From: Collinsella sp. TM09-10AT
Lineage (GTDB): Bacteria > Actinomycetota > Coriobacteriia > Coriobacteriales > Coriobacteriaceae
Assembly (NCBI RefSeq): GCF_003436275.1
Contig: NZ_QSOP01000001.1
Coordinates: forward strand, 1-64,000
DNA length: 64,000 nt
Direction: 5' to 3'
In this document: positions 1 through 64,000 of the stretch, in pieces
Position numbering within the stretch: the stretch's first letter is position 1
Layout: every line of letters starts with the position of its first letter
Translations under genes and position numbers: made by a program
Notes under the pieces: generated by a model
Seen by the model: only the letters and a program-made list of their open reading frames with translations
What the model was told of the DNA's origin: nothing
Databases searched by the model: none

Positions 1-47
1 GCGGCCCGCGCTGCATGAGCATGCCCTTCTGGCGCGAGGACCTCTAA
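1..47 (+). CDS. arcA: Arginine deiminase, C-terminal fragment
   Basis: Only the last 14 codons are in the window, read from base 3: GPRCMSMPFWREDL then TAA. The GGxRCMSMP ending is typical of arginine deiminase; its Cys is the catalytic nucleophile that converts arginine to citrulline and ammonia. Just downstream are an ornithine carbamoyltransferase and a YfcC/ArcD-like carrier, which together make the arginine deiminase energy pathway. The match is short but the context supports it strongly. Confidence 0.85.
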   Translation, partial: GPRCMSMPFWREDL

Positions 48-60
48 GGTTTTAACGGTT

Positions 61-92
61 CCGGTGCGGTCCCCCTACAACCGCACCGGTTT
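61..92 (+). terminator. Hairpin between arcA and arcB
   Basis: CCGGTGCGGT (61-70) pairs exactly with ACCGCACCGG (80-89) and is followed by TTT. It lies in the roughly 100-base gap between the arcA stop and the arcB start. The short T-run suggests a partial terminator or an mRNA-stability hairpin that lowers expression of the downstream genes, not a full stop. Confidence 0.55.
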
Positions 93-149
93 CGCCCGTC
101 AAACGGGCACCACTTTTTAGTAATTCACTTTTTCGAAAGGAAACGAACC

Positions 150-1145
150 ATGGGTGTTAACCTCTCCGGCCGTAGCTTCCTCAAGCTCCTCGACCTCACC
201 ACCGAGGAGATCGAGTACCTGCTCAAGCTCTCCAAGAACTTCAAGGACATGAAGCGCGCCGGCGTTCCTCACCGCTATCTCGAGGGCAAGAACATCGTCC
301 TGCTCTTCCAGAAGACCTCCACTCGTACCCGCTGCGCCTTCGAGGTCGGCGGCATGGATCTGGGCATGGGCGTCACCTACCTCGATCCGGGTTCGTCGCA
401 GATGGGCAAGAAGGAGTCCATCGAGGACACCGCCCGCGTTCTCGGCCGCATGTATGACGGCATCGAGTTCCGTGGCTTTGCCCAGGACGACGTCGAGGAG
501 CTTGCCGCTAAGTCCGGCGTGCCCGTGTGGAACGGTCTGACCACCGAGTGGCACCCCACCCAGATGCTCGCCGACATCCTGACCGTCCAGGAGAACTTCA
601 ACTACGACATCAAGGGCAAGACCCTCGTCTTCATGGGCGACTGCAAGAACAACGTCGCTCGCTCCCTCATGGTCGTCTGCTCCAAGCTCGGCATGAACTT
701 CGTGGCCTGCGGCCCCGAGGAGTGCATGCCCGCTGACGACGTCATCGAGGCCTGCAAGCCCATCGCTGAGGCCAACGGCTGCACCATTAAGCTGACCACC
801 GACGTCAAGGACGGCGTCACCGGCGCTGACGTTCTCTACACCGACGTGTGGGTCTCCATGGGCGAGCCCGACGAGGTCTGGGCCGAGCGCATCGCTCAGC
901 TCACCCCGTATCGCGTTACCTCCGAGGTCATGGCTATGGCCAACCCGGGTGCCATCTTCCTGCACTGCCTGCCCAGCTTCCACGACACCAACACCACGAT
1001 TGGCGCCGAGAAGTGCGAGCAGTTCGGCATCACCGAGCAGGAGGTCACTGACGAGGTCTTCGAAAGCCCCGCTTCCAAGGTCTTCGACGAGGCCGAGAAC
1101 CGCATGCACACCATCAAGGCTGTCATGTACGCTACGCTCAAGTAA
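150..1145 (+). CDS. arcB: Ornithine carbamoyltransferase, catabolic
   Basis: 331 residues, the usual length. The carbamoyl-phosphate loop STRTRC is at 57-62, HPTQ near 135 and the ornithine-side HCLP motif near 272. The enzyme interconverts citrulline plus phosphate and ornithine plus carbamoyl phosphate in the cytoplasm. Lying directly after arcA and before a putative arginine/ornithine carrier, it most likely runs in the catabolic direction, giving carbamoyl phosphate for ATP synthesis. A GAAAGGAAACGAACC leader gives a good ribosome binding site. The family is certain; the catabolic role comes from context. An arcC carbamate kinase is not in the window. Confidence 0.95.
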   Translation: MGVNLSGRSFLKLLDLTTEEIEYLLKLSKNFKDMKRAGVPHRYLEGKNIVLLFQKTSTRTRCAFEVGGMDLGMGVTYLDPGSSQMGKKESIEDTARVLGRMYDGIEFRGFAQDDVEELAAKSGVPVWNGLTTEWHPTQMLADILTVQENFNYDIKGKTLVFMGDCKNNVARSLMVVCSKLGMNFVACGPEECMPADDVIEACKPIAEANGCTIKLTTDVKDGVTGADVLYTDVWVSMGEPDEVWAERIAQLTPYRVTSEVMAMANPGAIFLHCLPSFHDTNTTIGAEKCEQFGITEQEVTDEVFESPASKVFDEAENRMHTIKAVMYATLK

Positions 1146-1160
1146 GAGCATCTAGCATCT

Positions 1161-1197
1161 CGCTCGGGGTGCATTGCTGCGCACCCCGAGCGCTTTT
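1161..1197 (+). terminator. Rho-independent terminator after arcB
   Basis: CGCTCGGGGTGC (1161-1172) and GCACCCCGAGCG (1181-1192) form a perfect 12-bp stem followed by CTTTTG. It would end or attenuate transcription before the carrier gene. Confidence 0.8.
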
Positions 1198-1292
1198 GTC
1201 TGGTAAAAATCTCGCACCGAGCGACATGCACGGCACGGAAGAGCCGCTTCGGGCGAGATCAGTAATTGATTTATGAAGGGGGGATGAGAACT

Positions 1293-2771
1293 ATGACTGA
1301 GACCGCTAAGAAAAAGCGCGGTATGCCTTCATCGTTCACCATTCTTCTTGCTCTGCTGGCAATCGTCGCGGTTGTTACCGTTATCGTCTCCGGTACGTCC
1401 GGTGGCGCGGTTACCGCTGCCCGCTTGAGCGATTTCTGCACCGCCCCGGTCAAGGGCTTCGCTGACGCTCTGCCCGTCTGCCTCTTCGTTATGATCCTCG
1501 GCGGCTTCCTCGGCATGATGACCGAGACCGGCGCCCTGGACAACGGCATTGCCGTTCTGGTGCAGAAGCTTAAGGGCAATGAGATCATGCTCATTCCCGT
1601 GCTGATGCTCATCTTCTCCCTCGGTGGTACCACCTATGGTATGTGCGAGGAGACCGTTCCCTTCTACGCCCTGCTCGCCGCCACCATGATGGCTGCTGGC
1701 TTCGACCCCATGGTCGGCGCCGCTACCGTCCTGCTCGGCGCTGGCTGCGGCTGCCTGGGCTCCACGGTTAACCCGTTTGCCGTCGGTGCTGCCGTTGACG
1801 CTCTGACTGGCGTTGGCATTGAGGTCAACCAGTCCATCATCATCGGCCTCGGTGCCGTCCTGTGGATTGTTACCACTGTTATGTCCATCCTCTTCGTTAT
1901 GAGCTATGCCAAGAAGGTCAAGGCTGACAAGGGTTCCACCATCCTTTCGATGCAGGAGCTCAAGGACGCCGAAGAGGCTCACGGCAAGGCTGCTTCCGAG
2001 GTTCACAAGGAGGTCAAGCTCACCGGTCGTCAGAAGGGTGTTCTGATCGCCTTTGCCTTCACCTTCGTCGTCATGATCGTCGGCTTCATCCCGCTGGCCG
2101 ATCTCAACGAGGGCGTCGCCAACTTCTTCGATGCTGGCGCCGTCTATGACGCCGACGGTAACGCCATCGTTCAGGGCTGGTCTGCCCTGATCACCGGCCT
2201 GCCCATTGGCCAGTGGTACTTCGACGAGGCTTCCACCTGGTTCTTCCTCATGGCTGTCCTGATCGGTATCATCGGTGGCCTGTCCGAGAAGCAGATCGTC
2301 AACACCTTCATCACCGGCGCTGCCGACATGATGTCCGTTGTCCTCGTCATCGCTCTCGCCCGTGGTATCTCCGTCCTCATGGCTAGCACCGGCCTCGACG
2401 TCTACGTCCTCGACGCTGCCGCCAATGCTCTGGCTGGCCTGTCCGGCGTGATCTTCGCTCCCATGAGCTTCCTGGTCTACTTCGGCCTGTCCTTCCTGAT
2501 CCCCTCGACCTCCGGTATGGCTACTGTCTCCATGCCCATCATGGGACCGCTGGCTGTTAAGCTCGGCTTCTCGCCCGAGGTCATGGTCATGATCTTCTCC
2601 GCCGCCATCGGTGTCGTGAACCTGTTCACCCCGACCTCCGGCGCCATCATGGGCGGTCTTGCCCTGGCCAAGATCGAGTGGACGACCTGGCTCAAGTTTG
2701 CCCTTAAGCTCATCGTCGCTCTCTCCGTCGTCTGCGCCATCATTCTGACCGTCGCCTGCGTGATGCTCTAA
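1293..2771 (+). CDS. YfcC/ArcD-like basic amino acid carrier
   Basis: 492 residues and strongly hydrophobic, with about a dozen predicted membrane segments and a charged loop in the middle (about residues 205-245). The sequence fits the C4-dicarboxylate anaerobic carrier superfamily (YfcC/DcuC type), e.g. the glycine-rich SLGGTTYGMCEET and LIPSTSGMATVSMPIMGPLA stretches. Members next to arcA/arcB are usually annotated as arginine:ornithine antiporters. Start: ATG 1293 is chosen because AGGGGGG at 1277-1283 is nine bases upstream. In-frame TTG 1266 and ATG 1284 are possible, but the latter touches the ribosome site. The family is fairly sure; the substrate is inferred from context. Confidence 0.8.
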   Translation: MTETAKKKRGMPSSFTILLALLAIVAVVTVIVSGTSGGAVTAARLSDFCTAPVKGFADALPVCLFVMILGGFLGMMTETGALDNGIAVLVQKLKGNEIMLIPVLMLIFSLGGTTYGMCEETVPFYALLAATMMAAGFDPMVGAATVLLGAGCGCLGSTVNPFAVGAAVDALTGVGIEVNQSIIIGLGAVLWIVTTVMSILFVMSYAKKVKADKGSTILSMQELKDAEEAHGKAASEVHKEVKLTGRQKGVLIAFAFTFVVMIVGFIPLADLNEGVANFFDAGAVYDADGNAIVQGWSALITGLPIGQWYFDEASTWFFLMAVLIGIIGGLSEKQIVNTFITGAADMMSVVLVIALARGISVLMASTGLDVYVLDAAANALAGLSGVIFAPMSFLVYFGLSFLIPSTSGMATVSMPIMGPLAVKLGFSPEVMVMIFSAAIGVVNLFTPTSGAIMGGLALAKIEWTTWLKFALKLIVALSVVCAIILTVACVML

Positions 2772-2835
2772 GTACCCCTTGGGTACCCCACGGAACCTTG
2801 ACGATCCTGCAAAGGATTACCTGGTCATCGTCTTT

Positions 2836-2912
2836 CCGGTGGGGTAAACCCACCGGTAGACTCCTACCTTTAGCCCCCTCCCGTTCCGTGCGCTGGAGGG
2901 GGCGCTCTTGTG
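2836..2912 (+). terminator. Two hairpins ending the arginine operon
   Basis: CCGGTGGG/CCCACCGG (2836-2856) is followed by a second hairpin, GCCCCCTCC.../GGAGGGGGC (2873-2903), then GCTCTTGT. Together they look like the end of the ADI operon. The T-run is weak, so termination may rely on the two stems acting together. Confidence 0.55.
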
Positions 2913-3082
2913 TTCCGGCGTTTTACCAAACGCCGGAACCACTCGACGCTGCAAGCCCGCCAGAGCGGCAATCTGACGTTCAATCGTCGGGCATGGCCAA
3001 AAGGCCTATGCCCTCCTCTTTCACGTCACCTTGCTCGCTCTGGTGGGCTTTCGCTGACTTATGCTCAACCTGCGGCGCTGCC
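2912..3082 (+). repeat. Structured dispersed repeat A, copy 1
   Basis: First copy of a repeat also seen at 55466-55638 and, partly, at 58685-58873. Elements in order: hairpin P1, 12 bp with a TACC loop (2912-2939); CGACGCTGCA; outer stem P2 (2953-2967 with 3036-3050, one G-T pair); stem P3 (GCAATCTGACGT 2968-2979 with ACGTCACCTTGC 3023-3034); loop strand TTCAATCGTCGG; hairpin P4 (2989-3013, AAAA loop); loop strand CCTCCTCTTTC; then a GCTGACTTATGCTCAACC tail. Apparent reading frames here look spurious. It lies between the arginine operon and the DUF1846 gene; function unknown. Confidence 0.75.
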
Positions 3083-3197
3083 ATTGTTGGCGCAGGGGGC
3101 GGCTTGCTCGCTCTGGTGTCTGTTCGCTGTTCGTTCTCTGCCCGCGACGTTTCTGCTGTTGGTGCAAAGGGGTCAGGTTACTTTGCGCCAAAAGGGG

Positions 3198-3266
3198 AAG
3201 TTGCGGTGGAATAGTTCCCGTTTGGCCGTCTTGAGGGGTTAAACAGGAGCTATTTCACCGCAACTT
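3198..3266. repeat. Palindromic dispersed repeat B, copy 1
   Basis: AAGTTGCGGTGGAATAG (3198-3214) and CTATTTCACCGCAACTT (3250-3266) form a 17-bp stem with one G-T pair, with a 35-base loop containing GTTTGGCCGT. A near copy lies at 43159-43226 and shares the arms, the loop core and the upstream GCCAAAA. Function unknown; the only other item in this 600-base gap is repeat A and a TATAAT-like hexamer at 3329-3334. Confidence 0.7.
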
Positions 3267-3375
3267 ATCGATGGCGTGTTTGGTTGGTGCCTGTTGATGG
3301 CCTGGGCATCGGGGAGGGCAGGCTCCGTTATAATCGCGTAGGAACTTAATTTACGAAACGGGACGGGAGCCATAC

Positions 3376-4857
3376 ATGCGCCAGGGTTTCGACAACGCGA
3401 AATATATCGAGCTGCAGGCCGCTCATATTAAGGAGCGCATCTCGCAGTTTGGCGGCAAGCTGTATTTGGAGTTTGGCGGCAAGCTGTTTGACGACTATCA
3501 CGCGAGCCGCGTGCTGCCGGGTTTTGAGCCGGACAGCAAGTTTCGCATGCTCAAGAGCATAGCCGACGACGTCGAGGTCATCATCGCCATTAACGCGAAC
3601 CACATCGAGAAGAACAAGGCTCGCGGTGACCTGGGCATTACCTATGACGAGGACGTTTTGCGCCTGGTCGACCTGTTCCGCGGCAACGGCTTTGCCGTCG
3701 CGGCTGTGGTCATCACCCAGTACGCCGGCCAGCCCGCTGCCGATGTGTTCCGCAACCGCCTGAACGCGCTCGGTATTCCCGCCAAGCTGCACTATCCCAT
3801 CGAGGGGTATCCGCACGATGTCGATCTGATCGTGTCCGACGATGGCTATGGCAAGAACGAGTTTGTCGAGACCACCCGACCGCTCGTTGTGGTCACTGCC
3901 CCCGGTCCTGGCTCGGGCAAGCTTGCCACCTGCCTGTCTCAGCTCTATCACGAGCACAAGCATGGCACGGCCGCCGGCTATGCCAAGTTCGAGACCTTCC
4001 CGGTCTGGAATCTTCCTCTGACGCATCCGGTCAATATTGCCTACGAGGCCGCCACGGCTGACCTCGATGACGCCAATATCATCGACTCCTTCCACCTGGA
4101 GGCCTACAACAAGACCACGGTCAACTACAACCGCGACGTCGAGGCCTTCCCGGTAGTCCGTGCCCTGATGGAAAAGATCCTGGGCAAGAGCCCCTACCAG
4201 AGCCCTACGGACATGGGCGTCAATATGGTCGGCTTTGCCATCACCGATGACGATGCCTGCCGCGACGCTTCCAAGATGGAGATCGTTCGCCGCTACTTTA
4301 CCGCGGTCGAAAATGTGCGCCGTACCGGCGTGGGCGATGAGCAAGTCGACCGTCTCAAGATTATTATGAAGAAAGCCGGCATCGATAAGAACTACTCACC
4401 GGCGCGCTCGGCGGCCCTCACCAGGGAGCAGCTGACGGGTGGTCCCGTGGGTGCCATGGTCATGCCCGATGGCTCCGTGGTGACCGGTAAGACCTCCACG
4501 CGCCTGGGCGCCGCAAGTTCGCTCATTATGAACGCCCTCAAGCATGTCTCGGGCGTCGACCTTGAGCTCGAGGTCATTAGCGATGAGGCGATCGAGCCCA
4601 TCAGCAAGCTCAAGACGCATTTCCTGGGCAGCAAAAACCCGCGCCTCCACACCGACGAGACGCTTATGGCGCTGTCGATCACCTCGGCCACGAGTGAGAC
4701 GGCCGCTCGCGTCCTTTCGGGCCTGGAGCAGCTGCGCGGTTGCGATGCCTTCTTTAGCGTGATTATCTCGCCGACGGACGAGACGGTACTGCGCAAGTTG
4801 GGCATCAACGTGTGCTGCGAGCCCAAGTTTGAGCGCCGCGGTTTCTTCCATCGCTAA
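3376..4857 (+). CDS. DUF1846 domain protein
   Basis: 493 residues, the full length expected for the DUF1846 family. The opening (QGFDNAKYIELQAAHIKERI, then FGGKLYLEFGGKLFDDYHASRVLPG) is recognisable. Members are cytoplasmic proteins of unsettled function, common in Firmicutes and Actinobacteria. The segment VVVTAPGPGSGKLATCLSQL (residues about 172-191) resembles a phosphate-binding loop, so a nucleotide-dependent role is possible but unproven. Start ATG 3376 follows GGGACGGGAGCC. It stands alone between a TATAAT-like box at 3329-3334 and a terminator, so it is probably monocistronic. Confidence 0.9.
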   Translation: MRQGFDNAKYIELQAAHIKERISQFGGKLYLEFGGKLFDDYHASRVLPGFEPDSKFRMLKSIADDVEVIIAINANHIEKNKARGDLGITYDEDVLRLVDLFRGNGFAVAAVVITQYAGQPAADVFRNRLNALGIPAKLHYPIEGYPHDVDLIVSDDGYGKNEFVETTRPLVVVTAPGPGSGKLATCLSQLYHEHKHGTAAGYAKFETFPVWNLPLTHPVNIAYEAATADLDDANIIDSFHLEAYNKTTVNYNRDVEAFPVVRALMEKILGKSPYQSPTDMGVNMVGFAITDDDACRDASKMEIVRRYFTAVENVRRTGVGDEQVDRLKIIMKKAGIDKNYSPARSAALTREQLTGGPVGAMVMPDGSVVTGKTSTRLGAASSLIMNALKHVSGVDLELEVISDEAIEPISKLKTHFLGSKNPRLHTDETLMALSITSATSETAARVLSGLEQLRGCDAFFSVIISPTDETVLRKLGINVCCEPKFERRGFFHR

Positions 4858-4890
4858 GTTTGAAGCACCGCGGTAATTGCATTGCATTTT

Positions 4891-4924
4891 GGCCGTATCG
4901 GGTTAGCGCCCGGTACGGCTTTTT
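4891..4924 (+). terminator. Terminator after DUF1846 gene
   Basis: GCCGTATCGGG (4892-4902) pairs with CCCGGTACGGC (4909-4919), followed by TTTTT. Confidence 0.85.
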
Positions 4925-5113
4925 GATCAATAAAGCGTCTATTTCGGCGAAAAATAGCTGTTTACCTGCCTAGAAACAATTTGAGCGGTATACAATAACC
5001 GTAACTGTTTCATCCTTAGCGGGATGCCGCATGATGGATATTACCTGCCATCGTGAGGTGTGTCGGTCGCGCACGGCGCGTTAGATGCTCGTGCTCGGTT
5101 TGAGGAGGCTGCT

Positions 5114-5452
5114 ATGGCGGGCAAGGGTCGTGCGAGTGTCAACGATATGAAGCGTGTCGAGGTGCTGGTGTTGATGGAGATCGACCAGCAAACCGAAGAC
5201 AATGGCGGGCCGTATGGTTTCTCGCGCAAAACGCTTGCCGAGCGCGTGGGGGTTTCGCCGTATCGTGCCCGCGCCGCAATCGATCGCTTGGATTCCGAAG
5301 GTATGATTGATGTCGTCTCGCGTTATAGCGACGACGGCGGTCAGCTTGCAAATGGCATTTGCCTCACCGAACGTGGTGAGTGGTATCTTGAGGGCGTCCG
5401 TACCGGCATGCTCGTTCAAGAAATGCTTGAGGACGAGGTTGCTGATCGATAG
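5114..5452 (+). CDS. Small winged-helix DNA-binding protein
   Basis: 112 residues. The segment GFSRKTLAERVGVSPYRARAAIDRLDSEGMIDVVSRYS (about 34-71) has the pattern of a winged helix-turn-helix, with a recognition helix around SPYRARAAIDRL and a following wing. The remainder is short and acidic, with no ligand domain. It is probably a small transcription regulator, but no named family is recognised. GAGGAGG at 5102-5108 places the start at ATG 5114; a longer reading from 5060 has no ribosome site. It lies alone between two terminators, and its targets cannot be told from context. Confidence 0.75.
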   Translation: MAGKGRASVNDMKRVEVLVLMEIDQQTEDNGGPYGFSRKTLAERVGVSPYRARAAIDRLDSEGMIDVVSRYSDDGGQLANGICLTERGEWYLEGVRTGMLVQEMLEDEVADR

Positions 5453-5475
5453 CAGCATGTAACCCTTGCCATAGC

Positions 5476-5509
5476 GACGCCGCCTGGGAAACCGGGCGGC
5501 GTTTTGTTT
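5476..5509 (+). terminator. Terminator after winged-helix gene
   Basis: GACGCCGCCTGG (5476-5487) pairs with CCGGGCGGCGTT (5492-5503, imperfect), followed by a T-rich GTTTTGTTT run. Confidence 0.8.
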
Positions 5510-5543
5510 CAAGATCGAGAAATGCAATCGCACGCGAGAAAAA

Positions 5544-5572
5544 TTGCGGACGGTCCGCGGCGCGAGTATTAC
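5544..5572 (+). promoter_or_regulatory. Putative pyrG promoter
   Basis: TTGCGG (5544-5549) and TATTAC (5567-5572) are separated by 17 bases, about 60 bases before the pyrG start. This is a moderate sigma-70-type match judged by eye only. Confidence 0.4.
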
Positions 5573-5624
5573 AATGAAGACCCGTAAGATGTGGATAAAC
5601 AACTTCTACGGGAAGCGCAGGTAA

Positions 5625-7292
<1,668 letters not shown>

Positions 7293-7294
7293 GG

Positions 7295-8236
7295 GTGCCG
7301 GCGAACAAAGAACATACCGAAGCTACTCCCTCGTCGCTCGCCGTGGCGGCGGGGGAGTATCTCGATTACCTCGCGGTCGAGCGGGGTTTGGCGCGCAACA
7401 CGATTGCGGCCTATCGTCGTGACCTGACGACGTACTGCGCGTATCTGGAGCGGGCGGGCATCATGTCTTTTGATGAGGCGACTCGTCAGGTCGTGGAGGG
7501 CTTTGTCGCCGACCGTCGCGATGGGGGCTATTCCGATGCCTCGGTGGAGCGTGCGCTTGCGGCCGTGAAGGGCCTGCATGCCTTTTTGGTGCGCGATGGG
7601 ATTGTGGCCCAAAATCCAACGGCGGCGTTGCGCCTGCCTAAAAAGGCTGAGCGTTTGCCGGAGTATCTATCGGTGGAGGATGTCTCGGCGCTGCTCGATC
7701 AAGACTTCCCCGAGGGCGAGATGGGCTTGCGCGACCATGCCATCTTGGAAGTGCTCTACGGATGCGGCTTGCGTGTGAGCGAGTTGGTGGGGCTCGATGT
7801 GGGCGATATCCATATCGACGATGGCTTTGTGCTCGTTCGCGGTAAGGGCTCAAAGGAACGCCTGTCCCCGCTGGTGGGAAGCGCGGCGCGAGCTCTGACG
7901 CTCTATTTAACTGAGGGGCGTTCTCGCTTGGCGGCCCATGCCCACGGAACCGAGACCTCGGCGGTCTTTTTAAATAAGAACGGCCGCCGTCTGTCGCGCC
8001 AGGGCATCCATGCCATCTGTGAGCGCTACGGGCGCCAGGTGGGGCTGGTGGGACTCCATCCCCATACGCTGCGTCACTCCTTTGCCACCCATATGCTTGC
8101 GGGCGGTGCAGACCTCCGTGTGCTACAGGAGATCTTGGGACATGCCGATATATCGACCACGCAGGTCTACACGCATGTCGATCGTACGCAACTGACCGAG
8201 GTCTATCTGGCGGCGCACCCGCTGGCACATCGTTAA
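7295..8236 (+). CDS. xerD: Site-specific tyrosine recombinase XerD-like
   Basis: 313 residues with an N-terminal SAM-like core-binding domain (EYLDYLAVERGLARNTIAAY) and a C-terminal catalytic domain. The tyrosine-recombinase residues are visible: Arg in GCGLRVSE (about 160), Lys in RGKGSKER, HTLRHS (His258, Arg261), LGH and the nucleophile Tyr about 292 in QVYTHV. Size and sequence fit XerD/XerC, which resolve chromosome dimers at dif. GTG 7295 is chosen because it directly follows the pyrG stop; the longer frame from 7142 would overlap pyrG with non-homologous residues. A chromosomal Xer role is far likelier than a phage integrase: no phage genes or att sites are nearby. Confidence 0.9.
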   Translation: MPANKEHTEATPSSLAVAAGEYLDYLAVERGLARNTIAAYRRDLTTYCAYLERAGIMSFDEATRQVVEGFVADRRDGGYSDASVERALAAVKGLHAFLVRDGIVAQNPTAALRLPKKAERLPEYLSVEDVSALLDQDFPEGEMGLRDHAILEVLYGCGLRVSELVGLDVGDIHIDDGFVLVRGKGSKERLSPLVGSAARALTLYLTEGRSRLAAHAHGTETSAVFLNKNGRRLSRQGIHAICERYGRQVGLVGLHPHTLRHSFATHMLAGGADLRVLQEILGHADISTTQVYTHVDRTQLTEVYLAAHPLAHR

Positions 8237-8269
8237 CACATCGCTGGCCTGCATATCTATAGGTATTTG

Positions 8270-8340
8270 GGGACGGGCCCCAGATTGCCGCGGCGTGCTT
8301 TTGCGCGCGCATGGGCAATCTGGGGTCCGTCCCATTTTTT
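8270..8340 (+). terminator. Long-stem terminator after xerD (GGGGAC type)
   Basis: GGGACGGGCCCCAGATTGCC (8270-8289) pairs with GGCAATCTGGGGTCCGTCCC (8314-8333) except one G-T pair, and a TTTTTT run follows. It shares the GGGGAC core with other hairpins in the window. Confidence 0.85.
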
Positions 8341-8431
8341 GCCACTTGTCGTCGCGGTGGCGGGCCGCATGTGCCTTGGGTGGGGGAGTTTGGGGGCGAT
8401 GTGAACGGCATGTAAAGGGACGCAAAAATCG

Positions 8432-8451
8432 CCTCAAGGTCAACTTGAAGG
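8432..8451. promoter_or_regulatory. Near-palindrome resembling a MerR-type operator
   Basis: CCTCAAGGTCAACTTGAAGG is a near-perfect inverted repeat resembling SoxR/MerR-family operators (CCTCAAG...CTTGAGG form). No MerR-type regulator is in the window. It lies between xerD and mraZ. Confidence 0.35.
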
Positions 8452-8463
8452 TTGAGGTTGAAA

Positions 8464-8519
8464 GGCGGGGTGCCACAGGTGGCATCCCGCCGTTGCTGTA
8501 AACACAACATATTGTGTTT
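8464..8519 (+). other. Hairpin and palindrome upstream of mraZ
   Basis: GGCGGGGTGCCAC/GTGGCATCCCGCC (8464-8491, two-base loop) forms a strong hairpin without a T-run. It is followed by the palindrome AAACACAA-CATA-TTGTGTTT (8500-8519). Both could be protein or RNA regulatory sites of the dcw leader; nothing in the sequence identifies the binder. Confidence 0.5.
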
Positions 8520-8532
8520 TCGAACATATGAT

Positions 8533-8593
8533 TGGGGGTGTTTTGCAATATATGGTGGGTGGAGTGGTGGGGCGGGGTGGGGGAAGGGGTGGG
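8533..8593 (+). promoter_or_regulatory. MraZ box array (TGGG repeats)
   Basis: TGGG[TG] occurs at 8556, 8568, 8578 and 8590, i.e. every 10-12 bases, with further copies at 8533 and 8610. MraZ is known to bind several direct TGGGN repeats spaced about 10 bp apart in front of its own gene. The array ends nine bases before a TTGAAA -35 box and lies about 110 bases before mraZ, so it is almost certainly the autoregulatory operator. Confidence 0.75.
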
Positions 8594-8601
8594 GAAAGGT
8601 G

Positions 8602-8630
8602 TTGAAAAATGGGGCGGTTCCCCATATTAT
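8602..8630 (+). promoter_or_regulatory. Putative mraZ (dcw) promoter
   Basis: TTGAAA (8602-8607) and TATTAT (8625-8630) are separated by 17 bases, about 70 bases before the mraZ start and just after the MraZ boxes. One extra TGGG (8610) lies in the spacer, where a bound repressor would block polymerase. Confidence 0.65.
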
Positions 8631-8698
8631 TAATGACGTCGACAGGCGGGGTGGTTCCCCGCGTACGTGCCATCTGAGTAACCGAGGGGAGGGCGCAC

Positions 8699-9133
8699 AT
8701 GGGAATGACTGGTGCATACGAGCGCAATCTCGATGCAAAAGGTCGTCTGTCCCTGCCTGCACCCCTTCGCGAGGAGCTTGGAGAGCACGTTCGCGTGTTC
8801 AAAGCCCTGGATGTCGATGCTCTGTACGTGTTCTCTGCCGAGGCCTTCGATAAGTGGGTCGAAGGACTCTTCGCGGGTCGTGAGGGCCACGAGGGTTTTA
8901 ACCCGCGTGACATTAATGACCAGAAGCTCATGAGGGCGATCAACAAGCGCACCACGTCGATGGACGTGGACAGCGCCGGTCGTATCGGTCTTTCCGAGTC
9001 TCTCCGCAAGCAGGCGAACCTCGACCGCGAGGTCACGGTTGTGGGCAACTACGACCACCTTGAGGTTTGGGATCGCGCCGCGGCCGATGAGGACGATGAC
9101 GATGAGGCCCTGCTGGACCTCTTCTTCTCGTAA
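8699..9133 (+). CDS. mraZ: Transcriptional regulator MraZ
   Basis: 144 residues, normal size. Two SpoVT/AbrB-like half domains are visible: GAYERNLDAKGRLSLPAPLREEL near the N-terminus and SMDVDSAGRIGLSESLRKQA near 80-100, each with the DxxGRxxLP-like signature. MraZ forms a ring-shaped oligomer that binds TGGG repeats and controls the dcw operon; such repeats are present upstream. The acidic tail (DEDDDDEALLD) is unremarkable. GAGGGGAGGGCGCAC precedes the ATG. First gene of the cluster, followed 20 bases later by rsmH. Confidence 0.95.
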   Translation: MGMTGAYERNLDAKGRLSLPAPLREELGEHVRVFKALDVDALYVFSAEAFDKWVEGLFAGREGHEGFNPRDINDQKLMRAINKRTTSMDVDSAGRIGLSESLRKQANLDREVTVVGNYDHLEVWDRAAADEDDDDEALLDLFFS

Positions 9134-9153
9134 GGGCAAGGCACGGGTAACGG

Positions 9154-10119
9154 ATGGAGCGTGGGATCTTGACACAAGAATATCGGCATGAACCTGTCAT
9201 GCTCGGCGAAGTGCTTGAGTCGCTGCGGCTAAAGAGCGGCTCCGTTGTCTGCGATTGCACCCTTGGCGGTGCCGGCCATTCGGTAAAGATGGCTGCGCAG
9301 GTGGGGGAGACGGGTCTTTTGCTCGGCGTCGATCAGGACGACATGGCCCTCGAGGCCGCTGGCGCCCGTCTGGACCGCGAGGTTCCCGGCGTTCCGCACC
9401 AGCTGCTGAAGGGCAACTTCGGCGACTTGGACGAGCTGCTTTGCTCGGCCGAGGTGCCCGGGGTCGATGGCTTCCTGTTCGATTTGGGCGTTTCGTCACC
9501 GCAACTCGATATCCCTGGAAGGGGCTTTTCGTATAACGAGGACGCCCCATTGGACATGCGGATGGATCCGGGTAATAACACCTTAAACGCAGCTGAGGTC
9601 ATCAACACCTATAACGAACACGACCTCGCTCGGATTCTACGCGTCTACGGCGAAGAGAAGTTCGCCTCGCAGATCGCGCGCGAGATCGTGCGCCGCCGCG
9701 AGCAAGAACCGATCGAAACCACCGGCCAATTTGTCGAGATCATCAAGGCGGGTATCCCGGCTGCCGCTCGTCGGCATGGCGGACACCCGGCCAAGAAAAG
9801 TTTCCAGGCCATTCGCATCGAGGTCAATCACGAGCTCGATGTGCTCGAACGAGGGCTTGATGCCGCCACCAGGTGGCTCAACCCGGGCGGACGTATCTGC
9901 GTCATCTCATATCACTCGCTCGAGGACCGTATCGTAAAGAACCACTTTAAGGAGATGAGCCAGGGGTGCACGTGTCCGCCGGAGATTCCGGTGTGCGTGT
10001 GCGGCAACGTGCCGATACTCAAGGTCATCACCCGCAAACCCTTGGTTGCACAGCCTGATGAGGTTGAGCGCAACCCTCGGGCGAGATCAGCCAAAATCCG
10101 CGTGGCGCAGCGTCTGTAG
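9154..10119 (+). CDS. rsmH: 16S rRNA (cytosine-1402-N4)-methyltransferase
   Basis: 321 residues. Shows RHEPVMLGEVL, the SAM-binding CTLGGAGHS region (about 32-40) and GVDQDD, then a helical insertion, and the family ending RNPRARSAKIRVAQR. The enzyme methylates C1402 of 16S rRNA in the decoding centre. TTG 9172 would give a start closer to the family N-terminus and is a real alternative to ATG 9154; neither has a strong ribosome site. Second gene of the dcw operon, as in most bacteria. Confidence 0.95.
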   Translation: MERGILTQEYRHEPVMLGEVLESLRLKSGSVVCDCTLGGAGHSVKMAAQVGETGLLLGVDQDDMALEAAGARLDREVPGVPHQLLKGNFGDLDELLCSAEVPGVDGFLFDLGVSSPQLDIPGRGFSYNEDAPLDMRMDPGNNTLNAAEVINTYNEHDLARILRVYGEEKFASQIAREIVRRREQEPIETTGQFVEIIKAGIPAAARRHGGHPAKKSFQAIRIEVNHELDVLERGLDAATRWLNPGGRICVISYHSLEDRIVKNHFKEMSQGCTCPPEIPVCVCGNVPILKVITRKPLVAQPDEVERNPRARSAKIRVAQRL

Positions 10120-10209
10120 GCGCGACCGCGTGATATTGGACCTCCCGCTCGCACCATAAACGAAGCTTAAACACACTACCAACGTACTCGGGATGGGAGG
10201 CGGCATATC

Positions 10210-10680
10210 ATGGGCTACAACACTTCAAGCGCAGCACTCGCCTATGATATGAACGCCATGCCCGCCTATCGTGAGACGCCGCAGGCCCCCGTTGCTCCCC
10301 GTGAGCAGCGCACGCCGCGCTTTGATGTCTACACGGGCGCGGGCCGTCAGGCAAACCAGGCGGTAAGCCCGGTTTTCATGAGCGTTCTTAAAACGTTTTG
10401 CATCATTGCGGCTATCTTCATGACGATCGGCGTCGCCCGCGTGGCGCTCGCCGGTGTTACGGCCCAGGTGCTCAACAGCAACGCCGAGCTTACCAATACG
10501 CTCGAAAAGGCGACCGATGAGAGCTCCGACCTGGAGGTCATGCATTCGGTCTATGGCGCCGACACGCGCATTCGCGACCTTGCGGGCGCTTATGGCATGG
10601 TGGAGCCCAGCGAGAGCGTTACACTTGACTTTTCGCAGGATGCAGCCGCGGGCGCCAACGCGACCGCGACCGCTCAGTAG
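10210..10680 (+). CDS. FtsL-like single-pass division protein (candidate)
   Basis: 156 residues: a cytoplasmic, Pro-rich N-terminus of about 55, one membrane segment (about 60-80, FMSVLKTFCIIAAIFMTIGV), a short region with coiled-coil character (AQVLNSNAELTNTLEKATDESSDLE), then RIRDLAGAYGMVEP, which matches the pattern with which FtsL/DivIC proteins end their coiled coil. The tail is Ala/Thr-rich. Position between rsmH and ftsI is where ftsL sits in most dcw clusters. FtsL would link the FtsQ/FtsB complex to FtsW-FtsI. Sequence alone is too divergent to prove it. GGGAGGCGGCATATC gives a good ribosome site. Confidence 0.7.
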   Translation: MGYNTSSAALAYDMNAMPAYRETPQAPVAPREQRTPRFDVYTGAGRQANQAVSPVFMSVLKTFCIIAAIFMTIGVARVALAGVTAQVLNSNAELTNTLEKATDESSDLEVMHSVYGADTRIRDLAGAYGMVEPSESVTLDFSQDAAAGANATATAQ

Positions 10681-10697
10681 CAAGACGGTAGCTGAGT

Positions 10698-12563
10698 ATG
10701 ACAAATGACTATCGCCGCGGTTCCGATGGGGGCCGCGGTTCTGGACGTCCCTCGTCGCGGGGACGTTCTGGTTATCAAGGAACGGGTCGGCAATCTTACA
10801 ACGCCGGGCAGTCCCGTGGCAACGACCCGGCGTCGCGACTTCGCGGCTCGGGCGGCCCTCAAGTGCATAACACCAGGTCGCGCAAGAGTTCGTCGACCGA
10901 ATGGCTCACGGGCACGCCTCTGCCTCGCCGCAAAGCCGTCATGGGCTTCATTGGGCTTGGCTTGGGCTTGGGCGTCTTTCGCCTTGGCGACTATCAAATT
11001 GTCGAAGCCGATAAACTGCGCGAGCGTGCCGATGCGCGCCGCCTGCTTGCGCAGACCCTCTATGCCAAACGTGGCACCATCTACGACCGCAACGGTAACG
11101 TGCTGGCGTCGTCGGCCGAATGTCGCAACATCGCCGTGAACCCCCAGCTTGTCGAGGATGTTGACAAGACGGTGTCGGCGCTGGTCAAGGCAACTGGAAT
11201 CGATAAAAAGACCTGCCGCAAGCTCGTTGAGTCCGATGGAACCTGGGTGTATATCAAGCGCCAGGTGGACGAAGACGACGCTGCGGCGCTGGAGAAGAAG
11301 AACCTGCCCGGCGTGCTTTTTGAGCAGGCCATGAAGCGCGTATATCCATACGGCAATCTGGCATCGCAGGTGCTGGGTGTAGTGAATGTAGACAACGACG
11401 GCTTGACGGGTCTCGAAAAGCAATACAACAAGCTTCTGACCGGCACGAACGGTTCTCTCGTACGCGAGCGCGCGAGGGACGGCAGCTATATCGCGGGCGG
11501 TGCCTATAAAAAGGTGGCTGCGGTCGACGGCGTTGATATCGTGACGACGCTCGACGTCAATATCCAGCGTGCGGCCGAGGATGCCCTGGCAGAGGCTGTC
11601 GAGAAGACAAAGGCCAAGAACGGCTCGGCGCTGGTCACCGATCCTACGACAGGCGAGATCTTGGCAGCCTGCTCGTATCCGACCTACGACCAGACCAATT
11701 TGGAAAACGCCAAGACCGAGGATATGAACCTGCGCCTGGTCACCGACGCCTACGAGCCCGGCTCGGTCTTTAAGACGCTCGTGGCGGGCGCCGGCTTCGA
11801 CTTGGGCGTCGTGCGGTCGAGTACGTCGTTTGAGGTGCCGGCGAGCATCAAGGTGGGCGACGATACCGTCACCGATGCCGACAAGCGCGACTACGCCATG
11901 ACCATGGATGTGCGCGAGATGATGCGCCGTTCGTCCAACGTGGGATTTGTCCTGGTGGGGCGCAAGATCGGTGCCGACGACTTTGCTGCCTATGTGGACA
12001 AGTGGGGCATCGGTCACAGCTCTGGTGTCGATTTTCCGGGCGAGAGCCTGGGCATCGTCAAGGAGCGTGACCAGTATGACGGCGCCACGCTGGGCTCGAT
12101 GAGCTTTGGACAGGCGCTGTCTGTCTCGCCGATTGAGATCGCACGTGCCGTGGGCGGCATCGCCAACGGCGGCGTGATGATGACCCCGCACTTCTATAAG
12201 TCCAGCAAAGGCGACGAGAAGGACTGGGGCGAAGGCGAGCGCGCGATTTCGGAGGATGCCGCATCCCAGGTGACATCGTGCATGCAGACGGTCGTGTCGG
12301 AGGGAACGGGCGTTGGCGGCGCGGTTGACGGCTATGACGTGGCGGGTAAGACCGGTACGGCCGAACGCGCCGACGAGAACGGCGGCTACCTCAAGGAGAA
12401 CTACATGTCGTCCTTTATGGGCTTTGCACCGGCACAATCGCCCAAGGTGCTGTGCTATATCACGCTCGACGGAACGCCGAGCGGCTCAGATGCCGCTGCG
12501 GTGCCGTTCCAGTCCATTATGGCCAACGCGCTCGACGTGCTGGGTATCCCGCACACGAAGTAG
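10698..12563 (+). CDS. ftsI: Peptidoglycan transpeptidase FtsI (class B PBP)
   Basis: 621 residues. A long Arg/Gly/Ser-rich cytoplasmic tail (1-75), one membrane segment near 80-97, a PBP dimerisation domain (AKRGTIYDRNGNVLA onward) and the transpeptidase domain, with SVFK (serine near 357), SSN near 411 and KTGTAE near 550. It cross-links septal peptidoglycan together with FtsW. No PASTA repeats follow. The disordered basic N-terminus is typical of actinobacterial FtsI. It starts 17 bases after the ftsL-like gene and is separated from murF by about 130 bases. Confidence 0.95.
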   Translation: MTNDYRRGSDGGRGSGRPSSRGRSGYQGTGRQSYNAGQSRGNDPASRLRGSGGPQVHNTRSRKSSSTEWLTGTPLPRRKAVMGFIGLGLGLGVFRLGDYQIVEADKLRERADARRLLAQTLYAKRGTIYDRNGNVLASSAECRNIAVNPQLVEDVDKTVSALVKATGIDKKTCRKLVESDGTWVYIKRQVDEDDAAALEKKNLPGVLFEQAMKRVYPYGNLASQVLGVVNVDNDGLTGLEKQYNKLLTGTNGSLVRERARDGSYIAGGAYKKVAAVDGVDIVTTLDVNIQRAAEDALAEAVEKTKAKNGSALVTDPTTGEILAACSYPTYDQTNLENAKTEDMNLRLVTDAYEPGSVFKTLVAGAGFDLGVVRSSTSFEVPASIKVGDDTVTDADKRDYAMTMDVREMMRRSSNVGFVLVGRKIGADDFAAYVDKWGIGHSSGVDFPGESLGIVKERDQYDGATLGSMSFGQALSVSPIEIARAVGGIANGGVMMTPHFYKSSKGDEKDWGEGERAISEDAASQVTSCMQTVVSEGTGVGGAVDGYDVAGKTGTAERADENGGYLKENYMSSFMGFAPAQSPKVLCYITLDGTPSGSDAAAVPFQSIMANALDVLGIPHTK

Positions 12564-12691
12564 GGGGTTACAATCTTTGGGGCGTGGTTTGTTGTCCCAT
12601 ATGAGGGGTGTTCACATGCCCTGCACCACGCATGCGCGGCGCTGGGATACAATACGCCGATAGCATTATTTAGGTTTACAGGGGAGCTGCA

Positions 12692-14116
12692 ATGATAGAG
12701 ATCGCCGTCAACAACCTCGCGGCCGCAACAGGGGCCCGAACCGTGACGGGAGAAGTCGATCGGGTATGCCGCGGGTGCGTTATCGACTCGCGCCAGGTCG
12801 AGGAAGGGACGATTTTCGTCGCCTTTCCCGGTGAAAACGTCGACGGCAATGATTTTGCTTCCCGTGCGGTCCAGTCGGGTGCCGGCGCCGTCGTGATGAC
12901 GCGTGAGCCCGAGGCCGAGCTGGTCTCGCTGGCGCAGGACAAGGGCTGTGCCATCTTGCTGACCGATGATCCCGAGGAGTTTCTGCTGCGTTTGGCGCAT
13001 GCGTATCGCCTGGAGCTTGGCTGCCTGGTCGTTGGCATTACCGGTTCCATCGGCAAGACGACGACCAAGGACGTGCTCGCCGCTGTGCTCGCCAAGCGCT
13101 ATCGTGTCTGGGCCACCAAGGGCAATTTCAATAACCTGATCGGCATGCCGCTCACGGTGCTTTCCGCTCCGGCCGATACCGAGATCCTGGTGCTCGAGAT
13201 GGGCATGAACCATTTCCACGAGATCGAGCGCCTGTCCCAGTCCGCCAATCCCAACCTTGCCATCGTGAGCAAGATCGGCACCTCTCATATCGGCATTTTG
13301 GGCAGCCGCGAGAACATCGCCCGCGCTAAGGCCGAGATTGTACAGGGCATGTGCGCCGCCGGCGACTATTTGCCGCTGCTGGTTTTGGGCGGCGAGGACG
13401 ATTTTACGCCGTTCATTCGCGATACGTTCGCCCAGCCTGCTGGTATCGACGTGATGCTGGCCGGTGTCTCTGACGATGATGAGGTCCGCGCCCGCGACGT
13501 TCGCGTTGATGACGAGGGCCGTCCGGTCTTTACGCTCGATTTTGGTCAGGGCGAGACAATCGATACCATGCTTGCCATCCCCGGCGTGCAGTCCGTTCCT
13601 AATGCCGTTAAGGCCGCCGCGGTTGCCTATCGCCTGGGCGTGACGCCCGAGCAGATCGATGCTGCCTTTAGGGGTCTTACGATCACCGGTCACCGCCAGG
13701 AGATCAAGCGCGCCAAGAGCGGTGCCCGCGTCATCGATGACTCCTATAACGCCAGCGCCGAATCGATGGCAGCCGGTCTCGACCTGCTGTGCTCGCTTTC
13801 GTGCACGGGGTCTCGCATGGCGATCCTGGGCGAGATGGGCGAGATGGGCGATGAGGCTCCTCGCATGCATGAGCTCGTGGGCGCTTATGCCGCCGCCAAG
13901 AAGCTCGACATGCTGGCGTGCGTGGGTGGTGAGCTGGCCCAGCTTATGGCCGATGCCGCACGCATGATGGGCATGGACGAGGACCGCATCCAGGTGTTCT
14001 CCGATTATCAGCAGGTGCTCGACCGCATGGGCGGCGCGCTTGAAAAACATGATGTTGTACTGGTCAAGGGTTCCCGCTTTGTTGAGCTCGACCGCTTTCT
14101 GGAAGGTGTGTGCTAG
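12692..14116 (+). CDS. murF: UDP-MurNAc-tripeptide--D-Ala-D-Ala ligase
   Basis: 474 residues. N-terminal domain with CRGCVIDSRQVEEGTIFVAFPGENVDGNDF, ATP-binding GITGSIGKTTTKD (about 115-127), the NHFHEIERLSQSANPNLAIV region and a C-terminal domain carrying DDSYNASAESM. It adds D-Ala-D-Ala to the UDP-MurNAc tripeptide in the cytoplasm. The preceding 128 bases hold a TACAAT hexamer at 12648-12653 with no clear -35, so a second internal promoter is only possible. murE, which usually precedes murF, is not present in this cluster. Confidence 0.95.
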   Translation: MIEIAVNNLAAATGARTVTGEVDRVCRGCVIDSRQVEEGTIFVAFPGENVDGNDFASRAVQSGAGAVVMTREPEAELVSLAQDKGCAILLTDDPEEFLLRLAHAYRLELGCLVVGITGSIGKTTTKDVLAAVLAKRYRVWATKGNFNNLIGMPLTVLSAPADTEILVLEMGMNHFHEIERLSQSANPNLAIVSKIGTSHIGILGSRENIARAKAEIVQGMCAAGDYLPLLVLGGEDDFTPFIRDTFAQPAGIDVMLAGVSDDDEVRARDVRVDDEGRPVFTLDFGQGETIDTMLAIPGVQSVPNAVKAAAVAYRLGVTPEQIDAAFRGLTITGHRQEIKRAKSGARVIDDSYNASAESMAAGLDLLCSLSCTGSRMAILGEMGEMGDEAPRMHELVGAYAAAKKLDMLACVGGELAQLMADAARMMGMDEDRIQVFSDYQQVLDRMGGALEKHDVVLVKGSRFVELDRFLEGVC

Positions 14117-14119
14117 CCC

Positions 14120-15139
14120 ATGTTCGGCAATCCCTCGTATCCAACGTATCAGGCTTTTTTGGGGCTTGGCATCGCCGCAGCCATTGCGCTGCTGCTCATG
14201 CCGTGGTGGATCAAGCTGCTCAAGGTCGAGGGTATCGGCCAACAGGTTCGTGCCGACGGCCCCAAGCGTCATTTGGTTAAGCAGGGAACGCCCACCATGG
14301 GTGGCGTTGTCATCCTCGTCGCGATCTCGCTGACCTGCCTGCTGATGGGCAAGCTCACCACCGAGCTCGTACTCGTGCTGCTCGCCACGCTGGCGACCGG
14401 CGTGCTGGGCCTGATCGACGACCTGACCTCCGTTACGCATGGGCGCTCGCTCGGTCTGACGCCCCATGCCAAGATGATCGGCCTAACCATTATCTGTGTC
14501 ACCTTTACGGTACTTGCCGTCAACTGGTGCGGCGTCGCCCCCGAGATTCGTTTTCCCGGTGGGTTGACGATCGACCTTGGCGTGCTTTCGACCACCATCT
14601 GCGGCTATTCGTTCCCGTGGCTCTATATTGTCTTTTGCTGGTTGATGATTGCCGGTCTTTCTAATGCCGTGAACCTGACCGATGGCCTTGACGGTCTTGC
14701 TGGCGGCACCTCCATGATCGCCATGCTCGCCATGGCTGCCATGGCGTTTCTGCACGGAGACGTGAACCTGTCCATCTTCTGCACCGCGTGTGCCGGTGCC
14801 TGCTTGGGCTTTCTGTGGTTCAACTGCTATCCGGCGAGCATCTTTATGGGTGATACCGGCTCGCTTGCTCTGGGTGCCGCGTTTGCCTGTACGTCCATCA
14901 TGACTAACACCGAGGTCGTCTCCCTCATCATCGGCGGCCTGTTTATCGTTGAGACCCTGTCGGTCATGATTCAGGTTGTCTACTTCCACTTTACGCACAA
15001 GCGCGTCTTCCTTATGGCGCCCATCCATCATCATTTCGAAAAGAAGGGTTGGGCCGAGACCAAGGTCGTCATCCGTTTTTGGATTATCGCTGCGGCATTT
15101 GGTGCCGTTGGCCTTGCTCTGTTCTTCCAGTTGGGATAG
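14120..15139 (+). CDS. mraY: Phospho-N-acetylmuramoyl-pentapeptide-transferase
   Basis: 339 residues, polytopic, with about ten membrane segments. Family motifs: KQGTPTMGG near 53, NLTDGLDGLAGG near 187, FMGDTGSLALGA near 240 and the MAPIHHHFEKKGW loop near 297. It attaches phospho-MurNAc-pentapeptide to undecaprenyl phosphate, giving lipid I. It starts three bases after murF, so translation is probably coupled. Confidence 0.97.
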   Translation: MFGNPSYPTYQAFLGLGIAAAIALLLMPWWIKLLKVEGIGQQVRADGPKRHLVKQGTPTMGGVVILVAISLTCLLMGKLTTELVLVLLATLATGVLGLIDDLTSVTHGRSLGLTPHAKMIGLTIICVTFTVLAVNWCGVAPEIRFPGGLTIDLGVLSTTICGYSFPWLYIVFCWLMIAGLSNAVNLTDGLDGLAGGTSMIAMLAMAAMAFLHGDVNLSIFCTACAGACLGFLWFNCYPASIFMGDTGSLALGAAFACTSIMTNTEVVSLIIGGLFIVETLSVMIQVVYFHFTHKRVFLMAPIHHHFEKKGWAETKVVIRFWIIAAAFGAVGLALFFQLG

Positions 15140-15148
15140 TGGTCTTTC

Positions 15149-16555
15149 ATGCCTCTTGCTGAAGTCTTTAGCCTGCTCGTTTTGGGTCAGGGCAAATCCG
15201 GTCTCGATGTCGCCCGCTGGGCGCTGGCACATCCCGAGCGCGTAAGCGCCGTTACCGTGTATGGCGGCGGCACCTCTGAGCCCAATGACGCCACGCGTGC
15301 GCTCGAGGCTGCTGGTGCGTCGTTTGTCTATGGGACCGAACAGGTCGAGGGCGCCTATGACGCATGCGTGACGTGCCCGGGCATCTCGGAGTTCTCGGGC
15401 TTCTTTAAGGCCGGGCGCGAACATGCCGCCCAGATTATGGGTGAGCCAGAGTTTGCCTATCGCCTGTCGCCCGATAACTGGATTGCCATCACGGGCACCA
15501 ACGGCAAGACGACCACCACGTCGCTGACCGATTATCTGCTCAAGGCTGCCGGCGAGGCCAGCGTAGCTGTCGGCAACATCGGCGAGCCGCCGGTCAACGA
15601 GATTGACGGCCGAGCCCGCAACGAGTGGTTTGTGGCTGAGCTCTCGAGCTATCAGATTGCTACGACCACCGAGCTCCACCCTCGTGTGGCGGTGCTGCTC
15701 AACATCACTCCCGACCACTTGGGCTGGCATAAGAGCCATAAGAACTATGCGCTTGCCAAGATCAAGCTGTTTGACAATATGGTCGATGACGATCTGGTGG
15801 TTGTCGACGTCGAAGACGCCGGCATTCACGAGTTCGATGAGTACATCTATACGCCGGGTCGCCGCATCTGCAAGGTCGCTTTTGACGAGCCCGAGGGTGC
15901 AGACGCCGCCTTTGTGCGCGACGGCAAAATGGTCGTGCGCCTGAAGGGCGTCGAGACTCAGCTTGTCGCCACGTCCGAACTCAAGATCTCGGGCCATCAC
16001 AATGTTATCAATGCCCTGTGCGCTGCCACGGCTGCCCTGGCAGTCGGTGCCGATGTCAATGGTGTCTGCCGCGGTCTGGCCTCGTTCCAGCCGCTCGAGC
16101 ACCGCGTGGAGCCGTGTGGCGAGATTGACGGCGTGCGCTACGTCAACGATTCCAAGGCGACCAACACCGATGCGGTCGAGAAGGCGCTGACGGCATTTCC
16201 CGATGACGACGTGATCTTGCTGCTCGGCGGCCACGATAAGGGCACGCCGCTCACGGACTTCGCGCGCGTTGTTATGGATAACGTACGCTCGGTCGTCTGC
16301 TTTGGCGATGCGCGCGAGCGCTTTACCGCCGCTATGGACGAGGCCGATGTCGATGGCGATGTGGATATCGCCCAAGCGGATGACCTGCGCGATGCCGTGG
16401 ACGTCGCCCGTTCGCTGTCGAGCCGTGGCGACGTGATCTTACTTTCTCCTGCCTGCTCTTCGTTCGATGAGTTCTCGGGCTATGAGGAGCGCGGCCGCGT
16501 GTTTAAGGACTATGTGGCGCAGCTTGCCGCTGCGGCGAAATCGCAAATGGAATAG
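15149..16555 (+). CDS. murD: UDP-MurNAc-L-alanine--D-glutamate ligase
   Basis: 468 residues. N-terminal Rossmann-like domain (LLVLGQGKSGLDVARWAL), ATP-binding GTNGKTTTTSL near 115, ELSSYQ near 165, NITPDHLGWH, and the third-domain VNDSKATNTDAVEKAL. It adds D-Glu to UDP-MurNAc-Ala. It lies between mraY and ftsW with minimal spacing, as in most dcw operons. Confidence 0.96.
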   Translation: MPLAEVFSLLVLGQGKSGLDVARWALAHPERVSAVTVYGGGTSEPNDATRALEAAGASFVYGTEQVEGAYDACVTCPGISEFSGFFKAGREHAAQIMGEPEFAYRLSPDNWIAITGTNGKTTTTSLTDYLLKAAGEASVAVGNIGEPPVNEIDGRARNEWFVAELSSYQIATTTELHPRVAVLLNITPDHLGWHKSHKNYALAKIKLFDNMVDDDLVVVDVEDAGIHEFDEYIYTPGRRICKVAFDEPEGADAAFVRDGKMVVRLKGVETQLVATSELKISGHHNVINALCAATAALAVGADVNGVCRGLASFQPLEHRVEPCGEIDGVRYVNDSKATNTDAVEKALTAFPDDDVILLLGGHDKGTPLTDFARVVMDNVRSVVCFGDARERFTAAMDEADVDGDVDIAQADDLRDAVDVARSLSSRGDVILLSPACSSFDEFSGYEERGRVFKDYVAQLAAAAKSQME

Positions 16556-16564
16556 GGGTTGCCG

Positions 16565-18085
16565 GTGAGAGAGGAGAGCCCCCGACAAGGTATGAGGAGG
16601 CCCGACTCGGACCGTGCTTCCTCGCGGCGTAGCACACCGCGTTCCGGTCGCGGCGGGCAGTCGTTTAGCGAACGCTATATTGCCGGCGTTCCCGCCCGCA
16701 TCATGCGCCCCCGTCTGATATTTATGGCCTGCCTGTTTACTTTGGTGTGCTTTGGTCTGCTGATGGTGTACTCGGCGTCTTCGGTCGAGGCGCTGCACGA
16801 GAATGGCTCGGCGACGTTTTTCCTGGGTCGACAGGCCGCGTTTGCCGTGGTTGGTGTTCTGGCGCTGATTGCCATCGTGCGCGTTTTGCCGGACAGCTGG
16901 TTTGGGGAGGATGTGCTTAGGATCTTCCTTATCGGCATGATAGGGCTACTGTTTCTGGTGTTCTTGGTGGGCAGCGGCAGCCGTGGCGCCACGCGCTGGC
17001 TCAACATCGCCGGTATTCAGTTCCAGCCTTCCGAGTTTTTAAAGCCATTTGCCATTGCGTATTCGGCCATCATGCTTGATCGCTTCTTTTCGCCCGGTGG
17101 CAACATAAACGAATTCCTTCGCAAGATGGGCATCTACCTGGGTATTTCGCTCTTTCTGATCTTTATCCAGCCCGATTTCGGTACTGTCCTGATCATCCTG
17201 TTGACCCTCATGTGCATGGCGTTGTTTGCGGGTCTCGACCCGAGATTTATCATCGGCGTGCTAATCTTCGGCATTCTCGTGATCGTGATTGCACTTGTCG
17301 CAGAGCCGTACCGTATGGTGCGTATTCAGGTTGCCTTGAACCCTTGGGCTGACGAGTATGGTGACGGCTATCAGGCCACGCTTGCCATCATGGCCTTTGC
17401 CTCGGGCGGTCTGTTCGGCCGTGGCATCGGCAACTCAACCATGAAGTACTCGTATCTGCCCGAGGCGCACAATGACTACATCCTGGCCATCATTGGCGAG
17501 GAAGTCGGCTTTGTCGGAACCGTGCTGTTCTTCTTGGTGTTTGCGATGCTGATCTACTCGGCGTTTCGCATTGCCGAGCAGGCGACCGATCGTCGGGGCG
17601 CGCTTATGGCGTCTGGCTCCGCGGTCATTCTCGCGGTGCAGTTTTTGATTAACGCGCTGGGCATCCTCAACGTGTTTCCCATGACGGGCAAACCGTTGCC
17701 GTTTATTAGCTACGGCGGTTCGTCGATTATTGTGTCGCTTATGCTTGCCGGGTTGATCCTGCGCGTTTCGTACGAGAGCGCCCGCCGCGATGAGTATGAC
17801 CGCCGCCGTGAGAGCTTTGCCGTTATGGACGAGAGCACCGCCGGCGTGGCCCATGTGCGCGGTGAACGACCTTCGCGTAGCGGCTTTACCGTTCTGGATG
17901 GTTCTGCATCCGAGCCGGCAGCTCGTCCACGCTCGCGAACGGCTCCGCAAGGTCGTCCGCAGCGCCCCAGCCCTCGCAACGCGGGCGGCGGATATAATCG
18001 AATCGATTTGAACTCGGACCCGTCGGCGCGTCTGCGCACCGACGACCAGGGACCGCGTGTACGAAGGGACTACCATGACCGATAA
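16565..18085 (+). CDS. ftsW: Septal peptidoglycan polymerase FtsW (SEDS)
   Basis: About 506 residues with a basic cytoplasmic N-tail, ten or so membrane segments (residues 50-410) and a long disordered, Arg/Pro-rich C-tail. SEDS motifs include LNIAGIQFQPSEFLK, the long YLPEAHNDYILAIIGEE periplasmic loop and GKPLPFISYGGSS. It polymerises glycan strands with FtsI. GTG 16565 is preferred because AGGGG lies six bases upstream; TTG 16559 touches the ribosome site. The last 11 bases overlap murG. Rod-shape RodA is the only serious alternative, but the position argues for FtsW. Confidence 0.93.
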   Translation: MREESPRQGMRRPDSDRASSRRSTPRSGRGGQSFSERYIAGVPARIMRPRLIFMACLFTLVCFGLLMVYSASSVEALHENGSATFFLGRQAAFAVVGVLALIAIVRVLPDSWFGEDVLRIFLIGMIGLLFLVFLVGSGSRGATRWLNIAGIQFQPSEFLKPFAIAYSAIMLDRFFSPGGNINEFLRKMGIYLGISLFLIFIQPDFGTVLIILLTLMCMALFAGLDPRFIIGVLIFGILVIVIALVAEPYRMVRIQVALNPWADEYGDGYQATLAIMAFASGGLFGRGIGNSTMKYSYLPEAHNDYILAIIGEEVGFVGTVLFFLVFAMLIYSAFRIAEQATDRRGALMASGSAVILAVQFLINALGILNVFPMTGKPLPFISYGGSSIIVSLMLAGLILRVSYESARRDEYDRRRESFAVMDESTAGVAHVRGERPSRSGFTVLDGSASEPAARPRSRTAPQGRPQRPSPRNAGGGYNRIDLNSDPSARLRTDDQGPRVRRDYHDR

Positions 18086-19190
18086 AATGACCGTTGCTAT
18101 TGCAGCCGGCGGCACGGCAGGACACATCAACCCCGCGCTCGCCTTGGCCGAAGAACTGCGTGACCGTGGCCACCACGTTGTGTTCGTGGGCCAGTCGCGC
18201 AAGCTCGAGGGTCGTTTGGTCCCCGAGGCTGGGTTTGATTTTGTGCCCATTACGGTCACGGGCTTCGACCGCTCCCGTCCTTGGACGGCGCTGACCTCGC
18301 TGTGGCGTGTCAATAAGGCCAAGCGTGCGCTCGCCAATCATTTCTCAAAGGTCGGCAAGCCCGATGCCGCCATCGGTTTTGGTGCCTATGTCGAGGTTCC
18401 GCTGTTGGGGTGGTGCAAGGGCGCAGGCGTTCCGTATCTGCTGCATGAGCAGAACTCTGTTCCGGGCCTGGCCAACAAGATGATGAACTCCCACGCCGCC
18501 CGCGTGTGCATCTCGGTGCCGGCAGCGCGTTCGGTCTTTGAGCGCGAAGGTGACCCTGACCACGTGCTCATGACCGGCAACCCCGTACGTCGCTCGGTGA
18601 TCGAGGGCGATCGCGATCGTGGCCGCAAGGCACTTGGCGTTCCCGAGGACGCTACGCTGCTGCTCGTCTTTGGCGGTTCACTTGGCGCCCAGCACCTCAA
18701 CGAGCGCGTGACTTCGCTCAAAAACGAGCTGCTTTCGCGCAAGAACCTCTATGTGTTGCATTCGACGGGTGCCGACGGCTTTGAGGAGACCGAGCGCGCT
18801 TTGGCGCTGACGCCCGAGGAGGCGAAGCGTTACCGCGTCCAGCCTTACATCGACAACATGGGCGATATGCTGGCTGCTGCCGATTTGGTGCTCTCGCGTT
18901 CGGGTGCATCGAGCGTGGCCGAGATCGCTGCGCTCGCCGTGCCCTCGGTGCTCGTGCCGTATCCGCATGCGACGGCCGACCACCAAACCACCAATGCTCG
19001 TTATCTGGTCGACGCCGGGGCCGGCGTGCTCTGCGCCGATGCCGATATCGACGGTTCTGCCTTTGCCGATGAGCTGCTGCACCTGGTCGATGACGCGGCG
19101 GCGCGCGACGCCATGCGTCAGGCGGCGCGTGGTCTGGCTCAGGATAGAGCCGCCGCTCTTCTGGCCGATGCGGTAGAGGGTTTGCGTTAG
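18075..19190 (+). CDS. murG: UDP-GlcNAc:undecaprenyl-PP-MurNAc-pentapeptide transferase
   Basis: 371 residues. N-terminal GT-B domain with the glycine-rich AAGGTAGHINPALALAEEL, and LHEQNSVPGLANK near 125. The C-terminal half has the sugar-nucleotide site (FGGSLGAQHLN; SRSGASSVAEIAALAVPSVLVPYPHATADHQ). It converts lipid I to lipid II on the inner membrane face. ATG 18075, with AAGGGA five bases upstream, is used; it overlaps the ftsW end, consistent with coupled translation. Confidence 0.96.
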   Translation: MTDKMTVAIAAGGTAGHINPALALAEELRDRGHHVVFVGQSRKLEGRLVPEAGFDFVPITVTGFDRSRPWTALTSLWRVNKAKRALANHFSKVGKPDAAIGFGAYVEVPLLGWCKGAGVPYLLHEQNSVPGLANKMMNSHAARVCISVPAARSVFEREGDPDHVLMTGNPVRRSVIEGDRDRGRKALGVPEDATLLLVFGGSLGAQHLNERVTSLKNELLSRKNLYVLHSTGADGFEETERALALTPEEAKRYRVQPYIDNMGDMLAAADLVLSRSGASSVAEIAALAVPSVLVPYPHATADHQTTNARYLVDAGAGVLCADADIDGSAFADELLHLVDDAAARDAMRQAARGLAQDRAAALLADAVEGLR

Positions 19191-19287
19191 TTAGACGGGA
19201 TATCTTCGGTCGCCCTCGCGCTGATGCGGTAGGTGCGGTACAGTTAACGGGTTACAGGCAGTGTTTACGCAAGGAGTACACGAGCAC

Positions 19288-20706
19288 ATGGCTGATTCCC
19301 AGACTGCAACCTCCGCGCCCGAGTTTAAGAGCGCCCACTTTATCGGTATCGGCGGCGCCGGCATGAGCGGCATCGCCCTCGTTCTGCACGAGCGCGGTTA
19401 TGCCGTTACCGGCTCCGACCTTAAGACGTCACGTTATATCCGCCAGCTTACCCGCGCTGGTGTGAAGGTGCATGTGGGCCATGAGGCCGCCACGATCGAC
19501 GAGGTCAAGCCCGACGTGGTTGTTGTCTCCACCGCTATTCCGGAGTCCAACCCTGAACTCGTGCGTGCTCGCGAGCTTGGTATTCCCGTGTGGCCCCGTG
19601 CCAAGATGCTCTCTGCTTTGGGCCACGGCTACACCACCGTCGCTGTTGCCGGCACGCATGGCAAGACCACCACGTCTTCGATGTGTGCCACCATGCTCGA
19701 CCGCATGGGTCTGGATCCGAGCTTCTTGATCGGCGGCATCGTTGAGGGCTATGACACGAACGGCAAGAACGGCTCGGGCGACTACTTTGTCGCCGAGGCC
19801 GACGAGTCCGACAGCTCCTTCCTGTTCCTGAACCCCAACGTAGTCATTGTGACCAACGTCGAGGCCGACCACCTCGATCACTACTCGGGTATCGAGGAGA
19901 TCGAGGCAACTTTCGCCAAATTCATGAGCCTGGTGGGCGAGGACGGCACCGTCATCGTCTGCGGTGAGGACCCGCATCTGGTCGAGCTCGCCAAGTCGAC
20001 GGGCCGTCACGTGCTTTCCTACGGCTTTGCCGAGAGCAACGACATCGTCTGCATGCACCCGGATGTCAAGGGCATCCAGAGTGACTTTATCGTTCGCTTT
20101 GAGGACGGCACTGAGCGCGCTGTGGAGATCAAGAGCAATCCCGGTCGCCACAACATGCTCAACGCCACGGCGGTGCTCACCGTCGCCCATGTCCTGGGCC
20201 TTGACATCGACGCCGCCGCCAAGGCGCTCTCGAGCTTTGAGGGCGTCCGCCGTCGCTTTACCCACGTGGGCGATATCGATGGCATCACCGTGGTCGATGA
20301 TTACGGCCATCACCCCACCGAGATCAAGGCGACGCTTGCTGCCGCTTCGTCGCTGGGTTACAAGCACGTCGACGTCGTGTTCCAGCCGCACCGCTATTCG
20401 CGCCTGCAGGCCCTGTGCGACGACTTTGCCGATGCATTTGCCAATGCCGATAAACTGCTGCTGATTGATGTGTTCTCGGCTGGCGAGATGCCCATTCCGG
20501 GTGTCACCTCTAAGATGCTCGCCGATACCGTGCGCGCCAAGCATCCTGGCAAGGAGGTCGTGTACTGCTCCAGCCGTCTTGAGCTCAATCAGGAGCTCGA
20601 GCAGATGGTGGGCGAGGGCGACCTGCTGCTCACCATGGGTGCCGGCGACGTTACGACCGTCGGTCCCGAGTTCATTGAGTATCTGACTGCCAAGAAAGAC
20701 GCTTAA
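19288..20706 (+). CDS. murC: UDP-N-acetylmuramate--L-alanine ligase
   Basis: 472 residues. Opens with FIGIGGAGMSGIALVLHERG; ATP site GTHGKTTTSSM near 121; EADESDSSFL and TNVEADHLDHY follow; the third domain has VDDYGHHPTEIKATL and FQPHRYSR. It adds the first L-Ala to UDP-MurNAc. CAAGGAG at 19269-19275 favours ATG 19288 over the upstream in-frame codon at 19261. About 97 bases separate it from murG, with a possible TACAGT -10 box there. Confidence 0.96.
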   Translation: MADSQTATSAPEFKSAHFIGIGGAGMSGIALVLHERGYAVTGSDLKTSRYIRQLTRAGVKVHVGHEAATIDEVKPDVVVVSTAIPESNPELVRARELGIPVWPRAKMLSALGHGYTTVAVAGTHGKTTTSSMCATMLDRMGLDPSFLIGGIVEGYDTNGKNGSGDYFVAEADESDSSFLFLNPNVVIVTNVEADHLDHYSGIEEIEATFAKFMSLVGEDGTVIVCGEDPHLVELAKSTGRHVLSYGFAESNDIVCMHPDVKGIQSDFIVRFEDGTERAVEIKSNPGRHNMLNATAVLTVAHVLGLDIDAAAKALSSFEGVRRRFTHVGDIDGITVVDDYGHHPTEIKATLAAASSLGYKHVDVVFQPHRYSRLQALCDDFADAFANADKLLLIDVFSAGEMPIPGVTSKMLADTVRAKHPGKEVVYCSSRLELNQELEQMVGEGDLLLTMGAGDVTTVGPEFIEYLTAKKDA

Positions 20707-20711
20707 GTCTA

Positions 20712-21623
20712 ATGGGTCTGTTTAACGCCGTCATGGCGCTCTCGGGCATGATCGACACGGATGTGATCGAGGACGAGCGCCTTGCGCGTCATACGAGCTA
20801 TCGTATCGGCGGCAAGGCCGACCTCTTTGTGACGTGCCATAGCTATCATGCCCTCCGCCGCGCCGTGGCGGTGCTCGATCGCGAGCAGGTGCCGTGGGTC
20901 ATCATCGGCAAGGGCTCCAATCTGCTGGTTGCCGATGGCGGTTATCGCGGTGCCGTCATTTCGCTCGGACGTGAGTTCCAGCGCACGGTTGTTGCCGATG
21001 ACGGTTGTACGCTGACGGTCGGTGCGGGCGTGATGTTTGCGCGCCTGGTCAACGATGCCCTGTCGCGTAGCCTCTCGGGCCTTGAGTTTGCCGTTGGCAT
21101 TCCCGGTTCGGTCGGCGGTGCGATATCTATGAATGCCGGCACGCGGACCGAGTGGATTGGCTCGCTGGTTGAGGATGTCGTAACGTTTGACCCGGCATCC
21201 GGTATCAAGCATTATGCGGGGTCCGAGATCTCTTGGGGCTACCGCGAATGTAGCCTTCCCCGCAATGAGATCATCCTCGAGTGCGTGCTCAAGCTTAAAC
21301 CGGCGCCCAAGGCCGACATTCGCGAGCGCATGGAGCGGTACCTTACAAGGCGCAAGCGTACGCAGCCCATGGGTCGCGCATCCTGCGGGTCTGTCTTTCG
21401 CAACCCGCCCGATGCGAGTGTGGGCAAGCTTATCGAGGATTGTGGATTAAAGGGTTTTTCGATTGGCGGCGCGGAAGTTTCGCCCGTTCACGCTAATTTT
21501 ATCGTTAATAACGGAACTGCCTCGGCCGATGACGTTGCCGCGGTTATCAGACATGTGCACGGAAAGGTGAGGGAGGCGTATGGCATCGAGCTCAGACCGG
21601 AAGTTAAATTCCTCGGCTTCTAG
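20712..21623 (+). CDS. murB: UDP-N-acetylenolpyruvoylglucosamine reductase
   Basis: 303 residues, FAD-binding. SYRIGGKADL, GKGSNLLVADGGYRGAVI and GIPGSVGGAISMNAGTR form the FAD domain. ASCGSVFRNP holds the proton-donor Ser, and the GGAEVSPVHANFIVN end is typical of type II MurB. It makes UDP-MurNAc from the enolpyruvyl precursor using NADPH. It begins five bases after murC, and its last 44 bases overlap ftsQ in another frame. Confidence 0.96.
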   Translation: MGLFNAVMALSGMIDTDVIEDERLARHTSYRIGGKADLFVTCHSYHALRRAVAVLDREQVPWVIIGKGSNLLVADGGYRGAVISLGREFQRTVVADDGCTLTVGAGVMFARLVNDALSRSLSGLEFAVGIPGSVGGAISMNAGTRTEWIGSLVEDVVTFDPASGIKHYAGSEISWGYRECSLPRNEIILECVLKLKPAPKADIRERMERYLTRRKRTQPMGRASCGSVFRNPPDASVGKLIEDCGLKGFSIGGAEVSPVHANFIVNNGTASADDVAAVIRHVHGKVREAYGIELRPEVKFLGF

Positions 21624-22836
21624 AGCATCGAAACCCACCTTCCGCCGCGCCGGAGGGCGTTCCGGCGCGCCTGCCAAACCTCAACGCAATACCGTCGCGC
21701 ACTCTAAGTCTGTCGGGCATGCTCGACAGACCAGTCGTCCGGTCGTCGGCTCGCAGCTCGGTAATCGTCCGGCCGCAAAAAAGTCCTCGCGTCCCTCGGT
21801 GACGTCAAAGCCTGTTATGGGCGCCAAGCCTGCCCGTCCCATGGCAGCTCCCAAGCCCTCGACGGGAACTAAAGCGGCGCGTCCAGGTCTCACGCTGGGC
21901 GCATTGAAACCGCGCTCGCTGACATCGGTGCCGGCTACCGCCAAGAAGCCTTCGAGTAAAAAAGGTTTCAACCCGTTATCTTCACTTGGAGCGATGGCAA
22001 ATAAAACATCAGACGCCGCTTCTGTCGTTACAGGCAAAGGCAAAATCGTGGGCGGCGTTCTGGCCGTCTTGGCCGTGCTCGTCGTCGTTGCCATCGTGGT
22101 GATCAACTCTGGACTGTTTACTGCCACTGATATTCAGATTCAAGGCAGCGAGCATGTGACGAAGCACGATGCTATCCAGCTGATCGACTTGCCCGAGGGA
22201 ACGTCGCTTTTTAACGTCGATCCCGACCAGATTACCGAGGATCTCAAGCAGAACCCGTGGGTTTCGGGCGTGGATGTCCAGCGCCAGTTTCCCCATACGC
22301 TTATCATCACGCCGACGGAGCGTAAAGTTATCGCCATTGCGTATATCAGCTCCGACGACCTTGCCTGGGCTATCGGAGACGATGACACCTGGATCGCCCC
22401 GCTGTCGACGTCGGTCGAAGTGGACGACCAGGGCAACGTCATCACGACAGGGCAGGGCTCAAATACCTTGACCGGAATCGATGCCGCGCTGGCGCTCGCC
22501 AAGCATTATGGCGCGGTGTTGTTGACTGATGTCTCGGCGGATGTCGCTCCGGTTTCCGGCCAGGCGGTGAACTCCAAAGCCGTTAAGGCCGGCCTGGATT
22601 ATGTGCGTGGTTTTTCGAGCGAGTTCTTGGGACAAGTCAAGGATATTTCCACGCCTTCGGTCGAAGCCATCTCGGCAAACCTCAATAACGGCATTGAGGT
22701 GTCGCTGGGCGATTCGGACGATATCGCCAAGAAGGAACGCGTAGTCACCAAGTTGCTTTCGCAGGTAGAGGGCGTAACGTATATCAATGTGCGCTCTCCG
22801 GGCAACTACACATTTAGGAATGCTCCGACCTCGTAG
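21580..22836 (+). CDS. ftsQ: Cell division protein FtsQ/DivIB
   Basis: 418 residues. A long basic, Pro/Ser/Lys-rich cytoplasmic region (1-145), one membrane segment (about 155-175), a POTRA domain (FTATDIQIQGSEHVTKHDAIQLIDLPEGTSLFNVD onward) and a beta domain to the end. FtsQ is a scaffold of the divisome. GTGAGGGAGGCGT precedes the ATG, which lies 44 bases inside murB, so both frames are read. The cytoplasmic tail is longer than in most FtsQ. Confidence 0.9.
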   Translation: MASSSDRKLNSSASRASKPTFRRAGGRSGAPAKPQRNTVAHSKSVGHARQTSRPVVGSQLGNRPAAKKSSRPSVTSKPVMGAKPARPMAAPKPSTGTKAARPGLTLGALKPRSLTSVPATAKKPSSKKGFNPLSSLGAMANKTSDAASVVTGKGKIVGGVLAVLAVLVVVAIVVINSGLFTATDIQIQGSEHVTKHDAIQLIDLPEGTSLFNVDPDQITEDLKQNPWVSGVDVQRQFPHTLIITPTERKVIAIAYISSDDLAWAIGDDDTWIAPLSTSVEVDDQGNVITTGQGSNTLTGIDAALALAKHYGAVLLTDVSADVAPVSGQAVNSKAVKAGLDYVRGFSSEFLGQVKDISTPSVEAISANLNNGIEVSLGDSDDIAKKERVVTKLLSQVEGVTYINVRSPGNYTFRNAPTS

Positions 22837-23035
22837 CGCTGGTTGATGCTTTGTTGAGGGGCCATACCACGCCGTTTATCTGGTTTGTTTGGTTTTCACG
22901 GTCAATTATTTGACTGATACGTTCATAATGTGCAAACATAATACGGTTTACCTTTGCATTTACTTTCAACCTGAAGGTTAATGTGCGCAGGGGTCGACCC
23001 ATGCTATGGCTATAACCTTTGTTCGGAGGACCGAC
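22837..23035 (+). promoter_or_regulatory. ftsZ leader region
   Basis: This 199-base gap is AT-richer than its surroundings. It carries TTGACT (22910-22915) and CATAAT boxes at 22924 and 22937, but none with clean 17-base spacing. An AACCTGAAGGTT palindrome is near 22968-22979. An independent ftsZ promoter is likely, as in many bacteria, but its exact position is unclear. Confidence 0.45.
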
Positions 23036-24190
23036 ATGCACGAGACAGAGATCAACAACTACCTTGCCGTCATTAAGGTGGTCGGCGTCGGCGGCGGCGG
23101 TACCAACGCGGTCAATCGAATGATCGAAGAGGGCATCCGCGGCGTCGAGTTTGTTGCCATCAACACCGATGCTCAGGCGCTCGCGATCTCTGATGCCGAT
23201 ATCAAGGTGCACATCGGCACCGACCTTACCCGCGGCCTGGGCGCCGGCGCCAATCCCGAGGTTGGCCGCAAGGCTGCCGATGAGTCCCGCGATGACATTG
23301 CCGAGGCGCTCGCTGGCGCCGACATGGTGTTCATCACCTGCGGCGAGGGCGGTGGTACCGGTACCGGCGCCGCTCCCATCGTTGCCGATATCGCGATGAA
23401 CGAGGTCGGCGCACTGACCGTCGCCGTCGTGACCAAGCCCTTCACCTTCGAGGGCCGCAAGCGCAAGAAGAGCGCCGAGGAGGGCATCAAGACCCTCTCC
23501 GATTGCGTCGACACCATGATCGTTATCCCTAACGACAAGCTGCTCGACATCGCCGAGAAGAAGACCACCATGCTCGAGGCCTTCGCGATTGCCGATGGCG
23601 TCCTTTCCCAGGGCACCCAGGGCATCACCGACCTCATCACCGTCCCCGGTATCATCAACCTTGACTTCGCTGACGTTAAGACCATCATGAAGCAGGCCGG
23701 TACCGCCATGATGGGCATCGGCACCGCTTCTGGGGACACCCGTGCCGTCGACGCCGCCCAGCAGGCTATTTCCAGCCCGCTGCTCGAGAGCTCCATCGAT
23801 GGCGCCACGCGCGTCCTGCTTTCCATCGCCGGCTCCAAGGACCTGGGCATCCAGGAGATCAGCGACGCCGCCGACGTTGTCGCCAATGCCGTCGACCCCG
23901 AGGCCAACATCATCTTTGGTACCGTTGTTGACGAGTCCCTGGGCGACCAGGTGCGCATCACCGTTATTGCCACGGGCTTCTCTGATTCCAACGTCAACCG
24001 TCAGGATGAGCTCTTTGCTGCTCAGCAGTCTCAGAGCAAGGCCGCTGCCTCCGCTGAGCCGCAGCGCACTGCTCCGGCTGCCAGCCCGGCTCAGGCTGCT
24101 CCGACTCGCAACGTCGGTGGTACCGAGCTGCCCAACTTTGGCAACGACCAGTTTGAGCTTCCCGACTTCCTCAAGCGCGGCAGCTTCTAG
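23036..24190 (+). CDS. ftsZ: Cell division protein FtsZ
   Basis: 384 residues. GTP-binding fold with [14 protein letters not shown] and the tubulin signature [10 protein letters not shown] near 105. The T7 region and the [11 protein letters not shown] segment are intact. A Ser/Ala/Pro-rich linker leads to the conserved tail [20 protein letters not shown], which binds SepF or FtsA. No ftsA is in the cluster; SepF, encoded further on, is the expected membrane anchor. GGAGGACCGAC places the start at ATG 23036, not the upstream in-frame codon at 23006. Confidence 0.98.
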
Positions 24191-24212
24191 TTCGTTTTTT
24201 CAACGACCTGCA

Positions 24213-24244
24213 CGGGGTGTGTCCATTTGGATGCACCCCGTTTT
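24213..24244 (+). terminator. Terminator after ftsZ
   Basis: CGGGGTGTGTCC (24213-24224) pairs with GGATGCACCCCG (24229-24240), followed by TTTT. It ends the main dcw transcript before pgeF. Confidence 0.85.
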
Positions 24245-24399
24245 GTTTCTCGTTTGTAAACGAAAGCCTCCAATCTCCTTACGTTCCCTTTACGTTTGGT
24301 CCCTACCGCTGCGGGTATCCTTTTAAGGAAGTATGGCAGCCGTATGACGCGGACTGCTGCGGCGTCGCCGCGATACTTGTGTTATTAGGAGGCTTTAGT

Positions 24400-25200
24400 A
24401 TGGCAGCACGTGCGGACAACGTTTCGCGTGTCGACCATGATGGAGTTACGTTGGTAGAGGGCGCGACGCACGATGTTCGCTTTGCCTTTACCGAGCGCAC
24501 CGGTGGCGTTTCCGAAGATGCGTACTCCTCGCTCAATCTGGGCTCGCATGTAGGCGATGACCCCTTTGCCGTTCAAGAAAATCGTCGCCGCGTGCTCGAG
24601 GCCATGGGGGCCGCTGAGTGCGAGCATAATCTGCTCGTGCCCAATCAAGTACATGGTGACCACGTCGTGACGGTGACCTCGAACGGCGCCGATGTTCTCG
24701 AGAACATTCGCGAGCAGATTGCCGAGGGCTGCGATGCCATCGTCTGCACGGCCCGTGAGGTGCCCGTGATGCTTTGCTTTGCCGATTGCGTTCCCGTGGT
24801 GCTGGTTGCTCCCAACGGTTTTGCCGTGGTGCATTCTGGCTGGAAGGGTACGATTGCGCGCATTTCCGCCAAGGCGTGCCAGGCGCTCTGCGAGGCGGCT
24901 GGTTGCAATGCGAGCGATGTTTCTGCCTATATCGGTCCCCATATCCTGGGTGACGAGTACGAGGTTTCCCAGGAGCTCATGGGCCGCTTTGCCGCCGAGT
25001 TCTCGTGCATCGATGCGGGCGCTTCTCGCATGCTCGATCTATCTGCCGCCATTCGTGAGGCGCTGGTAGATGTCGGTGTCGATGCGGATGGGATTGTGGA
25101 TACCCAGCTTTCGACCGTGCGTCAGAACGACCGCTTTTATTCCTACCGCAACGAGGGCGGCACCTGCGGGCGCCATGCTGCGACCGGCGTGATGCTATGA
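24400..25200 (+). CDS. pgeF: Peptidoglycan editing factor PgeF (YfiH/laccase domain)
   Basis: 266 residues of the CNF1/YfiH-like fold. The metal-site residues lie in VPVMLCFADCVPVVLVAP and FAVVHSGWKGT, with NQVHGDHV earlier and a C-terminal RQNDRFYSYRNEGGTCGRHA. In E. coli the homologue removes wrongly built peptidoglycan precursors; older names are laccase-domain or polyphenol oxidase. TTAGGAGG places the start at ATG 24400. Next to ftsZ as in most Gram-positives. Its stop overlaps the pstS start (ATGA), which is unusual. Confidence 0.92.
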   Translation: MAARADNVSRVDHDGVTLVEGATHDVRFAFTERTGGVSEDAYSSLNLGSHVGDDPFAVQENRRRVLEAMGAAECEHNLLVPNQVHGDHVVTVTSNGADVLENIREQIAEGCDAIVCTAREVPVMLCFADCVPVVLVAPNGFAVVHSGWKGTIARISAKACQALCEAAGCNASDVSAYIGPHILGDEYEVSQELMGRFAAEFSCIDAGASRMLDLSAAIREALVDVGVDADGIVDTQLSTVRQNDRFYSYRNEGGTCGRHAATGVML

Positions 25201-26033
25201 GAAAGATTGTATCGGTCCTGAGCGCCGCGGTGCTCACGCTCGCGCTGTGTGCCTGCTCCTCGGGCTCTTCTACGTCTTCTATCACCGTGGCCGGCTCGAC
25301 CACCTGCCTTCCCATTGCCGAGATCGCGGCCGAGGGCTTTAAGGAGGAAACCGGCACCGACGTGCTGGTTTCTGGCCTGGGCTCATCTGCTGGCATCGAA
25401 GCTGTTAGCGCCGGCACCGCCGATATCGCCAGCTCCTCTCGTGGCCTCAACGCCGATGAGCAAGACCTGGGCCTGACGCCTATCGTTATCGCACACGACG
25501 GCATCGCGGTCATCGTGAACGACGACAACCCGGTCGATAACCTCTCGACTGAACAGCTCCGCGATATCTATGCGGGCAAGATCACCAACTGGAAAGAGGT
25601 TGGTGGCGAGGACTTGAAGATTCAGGTTATTAACCGCGATGAGGCTTCCGGTACGCGTGAGGCTTTCCGCACCATCGTGATGGACGGCGCGCCGTTCGAT
25701 CGCCGCTCGGCCGTTCTTTCGGGTACGGGCCAGGTACGCGATGTCGTGTCTCGCTCTCGTGGTGCTATTGGCTACATCTCGCTGGGTTTTGTCGAGAGCC
25801 TCAACGCCAAGACTTCGGTCAAGGCCGTCTCGGTTAATCACGTCGAGGCGTCCGAGAAGACAGTCGCGAGTGGCGGTTATCCCATTTCCCGCGACCTCTA
25901 TTTCTTTGTGAAGGGAACGCCTTCGCAGCAAGCGCAGGATTACATCGACTACGTGACGTCCGAAAAGATGGACAAGCAGATTCGCGAGGCGGGCTTTATT
26001 CCCGTCACCAACGACGGGAAGGGGAGTGAGTAG
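25197..26033 (+). CDS. pstS: Phosphate ABC transporter substrate-binding lipoprotein
   Basis: 278 residues. Signal peptide with lipobox LCAC (Cys20 the likely lipid site), then the phosphate-binding fold: VAGSTTCLPIAEIAAEGF, SSAGIEAVSAGTADIASSSR, RDEASGTREAF and GAIGYISLGFV. It captures phosphate outside the membrane for PstCAB. It shares four bases with pgeF (ATGA), so translation of the two is probably coupled. Confidence 0.95.
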   Translation: MRKIVSVLSAAVLTLALCACSSGSSTSSITVAGSTTCLPIAEIAAEGFKEETGTDVLVSGLGSSAGIEAVSAGTADIASSSRGLNADEQDLGLTPIVIAHDGIAVIVNDDNPVDNLSTEQLRDIYAGKITNWKEVGGEDLKIQVINRDEASGTREAFRTIVMDGAPFDRRSAVLSGTGQVRDVVSRSRGAIGYISLGFVESLNAKTSVKAVSVNHVEASEKTVASGGYPISRDLYFFVKGTPSQQAQDYIDYVTSEKMDKQIREAGFIPVTNDGKGSE

Positions 26034-26034
26034 C

Positions 26035-26961
26035 ATGGAGGCACAGGAAAACTCCCAGACCGAGCAGACTGCTCGGGCACCCAAAAAGCGCGAGCTGGCG
26101 CTCGTGTCACGCAGCACTTATATCAAGGAGAAGGCGCTACAGTGGATCTTCTTCGCCTGCGCATTCTTGGCGGTCGTCACCGTCATCCTGATCTTTGTCT
26201 TCACCACGTACTCGGCCCTGCCCGTCTTTACCGATATTGGCCTGGCGGACTTCTTTAGCTTTACATGGGCTCCTTCCGAGGGGCATTACGGCATCATGTC
26301 TCTGCTGGCCGGCTCAGGTCTGGTGACCGTCGGTGCCCTTGCCATGGGCGTACCGTTGGGTGTGGGCACAGCCGTGTATCTGGTCGAGATTGCCAGCAAG
26401 CGCGTGCGCAAGCTCATCAGCCCTGCCGTCGACCTGCTGGCGGGTATTCCCTCCATCATCTACGGCTTCTTCGGCATGATCATCATCCGCCCGTTTATCG
26501 CGCAGCTGACCGGCGGTCTTGGGTTTGGTGCCCTGACGGCGTGGTTCGTGCTTGCCATCATGATCGTCCCCACGATCACGACACTCACCATCGATGCCCT
26601 TAACTCCATCCCCATGGGCATCCGCGAGGCATCCTATGCCATGGGTGCCACCAAATGGCAGACCATCTATAAGGTCGTGCTGCCCGCGGCCAAGCTGGGT
26701 ATCGTGGACGCCATCGTGCTGGGCATGGGTCGCGCTATCGGCGAGACCATGGCCGTGCTTATGGTCGTGGGTAACGCTCCGGTCATTCCGGATAGCATCT
26801 CGAGCCCCATCTCGACGCTCACGAGCCAGATCGCGCTCGACATGAGCTATTCCTCGGGTCTGCACCGCTCGGCGCTGTTTGGCATGGGCGTGGTCCTGTT
26901 TATCATCTCCGCTGCGCTGGTGGGCATCGTCCGTCTGATTTCCAAGAAGAAGAGGGGGTAG
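26035..26961 (+). CDS. pstC: Phosphate ABC transporter permease PstC
   Basis: 308 residues, six membrane segments, with the binding-protein-dependent permease EAA-type loop ASYAMGATKWQTIYKVVLPAAKLGI near 200-224 and IGETMAVLMVVGNAP after it. It pairs with PstA to form the channel. GGGGAGTGAGTAGC precedes ATG 26035, two bases after the pstS stop. Confidence 0.94.
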   Translation: MEAQENSQTEQTARAPKKRELALVSRSTYIKEKALQWIFFACAFLAVVTVILIFVFTTYSALPVFTDIGLADFFSFTWAPSEGHYGIMSLLAGSGLVTVGALAMGVPLGVGTAVYLVEIASKRVRKLISPAVDLLAGIPSIIYGFFGMIIIRPFIAQLTGGLGFGALTAWFVLAIMIVPTITTLTIDALNSIPMGIREASYAMGATKWQTIYKVVLPAAKLGIVDAIVLGMGRAIGETMAVLMVVGNAPVIPDSISSPISTLTSQIALDMSYSSGLHRSALFGMGVVLFIISAALVGIVRLISKKKRG

Positions 26962-26964
26962 GCT

Positions 26965-27870
26965 ATGTCCGATTCCGTTGACACGACGGTCGATACGACC
27001 TCGTCGCGCGAGCGCATCAAGCGTGCCCTTTCCCACGGCAAGAAGGGCCGCATCAACAAGGACCTGTCCAACAAGATCATGCTTGGCGTGTTCCGTGCCG
27101 CGGCATACATCACCACGCTGGTGCTGGTCGCTATCATCGCCTACGTGGTCATTAACGGCCTGCCGCATATCTCGCTCGACTTTATCTTCGGTTGGCCCCA
27201 GGGCGTCAACGCCGAGGGCGGCATTTGGCCGACGATCGTCTCGACCGTCTATGTGACGGCGCTCGCCATGCTTATCTGCACGCCGATCGCTGTGCTGGCA
27301 GCCGTCTATCTGGCCGAGTACGCCAAGCAGGGCAAGGTCGTCGACATCATTCGTTATGCTGCCGATGCCCTAGCCTCGGTGCCCTCCATCGTTATGGGCC
27401 TGTTTGGCTACGCCTTGTTTGTCGAGGCCATGGGCCTGGGTCTTTCGATGGTCTCTGCCGCTCTGGCACTTGCGCTCTTGATGCTTCCCATCGTCATGCG
27501 CACCACCGAGGAAGCCATCCGCGCCGTTCCGCGCTATATCCGTTGGGGCGCATATGGTCTGGGCGCCACCAAGTGGCAGGTCGTCTCCAAGATCGTGCTT
27601 CCTTCTGCCTTTGGCCGCATCGCCACCGGCATTGTCCTTGCCATCGGCCGCGCCATCGGCGAGACCGCCGTGGTGCTCTACACCATGGGTCAGGCCATCA
27701 ACCTGCCTATTTCGCCGCTCGATTCCGGTCGTCCCATGACCGTTCACCTTTATCTGCTCGCCAATGACGGCATCAACATGAACGCAGCCTACGGCACCGC
27801 GCTTTTGCTGATGGCGATTATTCTGGCCTTCAACCTGTTTGCGCGCTATCTGTCGCGCAAGCGCCGCTAG
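26965..27870 (+). CDS. pstA: Phosphate ABC transporter permease PstA
   Basis: 301 residues, six membrane segments, with permease loop GAYGLGATKWQVVSKIVLP near 192-210 and IGETAVVLYTMGQAIN. A charged cytoplasmic N-terminal stretch of about 40 residues precedes the first membrane segment. AGGGGGTAGGCT gives a good ribosome site, immediately after pstC. Confidence 0.94.
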   Translation: MSDSVDTTVDTTSSRERIKRALSHGKKGRINKDLSNKIMLGVFRAAAYITTLVLVAIIAYVVINGLPHISLDFIFGWPQGVNAEGGIWPTIVSTVYVTALAMLICTPIAVLAAVYLAEYAKQGKVVDIIRYAADALASVPSIVMGLFGYALFVEAMGLGLSMVSAALALALLMLPIVMRTTEEAIRAVPRYIRWGAYGLGATKWQVVSKIVLPSAFGRIATGIVLAIGRAIGETAVVLYTMGQAINLPISPLDSGRPMTVHLYLLANDGINMNAAYGTALLLMAIILAFNLFARYLSRKRR

Positions 27871-27882
27871 TTAAGGAGTCCC

Positions 27883-28686
<804 letters not shown>

Positions 28687-28778
28687 TCGGTGCGACTAGT
28701 CCCAAGCCGATCGGACCTGGTCCGGTGCGTATTCACTGTGCGGGCGGCATGACCGCACCCAACTGATTGGAGTGAACC

Positions 28779-29636
28779 ATGCGCAAACTGTTTTCCCGTC
28801 AGCTCATCGAGGCCCGTCACGAGATGCTGAGCATCTATGAGGCCGTCGATCTGGCCCTCCACGATGCCGTAAAGGCCTACGCGACCGACGATCGCAAGCT
28901 CGCCACCAAGACCAAGAAGCGCACGCTTTCGATTGACGCGCGCTGCGCCAACCTGGAGGCCGTGTGCTACAACCTGATCGCTACGCAGTCGCCGGTCGCC
29001 TCCGACTTCCGCTTGTTGCAGACAATCATCTACGTCGACTTTAACCTGCAGCGCATGACCGATAAGGTTCGCCAGATCTGCCGCGCCACGCGTCACATGG
29101 TCAAGGCCGACATCTCGCTGCCTCAGGAGCTTGTGGCCCTGGTTGAAGCCGAGGCCGAGGCTGTCTATCAGGTGCTGGGTTCGTCGCTTTCTGCGCTCGT
29201 CACCAACGACATGTCCATCATCTGTAATCTGGCCGTCGAGGACGAGCCGGTGCATGCGGCGTACGAGAAGTTCTTCCGTACCTTCAACCGCATGGACACG
29301 GGCGATTTTATGGACGACGACAGTAACTATGACGATCTACGCCGTGCCATCATGGTTTCGCGCTACCTCGATCGTATCGCTTCGATTTCCATCGATGCCG
29401 CCTGTCGTCTGACCTTCCTTTTGACCGGCCAGCGCATGACTGCCGGCGATATCGCCCGCACGGACGAGGACGAGCTCGAGAGCATGCGCGTGCCTTCGGG
29501 CGAGGGCGTCATCATGAGGCCTGCCGTCGATGCACACTATGTTGCCAAAGTGCCCGCTAACGAGGTGAGCGAGGGTCTCCGCTACCTGCTCGAGCACCTC
29601 GAGGACGAGGACGATTCCGAGGACGACGAGGAGTAG
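28779..29636 (+). CDS. phoU: Phosphate regulator PhoU
   Basis: 285 residues, longer than the usual 215-240 owing to a Glu/Asp-rich tail (EDEDDSEDDEE). Two PhoU three-helix repeats are recognisable, the first with LLQTIIYVDFNLQRMTDKVRQIC and the second with RRAIMVSRYLDRIASISIDA. PhoU modulates PstSCAB and phosphate sensing. It follows pstB by 92 bases, and no PhoR/PhoB pair is in the window. Confidence 0.93.
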   Translation: MRKLFSRQLIEARHEMLSIYEAVDLALHDAVKAYATDDRKLATKTKKRTLSIDARCANLEAVCYNLIATQSPVASDFRLLQTIIYVDFNLQRMTDKVRQICRATRHMVKADISLPQELVALVEAEAEAVYQVLGSSLSALVTNDMSIICNLAVEDEPVHAAYEKFFRTFNRMDTGDFMDDDSNYDDLRRAIMVSRYLDRIASISIDAACRLTFLLTGQRMTAGDIARTDEDELESMRVPSGEGVIMRPAVDAHYVAKVPANEVSEGLRYLLEHLEDEDDSEDDEE

Positions 29637-29674
29637 GGTGGCCCCGTTCGTCGAAAGATTGTAAATACCTATGT

Positions 29675-29708
29675 GAGCGCGGCCTTGCGGATGCGGGGCC
29701 GCGCTCTT
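29675..29708 (+). terminator. Terminator after phoU
   Basis: GAGCGCGGCC (29675-29684) and GGCCGCGCTC (29697-29706) form a perfect 10-bp stem followed by TTGC. It separates the phosphate operon from the resumed division genes. Confidence 0.7.
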
Positions 29709-29756
29709 GCGTTAGCATGGGACTACTTGTTTGGCTGTCAGCGGAGGCGATTGGCA

Positions 29757-30494
29757 ATGGATAACTATTTGGACTTGATGCGCGCTCGCCGCGAGCAGAT
29801 TCTGGAGCGTTTTTATGCGGCACTCGATCGCGCGGGCCGTCCCCACGATGCCGCGTGCCTGATTGCCGTCTCCAAGACTGTTGGCGTCGATGAGACCGTT
29901 GCCGCTATCCAGGCGGGGTATCGCCATTTTGCCGAGAACCGCCCGCAGGAGCTCGTTCGCAAGCTTGCGGGCCTCGCAGAGCATCCGGAGCTACCCGAGG
30001 TGCGCTTCGATATGATCGGCAACCTGCAGACCAACAAGATCAATGCGGTTCTGGGCTCGGCCGAGCTGATTCATTCGGTAAGCTCGCTGCATTTGGCTCA
30101 GGTCATCTCGAGCCGTGTGGTCCGCAAGATTGAGGCGGGTGAGCTCTCCGGCCCCCAGCGTGTGCTGATCGAGGTCAATGTGAGTGGTGAGGAGTCCAAG
30201 GGCGGCTTTTCGCCCGACGAGGTCCGCGACGCCGCAGGTGAGCTTGCGGAGCTTGAAGGAATTTGTGTGCAGGGCCTTATGACTATGGCACCCCGGGGGA
30301 ATAAGGATGTGGCGCGCCGCACTTTTGCCGGACTTCGCGAGCTAAGGGATGAGCTTGAGGCGACGCACTCCGATCTGAGCCTGCCCGAACTTTCCTGCGG
30401 CATGAGCGAGGACTTTGAGTCTGCCCTTGAGGAAGGCTCTACGCTCGTTCGCCTGGGCAGGGTAGTATTTAGCCCGGAGTTTGCAGTAAAATAA
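29757..30494 (+). CDS. YggS-family pyridoxal-phosphate protein
   Basis: 245 residues, the PLP-binding homeostasis family (YggS/PROSC). PLP Lys lies in LIAVSKTVGVDE; FAENRPQELVRK, FDMIGNLQTNKI and VNVSGEESKGGF follow, then MSEDFESALEEGSTLVRLGRVVFS. Members hold PLP without a known catalytic reaction and affect amino-acid balance. GGAGGCGATTGGCA precedes ATG 29757. It commonly lies between pgeF and sepF; here the pst operon separates it from pgeF. Confidence 0.93.
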   Translation: MDNYLDLMRARREQILERFYAALDRAGRPHDAACLIAVSKTVGVDETVAAIQAGYRHFAENRPQELVRKLAGLAEHPELPEVRFDMIGNLQTNKINAVLGSAELIHSVSSLHLAQVISSRVVRKIEAGELSGPQRVLIEVNVSGEESKGGFSPDEVRDAAGELAELEGICVQGLMTMAPRGNKDVARRTFAGLRELRDELEATHSDLSLPELSCGMSEDFESALEEGSTLVRLGRVVFSPEFAVK

Positions 30495-30554
30495 GGCTCT
30501 GAAGTGCGCACTGATTATCAGAGCGCCTGCACTAAACCGCGAGAGGACACAACC

Positions 30555-31280
30555 ATGGGCTTCCTTGACGAGATTAAAAATAAGATGCACCTGGGCGGCC
30601 AGCAGGGTTACGACCAGGGTTATGGTCAGGACGACGACTACGGCTACGATGATGGCTATGACGACGGCTACCAGAACAACGGTTACAGCGGTGCCTCGGG
30701 CGAGGGCTTCTACACCCAGGACGAGCCGAGCAACGGCCTGTTGGGTCAGACGCGCCGCGGCGAGGCCGAGTCGGTGGCCGTGTACACGCGCTCCGGTCAG
30801 CTGGTCGGTGACGATTCTCGCCACGCTACGACCTACAACCCGCCATCGCGCTCGCAGGAGACGGTTGCGGGCGGTTATCGTCCCGGTGCCTACGACACGC
30901 CGTCGAGCTATGCCGAGAGCACACGTGCCCGCGCTGCTGCCCCCGCACCTGCTCCCTCACCGAGCGATGCCTCGGCGTATGCGAGCAACATCATCAACTC
31001 TACGCCGCAGCTGCCGGCCTATGTCCTGCGCCCCGAGAGCTATGACGACGTGGAGACCGTCGTGCGCCGCGTGCGCACCAAGCAGCCTGTCGCGCTGATT
31101 TTTGTGGGCGTTCGTACCGAGGTCGCCAAGCGCGTCTTGGACTTTTCTTACGGCTTTGCCTGCGGCCTGGGTGCCACGGTCAAAGAGGTGGGCGACCGCG
31201 TGTTTATGGTGCTTCCCGCCGGCTGCGAGGTCAAGGATTCCGACCTCAAGAAGCTCCGTGCCGACGGCTACCTTAAGTAA
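30555..31280 (+). CDS. sepF: Cell division protein SepF
   Basis: 241 residues. An N-terminal amphipathic membrane anchor (MGFLDEIKNKMHLG), a Tyr/Asp/Gly-rich low-complexity region (about 17-50, repeats of DDGY/DQGY), a Pro/Ala-rich linker, and the C-terminal SepF fold (YVLRPESYDDVETVVRRV ... FSYGFACGLGATVKEVGDRVFMVLP). SepF tethers FtsZ to the membrane in bacteria without FtsA. GAGAGGACACAACC places the start at ATG 30555. The Tyr-rich linker is longer than in most SepF. Confidence 0.93.
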   Translation: MGFLDEIKNKMHLGGQQGYDQGYGQDDDYGYDDGYDDGYQNNGYSGASGEGFYTQDEPSNGLLGQTRRGEAESVAVYTRSGQLVGDDSRHATTYNPPSRSQETVAGGYRPGAYDTPSSYAESTRARAAAPAPAPSPSDASAYASNIINSTPQLPAYVLRPESYDDVETVVRRVRTKQPVALIFVGVRTEVAKRVLDFSYGFACGLGATVKEVGDRVFMVLPAGCEVKDSDLKKLRADGYLK

Positions 31281-31301
31281 AAACAAGACGAGGAGATTCT
31301 C

Positions 31302-31583
31302 ATCAACATCTACACCATTGTCCAGCTGGTCAATACGCTGTTCAACTTTTACTCCACGCTCATCGTGGTCTACTGCTTTATGACGTGGATCCCTATGAAG
31401 CAGGGCGGATTGCTACAGGATATCGCCGCAGTGCTCGATAGCGTCTGCGGTCCGTGGCTCAACCTCTTTCGCCGGTTTATCCCGCCCATGGGCGGCATCG
31501 ATTTTTCACCGGTCGTTGCGATTATTGCGTTGCAGTTGGTGCAGAAGCTGGTTCTGCAACTTCTTATAGGTATACTCATATAA
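31302..31583 (+). CDS. YggT-family membrane protein, apparent ATC start
   Basis: About 93 residues with two hydrophobic segments and the YggT-like opening (M/I)NIYTIVQLVNTLFNFYSTLIVVYCFMTW, then GGIDFSPVVAIIALQLVQKLV. The reading frame begins straight after the sepF stop and has no ATG, GTG or TTG until GTG 31365, which would remove the first membrane segment. GAGGAG (31290-31295) lies six bases before ATC 31302, so an ATC (or nearby ATT/ATC) start is inferred. It lies between sepF and divIVA as in other Gram-positive clusters. The family is fairly sure; the start is uncertain. Confidence 0.78.
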   Translation: MNIYTIVQLVNTLFNFYSTLIVVYCFMTWIPMKQGGLLQDIAAVLDSVCGPWLNLFRRFIPPMGGIDFSPVVAIIALQLVQKLVLQLLIGILI

Positions 31584-31645
31584 AACTGGCTTAGTAACTC
31601 ACGTCGGGCGCACGGCGCCAAGGCGAAGATAAAGGAGAACTTGTT

Positions 31646-32320
31646 ATGGCTATTACCCCTGCTGACATTCAGGCTCAGACCTTCTCTGAGGCCAAGCGCG
31701 GCTACGATCCCGCCGAGGTCGACGTCTTCTTGGAGACCCTGTCCTCCGAGGTCGACGCCATGCTCGCCAAGATTGTCGATCTTAAGGGTCGTCTGACCGC
31801 CACCGAGCAGCAGCTCGCCGACACGCAGGCCCAGCTCGCTCAGGCTCAGGATGCTGCCGCTCAGGCCGTCCCTGCCGCGCCCGTCGCCGCTCCTGCGCCC
31901 GATTTCTCCGCTCAGGAGCGTCAGATTTCCGCTGCCCTGATTGCTGCCCAGCAGACCGCCGAGGGCATTGTCAACGACGCCAACGAGAACGCTGACCGCA
32001 TTCGCAACGAGGCCGATGCCAAGGCCCGCGAGGTCATCCGCCAGGCCCTGACCGAGAAGCAGGCCGAGCTTGAGGAGATCGACCGTCTTAAGGCTTCCCG
32101 TGAGGAGTTCAAGGCCGAGTACCTCAAGCTCATCCAGCACTTTATGGATGATGCCCAGAACTCCTTCCCGGCCGACCTCATGGCCTCCACGCCGGTCGGT
32201 TCTGCCGCTTCTCCTGCGGTGACTGTTCCCGCCGAGCCGCTGCCCGTCGCTGACCCGGTTGTCCCCGTGGCCGATCCCTTCGCCCCGATCGACAACTTTG
32301 CCGCCGACGACCTGGACTAA
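31646..32320 (+). CDS. divIVA: DivIVA-domain protein
   Basis: 224 residues. N-terminal DivIVA lipid-binding domain (TPADIQAQTFSEAKRGYDPAEVDVFLETL), a coiled coil (about 35-70), an Ala/Pro-rich linker, a second coiled coil (about 95-160) and an acidic C-tail. It marks curved membrane at poles and septa and, in actinobacteria, directs growth. AAGGAGAACTTGTT precedes the ATG. Last gene of the division block, followed by a strong terminator. Confidence 0.93.
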   Translation: MAITPADIQAQTFSEAKRGYDPAEVDVFLETLSSEVDAMLAKIVDLKGRLTATEQQLADTQAQLAQAQDAAAQAVPAAPVAAPAPDFSAQERQISAALIAAQQTAEGIVNDANENADRIRNEADAKAREVIRQALTEKQAELEEIDRLKASREEFKAEYLKLIQHFMDDAQNSFPADLMASTPVGSAASPAVTVPAEPLPVADPVVPVADPFAPIDNFAADDLD

Positions 32321-32349
32321 CATTCGTCCTGCAATTTAGTGCCTAGAAA

Positions 32350-32376
32350 GGACCCGCACCTTGCGGGTCCTTTTTT
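32350..32376 (+). terminator. Terminator after divIVA
   Basis: GGACCCGC (32350-32357) and GCGGGTCC (32363-32370) form a perfect stem followed by TTTTTT. Confidence 0.92.
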
Positions 32377-32487
32377 ATGACTGTGCAGGGGCGCGCAACA
32401 TAAAAAACCGAGCCCTGCACATAGTGGCGCAGAACTCGGCGAACGGGTGAGCGGTCAAGGGTAGGTTTTAAGGCATGTCCCAAAAAT

Positions 32488-33018
32488 CTACTTGAGGAGG
32501 AAGTTGGAGAGGGGAATGGTGCGGGCCTCGCGATGCTCGGGATCGGCGATGTGGTCGGCGGGATAGCCACAGACGAGCATGTGATAGGGATAGACGCCCT
32601 TGGGCAGATTGAACTGCTCCTGTGCCACCTCAGGCTTAAAATGGCATACCCAGCACGTTCCCAGGCCCTGCTCGGTGGCCTCCATCATCATCTGGTCGCA
32701 CACGATGGACGTATCGATTTCACTGGAATTCATCTGGTCATACGGGCGCACCCAAGCATCATCGGTAACGCTGCAAATAAGGAAGACAAGCGGAGCTCCA
32801 AAGATAGACCCATCACGAGCAAACCGAGGCTGACAAGCAGCAGCCTTCTCCAACAGCTCAGGCGTATCCAGCACCATCACACGGGCTGGATGATTATTAC
32901 AAGCAGAAGGAGCAATCCGCCCCGCCTCAACAATGGCATCCACTACCGACTGCTCAACAGGACGGTCCTCAAAAGAACGACAAGAATACCGACCACGAGC
33001 CAGATCCAAATAAGACAT
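32488..33018 (-). CDS. Nitroreductase-family protein
   Basis: 176 residues of the FMN-dependent nitroreductase fold. The FMN-site start is RGRYSCRSFEDRPVEQ, with AGRIAPSACNNHPARVMVL and a C-terminal GLGTCWVCHF then GYPADH. Short members like this reduce nitro compounds, quinones or flavins with NAD(P)H; the substrate is unknown. AGGAGGGCTTGT places the start at 33018; a longer frame to 33084 adds a hydrophobic stretch with no ribosome site. It is transcribed towards divIVA. Confidence 0.88.
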   Translation of the reverse strand: MSYLDLARGRYSCRSFEDRPVEQSVVDAIVEAGRIAPSACNNHPARVMVLDTPELLEKAAACQPRFARDGSIFGAPLVFLICSVTDDAWVRPYDQMNSSEIDTSIVCDQMMMEATEQGLGTCWVCHFKPEVAQEQFNLPKGVYPYHMLVCGYPADHIADPEHREARTIPLSNFLLK

Positions 33019-33201
33019 ACAAGCCCTCCTAAAATTAAAAATCAAACAAACCAAAAGTAACCCAAAGAGTACCCAAAGCAGCAATCAGCCAAACGCTCAT
33101 CAAGGGCCAAAGTGTCCGAACGGATACCAAAGGTCCCTTCAGCCAAACCCCCGTCGCGCTAAATCTATCAGCCAAAGTTCCCAATGGTGGTGCATAAGGG
33201 A

Positions 33202-33280
33202 GCGGGCCCGGCCACTAATAACCTTTTGAACGACTCTGCTTGCAGCCGGAGTGAAAAAGGTTATTAGTGGCCGGGCCCGC
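33202..33280. repeat. Perfect 26-bp inverted repeat
   Basis: The arm at 33202-33227 (GCGGGCCCGGCC...CCTTTT) is exactly complementary to 33255-33280 (AAAAGG...GGCCGGGCCCGC), with a 27-base loop. It lies between the nitroreductase start and the DUF47 stop, both on the minus strand. It could be a terminator for the DUF47-pit transcript, but the arms are far longer than needed and there is no T-run on the minus side. A similar GC-rich long palindrome is at 47753-47881. Confidence 0.75.
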
Positions 33281-33304
33281 GACCGGTGGGACATGTACCC
33301 CCAA

Positions 33305-33928
33305 TTAACTGTTCTTCATGACAATCGAATCCACGACATCGGCCACATTCTCGCAGCAGTCGGCGCAGTACTCCAGGAAGGCGTACACGTCACGCCAAGC
33401 GATGACCTCGAGCGGGTCCTTGCCGTTAACGTGCAGGTTACGCATGGCGTTGATATAGAGCTCGTCGGCCTCGGACTCGATGGTGTTGATCTGGATGACG
33501 AGCTCGCGCAGCGTTTTGGACTTGCGGTAGTTAGGCAGCTCGACCATCAGGTCTTTCATGGCGCGGCAGGCGTCGGTCACCTTGTGGGCGATCACGATGG
33601 CATCGGGATGGATGCTCTGGATGTTGGTGAAGTAGACGCGCTGCACGACGCCCTCGATGCGGTCGAGCACGGTGTCGAGCGAGCAGCTCATCAGGTCCAG
33701 ATCCTCGCGCTCAAGCGGGGTGATAAAGGCGGTGAGCAGGGCGTCCTCAAGCTCATGGTGCTTCTTGTCGGCCGCATGCTCGATCGCATGCATCTTGTCG
33801 AGCATATCGTGAATCTTTGCGGGATCGAAGTTCTCGAAAATCTTGGTAAGCAGCTCGGCGGCCTGGACGGCGAGGTCGGCGCAGGCGACGTAGTTGTCAA
33901 AGTAGAACGAATCGGGTTTCTTTGCCAT
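33305..33928 (-). CDS. DUF47 (PhoU-like) phosphate-transport accessory protein
   Basis: 207 residues, all-helical, PhoU-related DUF47 fold. Helices with MHAIEHAADKKHHELEDALLTAFITPLEREDL, a family-typical stretch, and DRIEGVVQRVYFTNI are visible. DUF47 proteins are nearly always encoded beside Pit permeases and are thought to regulate or couple them. It is the second gene of a minus-strand pair, 67 bases after pit. CGAAAGGACCCACTC gives the start. Confidence 0.92.
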   Translation of the reverse strand: MAKKPDSFYFDNYVACADLAVQAAELLTKIFENFDPAKIHDMLDKMHAIEHAADKKHHELEDALLTAFITPLEREDLDLMSCSLDTVLDRIEGVVQRVYFTNIQSIHPDAIVIAHKVTDACRAMKDLMVELPNYRKSKTLRELVIQINTIESEADELYINAMRNLHVNGKDPLEVIAWRDVYAFLEYCADCCENVADVVDSIVMKNS

Positions 33929-33995
33929 GAGTGGGTCCTTTCGAGGCGAAGACGGGTGGGCGAGGTGTTACGGTCCGGATGGACGTTCGGTTTGA

Positions 33996-35045
33996 CTAGA
34001 GGAACATCATGAACAGCTTGGCCATGACAAAGCTGATGAGTCCGCAGGCGGGGAAGGTGAAGAACCAGGTGAACATCATGTCCTTGACGACGCCGAAGTT
34101 GATGGCCGAGAGGCGTTTGACGGCACCGACGCCCATGATGGCGCAGGTCTTGATGTGCGTGGAGGACACGGGGATGCCGGTAAGGGTGGCAAGCAGCAGG
34201 TTCGCGGCGCCCGCCAGGTCGGCGGAGAAGCCCTGGTACTTTTCGAGCTTGACCATGCTCTGGCCAACGGACTTGATGATGCGCTCGCCGCCCACGCTGG
34301 TGCCGATGCCCATGGTGGCCGAGCATAGCAGCATAATCCAGATGGGGATGCCGGCATCGCCGACGCTCGTCTGACCGCTGGCAAAGGCCACGCCTAAAAA
34401 GAGCACGCCGATGAACTTCTGTCCATCCTGCGCGCCGTGCATAAAGCTCATGGCCGCAGCGCTCGCGATCTGAGCGTATTTAAAGAAGACATTGGCACGT
34501 CGCCTGTTGGCGGCGGCGAAAAGAATCGAGACGAGCTTGCACAGGACCCAGCCCATGACAAAGCCCAGACCGATGGAGAGCGCCAGGCCGTAGATGACCT
34601 TCATCCACTCGTGGACGTTGACGCTGCTCGCACCGCCGAGGGCGATGGCGGCACCGGTCAGGCCGGCGATAAGGCTGTGGCTTTGCGAGGTGGGGATGCC
34701 AAAACGCGACGCTGTGGCGCCGTAGACGACGATGGAGAACAGCGCCGCGCACAGACAGGCGAGCGCCATGGTGCTGTTTCCGCCAAAGTCGACAATATGG
34801 GAGATGGTGTTGGCGACGCTCGCGTTAAAGTGCGTCATGATGAGCACGCCAAGGAAGTTGAATGCGGCACTCATGAGAATAGCGGCGCGGGCGGGCATGC
34901 AACGCGTAGTGACGCAGGTCGCGATGGCGTTGGGTGCGTCGGTCCATCCATTGACGAAGATGGCGCCGAGCGCGAGGATCACGGTGACGGCAAGGACTGG
35001 GTTCGACACAAGTTGGCCGAGGAAGGTTGAGAACGTTACGTCCAT
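33996..35045 (-). CDS. pit: Low-affinity phosphate permease (PiT family)
   Basis: 349 residues with about ten membrane segments. Both PiT halves are recognisable: NGWTDAPNAIATCVTTR near 32-48 and the later SFMHGAQDGQKFIGVLFLG and GGERIIKSVGQSMVKL, with STHIKTCAIMGVG near the end. PiT proteins import metal-phosphate with protons or sodium. It is paired with DUF47 and complements the high-affinity Pst system in the same window. GAGAAAGCCCATAT precedes the ATG. Confidence 0.93.
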   Translation of the reverse strand: MDVTFSTFLGQLVSNPVLAVTVILALGAIFVNGWTDAPNAIATCVTTRCMPARAAILMSAAFNFLGVLIMTHFNASVANTISHIVDFGGNSTMALACLCAALFSIVVYGATASRFGIPTSQSHSLIAGLTGAAIALGGASSVNVHEWMKVIYGLALSIGLGFVMGWVLCKLVSILFAAANRRRANVFFKYAQIASAAAMSFMHGAQDGQKFIGVLFLGVAFASGQTSVGDAGIPIWIMLLCSATMGIGTSVGGERIIKSVGQSMVKLEKYQGFSADLAGAANLLLATLTGIPVSSTHIKTCAIMGVGAVKRLSAINFGVVKDMMFTWFFTFPACGLISFVMAKLFMMFL

Positions 35046-35295
35046 ATATGGGCTTTCTCGAAGTTTGCAGGCACGTTACAGAAACATGATAAATCGTATC
35101 ACCTCCTGCGGGTTTCTTTACCGAGTTCTGATGGGAGCAGTGAATTTTTTGGCACTAAAAATGAATATTAGCCCTGTTGACCGTGGGTGTTCTTTTTGCT
35201 AACACACCATGAGGACACGTGCGCGCGCCCCAACACCCCAAAACCACAGCCTGTTCGCTTTACAACATGCAAACATGCGTTCGATAATAGGAGGC
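35046..35295. other. Divergent intergenic region upstream of pit
   Basis: About 250 bases between the divergent pit gene and the unknown gene at 35296. It is AT-rich near 35080-35170 (minus-strand leader of pit). No strong hairpin or repeat was seen; promoters for both directions must lie here but cannot be placed with confidence. Confidence 0.4.
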
Positions 35296-35634
35296 ATGGA
35301 ATATCGACAGACAGATGGCAAAACTCGGCGCGTGCACAAGCAGTATGTGGACGTCGTGGCTCGCATCCTCGCGGGCGGACAGGTCGTGCCGGTCACCGTC
35401 TGCTGGGTCGACGGTCGTTGCTTTACGATTGACGAGATTGTCTCGACCACTGGGTTTGGCCTGACGGTTCACGGCATTCGTACGGCAACCTATAAGGTGC
35501 GTTTTGGCGGGCACGCGACCGAGTTGTATCTGGAGGACCAGACGCGCGAGCGGGCGGACGGCTCGCAGGCACACGTGATGCGTTGGTGGGTGTGGGCGTT
35601 CGACCGAACACTCGAGAGCGGGCGCCGCAGGTAA
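35296..35634 (+). CDS. Unknown protein, beta-rich, 112 residues
   Basis: A small soluble protein: VDVVARILAGGQVVPVTVCWVDGRCFTIDEIVSTTGFG, then a likely strand-rich segment TVHGIRTATYKVRFGGHATELYLED and a basic tail. The W-x-(D/G)-GR-x-(F/Y)-x-(I/V)-xE(I/V) pattern resembles small actinobacterial proteins of unknown function annotated DUF6504-like, but the match is not strong enough to assign. ATAGGAGGC lies next to ATG 35296, so the gene is probably real. It stands alone between pit and the BI-1-like gene. Confidence 0.7.
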   Translation: MEYRQTDGKTRRVHKQYVDVVARILAGGQVVPVTVCWVDGRCFTIDEIVSTTGFGLTVHGIRTATYKVRFGGHATELYLEDQTRERADGSQAHVMRWWVWAFDRTLESGRRR

Positions 35635-35714
35635 GAACGCGTGGCGTTCGGGTACAATGGCAGGAAACTTGTCAGCTACGGCGCCGTCGCGGTGCTTTTT
35701 GAAAGGACGAAATT

Positions 35715-36410
35715 ATGAACGATATCCAGGGCTATCAGAATGGCCCCATCGAGACCGGCGCAAGCCGTGCCAAGGAGATGTCGCCGCGCGCGTACAACCT
35801 TGTCATGTCTGCTCTGATCTTTTTGGGCTTTTGCGCCATGGGCGCCGGTGTTTACTTTACGAGCACCATGTCGTTTGCGCGCATGATGATGAGCGGCGCC
35901 GCTTTGCCGCTGGTCTTTGGCTCATTTATTTTGACCATCGTCGGCATGGTCATGATGTCGGCTGCTGCCAGCAAACAGTCCGTGGGCCTGTCACTCGTGG
36001 GCTACGTGGTCTTTGCGAGCACCTTTGGCCTGACGGCGTCGTTTGGTCTTGCCAACTACGACCTGCCTACCATTAACACCGCCTTTATCGCCACGGCCGC
36101 CATCACCTTTGTCTTTGGTGCGCTGGGCGTGACCTTCCCCAAGTTCTTCCAGCGTGTGTATGGCATTGGTTTTGGCATCCTGCTTGCCACGATTCTGGTC
36201 GAGATCGTGCTGATGTTCATGGGCGTTTCGCAGTCCATCACCGACCTGATCGTGATCGTGGTGTTCGCCGGCTTCATCGGCTACGACACCTATGTGGCAA
36301 CGACGGTGCCGCCCACGCTGCCCAACGCCGTGCTCATGGCATCCAACCTGTTCGTGGACATTATCAACGTGTTCCTGCGCATTCTGAACATCCTCGGCCG
36401 TCGCGATTAA
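35715..36410 (+). CDS. Bax inhibitor-1/YccA-like membrane protein
   Basis: 231 residues with a soluble N-tail of about 30 and seven predicted membrane segments; TAAITFVFGALGVTFPKFFQRVYGIGFGILL and IVVFAGFIGYDTYVATT resemble BI-1/YccA members, the last with the conserved Asp-containing YDT segment. Family roles include protease modulation (YccA with FtsH) and calcium leak (BsYetJ); the role here is unknown. GAAAGGACGAAATT precedes the ATG. Confidence 0.8.
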   Translation: MNDIQGYQNGPIETGASRAKEMSPRAYNLVMSALIFLGFCAMGAGVYFTSTMSFARMMMSGAALPLVFGSFILTIVGMVMMSAAASKQSVGLSLVGYVVFASTFGLTASFGLANYDLPTINTAFIATAAITFVFGALGVTFPKFFQRVYGIGFGILLATILVEIVLMFMGVSQSITDLIVIVVFAGFIGYDTYVATTVPPTLPNAVLMASNLFVDIINVFLRILNILGRRD

Positions 36411-36457
36411 AGCGCGGCATTGCGATGCTTCCTGCCGGACACGGTAAAACGATGCGA

Positions 36458-36486
36458 AAGGCGGTCCTTCGGGGCCGTCTTTTTTG
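36458..36486 (+). terminator. Probable terminator after BI-1-like gene
   Basis: GGCGGTCC and GGGGCCGTC form an imperfect, wobble-containing stem around a TTC loop, followed by TTTTTT. Confidence 0.55.
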
Positions 36487-36550
36487 TACGCGGCGGGGTA
36501 TCATGGATGGGAAAAGCCGATAGCGGCAGCGACAGGAAAGGTGGCCACGT

Positions 36551-37684
36551 ATGGCAGACGTCGACAACAGGAACCGTAACCGCAGGTCCAACCGAGCGGG
36601 TCAGCCCAATCCCAAGCGCGAGGCCCGTGCCAAGGCCGCCGAGCGTCACGTGGCAACTGTGTCCGAAGCGTGCGCCAAGGATATCGAGCGTTCGCTTGCC
36701 GGTGTTCGCGAGTTTGACGGTATGCCTACCGGCTTTGTCGCGGCGATGAAGGCCAAGGTTCAGAGTGCTGTGGCCGCCGAAGAGCAGGTCGCCGAGGACG
36801 TCGAGAACGCGGAGACTACCGAGGTCGAGGCGGCGCCCGAGACCGAGGCGGCGCCCGAGCCCGTCGAGGAGCCTGCCGAGGAAATCGCCGAAGCTGAGTC
36901 CGCGCCTGCTGAGGAGCCCGCTCCGGTCCTGCCCGAGGTCACTGTGCTTGATGCCTCCGCCACGCAGGCAATCCTCGATAACGGTCGCGGCTATGCGCAG
37001 TTCTGCGACATGGCCGTGCTCGCCTTTGCCTCGTTTACCAATCCGGGCGGTGGATATATTCAGGGTTATCTGGGCCAGGAGGCCACGCTGTGCGCCGATT
37101 CGTATCTGTACAACGTTCTCGATAGGCAGCGTAAGTGGTACGGCGAGAACCGTCGCCGCAACATCAACTGCGAGCTCTATCGTAACCGCGCCCTGGTGGT
37201 GCCTGCGGTGCGCTTCGACCGCAACCACGTGCATGCATACGCCGACGTGATCGTGGCCGCCGCGCCCAACGTTAGGCGCGCCCGCCAGGAGTATCGCGTG
37301 AGCGACGATGCTCTGCTGGATGCCCTGCGCGACCGCATTCGCTTTGTGCTCGCCATCTGCGATGAGCTTGGTCGCGAGAAGCTCGTGCTGGGTGCTTGGG
37401 GCTGCGACAACAACGGCTTTGATGCCGAGGCCGTGGCCGAGCTCTTCCGCAAGGAGCTCGCGTCGGGCGACTTCAAGGTCAAGCAGGTCTTCTTTGCCGT
37501 GCCCTCTACGCGCTGGGACGAGGACTTCGCCAAGTTCGAGCACGTGCTGGCAAACTTCCCCGAGCGCAACCAGGAGTCCTATGCTCAGGTTGCCGCCCGC
37601 ACCGCAGCCGCCCGTGCCGCCGAGCAGGCTCAGGCCGCTGCCGAGGATGACGAGGATGACGACGACTGGCGCAAGTACCTGTAA
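36551..37684 (+). CDS. TIGR02452/microbial PARG-like protein with altered active site
   Basis: 377 residues. N-terminal 130 are basic then Glu/Ala/Pro-rich and probably disordered. The C-terminal domain is the microbial poly(ADP-ribose) glycohydrolase/TIGR02452 macrodomain: FTNPGGGYIQGYLGQEATLC (about 160-179), AADVIVAAAPNVRRA-like segment, KLVLGAWGCDNNGFD and an EVFRKEL-like helix. Active members carry GGG-x6-8-QEE; here it reads QEA, so the second, catalytic Glu is missing. The tail is acidic (AEDDEDDDDWRKYL). It may bind rather than cleave ADP-ribose. GACAGGAAAGGTGGCCACGT precedes the ATG. Confidence 0.85.
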   Translation: MADVDNRNRNRRSNRAGQPNPKREARAKAAERHVATVSEACAKDIERSLAGVREFDGMPTGFVAAMKAKVQSAVAAEEQVAEDVENAETTEVEAAPETEAAPEPVEEPAEEIAEAESAPAEEPAPVLPEVTVLDASATQAILDNGRGYAQFCDMAVLAFASFTNPGGGYIQGYLGQEATLCADSYLYNVLDRQRKWYGENRRRNINCELYRNRALVVPAVRFDRNHVHAYADVIVAAAPNVRRARQEYRVSDDALLDALRDRIRFVLAICDELGREKLVLGAWGCDNNGFDAEAVAELFRKELASGDFKVKQVFFAVPSTRWDEDFAKFEHVLANFPERNQESYAQVAARTAAARAAEQAQAAAEDDEDDDDWRKYL

Positions 37685-37710
37685 ACGGTGCGCGTGATGC
37701 GATATACCGA

Positions 37711-37741
37711 GCCGACGGGGGCTGCTCCCGTCGGCTTTTTA
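37711..37741 (+). terminator. Terminator after PARG-like gene
   Basis: GCCGACGGG (37711-37719) pairs with CCCGTCGGC (37727-37735), followed by TTTTT. Confidence 0.88.
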
Positions 37742-37759
37742 TTGAGTGGGGAGCTTACG

Positions 37760-38419
37760 ATGAAAAACGTTCTATGCTTTGGTGACAGCAACACCTATGG
37801 TTACGATCCGGCGGGCATGCGCGACGGTACCGCGGTGCGCTATGCGCAGGATGTGCGCTGGTGTGGCGTGGTCCAACGTGACTTAGGCGAGGGCTGGCAT
37901 GTAATTGAAGAAGGCCTCAACGGCCGCACGACGGTACGCGACGACATGTGCCATCTGGACACTAACCTCAACGGTATTCGCGCGCTTCCGATGCTGCTCG
38001 AGGCCCATAAGCCGCTGGACGCCATTGTGATCATGCTGGGCACCAACGACTGTAAGACGGTCTTTAACGTGACAGCTTCCGATATCGCCCGTGGCGCCAT
38101 GGCGCTGATTCGCGCCGTCCGCGCGTTTCCGTGGACCGACGCTGCGCCTTGCCCGCGCATCCTGCTGATGGCTCCTATCAAGATTAAGCCGCAGATCGCC
38201 GATGTGTATATGACCGACTTTGACGAGCATTCCGTTGAGGCATCTGAGCATTTTGGCGAGTACTATGCGCACGTGGCCGAGCAGTTTGGCTGCGACTTTT
38301 TGAATGCCGCCGAGTTTGCCGAGCCGGGCGATATCGACTATCTGCATATGATGCCCGAAAGCCACGAGAGCCTGGGTCACGCCGTGGCAGCCAAGCTCCA
38401 AGAGATGCTCGGTGAGTAG
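37760..38419 (+). CDS. SGNH/GDSL-family hydrolase
   Basis: 219 residues. Block I nucleophile motif CFGDSNTYGYDP at the N-terminus, GLNGRTTV (Gly block), MLGTNDCKTVF (Asn block) and a C-terminal segment DIDYLHMMPESHESLGHAVA with the catalytic His. These esterases/lipases cleave acyl or acetyl groups. No signal peptide, so it acts in the cytoplasm; the substrate is unknown. GTGGGGAGCTTACG places the start at ATG 37760. Confidence 0.9.
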   Translation: MKNVLCFGDSNTYGYDPAGMRDGTAVRYAQDVRWCGVVQRDLGEGWHVIEEGLNGRTTVRDDMCHLDTNLNGIRALPMLLEAHKPLDAIVIMLGTNDCKTVFNVTASDIARGAMALIRAVRAFPWTDAAPCPRILLMAPIKIKPQIADVYMTDFDEHSVEASEHFGEYYAHVAEQFGCDFLNAAEFAEPGDIDYLHMMPESHESLGHAVAAKLQEMLGE

Positions 38420-38431
38420 CGCGACCCCAAG

Positions 38432-38468
38432 CCACCGCAAAGGGGACAGGCACCTTTGTGGTGGTTTT
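38432..38468 (+). terminator. Terminator after SGNH gene (GGGGAC type)
   Basis: CCACCGCAAAGG (38432-38443) pairs with CCTTTGTGGTGG (38453-38464) apart from one G-T pair, followed by TTTT. The loop begins GGACAGG, one of the GGGGACAG cores seen across this window. Confidence 0.75.
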
Positions 38469-38498
38469 GCCCGGGTAAACGAACGGATTGGCTGCCAT

Positions 38499-39110
38499 AT
38501 GGGCATGGACGAGCTCATCGACCTCTTTGCCGAGGGCGATGAGCTCGTCTCCAATACCGCTTTTGAGGATTTGGATCTTGCCTGCGACGTGGCGAACGGC
38601 GCGACCTTCGATGGCGTCGTGTTCCGATCATGCGAGTTCGATAGCGTTGACTGGAGCGGCTCGACGTTTCGCGACGTGGTGTTTCGCGGTTGCCGCTTTA
38701 TCCGCTGCAACATGGAAGGTTGCTGGCTCAACCGCTGCGACTTCGTTGACTGCTCGGCGCCGGGGCTCAACTTGCTCAGGGCGCGTCTGTCGAGCGTGTC
38801 GTTTACATCGTGCGATTTGAGCTATGCGAACCTTTCGGAGGGAAGCATTGGCCCCATGGCTGCGCGTGACACGCGTTTGACCGAGGCCGCACTCCAGGGG
38901 GCAAAGCTGGGGCAATTGCGCTTGGACGGCTGCGACCTGACGCGAATCGATGTGTTCAAGACGCCGCTTTCCGGCGTGGATGTATCGTGTTGTACGTTCG
39001 CGGCTCCTGTCGTCTCGGGCGACTACCATGAGCTGCGTGGCCTGACGGTTAATGCCGAGCAGGCGTTGGCACTCTCGGGTCTGCTCGGCATCCAGCTCGC
39101 CGACGAATAG
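38499..39110 (+). CDS. Pentapeptide-repeat protein
   Basis: 203 residues. From about residue 20 to 145 the sequence runs in A(D/N)LxX-type five-residue steps, e.g. FDGVVFRSCEFDSVDWSGST, FRDVVFRGCRFIRC, LNLLRARLSSVSFTSCDLSY, giving a right-handed beta helix. Cysteine is frequent in the turns. Relatives include Qnr/McbG-type gyrase-protecting proteins, but the family has many roles, so no target is proposed. Start ATG 38499 is chosen because the preceding terminator lies inside the longer frame; the ribosome site is weak and ATG 38505 is possible. Confidence 0.85.
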   Translation: MGMDELIDLFAEGDELVSNTAFEDLDLACDVANGATFDGVVFRSCEFDSVDWSGSTFRDVVFRGCRFIRCNMEGCWLNRCDFVDCSAPGLNLLRARLSSVSFTSCDLSYANLSEGSIGPMAARDTRLTEAALQGAKLGQLRLDGCDLTRIDVFKTPLSGVDVSCCTFAAPVVSGDYHELRGLTVNAEQALALSGLLGIQLADE

Positions 39111-39146
39111 GCGCCCCGGTCCTTTGCTCGACCGCTATCTAAAATC

Positions 39147-39213
39147 AAACCGTCGCAACATCCGATGATTTTTCGCGTTTGCACGATTTTCATCGAATGT
39201 TGCGACGGTTTTT
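39147..39213. terminator. Bidirectional terminator
   Basis: AAACCGTCGCAACATCCGATGA (39147-39168; 22 bp with one mismatch) pairs with 39190-39211, with T-runs on both strands. It lies between two convergent genes. Confidence 0.85.
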
Positions 39214-39255
39214 GGTGCAAGGTAGCCTGTCTTTTTTTGGCAGGTTACTGGCTAT

Positions 39256-40086
39256 TTAGTACTGCCACATGTGGTTGACAGGGCCGGAGCCTTTGCCCAT
39301 GTCAAAGCCGGCGGCGAGAGCGCCCGTTAGGTAGGCCTTGCCGGCGTTGACGGCGTCGGCAAGATCCATGCCCTGCGCCAATGCGCAGGCGATGGCGGAT
39401 GAAAGCGTGCAGCCGGTGCCATGCGTGTTGCCGGTCTCGATGCGCTTGTGGCGGAACCACGTGGTGAGCGGATCACCCAGATGGTTGCCCTCGTCATCGA
39501 GTGGCGCGGGTTCGGCCAATACATCGTTGGCCTCGTTGACAAGATGCCCACCCTTAACGAGGGATGCGCAACCAAAGCGGCGGGTGAGGAGCATGGCAGC
39601 ATTTTGCTGTGTGCGCTCGGAGTCGATCTCGTAATCGAGCAGGGCCATGGCCTCGGGAATATTGGGCGTGATGACGGTTGCTAGTGGGAACAGGCGGCGG
39701 GTGAGCGCCTCGGCGGCATCTTCGGCAATCAGCCGTGCGCCCGAGGTGGCTACCATGACGGGGTCGACGACCACGTTTGTCGCGTTCCAGGCGCTCAGGC
39801 GGTCGGCGATAACCTCGATAATCTCGGCAGAGGAAACCATGCCGATCTTGACGGCGCTGGGGCGGATATCGTCAAATACGGCGTCGATCTGCGCAGCGAC
39901 GATATCAGGGGAGATATTCTGCACGGCGGTGACACCGAGCGTGTTTTGTGCGGTGATGGCGGTGATGGCCGTCTCGGCATACAGGCGGTGCGCCGTGATG
40001 GTCTTGATGTCGGCCTGAATGCCGGCGCCACCGCTGGAATCGGATCCTGCGATGGATAGAACGGCAGGTACCTTACTGCGATCCAT
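39256..40086 (-). CDS. thiD: Hydroxymethylpyrimidine/phosphomethylpyrimidine kinase
   Basis: 276 residues, ribokinase-like fold. SIAGSDSSGGAGIQADIKT near the N-terminus, DPVMVATSGARLI and the anion-hole/catalytic stretch THGTGCTLSSAIACALAQG are characteristic. It phosphorylates HMP twice to give HMP-PP for thiamine synthesis. It follows thiC on the minus strand after a 178-base gap containing a GCCCGGG/CCCGGGC hairpin (40143-40171), so it may be read separately or with attenuation. AAGGGAGCAAAC precedes the start. Confidence 0.95.
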   Translation of the reverse strand: MDRSKVPAVLSIAGSDSSGGAGIQADIKTITAHRLYAETAITAITAQNTLGVTAVQNISPDIVAAQIDAVFDDIRPSAVKIGMVSSAEIIEVIADRLSAWNATNVVVDPVMVATSGARLIAEDAAEALTRRLFPLATVITPNIPEAMALLDYEIDSERTQQNAAMLLTRRFGCASLVKGGHLVNEANDVLAEPAPLDDEGNHLGDPLTTWFRHKRIETGNTHGTGCTLSSAIACALAQGMDLADAVNAGKAYLTGALAAGFDMGKGSGPVNHMWQY

Positions 40087-40142
40087 GTTTGCTCCCTTGT
40101 TCGGTCGGAATCAAATGGGTCTTTAAGCCAGCATTATAAAGA

Positions 40143-40171
40143 TGCCCGGGCCGACTCTATGTCGAACCCGG
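40143..40171 (-). terminator. Hairpin between thiC and thiD
   Basis: GCCCGGG (40143-40149) pairs with CCCGGGC (40165-40171). Read on the minus strand it is followed by ATCTTTAT, so it is a weak terminator at best. The palindrome CGTCAA-CAA-TTGACG at about 40216-40230 is nearby and may be an operator. Confidence 0.45.
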
Positions 40172-40264
40172 GCGGGCGATGCAATCTTTACGCAAATGTA
40201 AGCAAATGTTCACACGTCAACAATTGACGAACACCATGTTACCGATTGTGGCTCCGGTGACGAG

Positions 40265-41599
40265 TTAGTCCTCCATGCCGAGGTCGATCGTCGTGCCTTC
40301 GAACACCTTGTTAACGGTGCGGACGGCGCACATCTTGCCACACATGGTGCAGGTGCCCTCGGTGGCGGCGGGGGACTCCTCGTAGCGCTTCTTACCGGTG
40401 ACCGGGTCGAGAGCACACTCCCACATGGCATCCCAGTCGAGCTTGCGGCGTGCCTGGCCCATCTTGTCGTCCATGTCGCGGGCGTGCGGCACCTTTTTGG
40501 CGATATCGGCGGCGTGCGCGGCAATCTTAGTGGCCATGAGGCCATCGAGCACGTCCTGGGCGTTGGGCAGGCACAGGTGCTCGGCCGGCGTCACGTAGCA
40601 CAGGAAGTCGGCACCGGAGCTGGCGGAGATGGCGCCGCCGATGGCAGCGGTGATGTGGTCGTAACCCACGCCGATATCGGTCACCAGCGGCCCGAGCACA
40701 TAGAACGGGGCATTGTGGCACAGGCGCTTCTGCAGTTTCATGTTGGCGGCGATCTCGTCGAGCGCCATGTGACCCGGGCCCTCGACCATGACCTGGACGC
40801 CGGCGGCCCAAGCGCGCTTGCACAGCTTGCCCAGCTCGATCATCTCAGCGGTCTCGGTGGCATCGTTGGAGTCGTAGAGGCAGCCCGGGCGGCAGGAGTC
40901 GCCGAGCGAAATCGTCACGTCGTACTCGTGGCAAATCTCGAGCAGCTCGTCAAAGTGCTCGTAGAAGGGGTTTTCGTTGCCGGTGACCTCCATCCAGCCA
41001 AACAGCAGCGAGCCGCCGCGACTGACGATGTTCATCAGGCGGCCGGTCTCCTTAAAGGTCTTGGTGACCGACTTGTTGATGCCGCAGTGGATGGTCATAA
41101 AGTCCACGCCATCCTCGGCGTGCGCGCGCACGACCTCGAACAGGTCATCCTTGGTAAGCTTGACCAGCGGCTTTTCCATGTAGCCGATGGCGTCGTACAT
41201 GGGCACCGTGCCCACCATGAGCGGCGTCTCGTCGATGAGCTGCTGGCGGAACTGGCGCGTTTTGCCCGAGTTGGAAAGGTCCATGATGGCGTCGGCGCCA
41301 AAGTCCTCGGCGATCTTGACCTTCTTCCATTCCTCGGCGGCATCGGCCTTGTCGCCCGAGATGCCCAGGTTGACGTTGACCTTGGTGGACAGGCCCTCGC
41401 CGACACCAAAGGCGCGCATGCCCTTTTTGATATGCACGATGTTGGCGGGAATGGCGATGCGGCCGTCGGCCACGCGCTCGCGGATGTACTCGGGGTCGCG
41501 ATGCTCGCGCTCGGCGACTTCCTTCATCTGCGGCGTGATCTGCCCGGCGCGGGCGAAGTCGATTTGCGTGACGAGCTTGGGCTCGGTCTGTGTGCTCAT
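40265..41599 (-). CDS. thiC: Phosphomethylpyrimidine synthase ThiC
   Basis: 444 residues, the shorter ThiC form. Shared features: AGITKSV-like segment GINKSVTKTF, SLGDSCRPGC, VMVEGPGHMALDEI, and the C-terminal iron-sulfur motif CTMCGKMC (C-x2-C-x3-C). It makes HMP-phosphate from aminoimidazole ribotide by radical-SAM chemistry. A TPP riboswitch precedes it, and thiD follows, confirming thiamine rather than the related 5-hydroxybenzimidazole route. GGGAGCCGTGCC places the start at 41599; a longer frame to 41623 is less likely. Confidence 0.94.
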   Translation of the reverse strand: MSTQTEPKLVTQIDFARAGQITPQMKEVAEREHRDPEYIRERVADGRIAIPANIVHIKKGMRAFGVGEGLSTKVNVNLGISGDKADAAEEWKKVKIAEDFGADAIMDLSNSGKTRQFRQQLIDETPLMVGTVPMYDAIGYMEKPLVKLTKDDLFEVVRAHAEDGVDFMTIHCGINKSVTKTFKETGRLMNIVSRGGSLLFGWMEVTGNENPFYEHFDELLEICHEYDVTISLGDSCRPGCLYDSNDATETAEMIELGKLCKRAWAAGVQVMVEGPGHMALDEIAANMKLQKRLCHNAPFYVLGPLVTDIGVGYDHITAAIGGAISASSGADFLCYVTPAEHLCLPNAQDVLDGLMATKIAAHAADIAKKVPHARDMDDKMGQARRKLDWDAMWECALDPVTGKKRYEESPAATEGTCTMCGKMCAVRTVNKVFEGTTIDLGMED

Positions 41600-41608
41600 T
41601 GGCACGGC

Positions 41609-41698
41609 TCCCTTCGTTGGCATTACCCATATCAGGTTTGCGGGTCAGGGCGGGCGCGCCCAGTCTCAGCCTGCCGTCTTGTCCTGCAAGCTCCCCGT
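41609..41698 (-). promoter_or_regulatory. TPP (THI-box) riboswitch
   Basis: Read on the minus strand the leader has GGGGAGC, GGCTGAGA, CCGCAAACCTGAT and GGGTAATGCCAACGAAGGGA, the defining order of the thiamine-pyrophosphate aptamer. Its 3' end runs into the GGGAG ribosome site of thiC, so ligand binding probably blocks translation by hiding the ribosome site. No separate terminator follows within the short gap, supporting translational control. Confidence 0.95.
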
Positions 41699-41770
41699 TT
41701 ATGTAATGGGCTCAAGTATAGCTCGAATGGGTACGATTGGCCTAACGAGCGTGCCTGTGGGGAGGCGAAC

Positions 41771-42286
41771 ATGGAAGACAAGCATCTATATCGAGAGACG
41801 CAATGGGATGTATCGGCCGAGGAAAGCCGTGCGCACCATGGCCTTGTCGCGATTGGTTTTGCGGTGCTTGCCGTGCTGGTGATTGCCTTTTGTATCTGGA
41901 CGTTTGGCGGTCACGGCGGCGCTGCATGGGAGTTCGAGGCCGACGATGCCCTGCCGATCATGACAGTGAAGGTTACGGGCGGCAATACCGTTGCCGCGCC
42001 GGGCGACTATTGGTATTCGCGCGATGGATTTGTCCAGCTTCAGCTGAGCGGTGGGTCTATTCCTGGTGAGGAAATCGAACGCGTGACGTATGATGCGGCG
42101 CTCAAAACGCTGACGGTGAAGCTCAAGAATCAGGGCGACGTGCCTACGACTATGGATATCGCGCTGACGGAATGGCGCTTGGAGCCCCCATCGGGTGTTG
42201 CGGTGTCCGAGGTAGAGCACGTTAAGATTACCTACCAAGATGGCTCGACAAACGAAGTTGGCAAAGCCGACGGCTTGGCGGAATAG
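41771..42286 (+). CDS. Unknown single-pass membrane protein
   Basis: 171 residues: a short cytoplasmic N-tail (about 22), one membrane segment (about 25-48, LVAIGFAVLAVLVIAFCIWTF) and an outer domain of about 120 residues rich in beta-strand-like segments (PIMTVKVTGGNTV, YSRDGFVQLQLSGG, LKTLTVKLKNQG). No named family is recognised. GTGGGGAGGCGAAC gives a good ribosome site. It is divergent from the thiC riboswitch and convergent with yaaA. Confidence 0.75.
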   Translation: MEDKHLYRETQWDVSAEESRAHHGLVAIGFAVLAVLVIAFCIWTFGGHGGAAWEFEADDALPIMTVKVTGGNTVAAPGDYWYSRDGFVQLQLSGGSIPGEEIERVTYDAALKTLTVKLKNQGDVPTTMDIALTEWRLEPPSGVAVSEVEHVKITYQDGSTNEVGKADGLAE

Positions 42287-42326
42287 ACCCCGTGCCTAGG
42301 CAGCACATTCAAAAGTAGCGGTGGTC

Positions 42327-43136
42327 CTACAAGGTCTGTTCGTTCAGGAAGACCAAAGTGTTCTTATTTGAAAGCTCGGGAAAGTGACGATAACCAACGT
42401 CAAACGCGGTGAGCCCGCTTACATCCTCGAGCTTGTTTTCTGCCATCCAGCGCACCATGGAACCACGTGCCTTTTTGCTGGCGGTCGAGCGCTGGATGGG
42501 CTTGCCGTTGCGGATGCCTTCGCCAAAGAGGCACGTGACGACCGTGGCGTCGCCCGCGAGATGGGGCAGAACGGCTTTGGCGTACTCTACGCTGGCGAGG
42601 TTGACGATCGTGGTGTTTGAGCCTGCCGGGGCGATAGCCCGCGCGAGCTTGTCGCTCCAAAACGCATAGAGGTCTCGGGCATCGTCAACGGCGAGCTTCG
42701 CGCCCATCTCCAGCCGATATGGTTCGACGGCATGAAAGGGGCGAACGCACCCGTAGAGGCCAGAGAGGATCCACAGGTGGCTTTGCAGCCATGCGAGCTG
42801 CGCGGAATCCATCACCTCGGGCGCCATGCTCTGGTATTGAATGCCGTGGTAGGACATGACGGCAGGGGAGAGGTGACAGGCGAGTGCGGGATTGTCGAGA
42901 TCGCCGTTTTTCAGGATGGGCCCGAACTCATGCAGGGTGTTGAGGCAAGGCCCCAGCAGTTTGTCACTCACGTTCCATAGCGCCTGCAGGCTGTCGCTGC
43001 CTTCATTCCGCTCGATATCTAGCAGTGCGCGGTGGAGGCGAGCCGTCTCGCGCGCAAAGGGTGGAATGCCCAGGACTTCAAAAGCATCTTGGGCCGCGCG
43101 CATCTGCTTGGCGGGCGAAATGACGACCTGCAGCAT
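42327..43136 (-). CDS. yaaA: YaaA-family peroxide-stress protein
   Basis: 269 residues, DUF328/YaaA. Opens with MLQVVISPAKQM; ALACHLSPAVMSYHGIQYQSM, HLWILSGLYGCVRPFHAVEPYRLEMG and KKARGSMVRWMAENKLEDV are family segments. E. coli YaaA lowers free iron during peroxide stress, which would suit an anaerobe. The start is at 43136 behind GGCAGAGGAGAGTCC; a longer frame to 43337 lies in the repeat B region. Confidence 0.94.
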   Translation of the reverse strand: MLQVVISPAKQMRAAQDAFEVLGIPPFARETARLHRALLDIERNEGSDSLQALWNVSDKLLGPCLNTLHEFGPILKNGDLDNPALACHLSPAVMSYHGIQYQSMAPEVMDSAQLAWLQSHLWILSGLYGCVRPFHAVEPYRLEMGAKLAVDDARDLYAFWSDKLARAIAPAGSNTTIVNLASVEYAKAVLPHLAGDATVVTCLFGEGIRNGKPIQRSTASKKARGSMVRWMAENKLEDVSGLTAFDVGYRHFPELSNKNTLVFLNEQTL

Positions 43137-43158
43137 GGACTCTCCTCTGCCAAAAAAG

Positions 43159-43226
43159 AAGTTGCGGTGGAATACGGTCTGTTTTGGCCGTTTATGGGCC
43201 AGTTTAGTCTGTATTTCACCGCAACT
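43159..43226. repeat. Palindromic dispersed repeat B, copy 2
   Basis: AAGTTGCGGTGGAATAC (43159-43175) pairs with GTATTTCACCGCAACT (43211-43226), one G-T pair, with a GTTTTGGCCGT loop core as in the copy at 3198-3266. It lies between the aminopeptidase stop and the yaaA start. Confidence 0.7.
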
Positions 43227-43239
43227 GATGAAGGGTTGG

Positions 43240-44637
43240 TTACGCGCGCTCGATGAAGGCCTTGTAGCCGCGATAGGCCTCGTAGATATCGGCCTTGTTA
43301 GCGACCTCCCACAGGGCGTGCATGGACAGGACGGCAACGCCAGAGTCGATGACGTTCATGCCGTACTTAGCCATGATGTATGCGATGGTGCCGCCGCCGC
43401 CCGCGTTGACGCGACCGAGCTCGCAGGTCTGGAAGTCCACGCCGGCCTCGTCCATGATGTCGCGGATGAGGGCCACATACTCGGCGTCGGCGTCGTTAGA
43501 GCCGCCCTTGCCGCGGCTGCCCGTGTACTTGTTAAAGCACAGGCCGCGACCCATAAAGGCTGCGTTCTTGGTTTCGAACTTGCCGGCGTAGCCCGGGTCG
43601 AAGCCGGCGGACACGTCGGAGGAGAGCATGCGGCTGCGGGCGAGCGCGCGGCGCAGGGCCAGCGGGCTATCCTCGCCGGCGAGCGTCATGATCTCGGCGA
43701 CGGTGTTCTCGAAGAAGCGGCTCGTCATGCCGGTGGCACCCACGGAACCGATCTCCTCCTTGTCTACGATGAGTGTGATGCTCGTGCGCTCCACGTTGGC
43801 GACGTTGATCTGGGCGAGCATGGACGGATAGGCGCAGACACGGTCGTCGTGGCCATAGCCCAGAATCATGGAGCGGTCGAGGCCCATGTCACGGGCGGGG
43901 CCGGCGGGCACGACCTCGATCTCGGCGGAGAGGAAGTCCTCCTCCTCGACGTCGTACTGCTCCTTGAGGATATCCAGGAACATCTGCTTGACGGGCTCCT
44001 TGGGAGCGTCCTTGTCGTCCTCGTCAAACTTGACGGGGCGGCCGCCCACGATCACGTCGAGGATCTCGGCGTCGACGGCGTCCTTGGCCGGCTTGGACAT
44101 CTGCTCGCTCGAGAGGTGGATCAGCAGGTCGGAGATGGTAAAGACCGGGTCGTCAGCCTTGTCGCCGATGTTGATGTCGACGGTGGTGCCGTCCTTTTTG
44201 CAGATGACGCCCACAAGCGCGAGCGGGGAGGCCACCCAGTGGTAGCTCTTGACGCCGCCGTAGTAGTGCGTGTCGAGGTAGGCCATGTCGCCGGCCTCGA
44301 AGGCGGGATTTTGCTTGAGGTCCAGGCGAGGCGAGTCCACGTGGGCGCCCAGGATGTTAAAGCCCTGCTCGAGCGGGGCGGTTCCAAGGTTGACGAGCAT
44401 AAGGTCCTTGCCGTGGTTGGCGGCGTACACCTTGTCGCCTGCCTTGAGCTCGCGGCCTTCGGCGATCACGGTCTCCAGGTCGACGTAGCCCGCCTCCTCG
44501 GCCATCTTGATGCCGGCCTTGACGCACAGGCGCTCGGTCTTGTTCTCACTCAAAAACTGCTTATAGCCGCGGCAAAGCTCCTCGAGCTCCTCGATCTGCT
44601 GTGGCGTGTACTTTTTCCATGCGCTGGGACGCTCCAT
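43240..44637 (-). CDS. M18-family aminopeptidase
   Basis: 465 residues. Metal-binding and catalytic features of M18 peptidases: GAHVDSPRLDLK near 100 (His and Asp ligands), DKEEIGSVGATGM (catalytic Glu and ligand Glu), GYGHDDRVCAYPSM, and SMHALWEVANKADIYEAYRGYKAF at the end (His ligand). It removes N-terminal, usually acidic, residues from peptides using a two-metal site. The start is at 44637 behind AAAGGAGCCTGCGTC. It is divergent from polA. Confidence 0.93.
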   Translation of the reverse strand: MERPSAWKKYTPQQIEELEELCRGYKQFLSENKTERLCVKAGIKMAEEAGYVDLETVIAEGRELKAGDKVYAANHGKDLMLVNLGTAPLEQGFNILGAHVDSPRLDLKQNPAFEAGDMAYLDTHYYGGVKSYHWVASPLALVGVICKKDGTTVDINIGDKADDPVFTISDLLIHLSSEQMSKPAKDAVDAEILDVIVGGRPVKFDEDDKDAPKEPVKQMFLDILKEQYDVEEEDFLSAEIEVVPAGPARDMGLDRSMILGYGHDDRVCAYPSMLAQINVANVERTSITLIVDKEEIGSVGATGMTSRFFENTVAEIMTLAGEDSPLALRRALARSRMLSSDVSAGFDPGYAGKFETKNAAFMGRGLCFNKYTGSRGKGGSNDADAEYVALIRDIMDEAGVDFQTCELGRVNAGGGGTIAYIMAKYGMNVIDSGVAVLSMHALWEVANKADIYEAYRGYKAFIERA

Positions 44638-44803
44638 GACGCAGGCTCCTTTCGGATCGATCGTGCTGGTTGATGTACCGTGAGCCATCGTATCACGCGC
44701 GGGCCCGCGGCGGCAGGGAAGCCTGATGTGCGGTGGCCGCGGGGCGGGGAGCGTGTAAACTGGTGTGAGCAAACCGTGCCCAGCCCAAAGCGAGGTATTC
44801 AAT

Positions 44804-47548
44804 ATGTCTGAAAAGCGCCGTACCTTTGCCGTCATCGACGGCAACTCGCTCATGCATCGCGCCTTCCACGCCGTGCCGCCGACCATGAACGCGCCGGACG
44901 GTCGCCCCACCAACGCGATCTTTGGTTTTTTAAACATGTTTCTCAAGATGATCGATGCCTTTAATCCCGACGGCGTTGTCGTGGCGTTTGACAAGGGCAA
45001 GCCGCGCGTGCGTATGGAGATGCTGCCGCAGTATAAGGCGCAGCGCCCGCCCATGGACCCCGACCTGCACGCGCAGTTCCCCATGATCAAGGAGCTGCTC
45101 GCCGCGCTCAACGTGCCCATTTTGCAGTCCGAGGGCTGGGAAGGCGACGATATCCTGGGAACCATGGCGCGCCTGGGCGAGGAGGCCGGCTGCGACATGC
45201 TGCTGGTGACCGGCGACCGCGACATGTATCAGCTCGTGACCGAGCACGTCAACGTGGTCTCGACTCGCAAGGGCCTGTCCGACGTGGCGATCATGACGCC
45301 CGAGAGCGTGGACGACCTGTATCACGGCATCACGCCGGCGCTCGTGCCCGATTTTTACGGTCTGAAGGGCGATACGTCGGACAACATTCCCGGCGTACCG
45401 GGCATCGGCCCCAAAAAGGCGAGTGCGCTCATCGCGCAGTACGGCAGCCTTGACGAGGTCATCGCGCATGCTGACGAGGTCAAGGGCAAGATGGGAGAAA
45501 ACCTGCGCGCACACATCGACGACGCGCTGCTGAGCCGTAAGGTGGCGACCATCCGCACCGATGCACCCGTTGAGCTCGATTTTGAGGCGACGTCCTTCCC
45601 GGCGTTTTCCGCCGATGAGGTTTCCGCGGCGCTGGGCACGCTTGGTATCACCGCCATGCAGAACCGTTTCTTGGCGCTGATCGGCGGCGAGGGCGGGGCA
45701 GCTGCCAGCACGTTTGAGATGCCCACGATTGAGCGCACCGCTGCCGGCGATGCCGAGGCGCTTGCTGCCGTGGCGTCCGAGGTTGCCCGCGCGATTGATG
45801 CCGGCGAGTGGGTCGCCGCCGTGGTGGACGATGACAAGGAAGAGGGCGCGCTCTTTGGACTGACGCGCACGCTGTGGTTGGCGACGTCCAAGGGCCTGTT
45901 CGCGCTCGAGGAGGACGACAGCTGCGCGGCGGCTGAGGTTGAGGGCTTCAACTTCGTCCACGGCGTGATTGCTGGCGTGCTCGCGCGTCTGTTTATGGAG
46001 GGTCGCATGGCGAGCCCGGATATGAAGGTGCTGTTGCACGAGCTTTCGCCCATTGATTCTTCTGAGCCCGAGCTCATGGATCCGCTCGCTGCCGATTCCA
46101 CGCGTATCTTCGATACCGTGGTCGCAGCCTATCTGCTGGATTCCGATCGCTCCGAGTTCGATGAGGCATATCTTGCCGATACCTATCTGCAGATGGCGCT
46201 GCCTGCGGCGCGCGGTGCAGAGGGTGCCGGTGAGGACGCTCCGGCGTCTGCCGCCCGTACTGCGGCCCTGACGTTGGCGCTCGTGGCGCCGTTGCGCGAG
46301 TGCATGGCCCGCGAGAACGCCGCCAACGTGTTCGATGGCATCGAGATGCCGCTTGTGCCGGTGCTTGCCAAGATGGAGCGCGCTGGCATGCTCGTGGATC
46401 CCGATCGGCTGCGCAGCCTGTCCGAGGGCCTGGCGACCCAGATTGCCGAGGTCGAGCGCAGCATTCGCGACCTGGCAGGTGATGAGACGTTTAACATCGG
46501 CAGTCCCATGCAACTGTCGCACGTGCTGTTTGACGTTATGGGGCTTCCGACCAAGGGTCTCAAAAAGACCAAGCGCGGCTACTATTCGACCAACGCCAAG
46601 GTGTTGAGCGACCTTGCCCGTGACCACGAAATCGTGCGTCTGATCTTGGACTGGCGTGAGAAGTCCAAGATCAAGTCCACCTATCTGGACACGCTGGGTC
46701 CACTGCGTCGAGGCGACGGCCGCGTGCACACCACGTACAACCAGACCATCACGGCAACGGGTCGCCTGTCCTCGAGCGACCCGAACCTGCAGAACATCCC
46801 GACGCGCTCGGAGCTGGGTCGTACCGTCAAGACGGCGTTTTCGGCAGGCGAGGGAAGCGTCTTTTTGGCGGTGGACTACTCGCAGATCGAGCTGCGCCTG
46901 CTCGCGCATCTTTCGGGTGACGAGCACCTGGTGCGCGCCTTCAACGAGGGCGAGGACTTCCATGCCGAGACGGCCGCGCGCGTATTTGGCGTGCCGGTGT
47001 CCGAGGTGACACCCGACCTGCGCAGTCGCGCCAAGGCCGTGAACTTTGGCATCGTGTATGGTCAGCAGGCCTACGGCCTGTCGCAGTCGCTGCATATCTC
47101 GATGGCCGAGGCGCGCGACATGATTGATCGCTACTACGAGGCCTACCCGGGTGTGCGCACGTTCCTCGACAACGTGGTGGCACGTGCCAAGCAGACGGGC
47201 TACGCCGAGACCATGTACGGCCGCCGTCGTCATATTCCGGAGCTCAAGGCCAAAAATCCGCAGCTCCGCGGTTTTGGCGAGCGCACGGCCATGAACCACC
47301 CCATGCAGGGAACCGCGGCCGACATCATCAAGATCGCAATGGCCCGCGTAAGCAGCCGCCTGGAAGAAGAGGGCTTTGCCGCTCACATGATCCTGCAAGT
47401 GCACGACGAGCTGGACTTTGAGTGCCCCGTCGACGAAGTCGAGCGCCTCACCGCCATGGTCCGCGACGTCATGGAGCACGTCGTAGACCTTCGCGTACCG
47501 TTGATCGCCGAAGCCAGTACCGGCATAACCTGGGCCGACGCGAAATAG
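44804..47548 (+). CDS. polA: DNA polymerase I
   Basis: 914 residues. A 5'-3' exonuclease domain (1-300: VIDGNSLMHRAFHA, VVAFDKGKPRVR, ARLGEEAGCDMLLVTGDRDMYQLV), a degenerate 3'-5' exonuclease-like middle domain (about 310-500) without the catalytic DxE motif, and the polymerase domain: ATGRLSSSDPNLQNIP, motif A VDYSQIELRLLAHLSG, motif B RSRAKAVNFGIVYGQQAYG, motif C QVHDELDFE. It fills gaps and removes RNA primers. Proofreading is therefore predicted lost, as in several Gram-positive Pol I. GCGAGGTATTCAAT places the start at ATG 44804. Confidence 0.97.
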   Translation: MSEKRRTFAVIDGNSLMHRAFHAVPPTMNAPDGRPTNAIFGFLNMFLKMIDAFNPDGVVVAFDKGKPRVRMEMLPQYKAQRPPMDPDLHAQFPMIKELLAALNVPILQSEGWEGDDILGTMARLGEEAGCDMLLVTGDRDMYQLVTEHVNVVSTRKGLSDVAIMTPESVDDLYHGITPALVPDFYGLKGDTSDNIPGVPGIGPKKASALIAQYGSLDEVIAHADEVKGKMGENLRAHIDDALLSRKVATIRTDAPVELDFEATSFPAFSADEVSAALGTLGITAMQNRFLALIGGEGGAAASTFEMPTIERTAAGDAEALAAVASEVARAIDAGEWVAAVVDDDKEEGALFGLTRTLWLATSKGLFALEEDDSCAAAEVEGFNFVHGVIAGVLARLFMEGRMASPDMKVLLHELSPIDSSEPELMDPLAADSTRIFDTVVAAYLLDSDRSEFDEAYLADTYLQMALPAARGAEGAGEDAPASAARTAALTLALVAPLRECMARENAANVFDGIEMPLVPVLAKMERAGMLVDPDRLRSLSEGLATQIAEVERSIRDLAGDETFNIGSPMQLSHVLFDVMGLPTKGLKKTKRGYYSTNAKVLSDLARDHEIVRLILDWREKSKIKSTYLDTLGPLRRGDGRVHTTYNQTITATGRLSSSDPNLQNIPTRSELGRTVKTAFSAGEGSVFLAVDYSQIELRLLAHLSGDEHLVRAFNEGEDFHAETAARVFGVPVSEVTPDLRSRAKAVNFGIVYGQQAYGLSQSLHISMAEARDMIDRYYEAYPGVRTFLDNVVARAKQTGYAETMYGRRRHIPELKAKNPQLRGFGERTAMNHPMQGTAADIIKIAMARVSSRLEEEGFAAHMILQVHDELDFECPVDEVERLTAMVRDVMEHVVDLRVPLIAEASTGITWADAK

Positions 47549-47596
47549 GAAAGCACTCGGTAAGGCAAGCTCGCCCAAGACGCAAGCCCCCACATA

Positions 47597-47644
47597 CTTA
47601 AGATTTGGGACAAACACTACTGATTAATTTGTCCCACAGTAACC
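47597..47644. repeat. Dispersed palindromic repeat C, copy 1
   Basis: CTTAAGATTTGGGACAAA (47597-47614) then CTGATTAATTTGTCCCA; TGGGACAAA (47606-47614) and TTTGTCCCA (47628-47636) form a nine-base stem. A near copy is at 60205-60249. It lies between polA and the convergent HAD gene. Confidence 0.7.
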
Positions 47645-47649
47645 AAAAC

Positions 47650-47684
47650 AGAGGGGAGCCCCTTCCAACAAGGAGCTCCCCTCT
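47650..47684 (-). terminator. Hairpin terminator between polA and HAD gene
   Basis: AGAGGGGAGC (47650-47659) and GCTCCCCTCT (47675-47684) form a perfect stem. Read on the minus strand it is followed by GTTTTGG, so it more likely stops the HAD transcript, but it also lies after polA. Confidence 0.65.
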
Positions 47685-47752
47685 GCTCAAATCATTTCAG
47701 CTAAGTATCTAGACACTCAAGACGCCATCTTGGCGGCAGGAAAGTAAACCTA

Positions 47753-47881
47753 GGGCCTGGCCGGGCGGCACGGGTTAACTTTTCGTAGATTCCGCACGCA
47801 AAGAAAGCCACTTAATGTGGCTTTCGTCTTGCGCAGGACCTGACCGAGCGAAAAGATATCCCGTGCCGCCCGGCCAGGCCC
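47753..47881. repeat. Long GC-rich palindrome with nested hairpin
   Basis: Outer arms 47753-47774 and 47860-47881 are exactly complementary over 22 bases (GGGCCTGGCCGGGCGGCACG...). A five-base mismatch follows, then TTTTCG/CGAAAA. Nested inside is AAAGCCAC-TTAAT-GTGGCTTT (47804-47824). It lies at the convergent polA/HAD ends, so bidirectional termination is possible, but the size and the similar element at 33202 suggest more than that. Confidence 0.75.
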
Positions 47882-47891
47882 GATGGGACGG

Positions 47892-48719
47892 CTACCGAGC
47901 CGCCAGGATGGCGTCGATGAGCGTCAGTACGCCCCCGTCGTTGTTGCTCGGAATGCGCCACTCAGCATGCGCGTTCATATGCTCCTCGGCATTGTCCACG
48001 ATAAAGCTGTGACCGACGCGCTCAAGCATGGGGATGTCGTTGTAGGTATCGCCCACGGCGGCGGCATCGGCGATATCGATGCCGAGCTGCTCGCACAGGT
48101 GCGCGACGCCCGAACCCTTGTCGACGCCCAGGTTCATAAAGTCGATCCACTCGCGGCCGGCATTGGTGACATAGAGCTGATCCGAGAACGCGGGGTTATA
48201 GGTCTCGCGGAACGCGGGCTCGGCGTCGTAGCCGGGGAAAAAGATCGAGATCTTATTGGACTCGATATCGATGCCCTCAAAGGTGTCGACGTAGTTGATC
48301 GTGTTGTAGTAGACGCTGATCTCGTCGTGGTACTGATGGTCGCGGGCGAGCACATAGAACTCGTCGTAGCAGCACAGGACGGGAACGGCGCGCGGGTCCT
48401 CCGAGGCACGAGCGAGCACCTGCTGATACAGCGCCACATCGATGTTGCTCTTATAGATATAGTTGCCGCGGTAGATAACGCAGGCTCCATTGTCGGGGCA
48501 AAAAGCAAGGCGGTTCTTAATGCTCTCGAACATTTCTTCGAGTTTTGGGGCGGGGCGTCCGCTGGCGGGGCAGAACACGATGCCAGCCTCGGCGAGCTTG
48601 TCTAGGCGCTCATCAAGACCCTGCGGCAACACGCGCTCGTCGGTGAGAAGCGTCTTGTCCATATCAACGGCGAGAATCTTAATGCTTCCAATATTGGTGT
48701 CCGATTCGTAAGTTTGCAT
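47892..48719 (-). CDS. HAD-superfamily (Cof-type) phosphatase
   Basis: 275 residues, HAD-IIB class. Motif I AVDMDKTLLTD near 16-27, motif II PASGRP, Lys motif in the C1 domain region, and motif IV GDTYNDIPMLERVGHSFIVDNAEEHM. Such enzymes dephosphorylate small sugars or cofactor phosphates; the specific substrate is unknown. It is divergent from the argG leader. Confidence 0.9.
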   Translation of the reverse strand: MQTYESDTNIGSIKILAVDMDKTLLTDERVLPQGLDERLDKLAEAGIVFCPASGRPAPKLEEMFESIKNRLAFCPDNGACVIYRGNYIYKSNIDVALYQQVLARASEDPRAVPVLCCYDEFYVLARDHQYHDEISVYYNTINYVDTFEGIDIESNKISIFFPGYDAEPAFRETYNPAFSDQLYVTNAGREWIDFMNLGVDKGSGVAHLCEQLGIDIADAAAVGDTYNDIPMLERVGHSFIVDNAEEHMNAHAEWRIPSNNDGGVLTLIDAILAAR

Positions 48720-48862
48720 AAAAGCGCGCCTTTCGTTTCGAAATTGTTTCAGACGTTATAATCATCAACCAGTAACCGAGCGTATTGTCGCAGGAACGGG
48801 GCGTATTTGCACCACGCTTCACAAAGTAATGAAAAAAAATTTCAGAAATTTGAATTTGTCGC

Positions 48863-48890
48863 TTGCGCTGTAGGCACTTTAGCGTAATAT
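48863..48890 (+). promoter_or_regulatory. Putative argG promoter
   Basis: TTGCGC (48863-48868) and TAATAT (48885-48890) with 16 bases between. It lies about 100 bases before the leader peptide and 380 before argG. Confidence 0.5.
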
Positions 48891-48993
48891 AGCGACCATC
48901 GAAAACGGAGACGGAAAAACAACCGCTTACCGAGGAAAAGGTACCGTTTACGATATTAGAATTGCGCCCGGCGGTAGGTGAAAGGAGAGGCAG

Positions 48994-49068
48994 ATGCAGT
49001 TCGTAAAGATCATCACCACTGCAGACAATGCCATCCGACGCCAGCGCGCAATTTCCCGACGACGATAA
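48994..49068 (+). CDS. Arginine-rich leader peptide before argG
   Basis: 24 codons with AGGAGAGG seven bases upstream, encoding MQFVKIITTADNAI then RRQRAISRRR and TAA: six of the last ten residues are arginine, five of the CGN codons in two runs (CGA CGC CAG CGC; CGA CGA CGA). It lies directly before the arginine-synthesis genes. This is the pattern of a ribosome-stalling leader peptide controlling transcription or translation by arginyl-tRNA supply. The last codons overlap a GACGAT/ATCGTC hairpin (49062-49075). The gene is too short for the usual gene finders. Confidence 0.75.
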   Translation: MQFVKIITTADNAIRRQRAISRRR

Positions 49069-49273
49069 CAATCGTCTCTGTCCGCATGGGGCGAATTGCC
49101 TCAACAGAGTCATTTTGAGGTCGTTGGGTTTTAGCACGACATTGCTGCATGTTTCTAGGGCATGTATGTGCTGATTTTTGCTATTTAACCTGATATTGCA
49201 CGGTTTTTGACCTCAAAGTGACTTGCAACTGACCGATGTTCTAATTAGCTACCAAGGGCGAAAGGAAACAGCC
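49069..49273 (+). promoter_or_regulatory. Structured argG leader downstream of the peptide
   Basis: Possible competing structures: GACGAT-AACA-ATCGTC across the leader stop; GTCGT/ACGAC around 49118-49140; a long-range pairing of about 15 bases between AGTCATTTTGAGGTC (about 49107-49121) and GACCTCAAAGTGACT (about 49208-49222). A GCATGTTTCTAGGGCATGTATGTGC region then TTTTTG (about 49148-49182) might be a weak terminator. Which of these forms with a stalled ribosome cannot be settled by eye. Confidence 0.5.
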
Positions 49274-50500
49274 ATGAGCAAGGAAAAAGTCGTTCTCGCA
49301 TATTCCGGTGGTCTTGATACATCCGTATGTGTCAAGTGGCTCCAGGACGAGAAGAATCTCGATGTCGTTTGCGTCTGCGGCAACGTGGGCCAGGAGGAGA
49401 CCGGCCTGGATGCCAAGAAGCAGAAGGCGCTCGACCTGGGCGTTCTCGATTGCCAGGTGCTCGACCTGCGCGACGAGTTCTCCGATGAGTTCCTGACTAA
49501 GGCCATCGCCGCAAACTCCATGTACGAGAACAAGTACCCGCTGCTCTCCGCCCTGTCTCGCCCGCTGCTCGCCAAGAAGCTCGTCGAGGTCGCTCACGAG
49601 TTTGGCGCGACCTACGTCGCCCACGGCTGCACCGGCAAGGGTAACGACCAGGTTCGTTTTGAGGCTGCCGTCAAGGCCCTCGACCCCGAGCTTAAGGTTA
49701 TCGCCCCGGTTCGCGAGTGGGATCTGAAGTGCCGTCCCGATGAGGTCGCCTATGCTCACGCCCACAACGTGCCGGTTCCCGAGGGTGCCAACGACAACCC
49801 CTATTCCATCGACGACAACCTGTGGGGTCGTGCCATTGAGTGCGGCCACCTGGAGGATCCCTGGAATGAGCCACTCGACGACGCCTGGGTTATGACCAAG
49901 AATCCCGAGGACACGCCCGATACCCCGACGTATATCGAGATTGAGTTTGAGGCCGGCAAGCCCGTCGCCGTCGACGGCAAGATGATGAAACTCTCCGAGA
50001 TCGTCATCGCCCTCAACAAGATTTCGGGCGACAACGGCTTTGGCCGTCTCGACCTGGTTGAGGATCGTCTGGTGGGCCTCAAGAGCCGCGAGTGCTATGA
50101 GGTTCCCGGAGCCCTGACGCTCATCACCGCCCACAAGGCACTCGAGGACATTTGCGTCGAGGGCGACCTGCTCAAGACCAAGATTAAGCTCGAGCAGGAT
50201 TGGGCCACCGCCGTGTACAACGGCCAGTGGTACAGCCCGCTCAAGAACGCGCTCGACGCCTTTATGGCCGATACCCAGAAGTTCGTGACCGGCACCGTCC
50301 GTCTGAAGTTCTTTAAGGGCAATTGCCATGTCGTCGGCCGCAAGAGCCCCTTCAGCCTCTACGACTACGGCCTGGCCACCTATGACCGCGACACCACGTT
50401 TGACGAGAAGGCCAGCGCCGGTTTTATCGAGATCGATACGCTGTCGCTCAAGACGTGGGCTAAGGTCCAGGGTCCCAGCTCTGCTGCCGCCCAGGCTTAA
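49274..50500 (+). CDS. argG: Argininosuccinate synthase
   Basis: 408 residues. N-terminal ATP-pyrophosphatase P-loop VVLAYSGGLDTSVCVKWL; HGCTGKGNDQVRFE; and ECGHLEDPWNEPLDDAW, all typical. It joins citrulline and aspartate. GAAAGGAAACAGCC places the start at ATG 49274. Although its neighbour argH makes arginine, the same genome breaks arginine down by the ADI pathway at the left end of the window. Confidence 0.97.
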   Translation: MSKEKVVLAYSGGLDTSVCVKWLQDEKNLDVVCVCGNVGQEETGLDAKKQKALDLGVLDCQVLDLRDEFSDEFLTKAIAANSMYENKYPLLSALSRPLLAKKLVEVAHEFGATYVAHGCTGKGNDQVRFEAAVKALDPELKVIAPVREWDLKCRPDEVAYAHAHNVPVPEGANDNPYSIDDNLWGRAIECGHLEDPWNEPLDDAWVMTKNPEDTPDTPTYIEIEFEAGKPVAVDGKMMKLSEIVIALNKISGDNGFGRLDLVEDRLVGLKSRECYEVPGALTLITAHKALEDICVEGDLLKTKIKLEQDWATAVYNGQWYSPLKNALDAFMADTQKFVTGTVRLKFFKGNCHVVGRKSPFSLYDYGLATYDRDTTFDEKASAGFIEIDTLSLKTWAKVQGPSSAAAQA

Positions 50501-50733
50501 GTCTTCCTTTCCTTGGTATCCGCGCGGCCCATCCGCGTGATACATAACGGGCGCATGGGGTCCCTACCTTTCGTTATGCTTGCTGACACTTCTTAACATC
50601 GGTGGCCCCTACGTTCCGCCCGCATATATGATGCCGCGTCTGCGGCTGAGTCCGAGCCCCGCCGGGGTTGTCTGGCGGGGCTCCTTCTATCAATTTGGCA
50701 GCTCTGCGCCTATATATATGAGGAGTATCCATT
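50501..50733 (+). other. argG-argH gap with several hairpins
   Basis: 233 bases. Hairpins: GGTATCCGCGCGG/CCGCGTGATAC (about 50515-50543), CATAACG/CGTTATG (about 50543-50578) and GAGCCCCGCC/GGCGGGGCTC (50654-50683, followed by CTTCTAT). The last may be a terminator. The rest shows no gene. Confidence 0.5.
50654..50690 (+). terminator. Probable terminator before the small ORF
   Basis: GAGCCCCGCC (50654-50663) and GGCGGGGCTC (50674-50683) form a perfect stem, followed by CTTCTATC. The T-run is broken, so read-through to the small ORF and argH is plausible. Confidence 0.55.
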
Positions 50734-50904
50734 ATGTTCAATGCTTTCGCGCATGCTTTACTTGCCCTCGCGCCCGAGTTCGATGCCGCAAAGGTCGAGG
50801 ACGTTCCTATGAGCCTGAAGGCCTGGATCGATGGTTCGCAGGGCAACATTCGGAGGGAGACGTTGGGCGCCAAGTGCATGGCGCGTCACTTCTTTGCAAA
50901 TTAG
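50734..50904 (+). CDS. 56-residue protein of unknown function
   Basis: MFNAFAHALLALAPEFDAAK... to ...GAKCMARHFFAN, 56 residues, with GAGGAG nine bases upstream. It has the composition of a folded soluble protein and contains SLKAWIDGSQGNIRRET. No family is recognised. It lies between argG and argH and is transcribed in the same direction, so it may be part of the arginine operon. Below the length limit of many gene finders, so probably missed in databases. Confidence 0.6.
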   Translation: MFNAFAHALLALAPEFDAAKVEDVPMSLKAWIDGSQGNIRRETLGAKCMARHFFAN

Positions 50905-51022
50905 CTACATGGTCCCGCGCACGGCGGGGAATGTGTAAAACTAGCGGTTGAAAAATCGCTTTAGCGATATGGCGCATTGCTTTGGGCGCTTGTTTTGGTA
51001 TTTGGAGAAAGGGGACGGTTCC

Positions 51023-52453
51023 ATGGCTCTTTGGGGCGGTCGTTTTGAGGCGGGCGTGGCCGAGGTCACGCAGGAGTTTGGCGCGTCGCTGCCGGTCGAC
51101 AAACATCTCTATAAGCAGGATATCGCCGGTTCTAAGGCGCATGCCAAGATGCTGGCGGCCCAGGGCATCATCAGTGCCGAGGATGAGCAGGCGATTGCCG
51201 AGGGCCTGACCGGAATCGAACAGGATATCGATGCCGGCAACTTCACCTTCGATATCAACGACGAGGACATCCATATGTCCATCGAGAGCGAGCTGACGCG
51301 TCGCATCGGCGAGGCCGGCAAGCGCTTGCATACCGGACGTTCGCGCAACGACCAGGTGGCGACCGATTCGCGCCTGGGCGTCAAGGCGTTGGCCAAGGAG
51401 CTCATGGAGGCCAACCTGCAGTTGCGCCACGTGCTGGTGGATGCGGCCAAGAAGTACGACAAGGTGATTCTGCCGGGTTACACGCACATGCAGCATGCTC
51501 AGCCCGTGCTGCTGTCACATCATCTGCTGGCGTATTCCTGGATGTTCGCGCGCGACTTTACACGTCTGAAGGCCGCCTTTGATGCCGCCGACAACTGCCC
51601 GCTGGGTGCTGCCGCGCTTGCCGGTACGAGCTATCCGCTCGATCGCCAGATGACGGCTGCCGAACTTGGCTTTGCGGGCGTGATTCCCAACTCGCTCGAT
51701 GCGGTTTCCGACCGTGATTTCCTGCTCGATCTGCATTACGCCGGATCCGTCATGGCGATGCACCTGTCGCGTCTTTCCGAGGAGATCGTGCTGTGGTCGA
51801 GCTCCGAATTTGGCTTTATCACGCTTTCAGACTCCTACTCCACCGGCTCGTCTATCATGCCGCAGAAGAAGAATCCCGACTTTGCCGAGCTTATCCGCGG
51901 TAAGAGCGGTCGCGTGTACGGCAACCTGGTGCAGCTGCTCGTGACCATGAAGGGCCTGCCGCTTGCTTATAACAAGGACTTGCAGGAGGACAAGGGGGGC
52001 GCGCTCGACACTGCCCATACGCTCATGCAGTGCCTGTCCGTTATGGCCGGTATGATTTCGACTTGGACCGTCAACGAGGATGCCATGGCGCGCGAGTGCG
52101 GCGTGGGGCACCTTGCCGCCACCGATGTTGCCGATTACCTGGCCAAGCGCGGTCTGCCGTTCCGCGAGGCACATGCCGTGGTGGGCCATCTGGTCCTGAT
52201 GTGCGAGAAGCGCGGCTGCAATCTTGAGGACCTGCCGTTTGAGGTGTTCCAGGAGGCAAGCCCGCTCTTTGAGCACGATATTACCGAGGCGCTCGATATT
52301 CCGTCGATTGTCGCCGCGCGTACGACCGAGGGCGGTACCGCCCCTGCCGCCGTTGCCGTGCAGTTGGGGCGCGCCGAAGCGCAGCTTGCGGCCGATGAGG
52401 GTGTGTTTGGCTCGTTGACTAAGGTCGTCGAGATGGGCCACGGAGCTAATTAG
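51023..52453 (+). CDS. argH: Argininosuccinate lyase
   Basis: 476 residues, fumarase/aspartase fold. HTGRSRNDQVATDSRL, the TH-motif GYTHMQHAQPVLLSHH and the signature GSSIMPQKKNPDFAELIRGKSG are present. It releases arginine and fumarate. GAGAAAGGGGACGGTTCC precedes ATG 51023; the in-frame codon at 50948 lacks a ribosome site. Confidence 0.97.
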   Translation: MALWGGRFEAGVAEVTQEFGASLPVDKHLYKQDIAGSKAHAKMLAAQGIISAEDEQAIAEGLTGIEQDIDAGNFTFDINDEDIHMSIESELTRRIGEAGKRLHTGRSRNDQVATDSRLGVKALAKELMEANLQLRHVLVDAAKKYDKVILPGYTHMQHAQPVLLSHHLLAYSWMFARDFTRLKAAFDAADNCPLGAAALAGTSYPLDRQMTAAELGFAGVIPNSLDAVSDRDFLLDLHYAGSVMAMHLSRLSEEIVLWSSSEFGFITLSDSYSTGSSIMPQKKNPDFAELIRGKSGRVYGNLVQLLVTMKGLPLAYNKDLQEDKGGALDTAHTLMQCLSVMAGMISTWTVNEDAMARECGVGHLAATDVADYLAKRGLPFREAHAVVGHLVLMCEKRGCNLEDLPFEVFQEASPLFEHDITEALDIPSIVAARTTEGGTAPAAVAVQLGRAEAQLAADEGVFGSLTKVVEMGHGAN

Positions 52454-52498
52454 CTTATTGGATGCGTCTGTCTGGTGCGTTCATCATATCTTGCCTTT

Positions 52499-52529
52499 AC
52501 GGGTGCCCGCTACGGTAGGCGCCCGTTTT
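52499..52529 (+). terminator. Terminator after argH
   Basis: ACGGGTGCC (52499-52507) pairs with GGCGCCCGT (52518-52526), followed by TTTTG. Confidence 0.82.
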
Positions 52530-52698
52530 GTTATAGAGAAGGAAGGAGCTTGTCGAGAACTTTTGTAGGACATTTGCGCAGGTTGTGAAGGGGGTGCGTT
52601 CACGGGCGGCAATCGACCGTCTGTTCTGTTCGGTGCAGTTGGAAGTGGGGCGGATGGTACTCTAGTCGGGCTTCGGAACAGAAGTGACACATATGGAG

Positions 52699-52728
52699 CG
52701 CTTCAATAAATAATAACGCTTCAATAAA
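52699..52728 (+). repeat. Direct repeat upstream of ndk
   Basis: CGCTTCAATAAA occurs twice, at 52699-52710 and 52717-52728, 18 bases apart, about 10 bases before the putative ndk promoter. It could be a two-site operator. Confidence 0.5.
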
Positions 52729-52738
52729 CGGCTTTTTG

Positions 52739-52767
52739 TTTAACTGCAGCTAGAACTCTGTTACGAT
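52739..52767 (+). promoter_or_regulatory. Putative ndk promoter
   Basis: TTTAAC (52739-52744) and TACGAT (52762-52767) with 17 bases between, about 60 bases before ndk. Confidence 0.5.
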
Positions 52768-52830
52768 GCAGTCCAGGCGGGTGCCGGAATGGGACTTGGG
52801 CACGCGCGAACCTACTTGAAAGGCTACCTT

Positions 52831-53235
52831 ATGGCTATCGAGAAGACCTTCATCATGATTAAGCCCGACGCCGTGCGCGATCGCAAGATCGGCGAGATCG
52901 TTGCTCGTATCGAGCGCAGCGGCCTTGTTATCGAGCGCATGGAGATGACCACGCTTGAGCGCGCCACCGTCGAGGAGCACTATGCTCATCTGGCCGATAA
53001 GCCCTTCTTTGGCGGTCTGTGTGACTTTATGACGAGCGGTCCGGTCGTCAAGATGGTCGTTTCCGGTCTCTCCGCTGTCTCCAAGATGCGCACCCTTATG
53101 GGCGCCACCAACCCGCTTGATGCCGCTCCCGGCACCATTCGCGGCGACTTTGCCGTCGATGTCAACGCCAACGTGATCCATGGCTCCGACTGCCTGGAGA
53201 ACGCCGAGATCGAGATCAAGCGCTTTTTTGGCTAA
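52831..53235 (+). CDS. ndk: Nucleoside diphosphate kinase
   Basis: 134 residues. EKTFIMIKPDAVRDRKIGEI at the start and NVIHGSDCLENAE with the phosphorylated His117. It moves the terminal phosphate from ATP to other NDPs. GAAAGGCTACCTT places the start at ATG 52831. Confidence 0.97.
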   Translation: MAIEKTFIMIKPDAVRDRKIGEIVARIERSGLVIERMEMTTLERATVEEHYAHLADKPFFGGLCDFMTSGPVVKMVVSGLSAVSKMRTLMGATNPLDAAPGTIRGDFAVDVNANVIHGSDCLENAEIEIKRFFG

Positions 53236-53273
53236 ACCAGCTTTGACTCCTTAAAGCTGTTAGCGTGTGGTTT

Positions 53274-53308
53274 GGGCGCCGCGGAACTCCATCCGCGGCG
53301 CCCTTTTT
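53274..53308 (+). terminator. Terminator after ndk
   Basis: GGGCGCCGCGG (53274-53284) and CCGCGGCGCCC (53293-53303) form a perfect 11-bp stem followed by TTTTT. Confidence 0.92.
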
Positions 53309-53313
53309 ATTCC

Positions 53314-53383
53314 AGTAGATTTTGGTAAACGCCCACAAATCTACTAAAGAGCCCCCGTCCGGATGTTTCTTCCGGGCGGGGGC
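53314..53383 (-). terminator. Hairpins at the rpiB 3' end
   Basis: GCCCCCGTCCGGA/TCCGGGCGGGGGC (53351-53383) then AGTAGATTT/AAATCTACT (53314-53345). On the minus strand they follow the rpiB stop; T-rich sequence lies after the GC stem. Confidence 0.7.
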
Positions 53384-53411
53384 TGGCGTTAGCGTATGGC
53401 TTTGTGAATCT

Positions 53412-53879
53412 TTAGGCTTCGTCGACGATCTTAAGGCCGCGCGTCTGGTCGATCTCGTTGAGGAGATTGACGCGACGCTCGTGACGACCGCCCTCAAACT
53501 CGGCGTCGAGCCACTCGTCGACAATCATCTTGGCGAGCTCGGAGCCCACGACGCGGGCGCCAAAGGCGAGCACGTTGGTATTGTTGTGCATGCGCGAGAG
53601 CTTGGCGCTGAAGGGCTCGGAGCACACGACGGCGCGAACGCCCTCCACCTTGTTGGCAGCCAGGCTGATGCCGACGCCGGTGCCGCAGATCAGGATGCCC
53701 AGGTCGACGTCGCCGTTGGCAACGGCCTTACCCACCTTGTAGCCGGCGATGGGGTAATCAAAGCTCTCGGAGGTGTCGGTTCCAAAGTTCACGACCTCAC
53801 AGCCGCGCTCCTTCAGGTGCTCGGAAATGATGTTCTTGAGCTCGACGGCGGCGTGGTCGTTACCGATACCAATCTTCAT
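53412..53879 (-). CDS. rpiB: Ribose-5-phosphate isomerase B
   Basis: 155 residues, RpiB/LacAB fold. IGNDHAAVELKNIISEHL, the catalytic-Cys strand GILICGTGVGISLAANK, and HNNTNVLAFGARVVG are characteristic. It interconverts ribose-5- and ribulose-5-phosphate. A GAGAGGAACCACTC site precedes the start. Alternative allose-6-phosphate isomerase activity is known for RpiB but there is no allose context. Confidence 0.94.
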   Translation of the reverse strand: MKIGIGNDHAAVELKNIISEHLKERGCEVVNFGTDTSESFDYPIAGYKVGKAVANGDVDLGILICGTGVGISLAANKVEGVRAVVCSEPFSAKLSRMHNNTNVLAFGARVVGSELAKMIVDEWLDAEFEGGRHERRVNLLNEIDQTRGLKIVDEA

Positions 53880-54150
53880 GAGTGGTTCCTCTCTGGTCCG
53901 TGCGGCGGAATTGCTAAAGGTTTTACCGCGTTCGACTGCATGATAGCGCGACTTTTGTGTAAACGCTCGGGCGTTTTTTGGTCAAACGCTTTAGCATGCA
54001 ACAAGACCGGCTTTTCATGAATGAATGCCGTCGGATTGCGCTTGAACGCCGTCCGTCGGAACCATGGTTGCGGTTTTTGATGCATTGTTATCAAATAAAA
54101 GAGCTAACTATTATCGAGAGTCCAGTCCGTTATGTAAGCAGGAGATACCT

Positions 54151-55470
54151 ATGCCTACCGATTCCATTCGCGATGCCGCTTTTTGCGATGTCTTGAACCG
54201 CGAGCTTGTCTGTGCGCTCGGCTGCACCGAGCCTATTGCCGTTGCCTATGCAGCGGCGCTGGCGAGCCAGACACTCGGTTGCGAACCCGATCATATGGAC
54301 GTTGCCTGCTCGGGCAACATCATCAAGAACGTTAAGAGCGTGACCGTGCCCAACTCGGGCGGCATGCACGGTATTGAAGCAGCGGCCGTACTGGGTGCCG
54401 TGGGCGGTGACGCCAAGAGCGCGCTCGAGGTGCTCGAGTGCGTTAACGACGAAGATCGTGCTCGCGTGGCCGAGCTCCTCGCCGATGCTGATTACTGCGA
54501 TGTGTCGCTTGTCGAGGGTGTACCCAACCTCTACATCAAGGTGACTGCCACAGCCGGGGGCCATACCGCGGTCGTCGAGATTACCGACCACCACACCAAT
54601 GTCACGTGCCATACGCTCGACGGTATTCCGGTGTGCGGCAAGTCGGCGGGGGAGTGCGCCGCCTGCGCCGAGCGCGTCGTGGCCGAGCGCGCGGCAGATA
54701 ACGCCGACACGCCCATGTCGATCGAGTCCATCATCGACTTTATCGAGGGCGGCGACATCGAGAGCGCCCGCGCGGCCGTTGAGCGCCAGATTGAGCTGAA
54801 CGGTGCGATCAGTGCCGAGGGCCTCGCGCACGCTTGGGGCGCCGAGGTAGGCCGTACGTTGCTGGGTGCTCGTGCCGATGACGTCGCCTGCCGTGCCCGT
54901 GCCCGTGCGGCCGCCGGGTCCGACGCCCGCATGAACGGTTGCGCGCTGCCGGTCGCCATTGTGTGCGGCTCGGGCAATCAGGGCATTACCTGCGCATTGC
55001 CCGTCATGGAGTATGCCGAGTACCTGCGCTGCGACCACGATCGCCTGGTGCGCGCCGTAATTCTGTCCGATCTTATCGCCGTGCATATCAAAAGTTATAT
55101 TGGTGCGCTCTCGGCGTTTTGCGGTGCTATTTGCGCCGCATGCGGTGCCGGTGCCGCGATTACCTGGCTGTGTGGTGGCACGCGCGAGCAGATTGGCGCG
55201 ACGGTCTCGAACACGCTCGGCAACGTTGGCGGCATCGTGTGCGATGGCGCCAAGGCAAGCTGCGCCGCCAAGATTTCCGCTGCCGTTGATGCGGCGATTC
55301 TGGGTCACGATATGGCCATGCAGGGTCGCGGCTTCCGCGCCGGCGAGGGCCTCATCCAGGATACCGTCGAGCAGACAATCGCCAGCATGGGCTACGTGGG
55401 CCGTGTGGGCATGAAGGACACCGACGTCGAGATCCTCAACATTATGATCGGCAAAACACGGGTTTGCTAG
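54151..55470 (+). CDS. L-cysteine desulfidase family (UPF0597)
   Basis: 439 residues. ELVCALGCTEPIAVAYAAALA, GNIIKNVKSVTVPNSGGMHGIEAAAVLG, GSGNQGITCALPVMEYAEYL and GNVGGIVCDGAKASCAAKISAAVDAAI are family hallmarks; conserved cysteines bind the iron-sulfur cluster. It splits cysteine to pyruvate, ammonia and sulfide, like CyuA/CdsB. AGCAGGAGATACCT places the start at ATG 54151; the frame from 54064 lacks a ribosome site. The last codon (TAG 55468-55470) lies in the hairpin of structured repeat A. Confidence 0.92.
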   Translation: MPTDSIRDAAFCDVLNRELVCALGCTEPIAVAYAAALASQTLGCEPDHMDVACSGNIIKNVKSVTVPNSGGMHGIEAAAVLGAVGGDAKSALEVLECVNDEDRARVAELLADADYCDVSLVEGVPNLYIKVTATAGGHTAVVEITDHHTNVTCHTLDGIPVCGKSAGECAACAERVVAERAADNADTPMSIESIIDFIEGGDIESARAAVERQIELNGAISAEGLAHAWGAEVGRTLLGARADDVACRARARAAAGSDARMNGCALPVAIVCGSGNQGITCALPVMEYAEYLRCDHDRLVRAVILSDLIAVHIKSYIGALSAFCGAICAACGAGAAITWLCGGTREQIGATVSNTLGNVGGIVCDGAKASCAAKISAAVDAAILGHDMAMQGRGFRAGEGLIQDTVEQTIASMGYVGRVGMKDTDVEILNIMIGKTRVC

Positions 55471-55638
55471 CTACGCGGTTTTACCAAACCGCGTAGCTAG
55501 CCGACGCTGCAAACGCCCCTAAGCGGCAATCTGACGTTCAATCGTCGGTCGCGTACCAAAGTACGCTTCCCTCCTCTTTCACGTCACCTTGCTCGCTTAG
55601 GGGCGTTTTCGCTGACTGATGCTCAACCTACGGCGCTT
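55466..55638 (+). repeat. Structured dispersed repeat A, copy 2
   Basis: Hairpin P1 is 16 bp perfect (55466-55481 with 55486-55501, TACC loop); CCGACGCTGCA; P2 AAACGCCCCTAAGCG (55511-55525) with 55594-55608; P3 GCAATCTGACGT (55526-55537) with 55581-55592; P4 GCGTAC/GTACGC (55551-55566). TTCAATCGTCGG and CCTCCTCTTTC match copy 1 exactly while the P1, P2 and P4 helix sequences differ but still pair. The tail CTCAACCTACGGCGC ends in TTTTTT, so it may also act as a terminator. Confidence 0.78.
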
Positions 55639-55677
55639 TTTTGTTTGGGGCACTCATTGGGGACAGACTTGAATGAG

Positions 55678-55732
55678 TAGTCGTTGGGGACGTTCTTGTT
55701 TGACTAGTTGTTTAGAACGTCCCCAACGACTA
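55678..55732. terminator. Perfect 19-bp hairpin (GGGGAC type)
   Basis: TAGTCGTTGGGGACGTTCT (55678-55696) and AGAACGTCCCCAACGACTA (55714-55732) are exact complements around a 17-base loop. It lies between the convergent cysteine desulfidase and HAD genes. A half-site TTGGGGACAG lies just upstream (about 55658). Without a T-run, so termination is uncertain. Confidence 0.65.
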
Positions 55733-55736
55733 ACCC

Positions 55737-56495
55737 TTACGACAGTTCGTCGGCTACTTGGTGCTCGTAGAAGGCTTCTACTACGGCGTTGAAGTCGCGG
55801 GCGAAGTCTTCCATGGTGCCGTGCCAGGTGGCTCGGCCGGGTTTTCCCTGGCCAACATAGGCGGTTTGGATGCCGCAGGCGGGGCTGGGGAAGTCGCGCT
55901 TGGGGTCGTTGCCCACCATGAGGACCTCATGAGGCTCGAGTCCCATCACCTGAAGCTGCTCTAGATAGTAGGTGGCATCGGGCTTGCAGCGGGTGGCGTT
56001 TCCCATGTGCGTCACGAGTTCAAAGGGGGCGTCGGCCATGTCGCCCCAGCCCATGCGGCACTCGATGGCCCCCTGCGGAAAGCTGGGGTTCGTAAAGAGC
56101 GCGCAGCGCAGGCCCGCGTTCTGTACCACCTCGAGCGCGGCGTGTGCACCCGGCATGGCTTTCGCATTGATCATGTCATCGTTCTTGTACGGCAGGACTT
56201 CACGATCGTAGTAGGTAAACGCCTCGTAGATGAGTGGGTCTGAGAGGCAAATGCCGCACCGGCGCTCAATTTCTTCTTGGTAGAACTCAAGATTGGTGCG
56301 ATTGTCAGTGCCGCTTCGGCGATTGGCGTTGAGGTCGACCAGAATCGTGCCGAGGCGCGCCATCGTGCCGCCGCGGCTGCGTCGTCCGATATCTGCAAGC
56401 ATCGACGAGACATCCTTAAAATAGCGAAGGATGAACGCGTTGAGGTTGATGCTAAGAAGCGTCTCGTCCATATCGAAAACGACTGCTTTGAGCAC
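55737..56495 (-). CDS. HAD-superfamily hydrolase
   Basis: 252 residues. Motif I VVFDMDETLLSINL at the start, motif II LFTNPS, and the GNDPKRDFPSPACGIQTAYVGQG end with motif IV Asp. Family members are phosphatases or phosphatase-like; substrate unknown. The start is GTG 56495 behind GAAAGGTGCCCGC. Confidence 0.88.
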   Translation of the reverse strand: MLKAVVFDMDETLLSINLNAFILRYFKDVSSMLADIGRRSRGGTMARLGTILVDLNANRRSGTDNRTNLEFYQEEIERRCGICLSDPLIYEAFTYYDREVLPYKNDDMINAKAMPGAHAALEVVQNAGLRCALFTNPSFPQGAIECRMGWGDMADAPFELVTHMGNATRCKPDATYYLEQLQVMGLEPHEVLMVGNDPKRDFPSPACGIQTAYVGQGKPGRATWHGTMEDFARDFNAVVEAFYEHQVADELS

Positions 56496-56810
56496 GCGGG
56501 CACCTTTCTCGATAAATCGTTTCAGAATCGTATGTCTGGGATACTTTACTCCAAAGCCGTATGCCCAACTGCTTATCGTCAGCTTGTGGAGACAGTCGTT
56601 CACAAGATTGCGAAAAAGTCTCCATACGAGTAAAAAATGGCAGTTCACGCTTGAAATCGAAGTGATTTCCCCGTAACCTATACGAACGTGATTGCATAAG
56701 CGTCACATTAGTATCTGTCGGCTCCCGAGTGTTCCTAAACGTTGTGTGCTTGTCGCACCCTTCTGTAGGTCCTAGCAATCGGGGCCCCGTAGTTCGAAAG
56801 GGGTCCACCT
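56496..56810 (+). promoter_or_regulatory. rpsA leader region
   Basis: 315 bases with no gene. Near the start codon GGCCCC (56783-56788) can pair with GGGGTC (56800-56805), hiding the ribosome site GAAAGGGG. Possible -35 TTGAAA near 56651 has a TATACG box 22 bases on, too far for a clean promoter. Translational control of S1 by such a hairpin is possible. Confidence 0.5.
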
Positions 56811-57977
56811 TTGAGTGAGATTCAGAACTCGTCCATTTTCTCTCTTGACGATGTCAACGAGGAGGAGATGAACAACCTCATCGACGGTACGATTACCGAC
56901 TTTGATGAGGGCGATCTCGTTAACGGCACTGTCGTTAAGATCGAGCATGACGAGGTGCTCGTTGACATCGGATTCAAGTCCGAGGGCGTTATCCCGGTCC
57001 GCGAGCTGTCCATCCGCAAGGACGCTAACCCTGCAGACATCGTTGCACTCGGTGATCCCATCGAGGCCCTCGTTCTCCAGAAGGAGGACAAGGACGGTCG
57101 TCTGGTCCTGTCCAAGAAGCGTGCCGAGTACGAGCGTGCTTGGAACCGCATCGAGGAGAAGTTCAACTCCGGCGAGAACGTCGAGGGCGAGGTTATCGAG
57201 GTTGTCAAGGGCGGCCTGATTCTCGACATCGGCCTGCGTGGCTTCCTGCCCGCTTCCCTCGTCGACCTCCGTCGCGTCAAGGACCTCACCTCCTACATGG
57301 GTACCCGCATCGAGGCCCGCGTCATCGAGATGGACCGCAACCGCAACAACGTCGTCCTCTCCCGTCGCGTCGTGCTTGAGGAGTCCCGTAAGGCCGAGCG
57401 CTCCGAGATCCTGTCCAAGCTCAAGTCTGGCATGCGTCTCCAGGGCACCGTTTCCTCCATCGTCGACTTCGGCGCCTTCGTCGACCTCGGCGGTATCGAC
57501 GGCCTCATCCACATCTCCGAGCTCTCTTGGAACCACGTCAACCATCCTTCCGAGGTTGTCAAGGTCGGCCAGGAGGTCGAGGTCGAGGTTCTCGACGTCG
57601 ATCTCAACCGCGAGCGCATCTCCCTGGGTCTCAAGCAGACCACCGAGGATCCGTGGCGCGCACTGGTCAAGAAGTATCCCGTCGGCGCTATCGTCGAGGG
57701 CACTGTGACCAAGCTTGTCCCGTTCGGCGCTTTCGTCGACCTGGGCGAGGGCATCGAGGGCCTGGTGCACATCTCCGAGATGGCCAACAAGCACGTCGAT
57801 CAGCCTTCTCAGGTCACCCATGTGGGCGACAAGGTTCAGGTCAAGGTCATGGAGATCGACCTCGACCGTCGTCGTATCTCCCTGTCCATGAAGTCTGCTG
57901 CTGAGACTCTGGGCGTCGAGATTGAGGTTACCCCGCTGCCTTCCGAGAAGAAGGACGAGGAGACCGACGCCGAGTAA
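56811..57977 (+). CDS. rpsA: 30S ribosomal protein S1
   Basis: 388 residues, four S1/OB RNA-binding repeats (EGDLVNGTVVKIEHDEVLVDIGFKSEG, GENVEGEVIEVVKGGLILDIGLRG, SGMRLQGTVSSIVDFGAFVDLGG, VGAIVEGTVTKLVPFGAFVDLG). The start is TTG behind GAAAGGGGTCCACC. S1 recruits mRNA to the small subunit. Actinobacterial S1 of this size has four repeats rather than the six of E. coli. Confidence 0.95.
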   Translation: MSEIQNSSIFSLDDVNEEEMNNLIDGTITDFDEGDLVNGTVVKIEHDEVLVDIGFKSEGVIPVRELSIRKDANPADIVALGDPIEALVLQKEDKDGRLVLSKKRAEYERAWNRIEEKFNSGENVEGEVIEVVKGGLILDIGLRGFLPASLVDLRRVKDLTSYMGTRIEARVIEMDRNRNNVVLSRRVVLEESRKAERSEILSKLKSGMRLQGTVSSIVDFGAFVDLGGIDGLIHISELSWNHVNHPSEVVKVGQEVEVEVLDVDLNRERISLGLKQTTEDPWRALVKKYPVGAIVEGTVTKLVPFGAFVDLGEGIEGLVHISEMANKHVDQPSQVTHVGDKVQVKVMEIDLDRRRISLSMKSAAETLGVEIEVTPLPSEKKDEETDAE

Positions 57978-57999
57978 ATCGGTTGACGATCACTTGTTT

Positions 58000-58034
58000 A
58001 AGGGATCCGTCCGTAATGGACGGGTCCCTTTTTA
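58000..58034 (+). terminator. Terminator after rpsA
   Basis: AAGGGATCCGTCC (58000-58012) pairs with GGACGGGTCCCTT (58018-58030), with one mismatch, followed by TTTTT. Confidence 0.9.
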
Positions 58035-58090
58035 CATTTGGCGGTGAAATGCACGATGCTACCCGGGCGCAATTTTGTCCGGGCTATCCG

Positions 58091-58152
58091 TTTGCTATTG
58101 GCTTGTCGGTGCATAAAATATGCCGACATCCCGCCTCGGGGAGGAGGCGGGA
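58091..58152 (+). promoter_or_regulatory. Putative promoter and hairpin upstream of rnpB
   Basis: TTTGCT (58091-58096) and TAAAAT (58114-58119) with 17 bases between, followed by a CCCGCCTC/GAGGAGGCGGG hairpin (58130-58151). The next 160 bases to rnpB hold no gene. This could be an upstream rnpB promoter or the start of a small RNA. Confidence 0.45.
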
Positions 58153-58280
58153 ACGCACTGAGTAGACGGAGGGGTGCGGAGCGCGGTCGCGTCTCGACTG
58201 ACGACGTTGCCCATCGACAAGCCTATTGTACTGCATGGCGTGGTTCTTGGTTTATCGTGTCGAACGCTTGTGTTGTGCCA

Positions 58281-58307
58281 TTGCCAATAGCGACGGTGTG
58301 CTACACT
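58281..58307 (+). promoter_or_regulatory. Putative rnpB promoter
   Basis: TTGCCA (58281-58286) and TACACT (58302-58307) with 15 bases between, ten bases before the RNA 5' end. The -10 is good, the spacing short. Confidence 0.5.
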
Positions 58308-58316
58308 CTTACACTG

Positions 58317-58676
58317 CTGAGTGGGCCAGACGGTCGCGCGATGTGCTGCTTGCAGCACGCGTGAGGAAAGTCCGGGCTCCAGAGGGCGGGATGCCGGCTA
58401 ACGGCCGGGCGGAGTGATCCGACGGAAAGCGCCGCAGAAAAGAAGACTCCCACCTGCGCCGCAAGGCGTAAAGGGAAAAGCTGAAACGGTGGTGTAAGAG
58501 ACCACCAGCGTCGTGGCAACACGGCGGCTTGGCAAGCCCCATCCGGAGCAAGCGCGAATAGGAACGCTATGGGCCGGCCCGGTCCGCGTTCGGGTAGCGT
58601 GCGTGGAGCTGCACGGTAACGTGCAGACAAGATAAATGACCGTTCACGACAGAACCCGGCTTACAAGCCCACTCAG
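58317..58676 (+). ncRNA. rnpB: RNase P RNA (type A)
   Basis: The terminal P1 helix is CTGAGTGGGC (58317-58326) with GCCCACTCAG (58667-58676). Conserved GAGGAAAGTCCGGGCTCC near the 5' end and ACAGAACCCGGCTTAC near the 3' end identify the catalytic core; the inner GGAGTGATCCGACGGAAAG and the long cruciform fit the ancestral (type A) form. Length is about 360 bases. It trims 5' ends of tRNA precursors. Confidence 0.96.
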
Positions 58677-58684
58677 CACTTTGT

Positions 58685-58786
58685 TGACGCTGCGACGTCG
58701 TCAGCTGGCCGATTTGGCGCTCATTCGTCGGTCGCCGCCATAAGGCGTGCTCCCTCCTCTTTCGGGCCAAATCGACTCAGCTGACG
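58685..58786 (+). repeat. Structured dispersed repeat A, copy 3 (partial)
   Basis: TTGACGCTGC matches the other copies; the outer stem is GTCAGCTG (58700-58707) with CAGCTGAC (58778-58785), then CGATTTGGC (58710-58718) with GCCAAATCG (58766-58774). The loop strands CATTCGTCGG and CCCTCCTCTTTC are nearly as in copies 1 and 2, around a different hairpin (GCC-ATAA-GGC). The P1 TACC hairpin is absent. It lies just after rnpB. Confidence 0.7.
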
Positions 58787-58787
58787 C

Positions 58788-58873
58788 CGTCTCGCTGTTT
58801 TTGTCTGATCATCGGCGGTTCCGTTCTTAGCGTCTCGCTGTAATTGCCTGGTCATCGGCGCTTCCATTCTTTT
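58788..58873 (+). repeat. Tandem 43-base repeat
   Basis: Two units, 58788-58830 and 58831-58873, share CGTCTCGCTGT, TTG, TCATCGGCG and TTCC-TTCT with a few changes. The unit resembles the tail of repeat A (TGxTCAxxxxCGGCGCTT), so it may be a duplicated tail. It ends in TTTTT. Confidence 0.6.
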
Positions 58874-58948
58874 TACTGGGGTTTTCGGTACGGGCTTTGC
58901 CGTATTATTGAGGCTGTTTGTTGCTTTGCTTGTGTTTGAGGGGCTTTG

Positions 58949-59584
58949 TTGGACAGCTATTTTACTCTGCAATCGAATATTGAGACTTCGGGCGAGTTTG
59001 TGGACCGCAAGAGCCGGTTTATCGCCCAGCTGGTCCATATTGAGTCCGAGGATGAGGCGAATGCCTTTATCGAGATGGTTCGCAAGCGTCATTACGATGC
59101 CCGGCATAATGTTCCCGCGTGGATTTTGGTCGACGGGCGCGAGCGCCAGAGCGATGATGGCGAGCCGAGCCGCACGAGCGGTATGCCGACGCTCGAGGTG
59201 CTGCGCGGCGCGGGGCTCAAAAATGTTTGCTGCGTAGTGACGCGCTATTTTGGTGGCACGCTGTTGGGGCCTGGTGGTTTGGTACGCGCCTATACCGCGG
59301 CGACGCAGGCGGCGGTGGCCACGGCTCAGGAGGCCGGGCAGATCGTCGAGATGACAAGTGTCGTGCCGGTTGACGTGCATGTGGCCTATCCGCAGTATGA
59401 GCAGGTGCTTCGCTTGGCGCAGGATTGTGGTGCCAAGGTTTCGGACACCGATTACGCGGACGCCGTGACGATTCATTTGGTGTTTAAGGCGGGGGAGCAG
59501 GAGCCATTTTGCGCTAAGATGCGCGAGCTTATGGCGGGTCGCGAGCAAATCGAGGTCGGCGCTCCAGAATTTGCCGAGTTCTAA
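58949..59584 (+). CDS. YigZ/IMPACT-family protein
   Basis: About 211 residues. The UPF0029 N-terminal domain with KSRFIAQLVHIESEDEANAFIEMVRKRHYDARHNVPAWIL, SDDGEPSRTSGMPTLEVLRGAGLKNVCCVVTRYFGGTLLGPGGLVRAYTAAT, followed by a C-terminal DUF1949 domain. Cytoplasmic; links to translation regulation in eukaryotes, unclear in bacteria. GAGGGGC precedes TTG 58949; TTG 58946 is the other choice. Confidence 0.92.
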   Translation: MDSYFTLQSNIETSGEFVDRKSRFIAQLVHIESEDEANAFIEMVRKRHYDARHNVPAWILVDGRERQSDDGEPSRTSGMPTLEVLRGAGLKNVCCVVTRYFGGTLLGPGGLVRAYTAATQAAVATAQEAGQIVEMTSVVPVDVHVAYPQYEQVLRLAQDCGAKVSDTDYADAVTIHLVFKAGEQEPFCAKMRELMAGREQIEVGAPEFAEF

Positions 59585-59587
59585 CGG

Positions 59588-59638
59588 CGACGGCCGGCGT
59601 GCTTTTGGATGGATCCCAAGCGCGCCGGCCGTCGTTTT
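59588..59638 (+). terminator. Terminator after YigZ gene
   Basis: CGACGGCCGGCG (59588-59599) and CGCCGGCCGTCG (59623-59634) form a perfect 12-bp stem with extra inner pairs, then TTTT. It may serve the convergent gene too. Confidence 0.85.
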
Positions 59639-59651
59639 CTGTTGCCGCAGT

Positions 59652-60098
59652 TTACTCGGCGAGCTGCTTTAGCACATCACAGGCGATCTCGACGGCATCG
59701 TCGATGCAGCCGGGGCAGCTGCGGAGCGGACCCTTATCCGATCCGACGCCCTTGAGCGTGCCGCAGACGGTCGTCGTGTTCTTCTCGCCAAAACGTTTGG
59801 CGATCTCGCGCGACAGTTTGTAGGTCTGGCCCTTGGTCTTGGGGTTTTCCATGCAGTCGCTCATCACGAAGCCCATGATGGCCACGGCGCCCGAGATGGC
59901 GCCGCAGGTTTCGGTCATGCCGCCCATGCCGGCGCCAAAGCCCTCGGTGAGGTTAAAGGCAATCTGGGGATCGAGGCCGACGGCTGGTGCGAGCGTACAG
60001 GCGACGGCCTGGGCACAGTTAAAGCCACGGGTGTGGTATTCGGCAGCCTGAGCCTGGCAGGCGGTGGTGTCGAGCTGGGTCGTATCGATGTGCTTCAT
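59652..60098 (-). CDS. C_GCAxxG_C_C family redox protein
   Basis: 148 residues with regularly spaced cysteines: NCAQAV, CGAISGAVAIMG, CMENP, VCGTLKG, SCPGCIDDAVEIACDVL. This matches the family named for C-GCAxxG-C-C, found in anaerobes and thought to act in redox or metal binding. AAGGAGACAACG precedes the start at 60098. Confidence 0.88.
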   Translation of the reverse strand: MKHIDTTQLDTTACQAQAAEYHTRGFNCAQAVACTLAPAVGLDPQIAFNLTEGFGAGMGGMTETCGAISGAVAIMGFVMSDCMENPKTKGQTYKLSREIAKRFGEKNTTTVCGTLKGVGSDKGPLRSCPGCIDDAVEIACDVLKQLAE

Positions 60099-60204
60099 CG
60101 TTGTCTCCTTGTTCATGGTGTACCCGCCTATGGTACCCTTGCCGGCGCATTCGCTTATCGAGACCGCAGTGCATATCTCATTGTTTTTCGCCATCGAACA
60201 CTTT

Positions 60205-60249
60205 CTTAAGATTTAGGACAAATAAACCTGATTAATTTGTCCCATAACC
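60205..60249. repeat. Dispersed palindromic repeat C, copy 2
   Basis: CTTAAGATTTAGGACAAA then CCTGATTAATTTGTCCCA, with GGACAAA/TTTGTCC pairing. It lies in the divergent gap between the C_GCAxxG_C_C gene and metY, so it may overlap a promoter. Confidence 0.65.
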
Positions 60250-60332
60250 TATCGGCGGGATGGGTTGAGAGGGGTGCGGGGTAGCGGTATCGTGAACCGA
60301 ATAAAAACAAAACCCAAGTAAGGGAGTTGGAT

Positions 60333-61616
60333 ATGAGCGAGCAGACTATCGGTACCACGTGCGTTCAGGGCGGCTATCATCCGGGCGATGCGGAGCCGCG
60401 CCAGGTGCCCATCTACCAGTCCACCACGTGGAAATACGACACGTCCGAGCACATGGGCAAGCTGTTTGACCTGGAGGAGTCGGGCTACTTCTACAGCCGT
60501 CTGCAGAATCCCACGTGCGATCTGGTTGCCGCCAAGATCTGCGAGATGGAGGGCGGCACCGCTGCGATGCTCACGAGCTCGGGCATGGCTGCGAATTTCC
60601 TCGCGATCTTTAACGTGGTCGGTGCCGGCGATCATGTGGTCGCGAGCTCTGCCATTTACGGCGGTACGTATAACCTGCTCGCCCACACCATGGGCCGCAT
60701 GGGCGTGACCTGCACGTTCGTCGCCCCCGACTGCACGGATGAGGAGCTCGAGGCAGCCTTTGAGCCCAATACCAAGCTCGTCTTTGGCGAGACGATCGCA
60801 AACCCCGCCCTTGCCGTGCTCGATATTGAGCGCTTTGCCAAGGCCGCGCATGACCACGGCGTGCCGCTGATGGTCGACAACACCTTCCCGACGCCCGTGA
60901 TGTGCCGTCCCTTTGAGTGGGGCGCCGACATCGTCACGCACTCTACCACCAAGTACATGGATGGGCATGCGGCCTACCTGGGTGGCGTGATCGTCGACCA
61001 CGGCCAGTTTGACTGGATGGCCCATGCAGACAAGTTCCCGGGTCTCACCACGCCCGACGAGAGCTATCACGGCGTGACCTATGCCGAGAAGTTCGGTCGC
61101 GAGGGTGCCTTCATTACCAAGGCAACCGCTCAGCTCATGCGCGACCTCGGCCCCATGCAGAACCCGCAGGCGGCGTTTTTCCTGAATAGCTCGCTCGAGA
61201 GCCTGCATGTGCGCATGCCGCGTCATTGTGAGAACGGCCTGGCCGTTGCCAAGTTCCTGCAGAGCCATCCCAAGGTGCGCTTTGTGAGCTATCCGGGCCT
61301 GGAGGGCGATAAGTACTATGACCTGGCTCAGAAGTACATGCCCAACGGTACCTGCGGCGTCGTGAGCTTTGGCTTTAACGGTGGTCGCGCGGCGGCCGAG
61401 ACCTTTATGAAGAGCCTTAAACTCGCCCAGATCGCCACGCATGTGGCCGATGCTCGCACCTGCTGCCTGCATCCCGCTAACGCCACGCACCGTCAGATGA
61501 ACGATGAGGAGCTCATCGCCTGCGGCATCTCCGCCGACATGGTGCGCCTGTCGTGCGGCCTCGAGGACACGGCCGATCTGATTGCCGACCTTGAGCAGGC
61601 GCTCGAGCAGTGCTAG
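60333..61616 (+). CDS. metY: O-acetylhomoserine sulfhydrylase / PLP-dependent sulfur enzyme
   Basis: 427 residues, Cys/Met metabolism PLP family. GTTCVQGGYHPGDAEPRQVPIYQSTTWKY, YSRLQNPTCDLVAAKICEMEGG, and PLP Lys207 in HSTTKYMDGH. The long family type with VLDIERFAKAAHDHGVPLMVDNTFPTPVMCRPFEWGADIV suits O-acetylhomoserine sulfhydrylase; methionine gamma-lyase or cystathionine enzymes are close relatives. AGGGAGTTGGAT places the start at ATG 60333. Confidence 0.88.
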   Translation: MSEQTIGTTCVQGGYHPGDAEPRQVPIYQSTTWKYDTSEHMGKLFDLEESGYFYSRLQNPTCDLVAAKICEMEGGTAAMLTSSGMAANFLAIFNVVGAGDHVVASSAIYGGTYNLLAHTMGRMGVTCTFVAPDCTDEELEAAFEPNTKLVFGETIANPALAVLDIERFAKAAHDHGVPLMVDNTFPTPVMCRPFEWGADIVTHSTTKYMDGHAAYLGGVIVDHGQFDWMAHADKFPGLTTPDESYHGVTYAEKFGREGAFITKATAQLMRDLGPMQNPQAAFFLNSSLESLHVRMPRHCENGLAVAKFLQSHPKVRFVSYPGLEGDKYYDLAQKYMPNGTCGVVSFGFNGGRAAAETFMKSLKLAQIATHVADARTCCLHPANATHRQMNDEELIACGISADMVRLSCGLEDTADLIADLEQALEQC

Positions 61617-61683
61617 GCTAGCGTTCGCATAAGGCGCCGATGCTGGCAGAAAACTTCGGCGACCTTTCGTTCCGATTCCGTAG

Positions 61684-61731
61684 GCGGGACCCCAATCGCG
61701 ACTGTTCGCAGGCGATTGGGGCCCCGTTTTT
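61684..61731 (+). terminator. Terminator after metY
   Basis: GGGACCCCAATCGC (61686-61699) and GCGATTGGGGCCCC (61712-61725) pair except one mismatch, followed by GTTTTTG. Confidence 0.85.
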
Positions 61732-61757
61732 GCGTTGCGCCACTCGAAAGGATGGAT

Positions 61758-63062
61758 ATGGAGAAAACCGCAGAGCAGCTGCGCCGCGAGCACATTGCCC
61801 TTGAGGGCGACACCCATGGCAAGAGCAAATGGGCGATTCTGTTTACCGTGCTCATCATGACGTTTATGTCGTGTCTGGATTCGACCGTCGTGACCGTGGC
61901 GTTGCCCGTGATGCAAAAGGAGCTGGGCGTGGGCCTCGACCGCATCCAGCTGGTGAGCTCGGTGTACCTGCTTGCGACATGCGTGGCTATGCTGCCGTTT
62001 GGCCGCTTGGGCGACGTGCGCGGCAAGGTGGGCGTATTCCAGCTGGGCGTCATCGTCTTTACGGCCGGCTCGCTGCTTTGCGGCCTTTCGAGTTCGCTCG
62101 AAGTTCTTATTCTGGCACGCATTGTGCAGGGCGTCGGCTGCGCAGCGGCCATGGCCAACAACATGGGTATCATCACCGAGTCGTTTCCGGCGCGCGAGCG
62201 CGGTCGTGCCATGGGTATTCTCGCGACTTTCGTGGCCCTCGGCATGATGTGTGGCCCCGTGCTGGGTGGCGTGCTGGTGGCAAGCTTTCCCTGGGAGAGC
62301 ATCTTCCTCATCAACCTGCCCATTGGCGTCATCTCGTTTATCGTGGGGCTCTCCACGCTGCCGCATGTTAAGCCGGAGGCCGGCGAGCGCCCCATGTCCC
62401 TGATTGAGGCTGCTCGTCGCTGCTTTGCAAATTCGGCCTTCACCATCAACCTTGCTTGCATGCTCATCGTGTTCGTTGGTATTGGCGCATCCGAGTTTAT
62501 CCTGCCGTTCTATTTTCAGGACGCTCACGGCTTTGGTTCCGACATCTCTGGACTACTCTTTTTGGCGCTGCCGATGGTGAATGCCTTTATCGGCCCGCTT
62601 TCGGGTACGGTTTCGGACCGCGTTGGCTGCGAGGGCCCCACGGCGGTGGGCCTGGGTGTGTACGTGTGCGGTCTCTTTGCGGTAAGTACGCTCGACGAGC
62701 ACTCTTCCATCCCTGTGATCGTGTGCTGTGTCGCGTTTATGTCGTGCGGAACGTCGATTTTTCAGAGCCCCAATAACTCACTGTACATGGGCTCGGCTCC
62801 GCGCGAAGCGCTCGGCTTTGCTGGCAGCCTGGGTAGCCTGGCGCGCTATGCGGGTATGGCAGTGGGCATTACGGTGGCGTCGAATATCCTGTATGGGCAG
62901 ATGAGCGTGGCGATGGGCGAGGCCGTGACCAGTTTCGTTGCAGGCCGTCCGGATGTATTCCTATTCGGTTTTCGCTCGGTGTTCTACGTGCTTATGGCTG
63001 TGGCCGCTGTGGGTTTTGCGCTCGCCATGGTGCGTTTGGTGAGGATGCGCGCCCGCCATTAG
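61758..63062 (+). CDS. MFS transporter, drug-efflux type
   Basis: 434 residues with about 12 membrane segments. Motif A GRLGDVRGKVGVF near 76-88 and the SCLDSTVVTVALPVMQKELG opening are typical of the DHA1/DHA2 multidrug exporters (the DxTIVNVALP-like segment). Substrate unknown. GAAAGG six bases upstream favours ATG 61758 over ATG 61752. Confidence 0.88.
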   Translation: MEKTAEQLRREHIALEGDTHGKSKWAILFTVLIMTFMSCLDSTVVTVALPVMQKELGVGLDRIQLVSSVYLLATCVAMLPFGRLGDVRGKVGVFQLGVIVFTAGSLLCGLSSSLEVLILARIVQGVGCAAAMANNMGIITESFPARERGRAMGILATFVALGMMCGPVLGGVLVASFPWESIFLINLPIGVISFIVGLSTLPHVKPEAGERPMSLIEAARRCFANSAFTINLACMLIVFVGIGASEFILPFYFQDAHGFGSDISGLLFLALPMVNAFIGPLSGTVSDRVGCEGPTAVGLGVYVCGLFAVSTLDEHSSIPVIVCCVAFMSCGTSIFQSPNNSLYMGSAPREALGFAGSLGSLARYAGMAVGITVASNILYGQMSVAMGEAVTSFVAGRPDVFLFGFRSVFYVLMAVAAVGFALAMVRLVRMRARH

Positions 63063-63219
63063 CGTGTTAGGAGGCTGCCTGCCACGTATTCGCGCCGTCT
63101 CAAAAAAACTGGTTTGTGGTGCGATGCGGCTTGTGGGACGGGCGGGGTCGGTCCGTGGTAGACTATCGAACAACGTTTATTAATCGCGCGGTATCGTTGC
63201 CGCGAGAAGGGGTTGCGCC

Positions 63220-63798
63220 ATGCAGGAGCTTGAGGATCGTATTCGCCATGACGGCATCGTAAAGGCCGGTAACGTCCTTAAGGTTGATGCCTTCCTCAAC
63301 CACCAATGCGACGTTGAGCTGTTCGACCACATGGGCGCCGAGTGGGCCCGTCTGTTCAAGGATGTCGAGATCAACAAGATCCTGACGATCGAGGCTTCTG
63401 GCATTGGTATGGCTTGCATCGCGGCTCAGCATTTTGGCGGCGTGCCGGTGGTCTTTGCCAAGAAGGCACAGTCCATCAACCTCGACGGCGAGCAGTACGC
63501 CACGACCATCTACTCCTTTACCAAGCAGAAGGAGTACCCGGTCATCGTTGGCAAGCGTTTCCTGTCTGAGGGCGACAAGGTTCTGATCATCGACGACTTC
63601 TTGGCCAACGGCTGCGCGCTCGAGGGTCTTATCAAGATCTGCGAGGCTGCGGGTGCCGAGGTGTCCGGTATTGGCATTGCGGTGGAGAAGGGCTTCCAGG
63701 GCGGCGGCGATAAGCTCCGCGAGCGCGGCTTTCGCGTCGAGAGCCTGGCCCGTATCGCCGATATGGACTGCGAGACCGGCGAGATCACCTTCGCCTAA
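63220..63798 (+). CDS. xpt: Xanthine phosphoribosyltransferase
   Basis: 192 residues, the typical Xpt size. [30 protein letters not shown] and the PRPP-binding [18 protein letters not shown]. Converts xanthine and PRPP to XMP for salvage. A purine riboswitch, common before xpt elsewhere, was not seen here. GAGAAGGGGTTGCGCC precedes the ATG. Confidence 0.93.
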
Positions 63799-63827
63799 GC
63801 GCGCAACACAAGCGATTGGTATGCGAT

Positions 63828-63861
63828 GTGACAAAGGGACTGTCCCTTTGTCACATTTTTT
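63828..63861 (+). terminator. Terminator after xpt (GGGAC palindrome)
   Basis: GTGACAAAGGGAC (63828-63840) and GTCCCTTTGTCAC (63842-63854) form a perfect stem with one base in the centre, followed by TTTTTT. Confidence 0.88.
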
Positions 63862-63881
63862 GTATGAGGGGAGGTGTTGAT

Positions 63882-64000
63882 ATGGATGAGAACAAGATGG
63901 GATGGCGCGAGTATGTGCGCTATGCCGAGATGTCGGCCGAGGAGTTGGCGCGCGATTGCGAGGTGCAGGTGTTTCGCGCGACGGGTCCGGGCGGGCAGGG
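63882..64000 (+). CDS. Class I release-factor-like protein, N-terminal fragment
   Basis: 40 codons to the window edge. AGGGGAGGTGTTGAT precedes ATG 63882. The segment VFRATGPGGQG holds the GGQ hydrolysis motif that cleaves peptidyl-tRNA. The short distance from start to GGQ argues for an ArfB/PrfH-like small release-factor homologue rather than RF1/RF2, which carry long N-terminal domains. Confidence 0.75.
   Translation, partial: MDENKMGWREYVRYAEMSAEELARDCEVQVFRATGPGGQ

Follow-up and report, generated by a model that had tools for sequence, protein, structure and literature searches.

Results

Three hairpins that share internal sequence, follow genes and lie on one strand of a Collinsella contig raise the question of whether they are structured RNAs with a bound partner or a palindromic element moved as DNA, the two possibilities offered by a first-pass annotation. 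The window analysed here is the whole 64,000-nucleotide stretch.

Three copies of one family in the window

Copies 1 and 2 were found where the annotation had placed them, each with the small hairpin P1, the main hairpin and the tail. The third was located correctly, but it had been called partial; its main hairpin is complete and extends to 58796, containing TGACGCTGC, P2, P3, both loop strands, P4 and CGCTG, without P1 and without the CTCAACC tail. The three copies are members of one family. Their parts are as follows.

2912..2939, + strand: copy 1 hairpin P1, inverted repeat with 12-bp arms (100% complementary), loop TACC
2944-3056, + strand: copy 1 main hairpin, delimited by boundary motifs
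2944..2952, + strand: copy 1 5′ boundary motif CGACGCTGC
2953..2967, + strand: copy 1 stem P2 5′ arm, partner 3036-3050 (inverted repeat, consensus)
2974..2979, + strand: copy 1 stem P3 5′ arm, partner 3023-3028 (sequence reading, covariation)
2980..2990, + strand: copy 1 5′ loop strand TCAATCGTCGG, facing 3012-3022 with tandem TC/TC mismatches
2991..3011, + strand: copy 1 P4 upper stem and loop
3012..3022, + strand: copy 1 3′ loop strand CCTCCTCTTTC
3023..3028, + strand: copy 1 stem P3 3′ arm (sequence reading, covariation)
3036..3050, + strand: copy 1 stem P2 3′ arm (inverted repeat)
3052..3056, + strand: copy 1 3′ boundary motif CGCTG
3057..3082 (end approximate), + strand: copy 1 tail including CTCAACC
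55466..55501, + strand: copy 2 hairpin P1, inverted repeat with 16-bp arms, loop TACC
55502..55614, + strand: copy 2 main hairpin, from CGACGCTGC (55502-55510) to CGCTG (55610-55614)
55511-55525 and 55594-55608, + strand: copy 2 stem P2 arms (inverted repeat)
55524-55594, + strand: copy 2 covariance-model match, 81.5 bits
55538..55548, + strand: copy 2 5′ loop strand TCAATCGTCGG
55570..55580, + strand: copy 2 3′ loop strand CCTCCTCTTTC
55615..55638 (end approximate), + strand: copy 2 tail including CTCAACC
58318..58679, + strand: RNase P RNA class A (Rfam RF00010, 278.9 bits), directly upstream of copy 3
58685..58796, + strand: copy 3 main hairpin, from TGACGCTGC (58685-58693) to CGCTG (58792-58796)
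58707-58777, + strand: copy 3 covariance-model match, 74 bits
58721..58731, + strand: copy 3 5′ loop strand TCATTCGTCGG
58753..58763, + strand: copy 3 3′ loop strand CCTCCTCTTTC

P1 of copy 2 overlaps the stop codon of the ORF at 54064-55470. A terminator-like inverted repeat lies at 2873-2903, upstream of copy 1.

The core TCGTCGG-N10-36-CCTCCTCTTTC occurs three times in the window, against a mean of 0.00 in 100 dinucleotide shuffles, none of which had any. CCTCCTCTTTC alone, with one mismatch allowed, was not significant, as 8 of 100 shuffles reached three occurrences. With a covariance model of the core, copies 1, 2 and 3 scored 92.1, 81.5 and 74 bits, and the next matches in the window reached 17.2 and 10.4 bits.

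Distribution and types

Of 296 genomes sampled across the class Coriobacteriia, 75 had matches to the core model. In Collinsella, 39 of 43 genomes had matches; 23 of the 39 carried 29-48 copies, 48 being the maximum per genome, and the rest 1-23. In type A copies about 113 nt separate CGACGCTGC from CGCTG, usually with P1 in front; type B copies have no P1. P1 was detected in 77 of 94 copies examined, and its commonest loop was TACC (45/77). Carriage by viruses or phages was considered and rejected, since the exact core was not found in viral contigs and blastn with copy 2 gave no match in phage records. One match came from a plasmid collection, in a 900-kb replicon of Collinsella aerofaciens that carries no annotation at the matching position.

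Covariation and fixed mismatches

The compensatory change in the stems described by the first-pass annotation is borne out far above controls. Across 53 sequences, 91.8% of stem cells were paired (74.2% in shuffles), 202 cells were altered on both sides (69 in shuffles), and the stem covariation score was 0.467, compared with at most 0.143 for slid versions; further pair types were no more numerous than in shuffles (32 vs 31.1). Within this covarying stem a conserved mismatch is present: the outer tandem TC/TC mismatch was retained in 88 of 93 full-length type A copies, collected without using the TC/TC loop as a criterion, and was fully repaired in one.

Position and direction relative to genes

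In the genome G015, a sense gene ends within 70 nt of the 5′ edge of the model in 35 of 45 copies, and 25 of those 35 stand 52-61 nt from the gene end, a distance that puts P1 at the stop codon. In the complete census of this genome, the pyrimidine mismatch strands lay on the sense strand at 26 sites between codirectional neighbours and on the antisense strand at 4 (p 6e-5; two of the 26 form a tandem pair), and no copy lay between divergent genes. A wider, non-random set of 109 copies, whose neighbours were taken from a codon-scored gene caller, gave 62 sense and 7 antisense copies between codirectional genes, 30 between convergent and 6 between divergent genes. Copies lie mostly just 3′ of the stop codon, with P1 usually beginning no more than a few bases away from it, and are strongly biased to one direction relative to the genes.

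Placement right behind stop codons, together with the 30 of 109 copies between convergent genes, would suit a class of terminators or attenuators of transcription in these bacteria. However, copies are also found inside operons, where both flanking genes were identified by family (pheS|pheT, gyrB|gyrA, fabG|fabF and cysS|rlmB), and a T5 run follows within 36 nt of the hairpin in only 5 of 93 type A copies (type B was left out of this count). Both observations weaken the terminator reading, and copy 1 is already preceded by the terminator-like repeat mentioned above; we regard this explanation as very improbable. The intra-operon sites fit a role at the level of the cistron. The same gene end, for example that behind pheS, is occupied across species and families, and this persistence suggests use by the host.

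Folded strand, replication direction and transposase genes

The same bias in direction could arise if the element were a selfish hairpin repeat acting only as DNA. A single-strand DNA enzyme (a RAYT supplied in trans or some other HUH-type enzyme) would read the antisense strand in its folded state, where the mismatches are purine-purine (tandem G.A, with G-N-N-A-type P1 loops), and would copy the element next to stop codons, so that direction would reflect insertion relative to replication or transcription instead of an RNA role. Of 93 copies, only 3 had a sense RNA more stable than the antisense one, the mean difference being 10 kcal/mol; the antisense fold is favoured because its mismatches are G.A. 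By close analogy, the mismatches of E. coli REPs are required by TnpAREP, and a regular stem abolishes activity, according to the portion of PMC8266576 drawn on here. TAG stop codons were enriched beside copies (23/35 vs 47/113, p 0.02), which is reminiscent of the GTAG tag. Wobble pairs were also considered as an indicator of strand: G-T exceeded A-C among non-Watson-Crick cells of the core set (59 vs 27), but the two were nearly equal in full-length type A copies (130 vs 128), and because the bias vanished there these counts were dropped as strand evidence.

These data do not disentangle the direction of replication from that of the genes. In the genome G030, the strand of the copies followed the replichore in 13 of 15 and 18 of 22 cases, a hand count in zones picked after viewing the data, with origin and terminus not located. 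In G015, genes at 28 of 30 codirectional sites run with the majority strand of the replichore, so the two directions are confounded; at the two sites against that majority, one copy follows its gene and the other follows the replichore. Among 14 copies selected for opposing the replichore majority, 5 were sense and 3 antisense between codirectional genes, 5 lay between convergent genes and were uninformative, and 1 was a palindrome.

Matches to PF01797 (Y1_Tnp) were obtained in 5 of 5 genomes in one search and in 16 of 22 same-genus genomes in another. Among these 22 Collinsella genomes, all 12 that carried at least 23 copies had matches; of the 10 that carried no more than 5, four did. This correlation, together with the confounding of gene and replication direction, strengthens the DNA-only explanation and weakens the transcript reading, and it is the reason why a RAYT acting in trans is retained. 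A Y1 transposase as a neighbouring mover was rejected, as 12 fetched Y1/RAYT loci, searched to about 3 kb with a threshold of E up to 1, yielded no copy, and no mover of the element was found among these PF01797 loci. Some Y1/RAYT loci (L168, L259 and L260) are bordered by GGGAC-type palindromes of another family. The empty loci argue against the selfish-repeat explanation, as do three genomes that have copies but no PF01797 match (G037 with 5 copies, G006 and G051 with one strong copy each) and the persistence of copies behind pheS. Overall, the selfish repeat is a serious alternative, though less likely than not.

Signs of DNA-level turnover

Between cysS and rlmB, a hairpin of 101 nt has been inverted in place; 96 of its 101 positions are identical once inverted. 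A perfect-palindrome variant was found at L169, P1 loops are flipped at L005 and L031, and module X (ATCT/ACCT) occurs in either orientation. At the prfA site, alleles of P1 and of the inner hairpin occur in all four combinations, as in modular stem exchange, and inverted copies persist at four loci (L027, L174, L179 and L180). In-place inversion, perfect palindromes and module exchange point to template switching or conversion at the DNA level, judging from the sequences. Comparison with element-free sites (e.g. L220, L232 and L236) gave no clean footprint of the insertion boundaries, because the flanks were too diverged.

Template switching at inverted repeats also yields compensatory changes, as stated in the part of PMC8794818 used here; covariation alone is therefore not proof of an RNA. 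Each of the two proposals of the first-pass annotation holds in part: that of a structured RNA with a partner is backed by placement, direction and fixed mismatches, and that of a palindromic mobile element by the inversion, the palindromes and the module exchange. A family of small RNAs acting in trans or as antisense, or a classical ligand- or protein-bound cis-RNA, would account for the strong covariation, the conserved internal-loop strands and module X in either orientation. Such RNAs are hard to reconcile with genomes that often carry 29-48 copies, placed after unrelated genes, and with the persistence of perfect-palindrome and inverted copies, and we judge this explanation improbable.

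Discussion

The reading preferred here, with a probability of roughly 0.42, is that of a class-wide, REP-like palindromic repeat family that probably serves as a transcript 3′-end or intercistronic hairpin. That the copies keep their place and direction behind genes, and that some mismatches stay fixed, suggests a function, which may be exerted in the transcript. Copies would have spread at the DNA level by some route, and template switching and conversion would keep the arms paired and exchange them. The transcribed sense strand would fold into the hairpin where the upstream cistron ends, and would probably protect that message from 3′ exonucleases and set cistron ratios in operons; the pyrimidine mismatches would form a putative protein recognition site.

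A bolder view, which we consider unlikely as a whole, treats the copies as addressable 3′-end modules: a single-strand-specific system would exchange hairpin cassettes at translation-gene stop codons and invert them in place, and the cassettes would form a shared, protein-read 3′-UTR signal. The genes concerned (tRNA synthetases, release factor 1, tRNA modification and RNase P) would then make up a 3′-UTR regulon spread by a mobile hairpin.

A common gut genus often carries some 40 structured, stop-codon-anchored hairpins per genome with no Rfam match. The element separates two things that are usually confounded, compensatory change by template switching and selection seen as unrepaired mismatches. 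It offers a tractable case for the role of hairpins behind stop codons for mRNA in Actinomycetota, and palindromic repeats of this kind call for caution in covariation-based RNA discovery.

Comparison with known systems

Identity with Collinsella-1 (RF01700), a structured candidate RNA of gut Actinobacteria in the section of PMC2864571 consulted, had been suggested by the first-pass annotation and is unsupported: an Rfam search of the whole window at E up to 1 gave no family matching the copies, the presence of RF01700 in the library being assumed. No description of this repeat was found in the literature searched, with the candidate lists of PMC8040213 outside the comparison. The excerpted text of that study gives 3161 candidate RNAs for the HMP2 human-microbiome set, 250 of them palindromic and some not predicted terminators; the element resembles these in its palindromic structure and its gut bacterial hosts, and may sit among them unnamed.

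Integron attC sites also lie immediately after a stop codon as single-strand hairpins whose stem sequence is free, and they are marked by the core boxes GTTRRRY and RYYYAAC. They were rejected as a match, since none of the 93 type A copies had both boxes and the element lies at chromosomal housekeeping genes.

The element is not a classical REP of the GTAG super-family, being long and having no copy in the 12 RAYT loci examined. Its main hairpin of about 113 nt plus P1 compares with a palindrome of 20-40 bp and an unpaired GTAG tag for a REP, and its start tied to the stop codon, its strong direction bias and its several tandem mismatches are also unlike REPs; unlike RAYT-flanking REPs, it is absent from the 12 Y1/RAYT loci. 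Of the 93 type A copies, 19 carry GTAG and 48 carry [GT]TA[GA] in the initial 20 nt of the stretch, where the stop codon falls. As in the transposase-less CGTC REP super-family, no transposase is adjacent, and the many copies of imperfect palindromes mostly behind coding regions are like REP elements and BIMEs (both as far as covered by the passages of PMC3733652 cited). Conserved mismatches inside the stem are shared with E. coli REPs, again within the cited part of PMC8266576. In the broad sense, the element is REP-like: dispersed, multi-copy, extragenic and mainly 3′ of genes.

Three copies of a hairpin repeat in the window

The three copies proposed in the first-pass annotation were all found in the window. 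The core pattern TCGTCGG-gap-CCTCCTCTTTC gave three matches there, all on the + strand, and none in 100 shuffled windows.

2912-3082, + strand: copy 1, with small leading hairpin (P1), main hairpin and tail
55466-55638, + strand: copy 2, with P1, main hairpin and tail
58685-58796, + strand: copy 3, immediately after the RNase P RNA gene, which lies upstream of it

Copy 3 had been described as partial, which holds for P1, absent here, and not for the main hairpin, which is complete. An Rfam scan of the copies returned no family at E up to 1. A weak match to the covariance model of the element core (17.2 bits, E 0.0095) was seen at 16553-16624 on the - strand, possibly a decayed copy or chance.

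Element architecture and conserved mismatches

Type A copies follow the order P1, CGACGCTGC, stem P2, module X, stem P3, module Y, upper stem-loop P4, and then back to CGCTG. Of the 77 P1 hairpins that were detected, 66 had a T[AG][AC]C loop. Type B copies lack P1, start nearer the stop codon and have the strands of module X mostly swapped. Module Y consists of TCAATCGTCGG opposite CCTCCTCTTTC, read as GG/CC, TC/TC, G-C, TC/TC, AA/TT and TC/TC; in distant copies the Watson-Crick pairs that separate its mismatches are replaced on both sides at once (A-T to C-G, G-C to C-G), indicating that the two strands face each other. Seen from the antisense strand, the mismatches are tandem G.A. For 93 type A copies, collected solely by their P2 and outer boundary, 88 retained the outer TC/TC mismatch of Y and 1 had it completely repaired, the middle and inner Y mismatches being more variable. 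In module X, both places had pyrimidine mismatches in 55 of these copies, and repair was complete in 3.

Distribution among genomes

The element is real and widespread in the class. Of 29 relatives, 14 carried the exact core pattern, with every carrier falling within the window's genus (18 genomes), and a reversed control pattern gave no match. With the core model, built from 53 sequences, 39 of 43 genus genomes matched at E up to 0.01: 23 genomes held 29-48 copies, four held none and the others 1-23. When 13 low-copy genomes were searched again with laxer filters, two still had nothing at E up to 0.1, and two others (G016 and G054) each gave one weak, chance-like match. In the class sample, scored on at most 16 candidates per genome, 75 of 296 genomes matched at E up to 1e-4; these came from the window's genus, from four more genera in its family and from two other families within the order (1-7 copies), and a single genome from yet another family gave a shortened, doubtful match. 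In the phylum sample, 8 of 296 genomes matched, all from the family to which the window's genus belongs. The carrier genus is Collinsella, according to the named records that hold the element. The exact core was not found in the viral contigs searched, nor did blastn of phage records give a match. Eleven places resembling copy 2 occur in NZ_OY725717.1 (Collinsella aerofaciens TSDC17.2-1.1 'plasmid 6', 899,693 bp), which is listed as a plasmid yet has pst and tgt among its genes and may be a piece of chromosome.

Position relative to host genes

In the relative genome G015, a sense gene (one running in the direction of the element strand that carries the TC/TC mismatches) ended within 70 nt of the 5' edge of the model match in 35 of 45 copies, at 52-61 nt in 25 and at 2-37 nt in 10. 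Since P1 starts 54 nt (copy 1) and 58 nt (copy 2) before this edge, P1 in the 52-61 nt group begins on the stop codon or a few bases from it. Copy 1 does not fit this pattern: the ORF before it ends at 2771, and P1 begins 140 nt further on. Beside copies, 23 of 35 genes ended in TAG, whereas among other genes 47 of 113 did (p 0.02). Copy-free stretches at 0.38-0.91 Mb in G030, another relative, and 0.48-0.93 Mb in G015 may be the terminus region.

Neighbouring genes were assigned by NCBIfam queries with 60 proteins (one gene entered twice, at locus L029, and four neighbours of antisense copies included), of which 13 had no family at the limits used; RNase P RNA was identified as an upstream gene through Rfam. 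Upstream genes included the synthetase genes pheS, cysS, ileS, valS, trpS, aspS, tyrS and lysS; those for release factor 1 and RNase D; and queA, tsaD, ettA, rpoC, gyrB, ftsY, fabG, htpG, proB, dapD, pyrE and uppP. At intra-operon sites, the downstream gene was confirmed by family as pheT, rlmB, fabF or gyrA. Five synthetases were found among about 38 G015 sites (tyrS and lysS directly; pheS, cysS and ileS via orthologues), an enrichment of p 3e-5 that depends on an assumed 22 synthetases in 2100 genes; the pattern was spotted post hoc and is taken as a lead only.

Covariation and probable turnover at the DNA level

In the core alignment, 91.8% of cells were paired, with 202 double changes versus 69 in shuffles and a score of 0.467 versus at most 0.143 for slid structures; the count of further pair types was at the shuffle level. 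Two or more Watson-Crick types were present at 15 of 15 P2 pairs and 9 of 12 P1 pairs. A close rival to use in the transcript is a DNA-only repeat. Template switching at inverted repeats can yield compensatory changes and loop inversion, according to PMC8794818 and PMC8604942, and its marks are present: one locus (L169) is a perfect palindrome, the P1 loop is inverted in two others (L005 and L031), and in the cysS-rlmB gap of one genome the entire hairpin is inverted in place, matching the inverted relative at 96 of 101 positions, with collinear flanks. The pairing may therefore be partly a DNA-level product, and it is the mismatches left unrepaired that speak for selection.

At the prfA site, the P1 alleles GTTACGCGG and GTTACGGCG were each combined with both of two inner hairpins, and the occurrence of all four combinations shows modular exchange. 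The ends of fabG, gyrB and a lacC/pfkB-type kinase gene can bear type A in one genome and type B in another, and in several genomes such sites are empty of the element. In cysS-rlmB (L016, L033, L081), two genomes hold two tandem type B copies and a third an apparently fused copy, as if tandem copies had recombined with loss of the middle.

Strand and direction

In the core set (97 distinct rows from 112 matches), G-T cells outnumbered A-C cells (59 versus 27); full-length type A copies showed no difference (130 versus 128), and the RNA folding energy was lower for the sense strand in 3 of 93 type A copies. Because the wobble excess vanishes in full-length copies and the energies favour antisense, neither test points to the sense strand. 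There is, nonetheless, a real bias in direction. In the complete G015 census of 45 copies, codirectional genes placed 26 in sense and 4 in antisense (p 6e-5), with 13 convergent, none divergent and 2 whose right neighbour could not be placed; a wider set of 109 gave 62 sense, 7 antisense, 30 convergent, 6 divergent and 4 unplaced. Gene and replication direction nearly coincide here: genes followed the replichore majority at 28 of 30 codirectional G015 sites, and the remaining two split one to one. Fourteen copies picked for opposing their replichore comprised 5 sense and 3 antisense codirectional cases, 5 convergent and 1 palindrome. Direction leans toward the sense strand, a bias that may stem from either gene or replication direction.

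Other repeats and RNAs in the window

55654-55736: second palindromic repeat, TAGTCGTTGGGGACGTTCT ... AGAACGTCCCCAACGACTA, with 19-nt perfect arms
3198-3266: long inverted repeat around GTTGCGGTGGAATAGTTCC, downstream of copy 1, with 26-nt arms (88%)
41592-41707, - strand: TPP riboswitch match (51.8 bits, slightly below the gathering score of 54.3), overlapping the start of a gene called on the same strand
33204-33278: perfect 22-bp inverted repeat with a 31-nt spacer and a sub-threshold match to an unrelated microRNA model

The second palindromic repeat also occurs near other element copies (e.g., loci L035, L040 and L041), and it may be a RAYT-linked REP, since in relatives similar-looking GGGAC-type palindromes lie on the flanks of some RAYT/Y1 genes (L168, L259, L260). 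Text similar to the 3198-3266 repeat, possibly a third repeat family, was found in locus L007.

Relation to known systems

No description of the repeat was found in the literature searched. The element failed the defining tests of a classical GTAG REP, an attC site, an intrinsic terminator and an Rfam family, and is therefore filed outside these classes; a REP-like palindromic family, probably used by the host in the transcript, is the best supported reading. Y1/RAYT proteins (PF01797) were found in most genomes searched. None of 12 fetched Y1/RAYT loci held a copy of the element, and three relatives (G037, G006 and G051) carry copies yet have no PF01797 match. Within the genus, PF01797 matched in all 12 searched genomes having 23 copies or more and in 4 of the 10 having 5 or fewer, and this tracking of copy number keeps a RAYT acting in trans as a candidate. 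CGTC repeats, like the element, have no dedicated enzyme according to PMC3733652, and E. coli TnpAREP, as described in PMC8266576, needs conserved stem mismatches.
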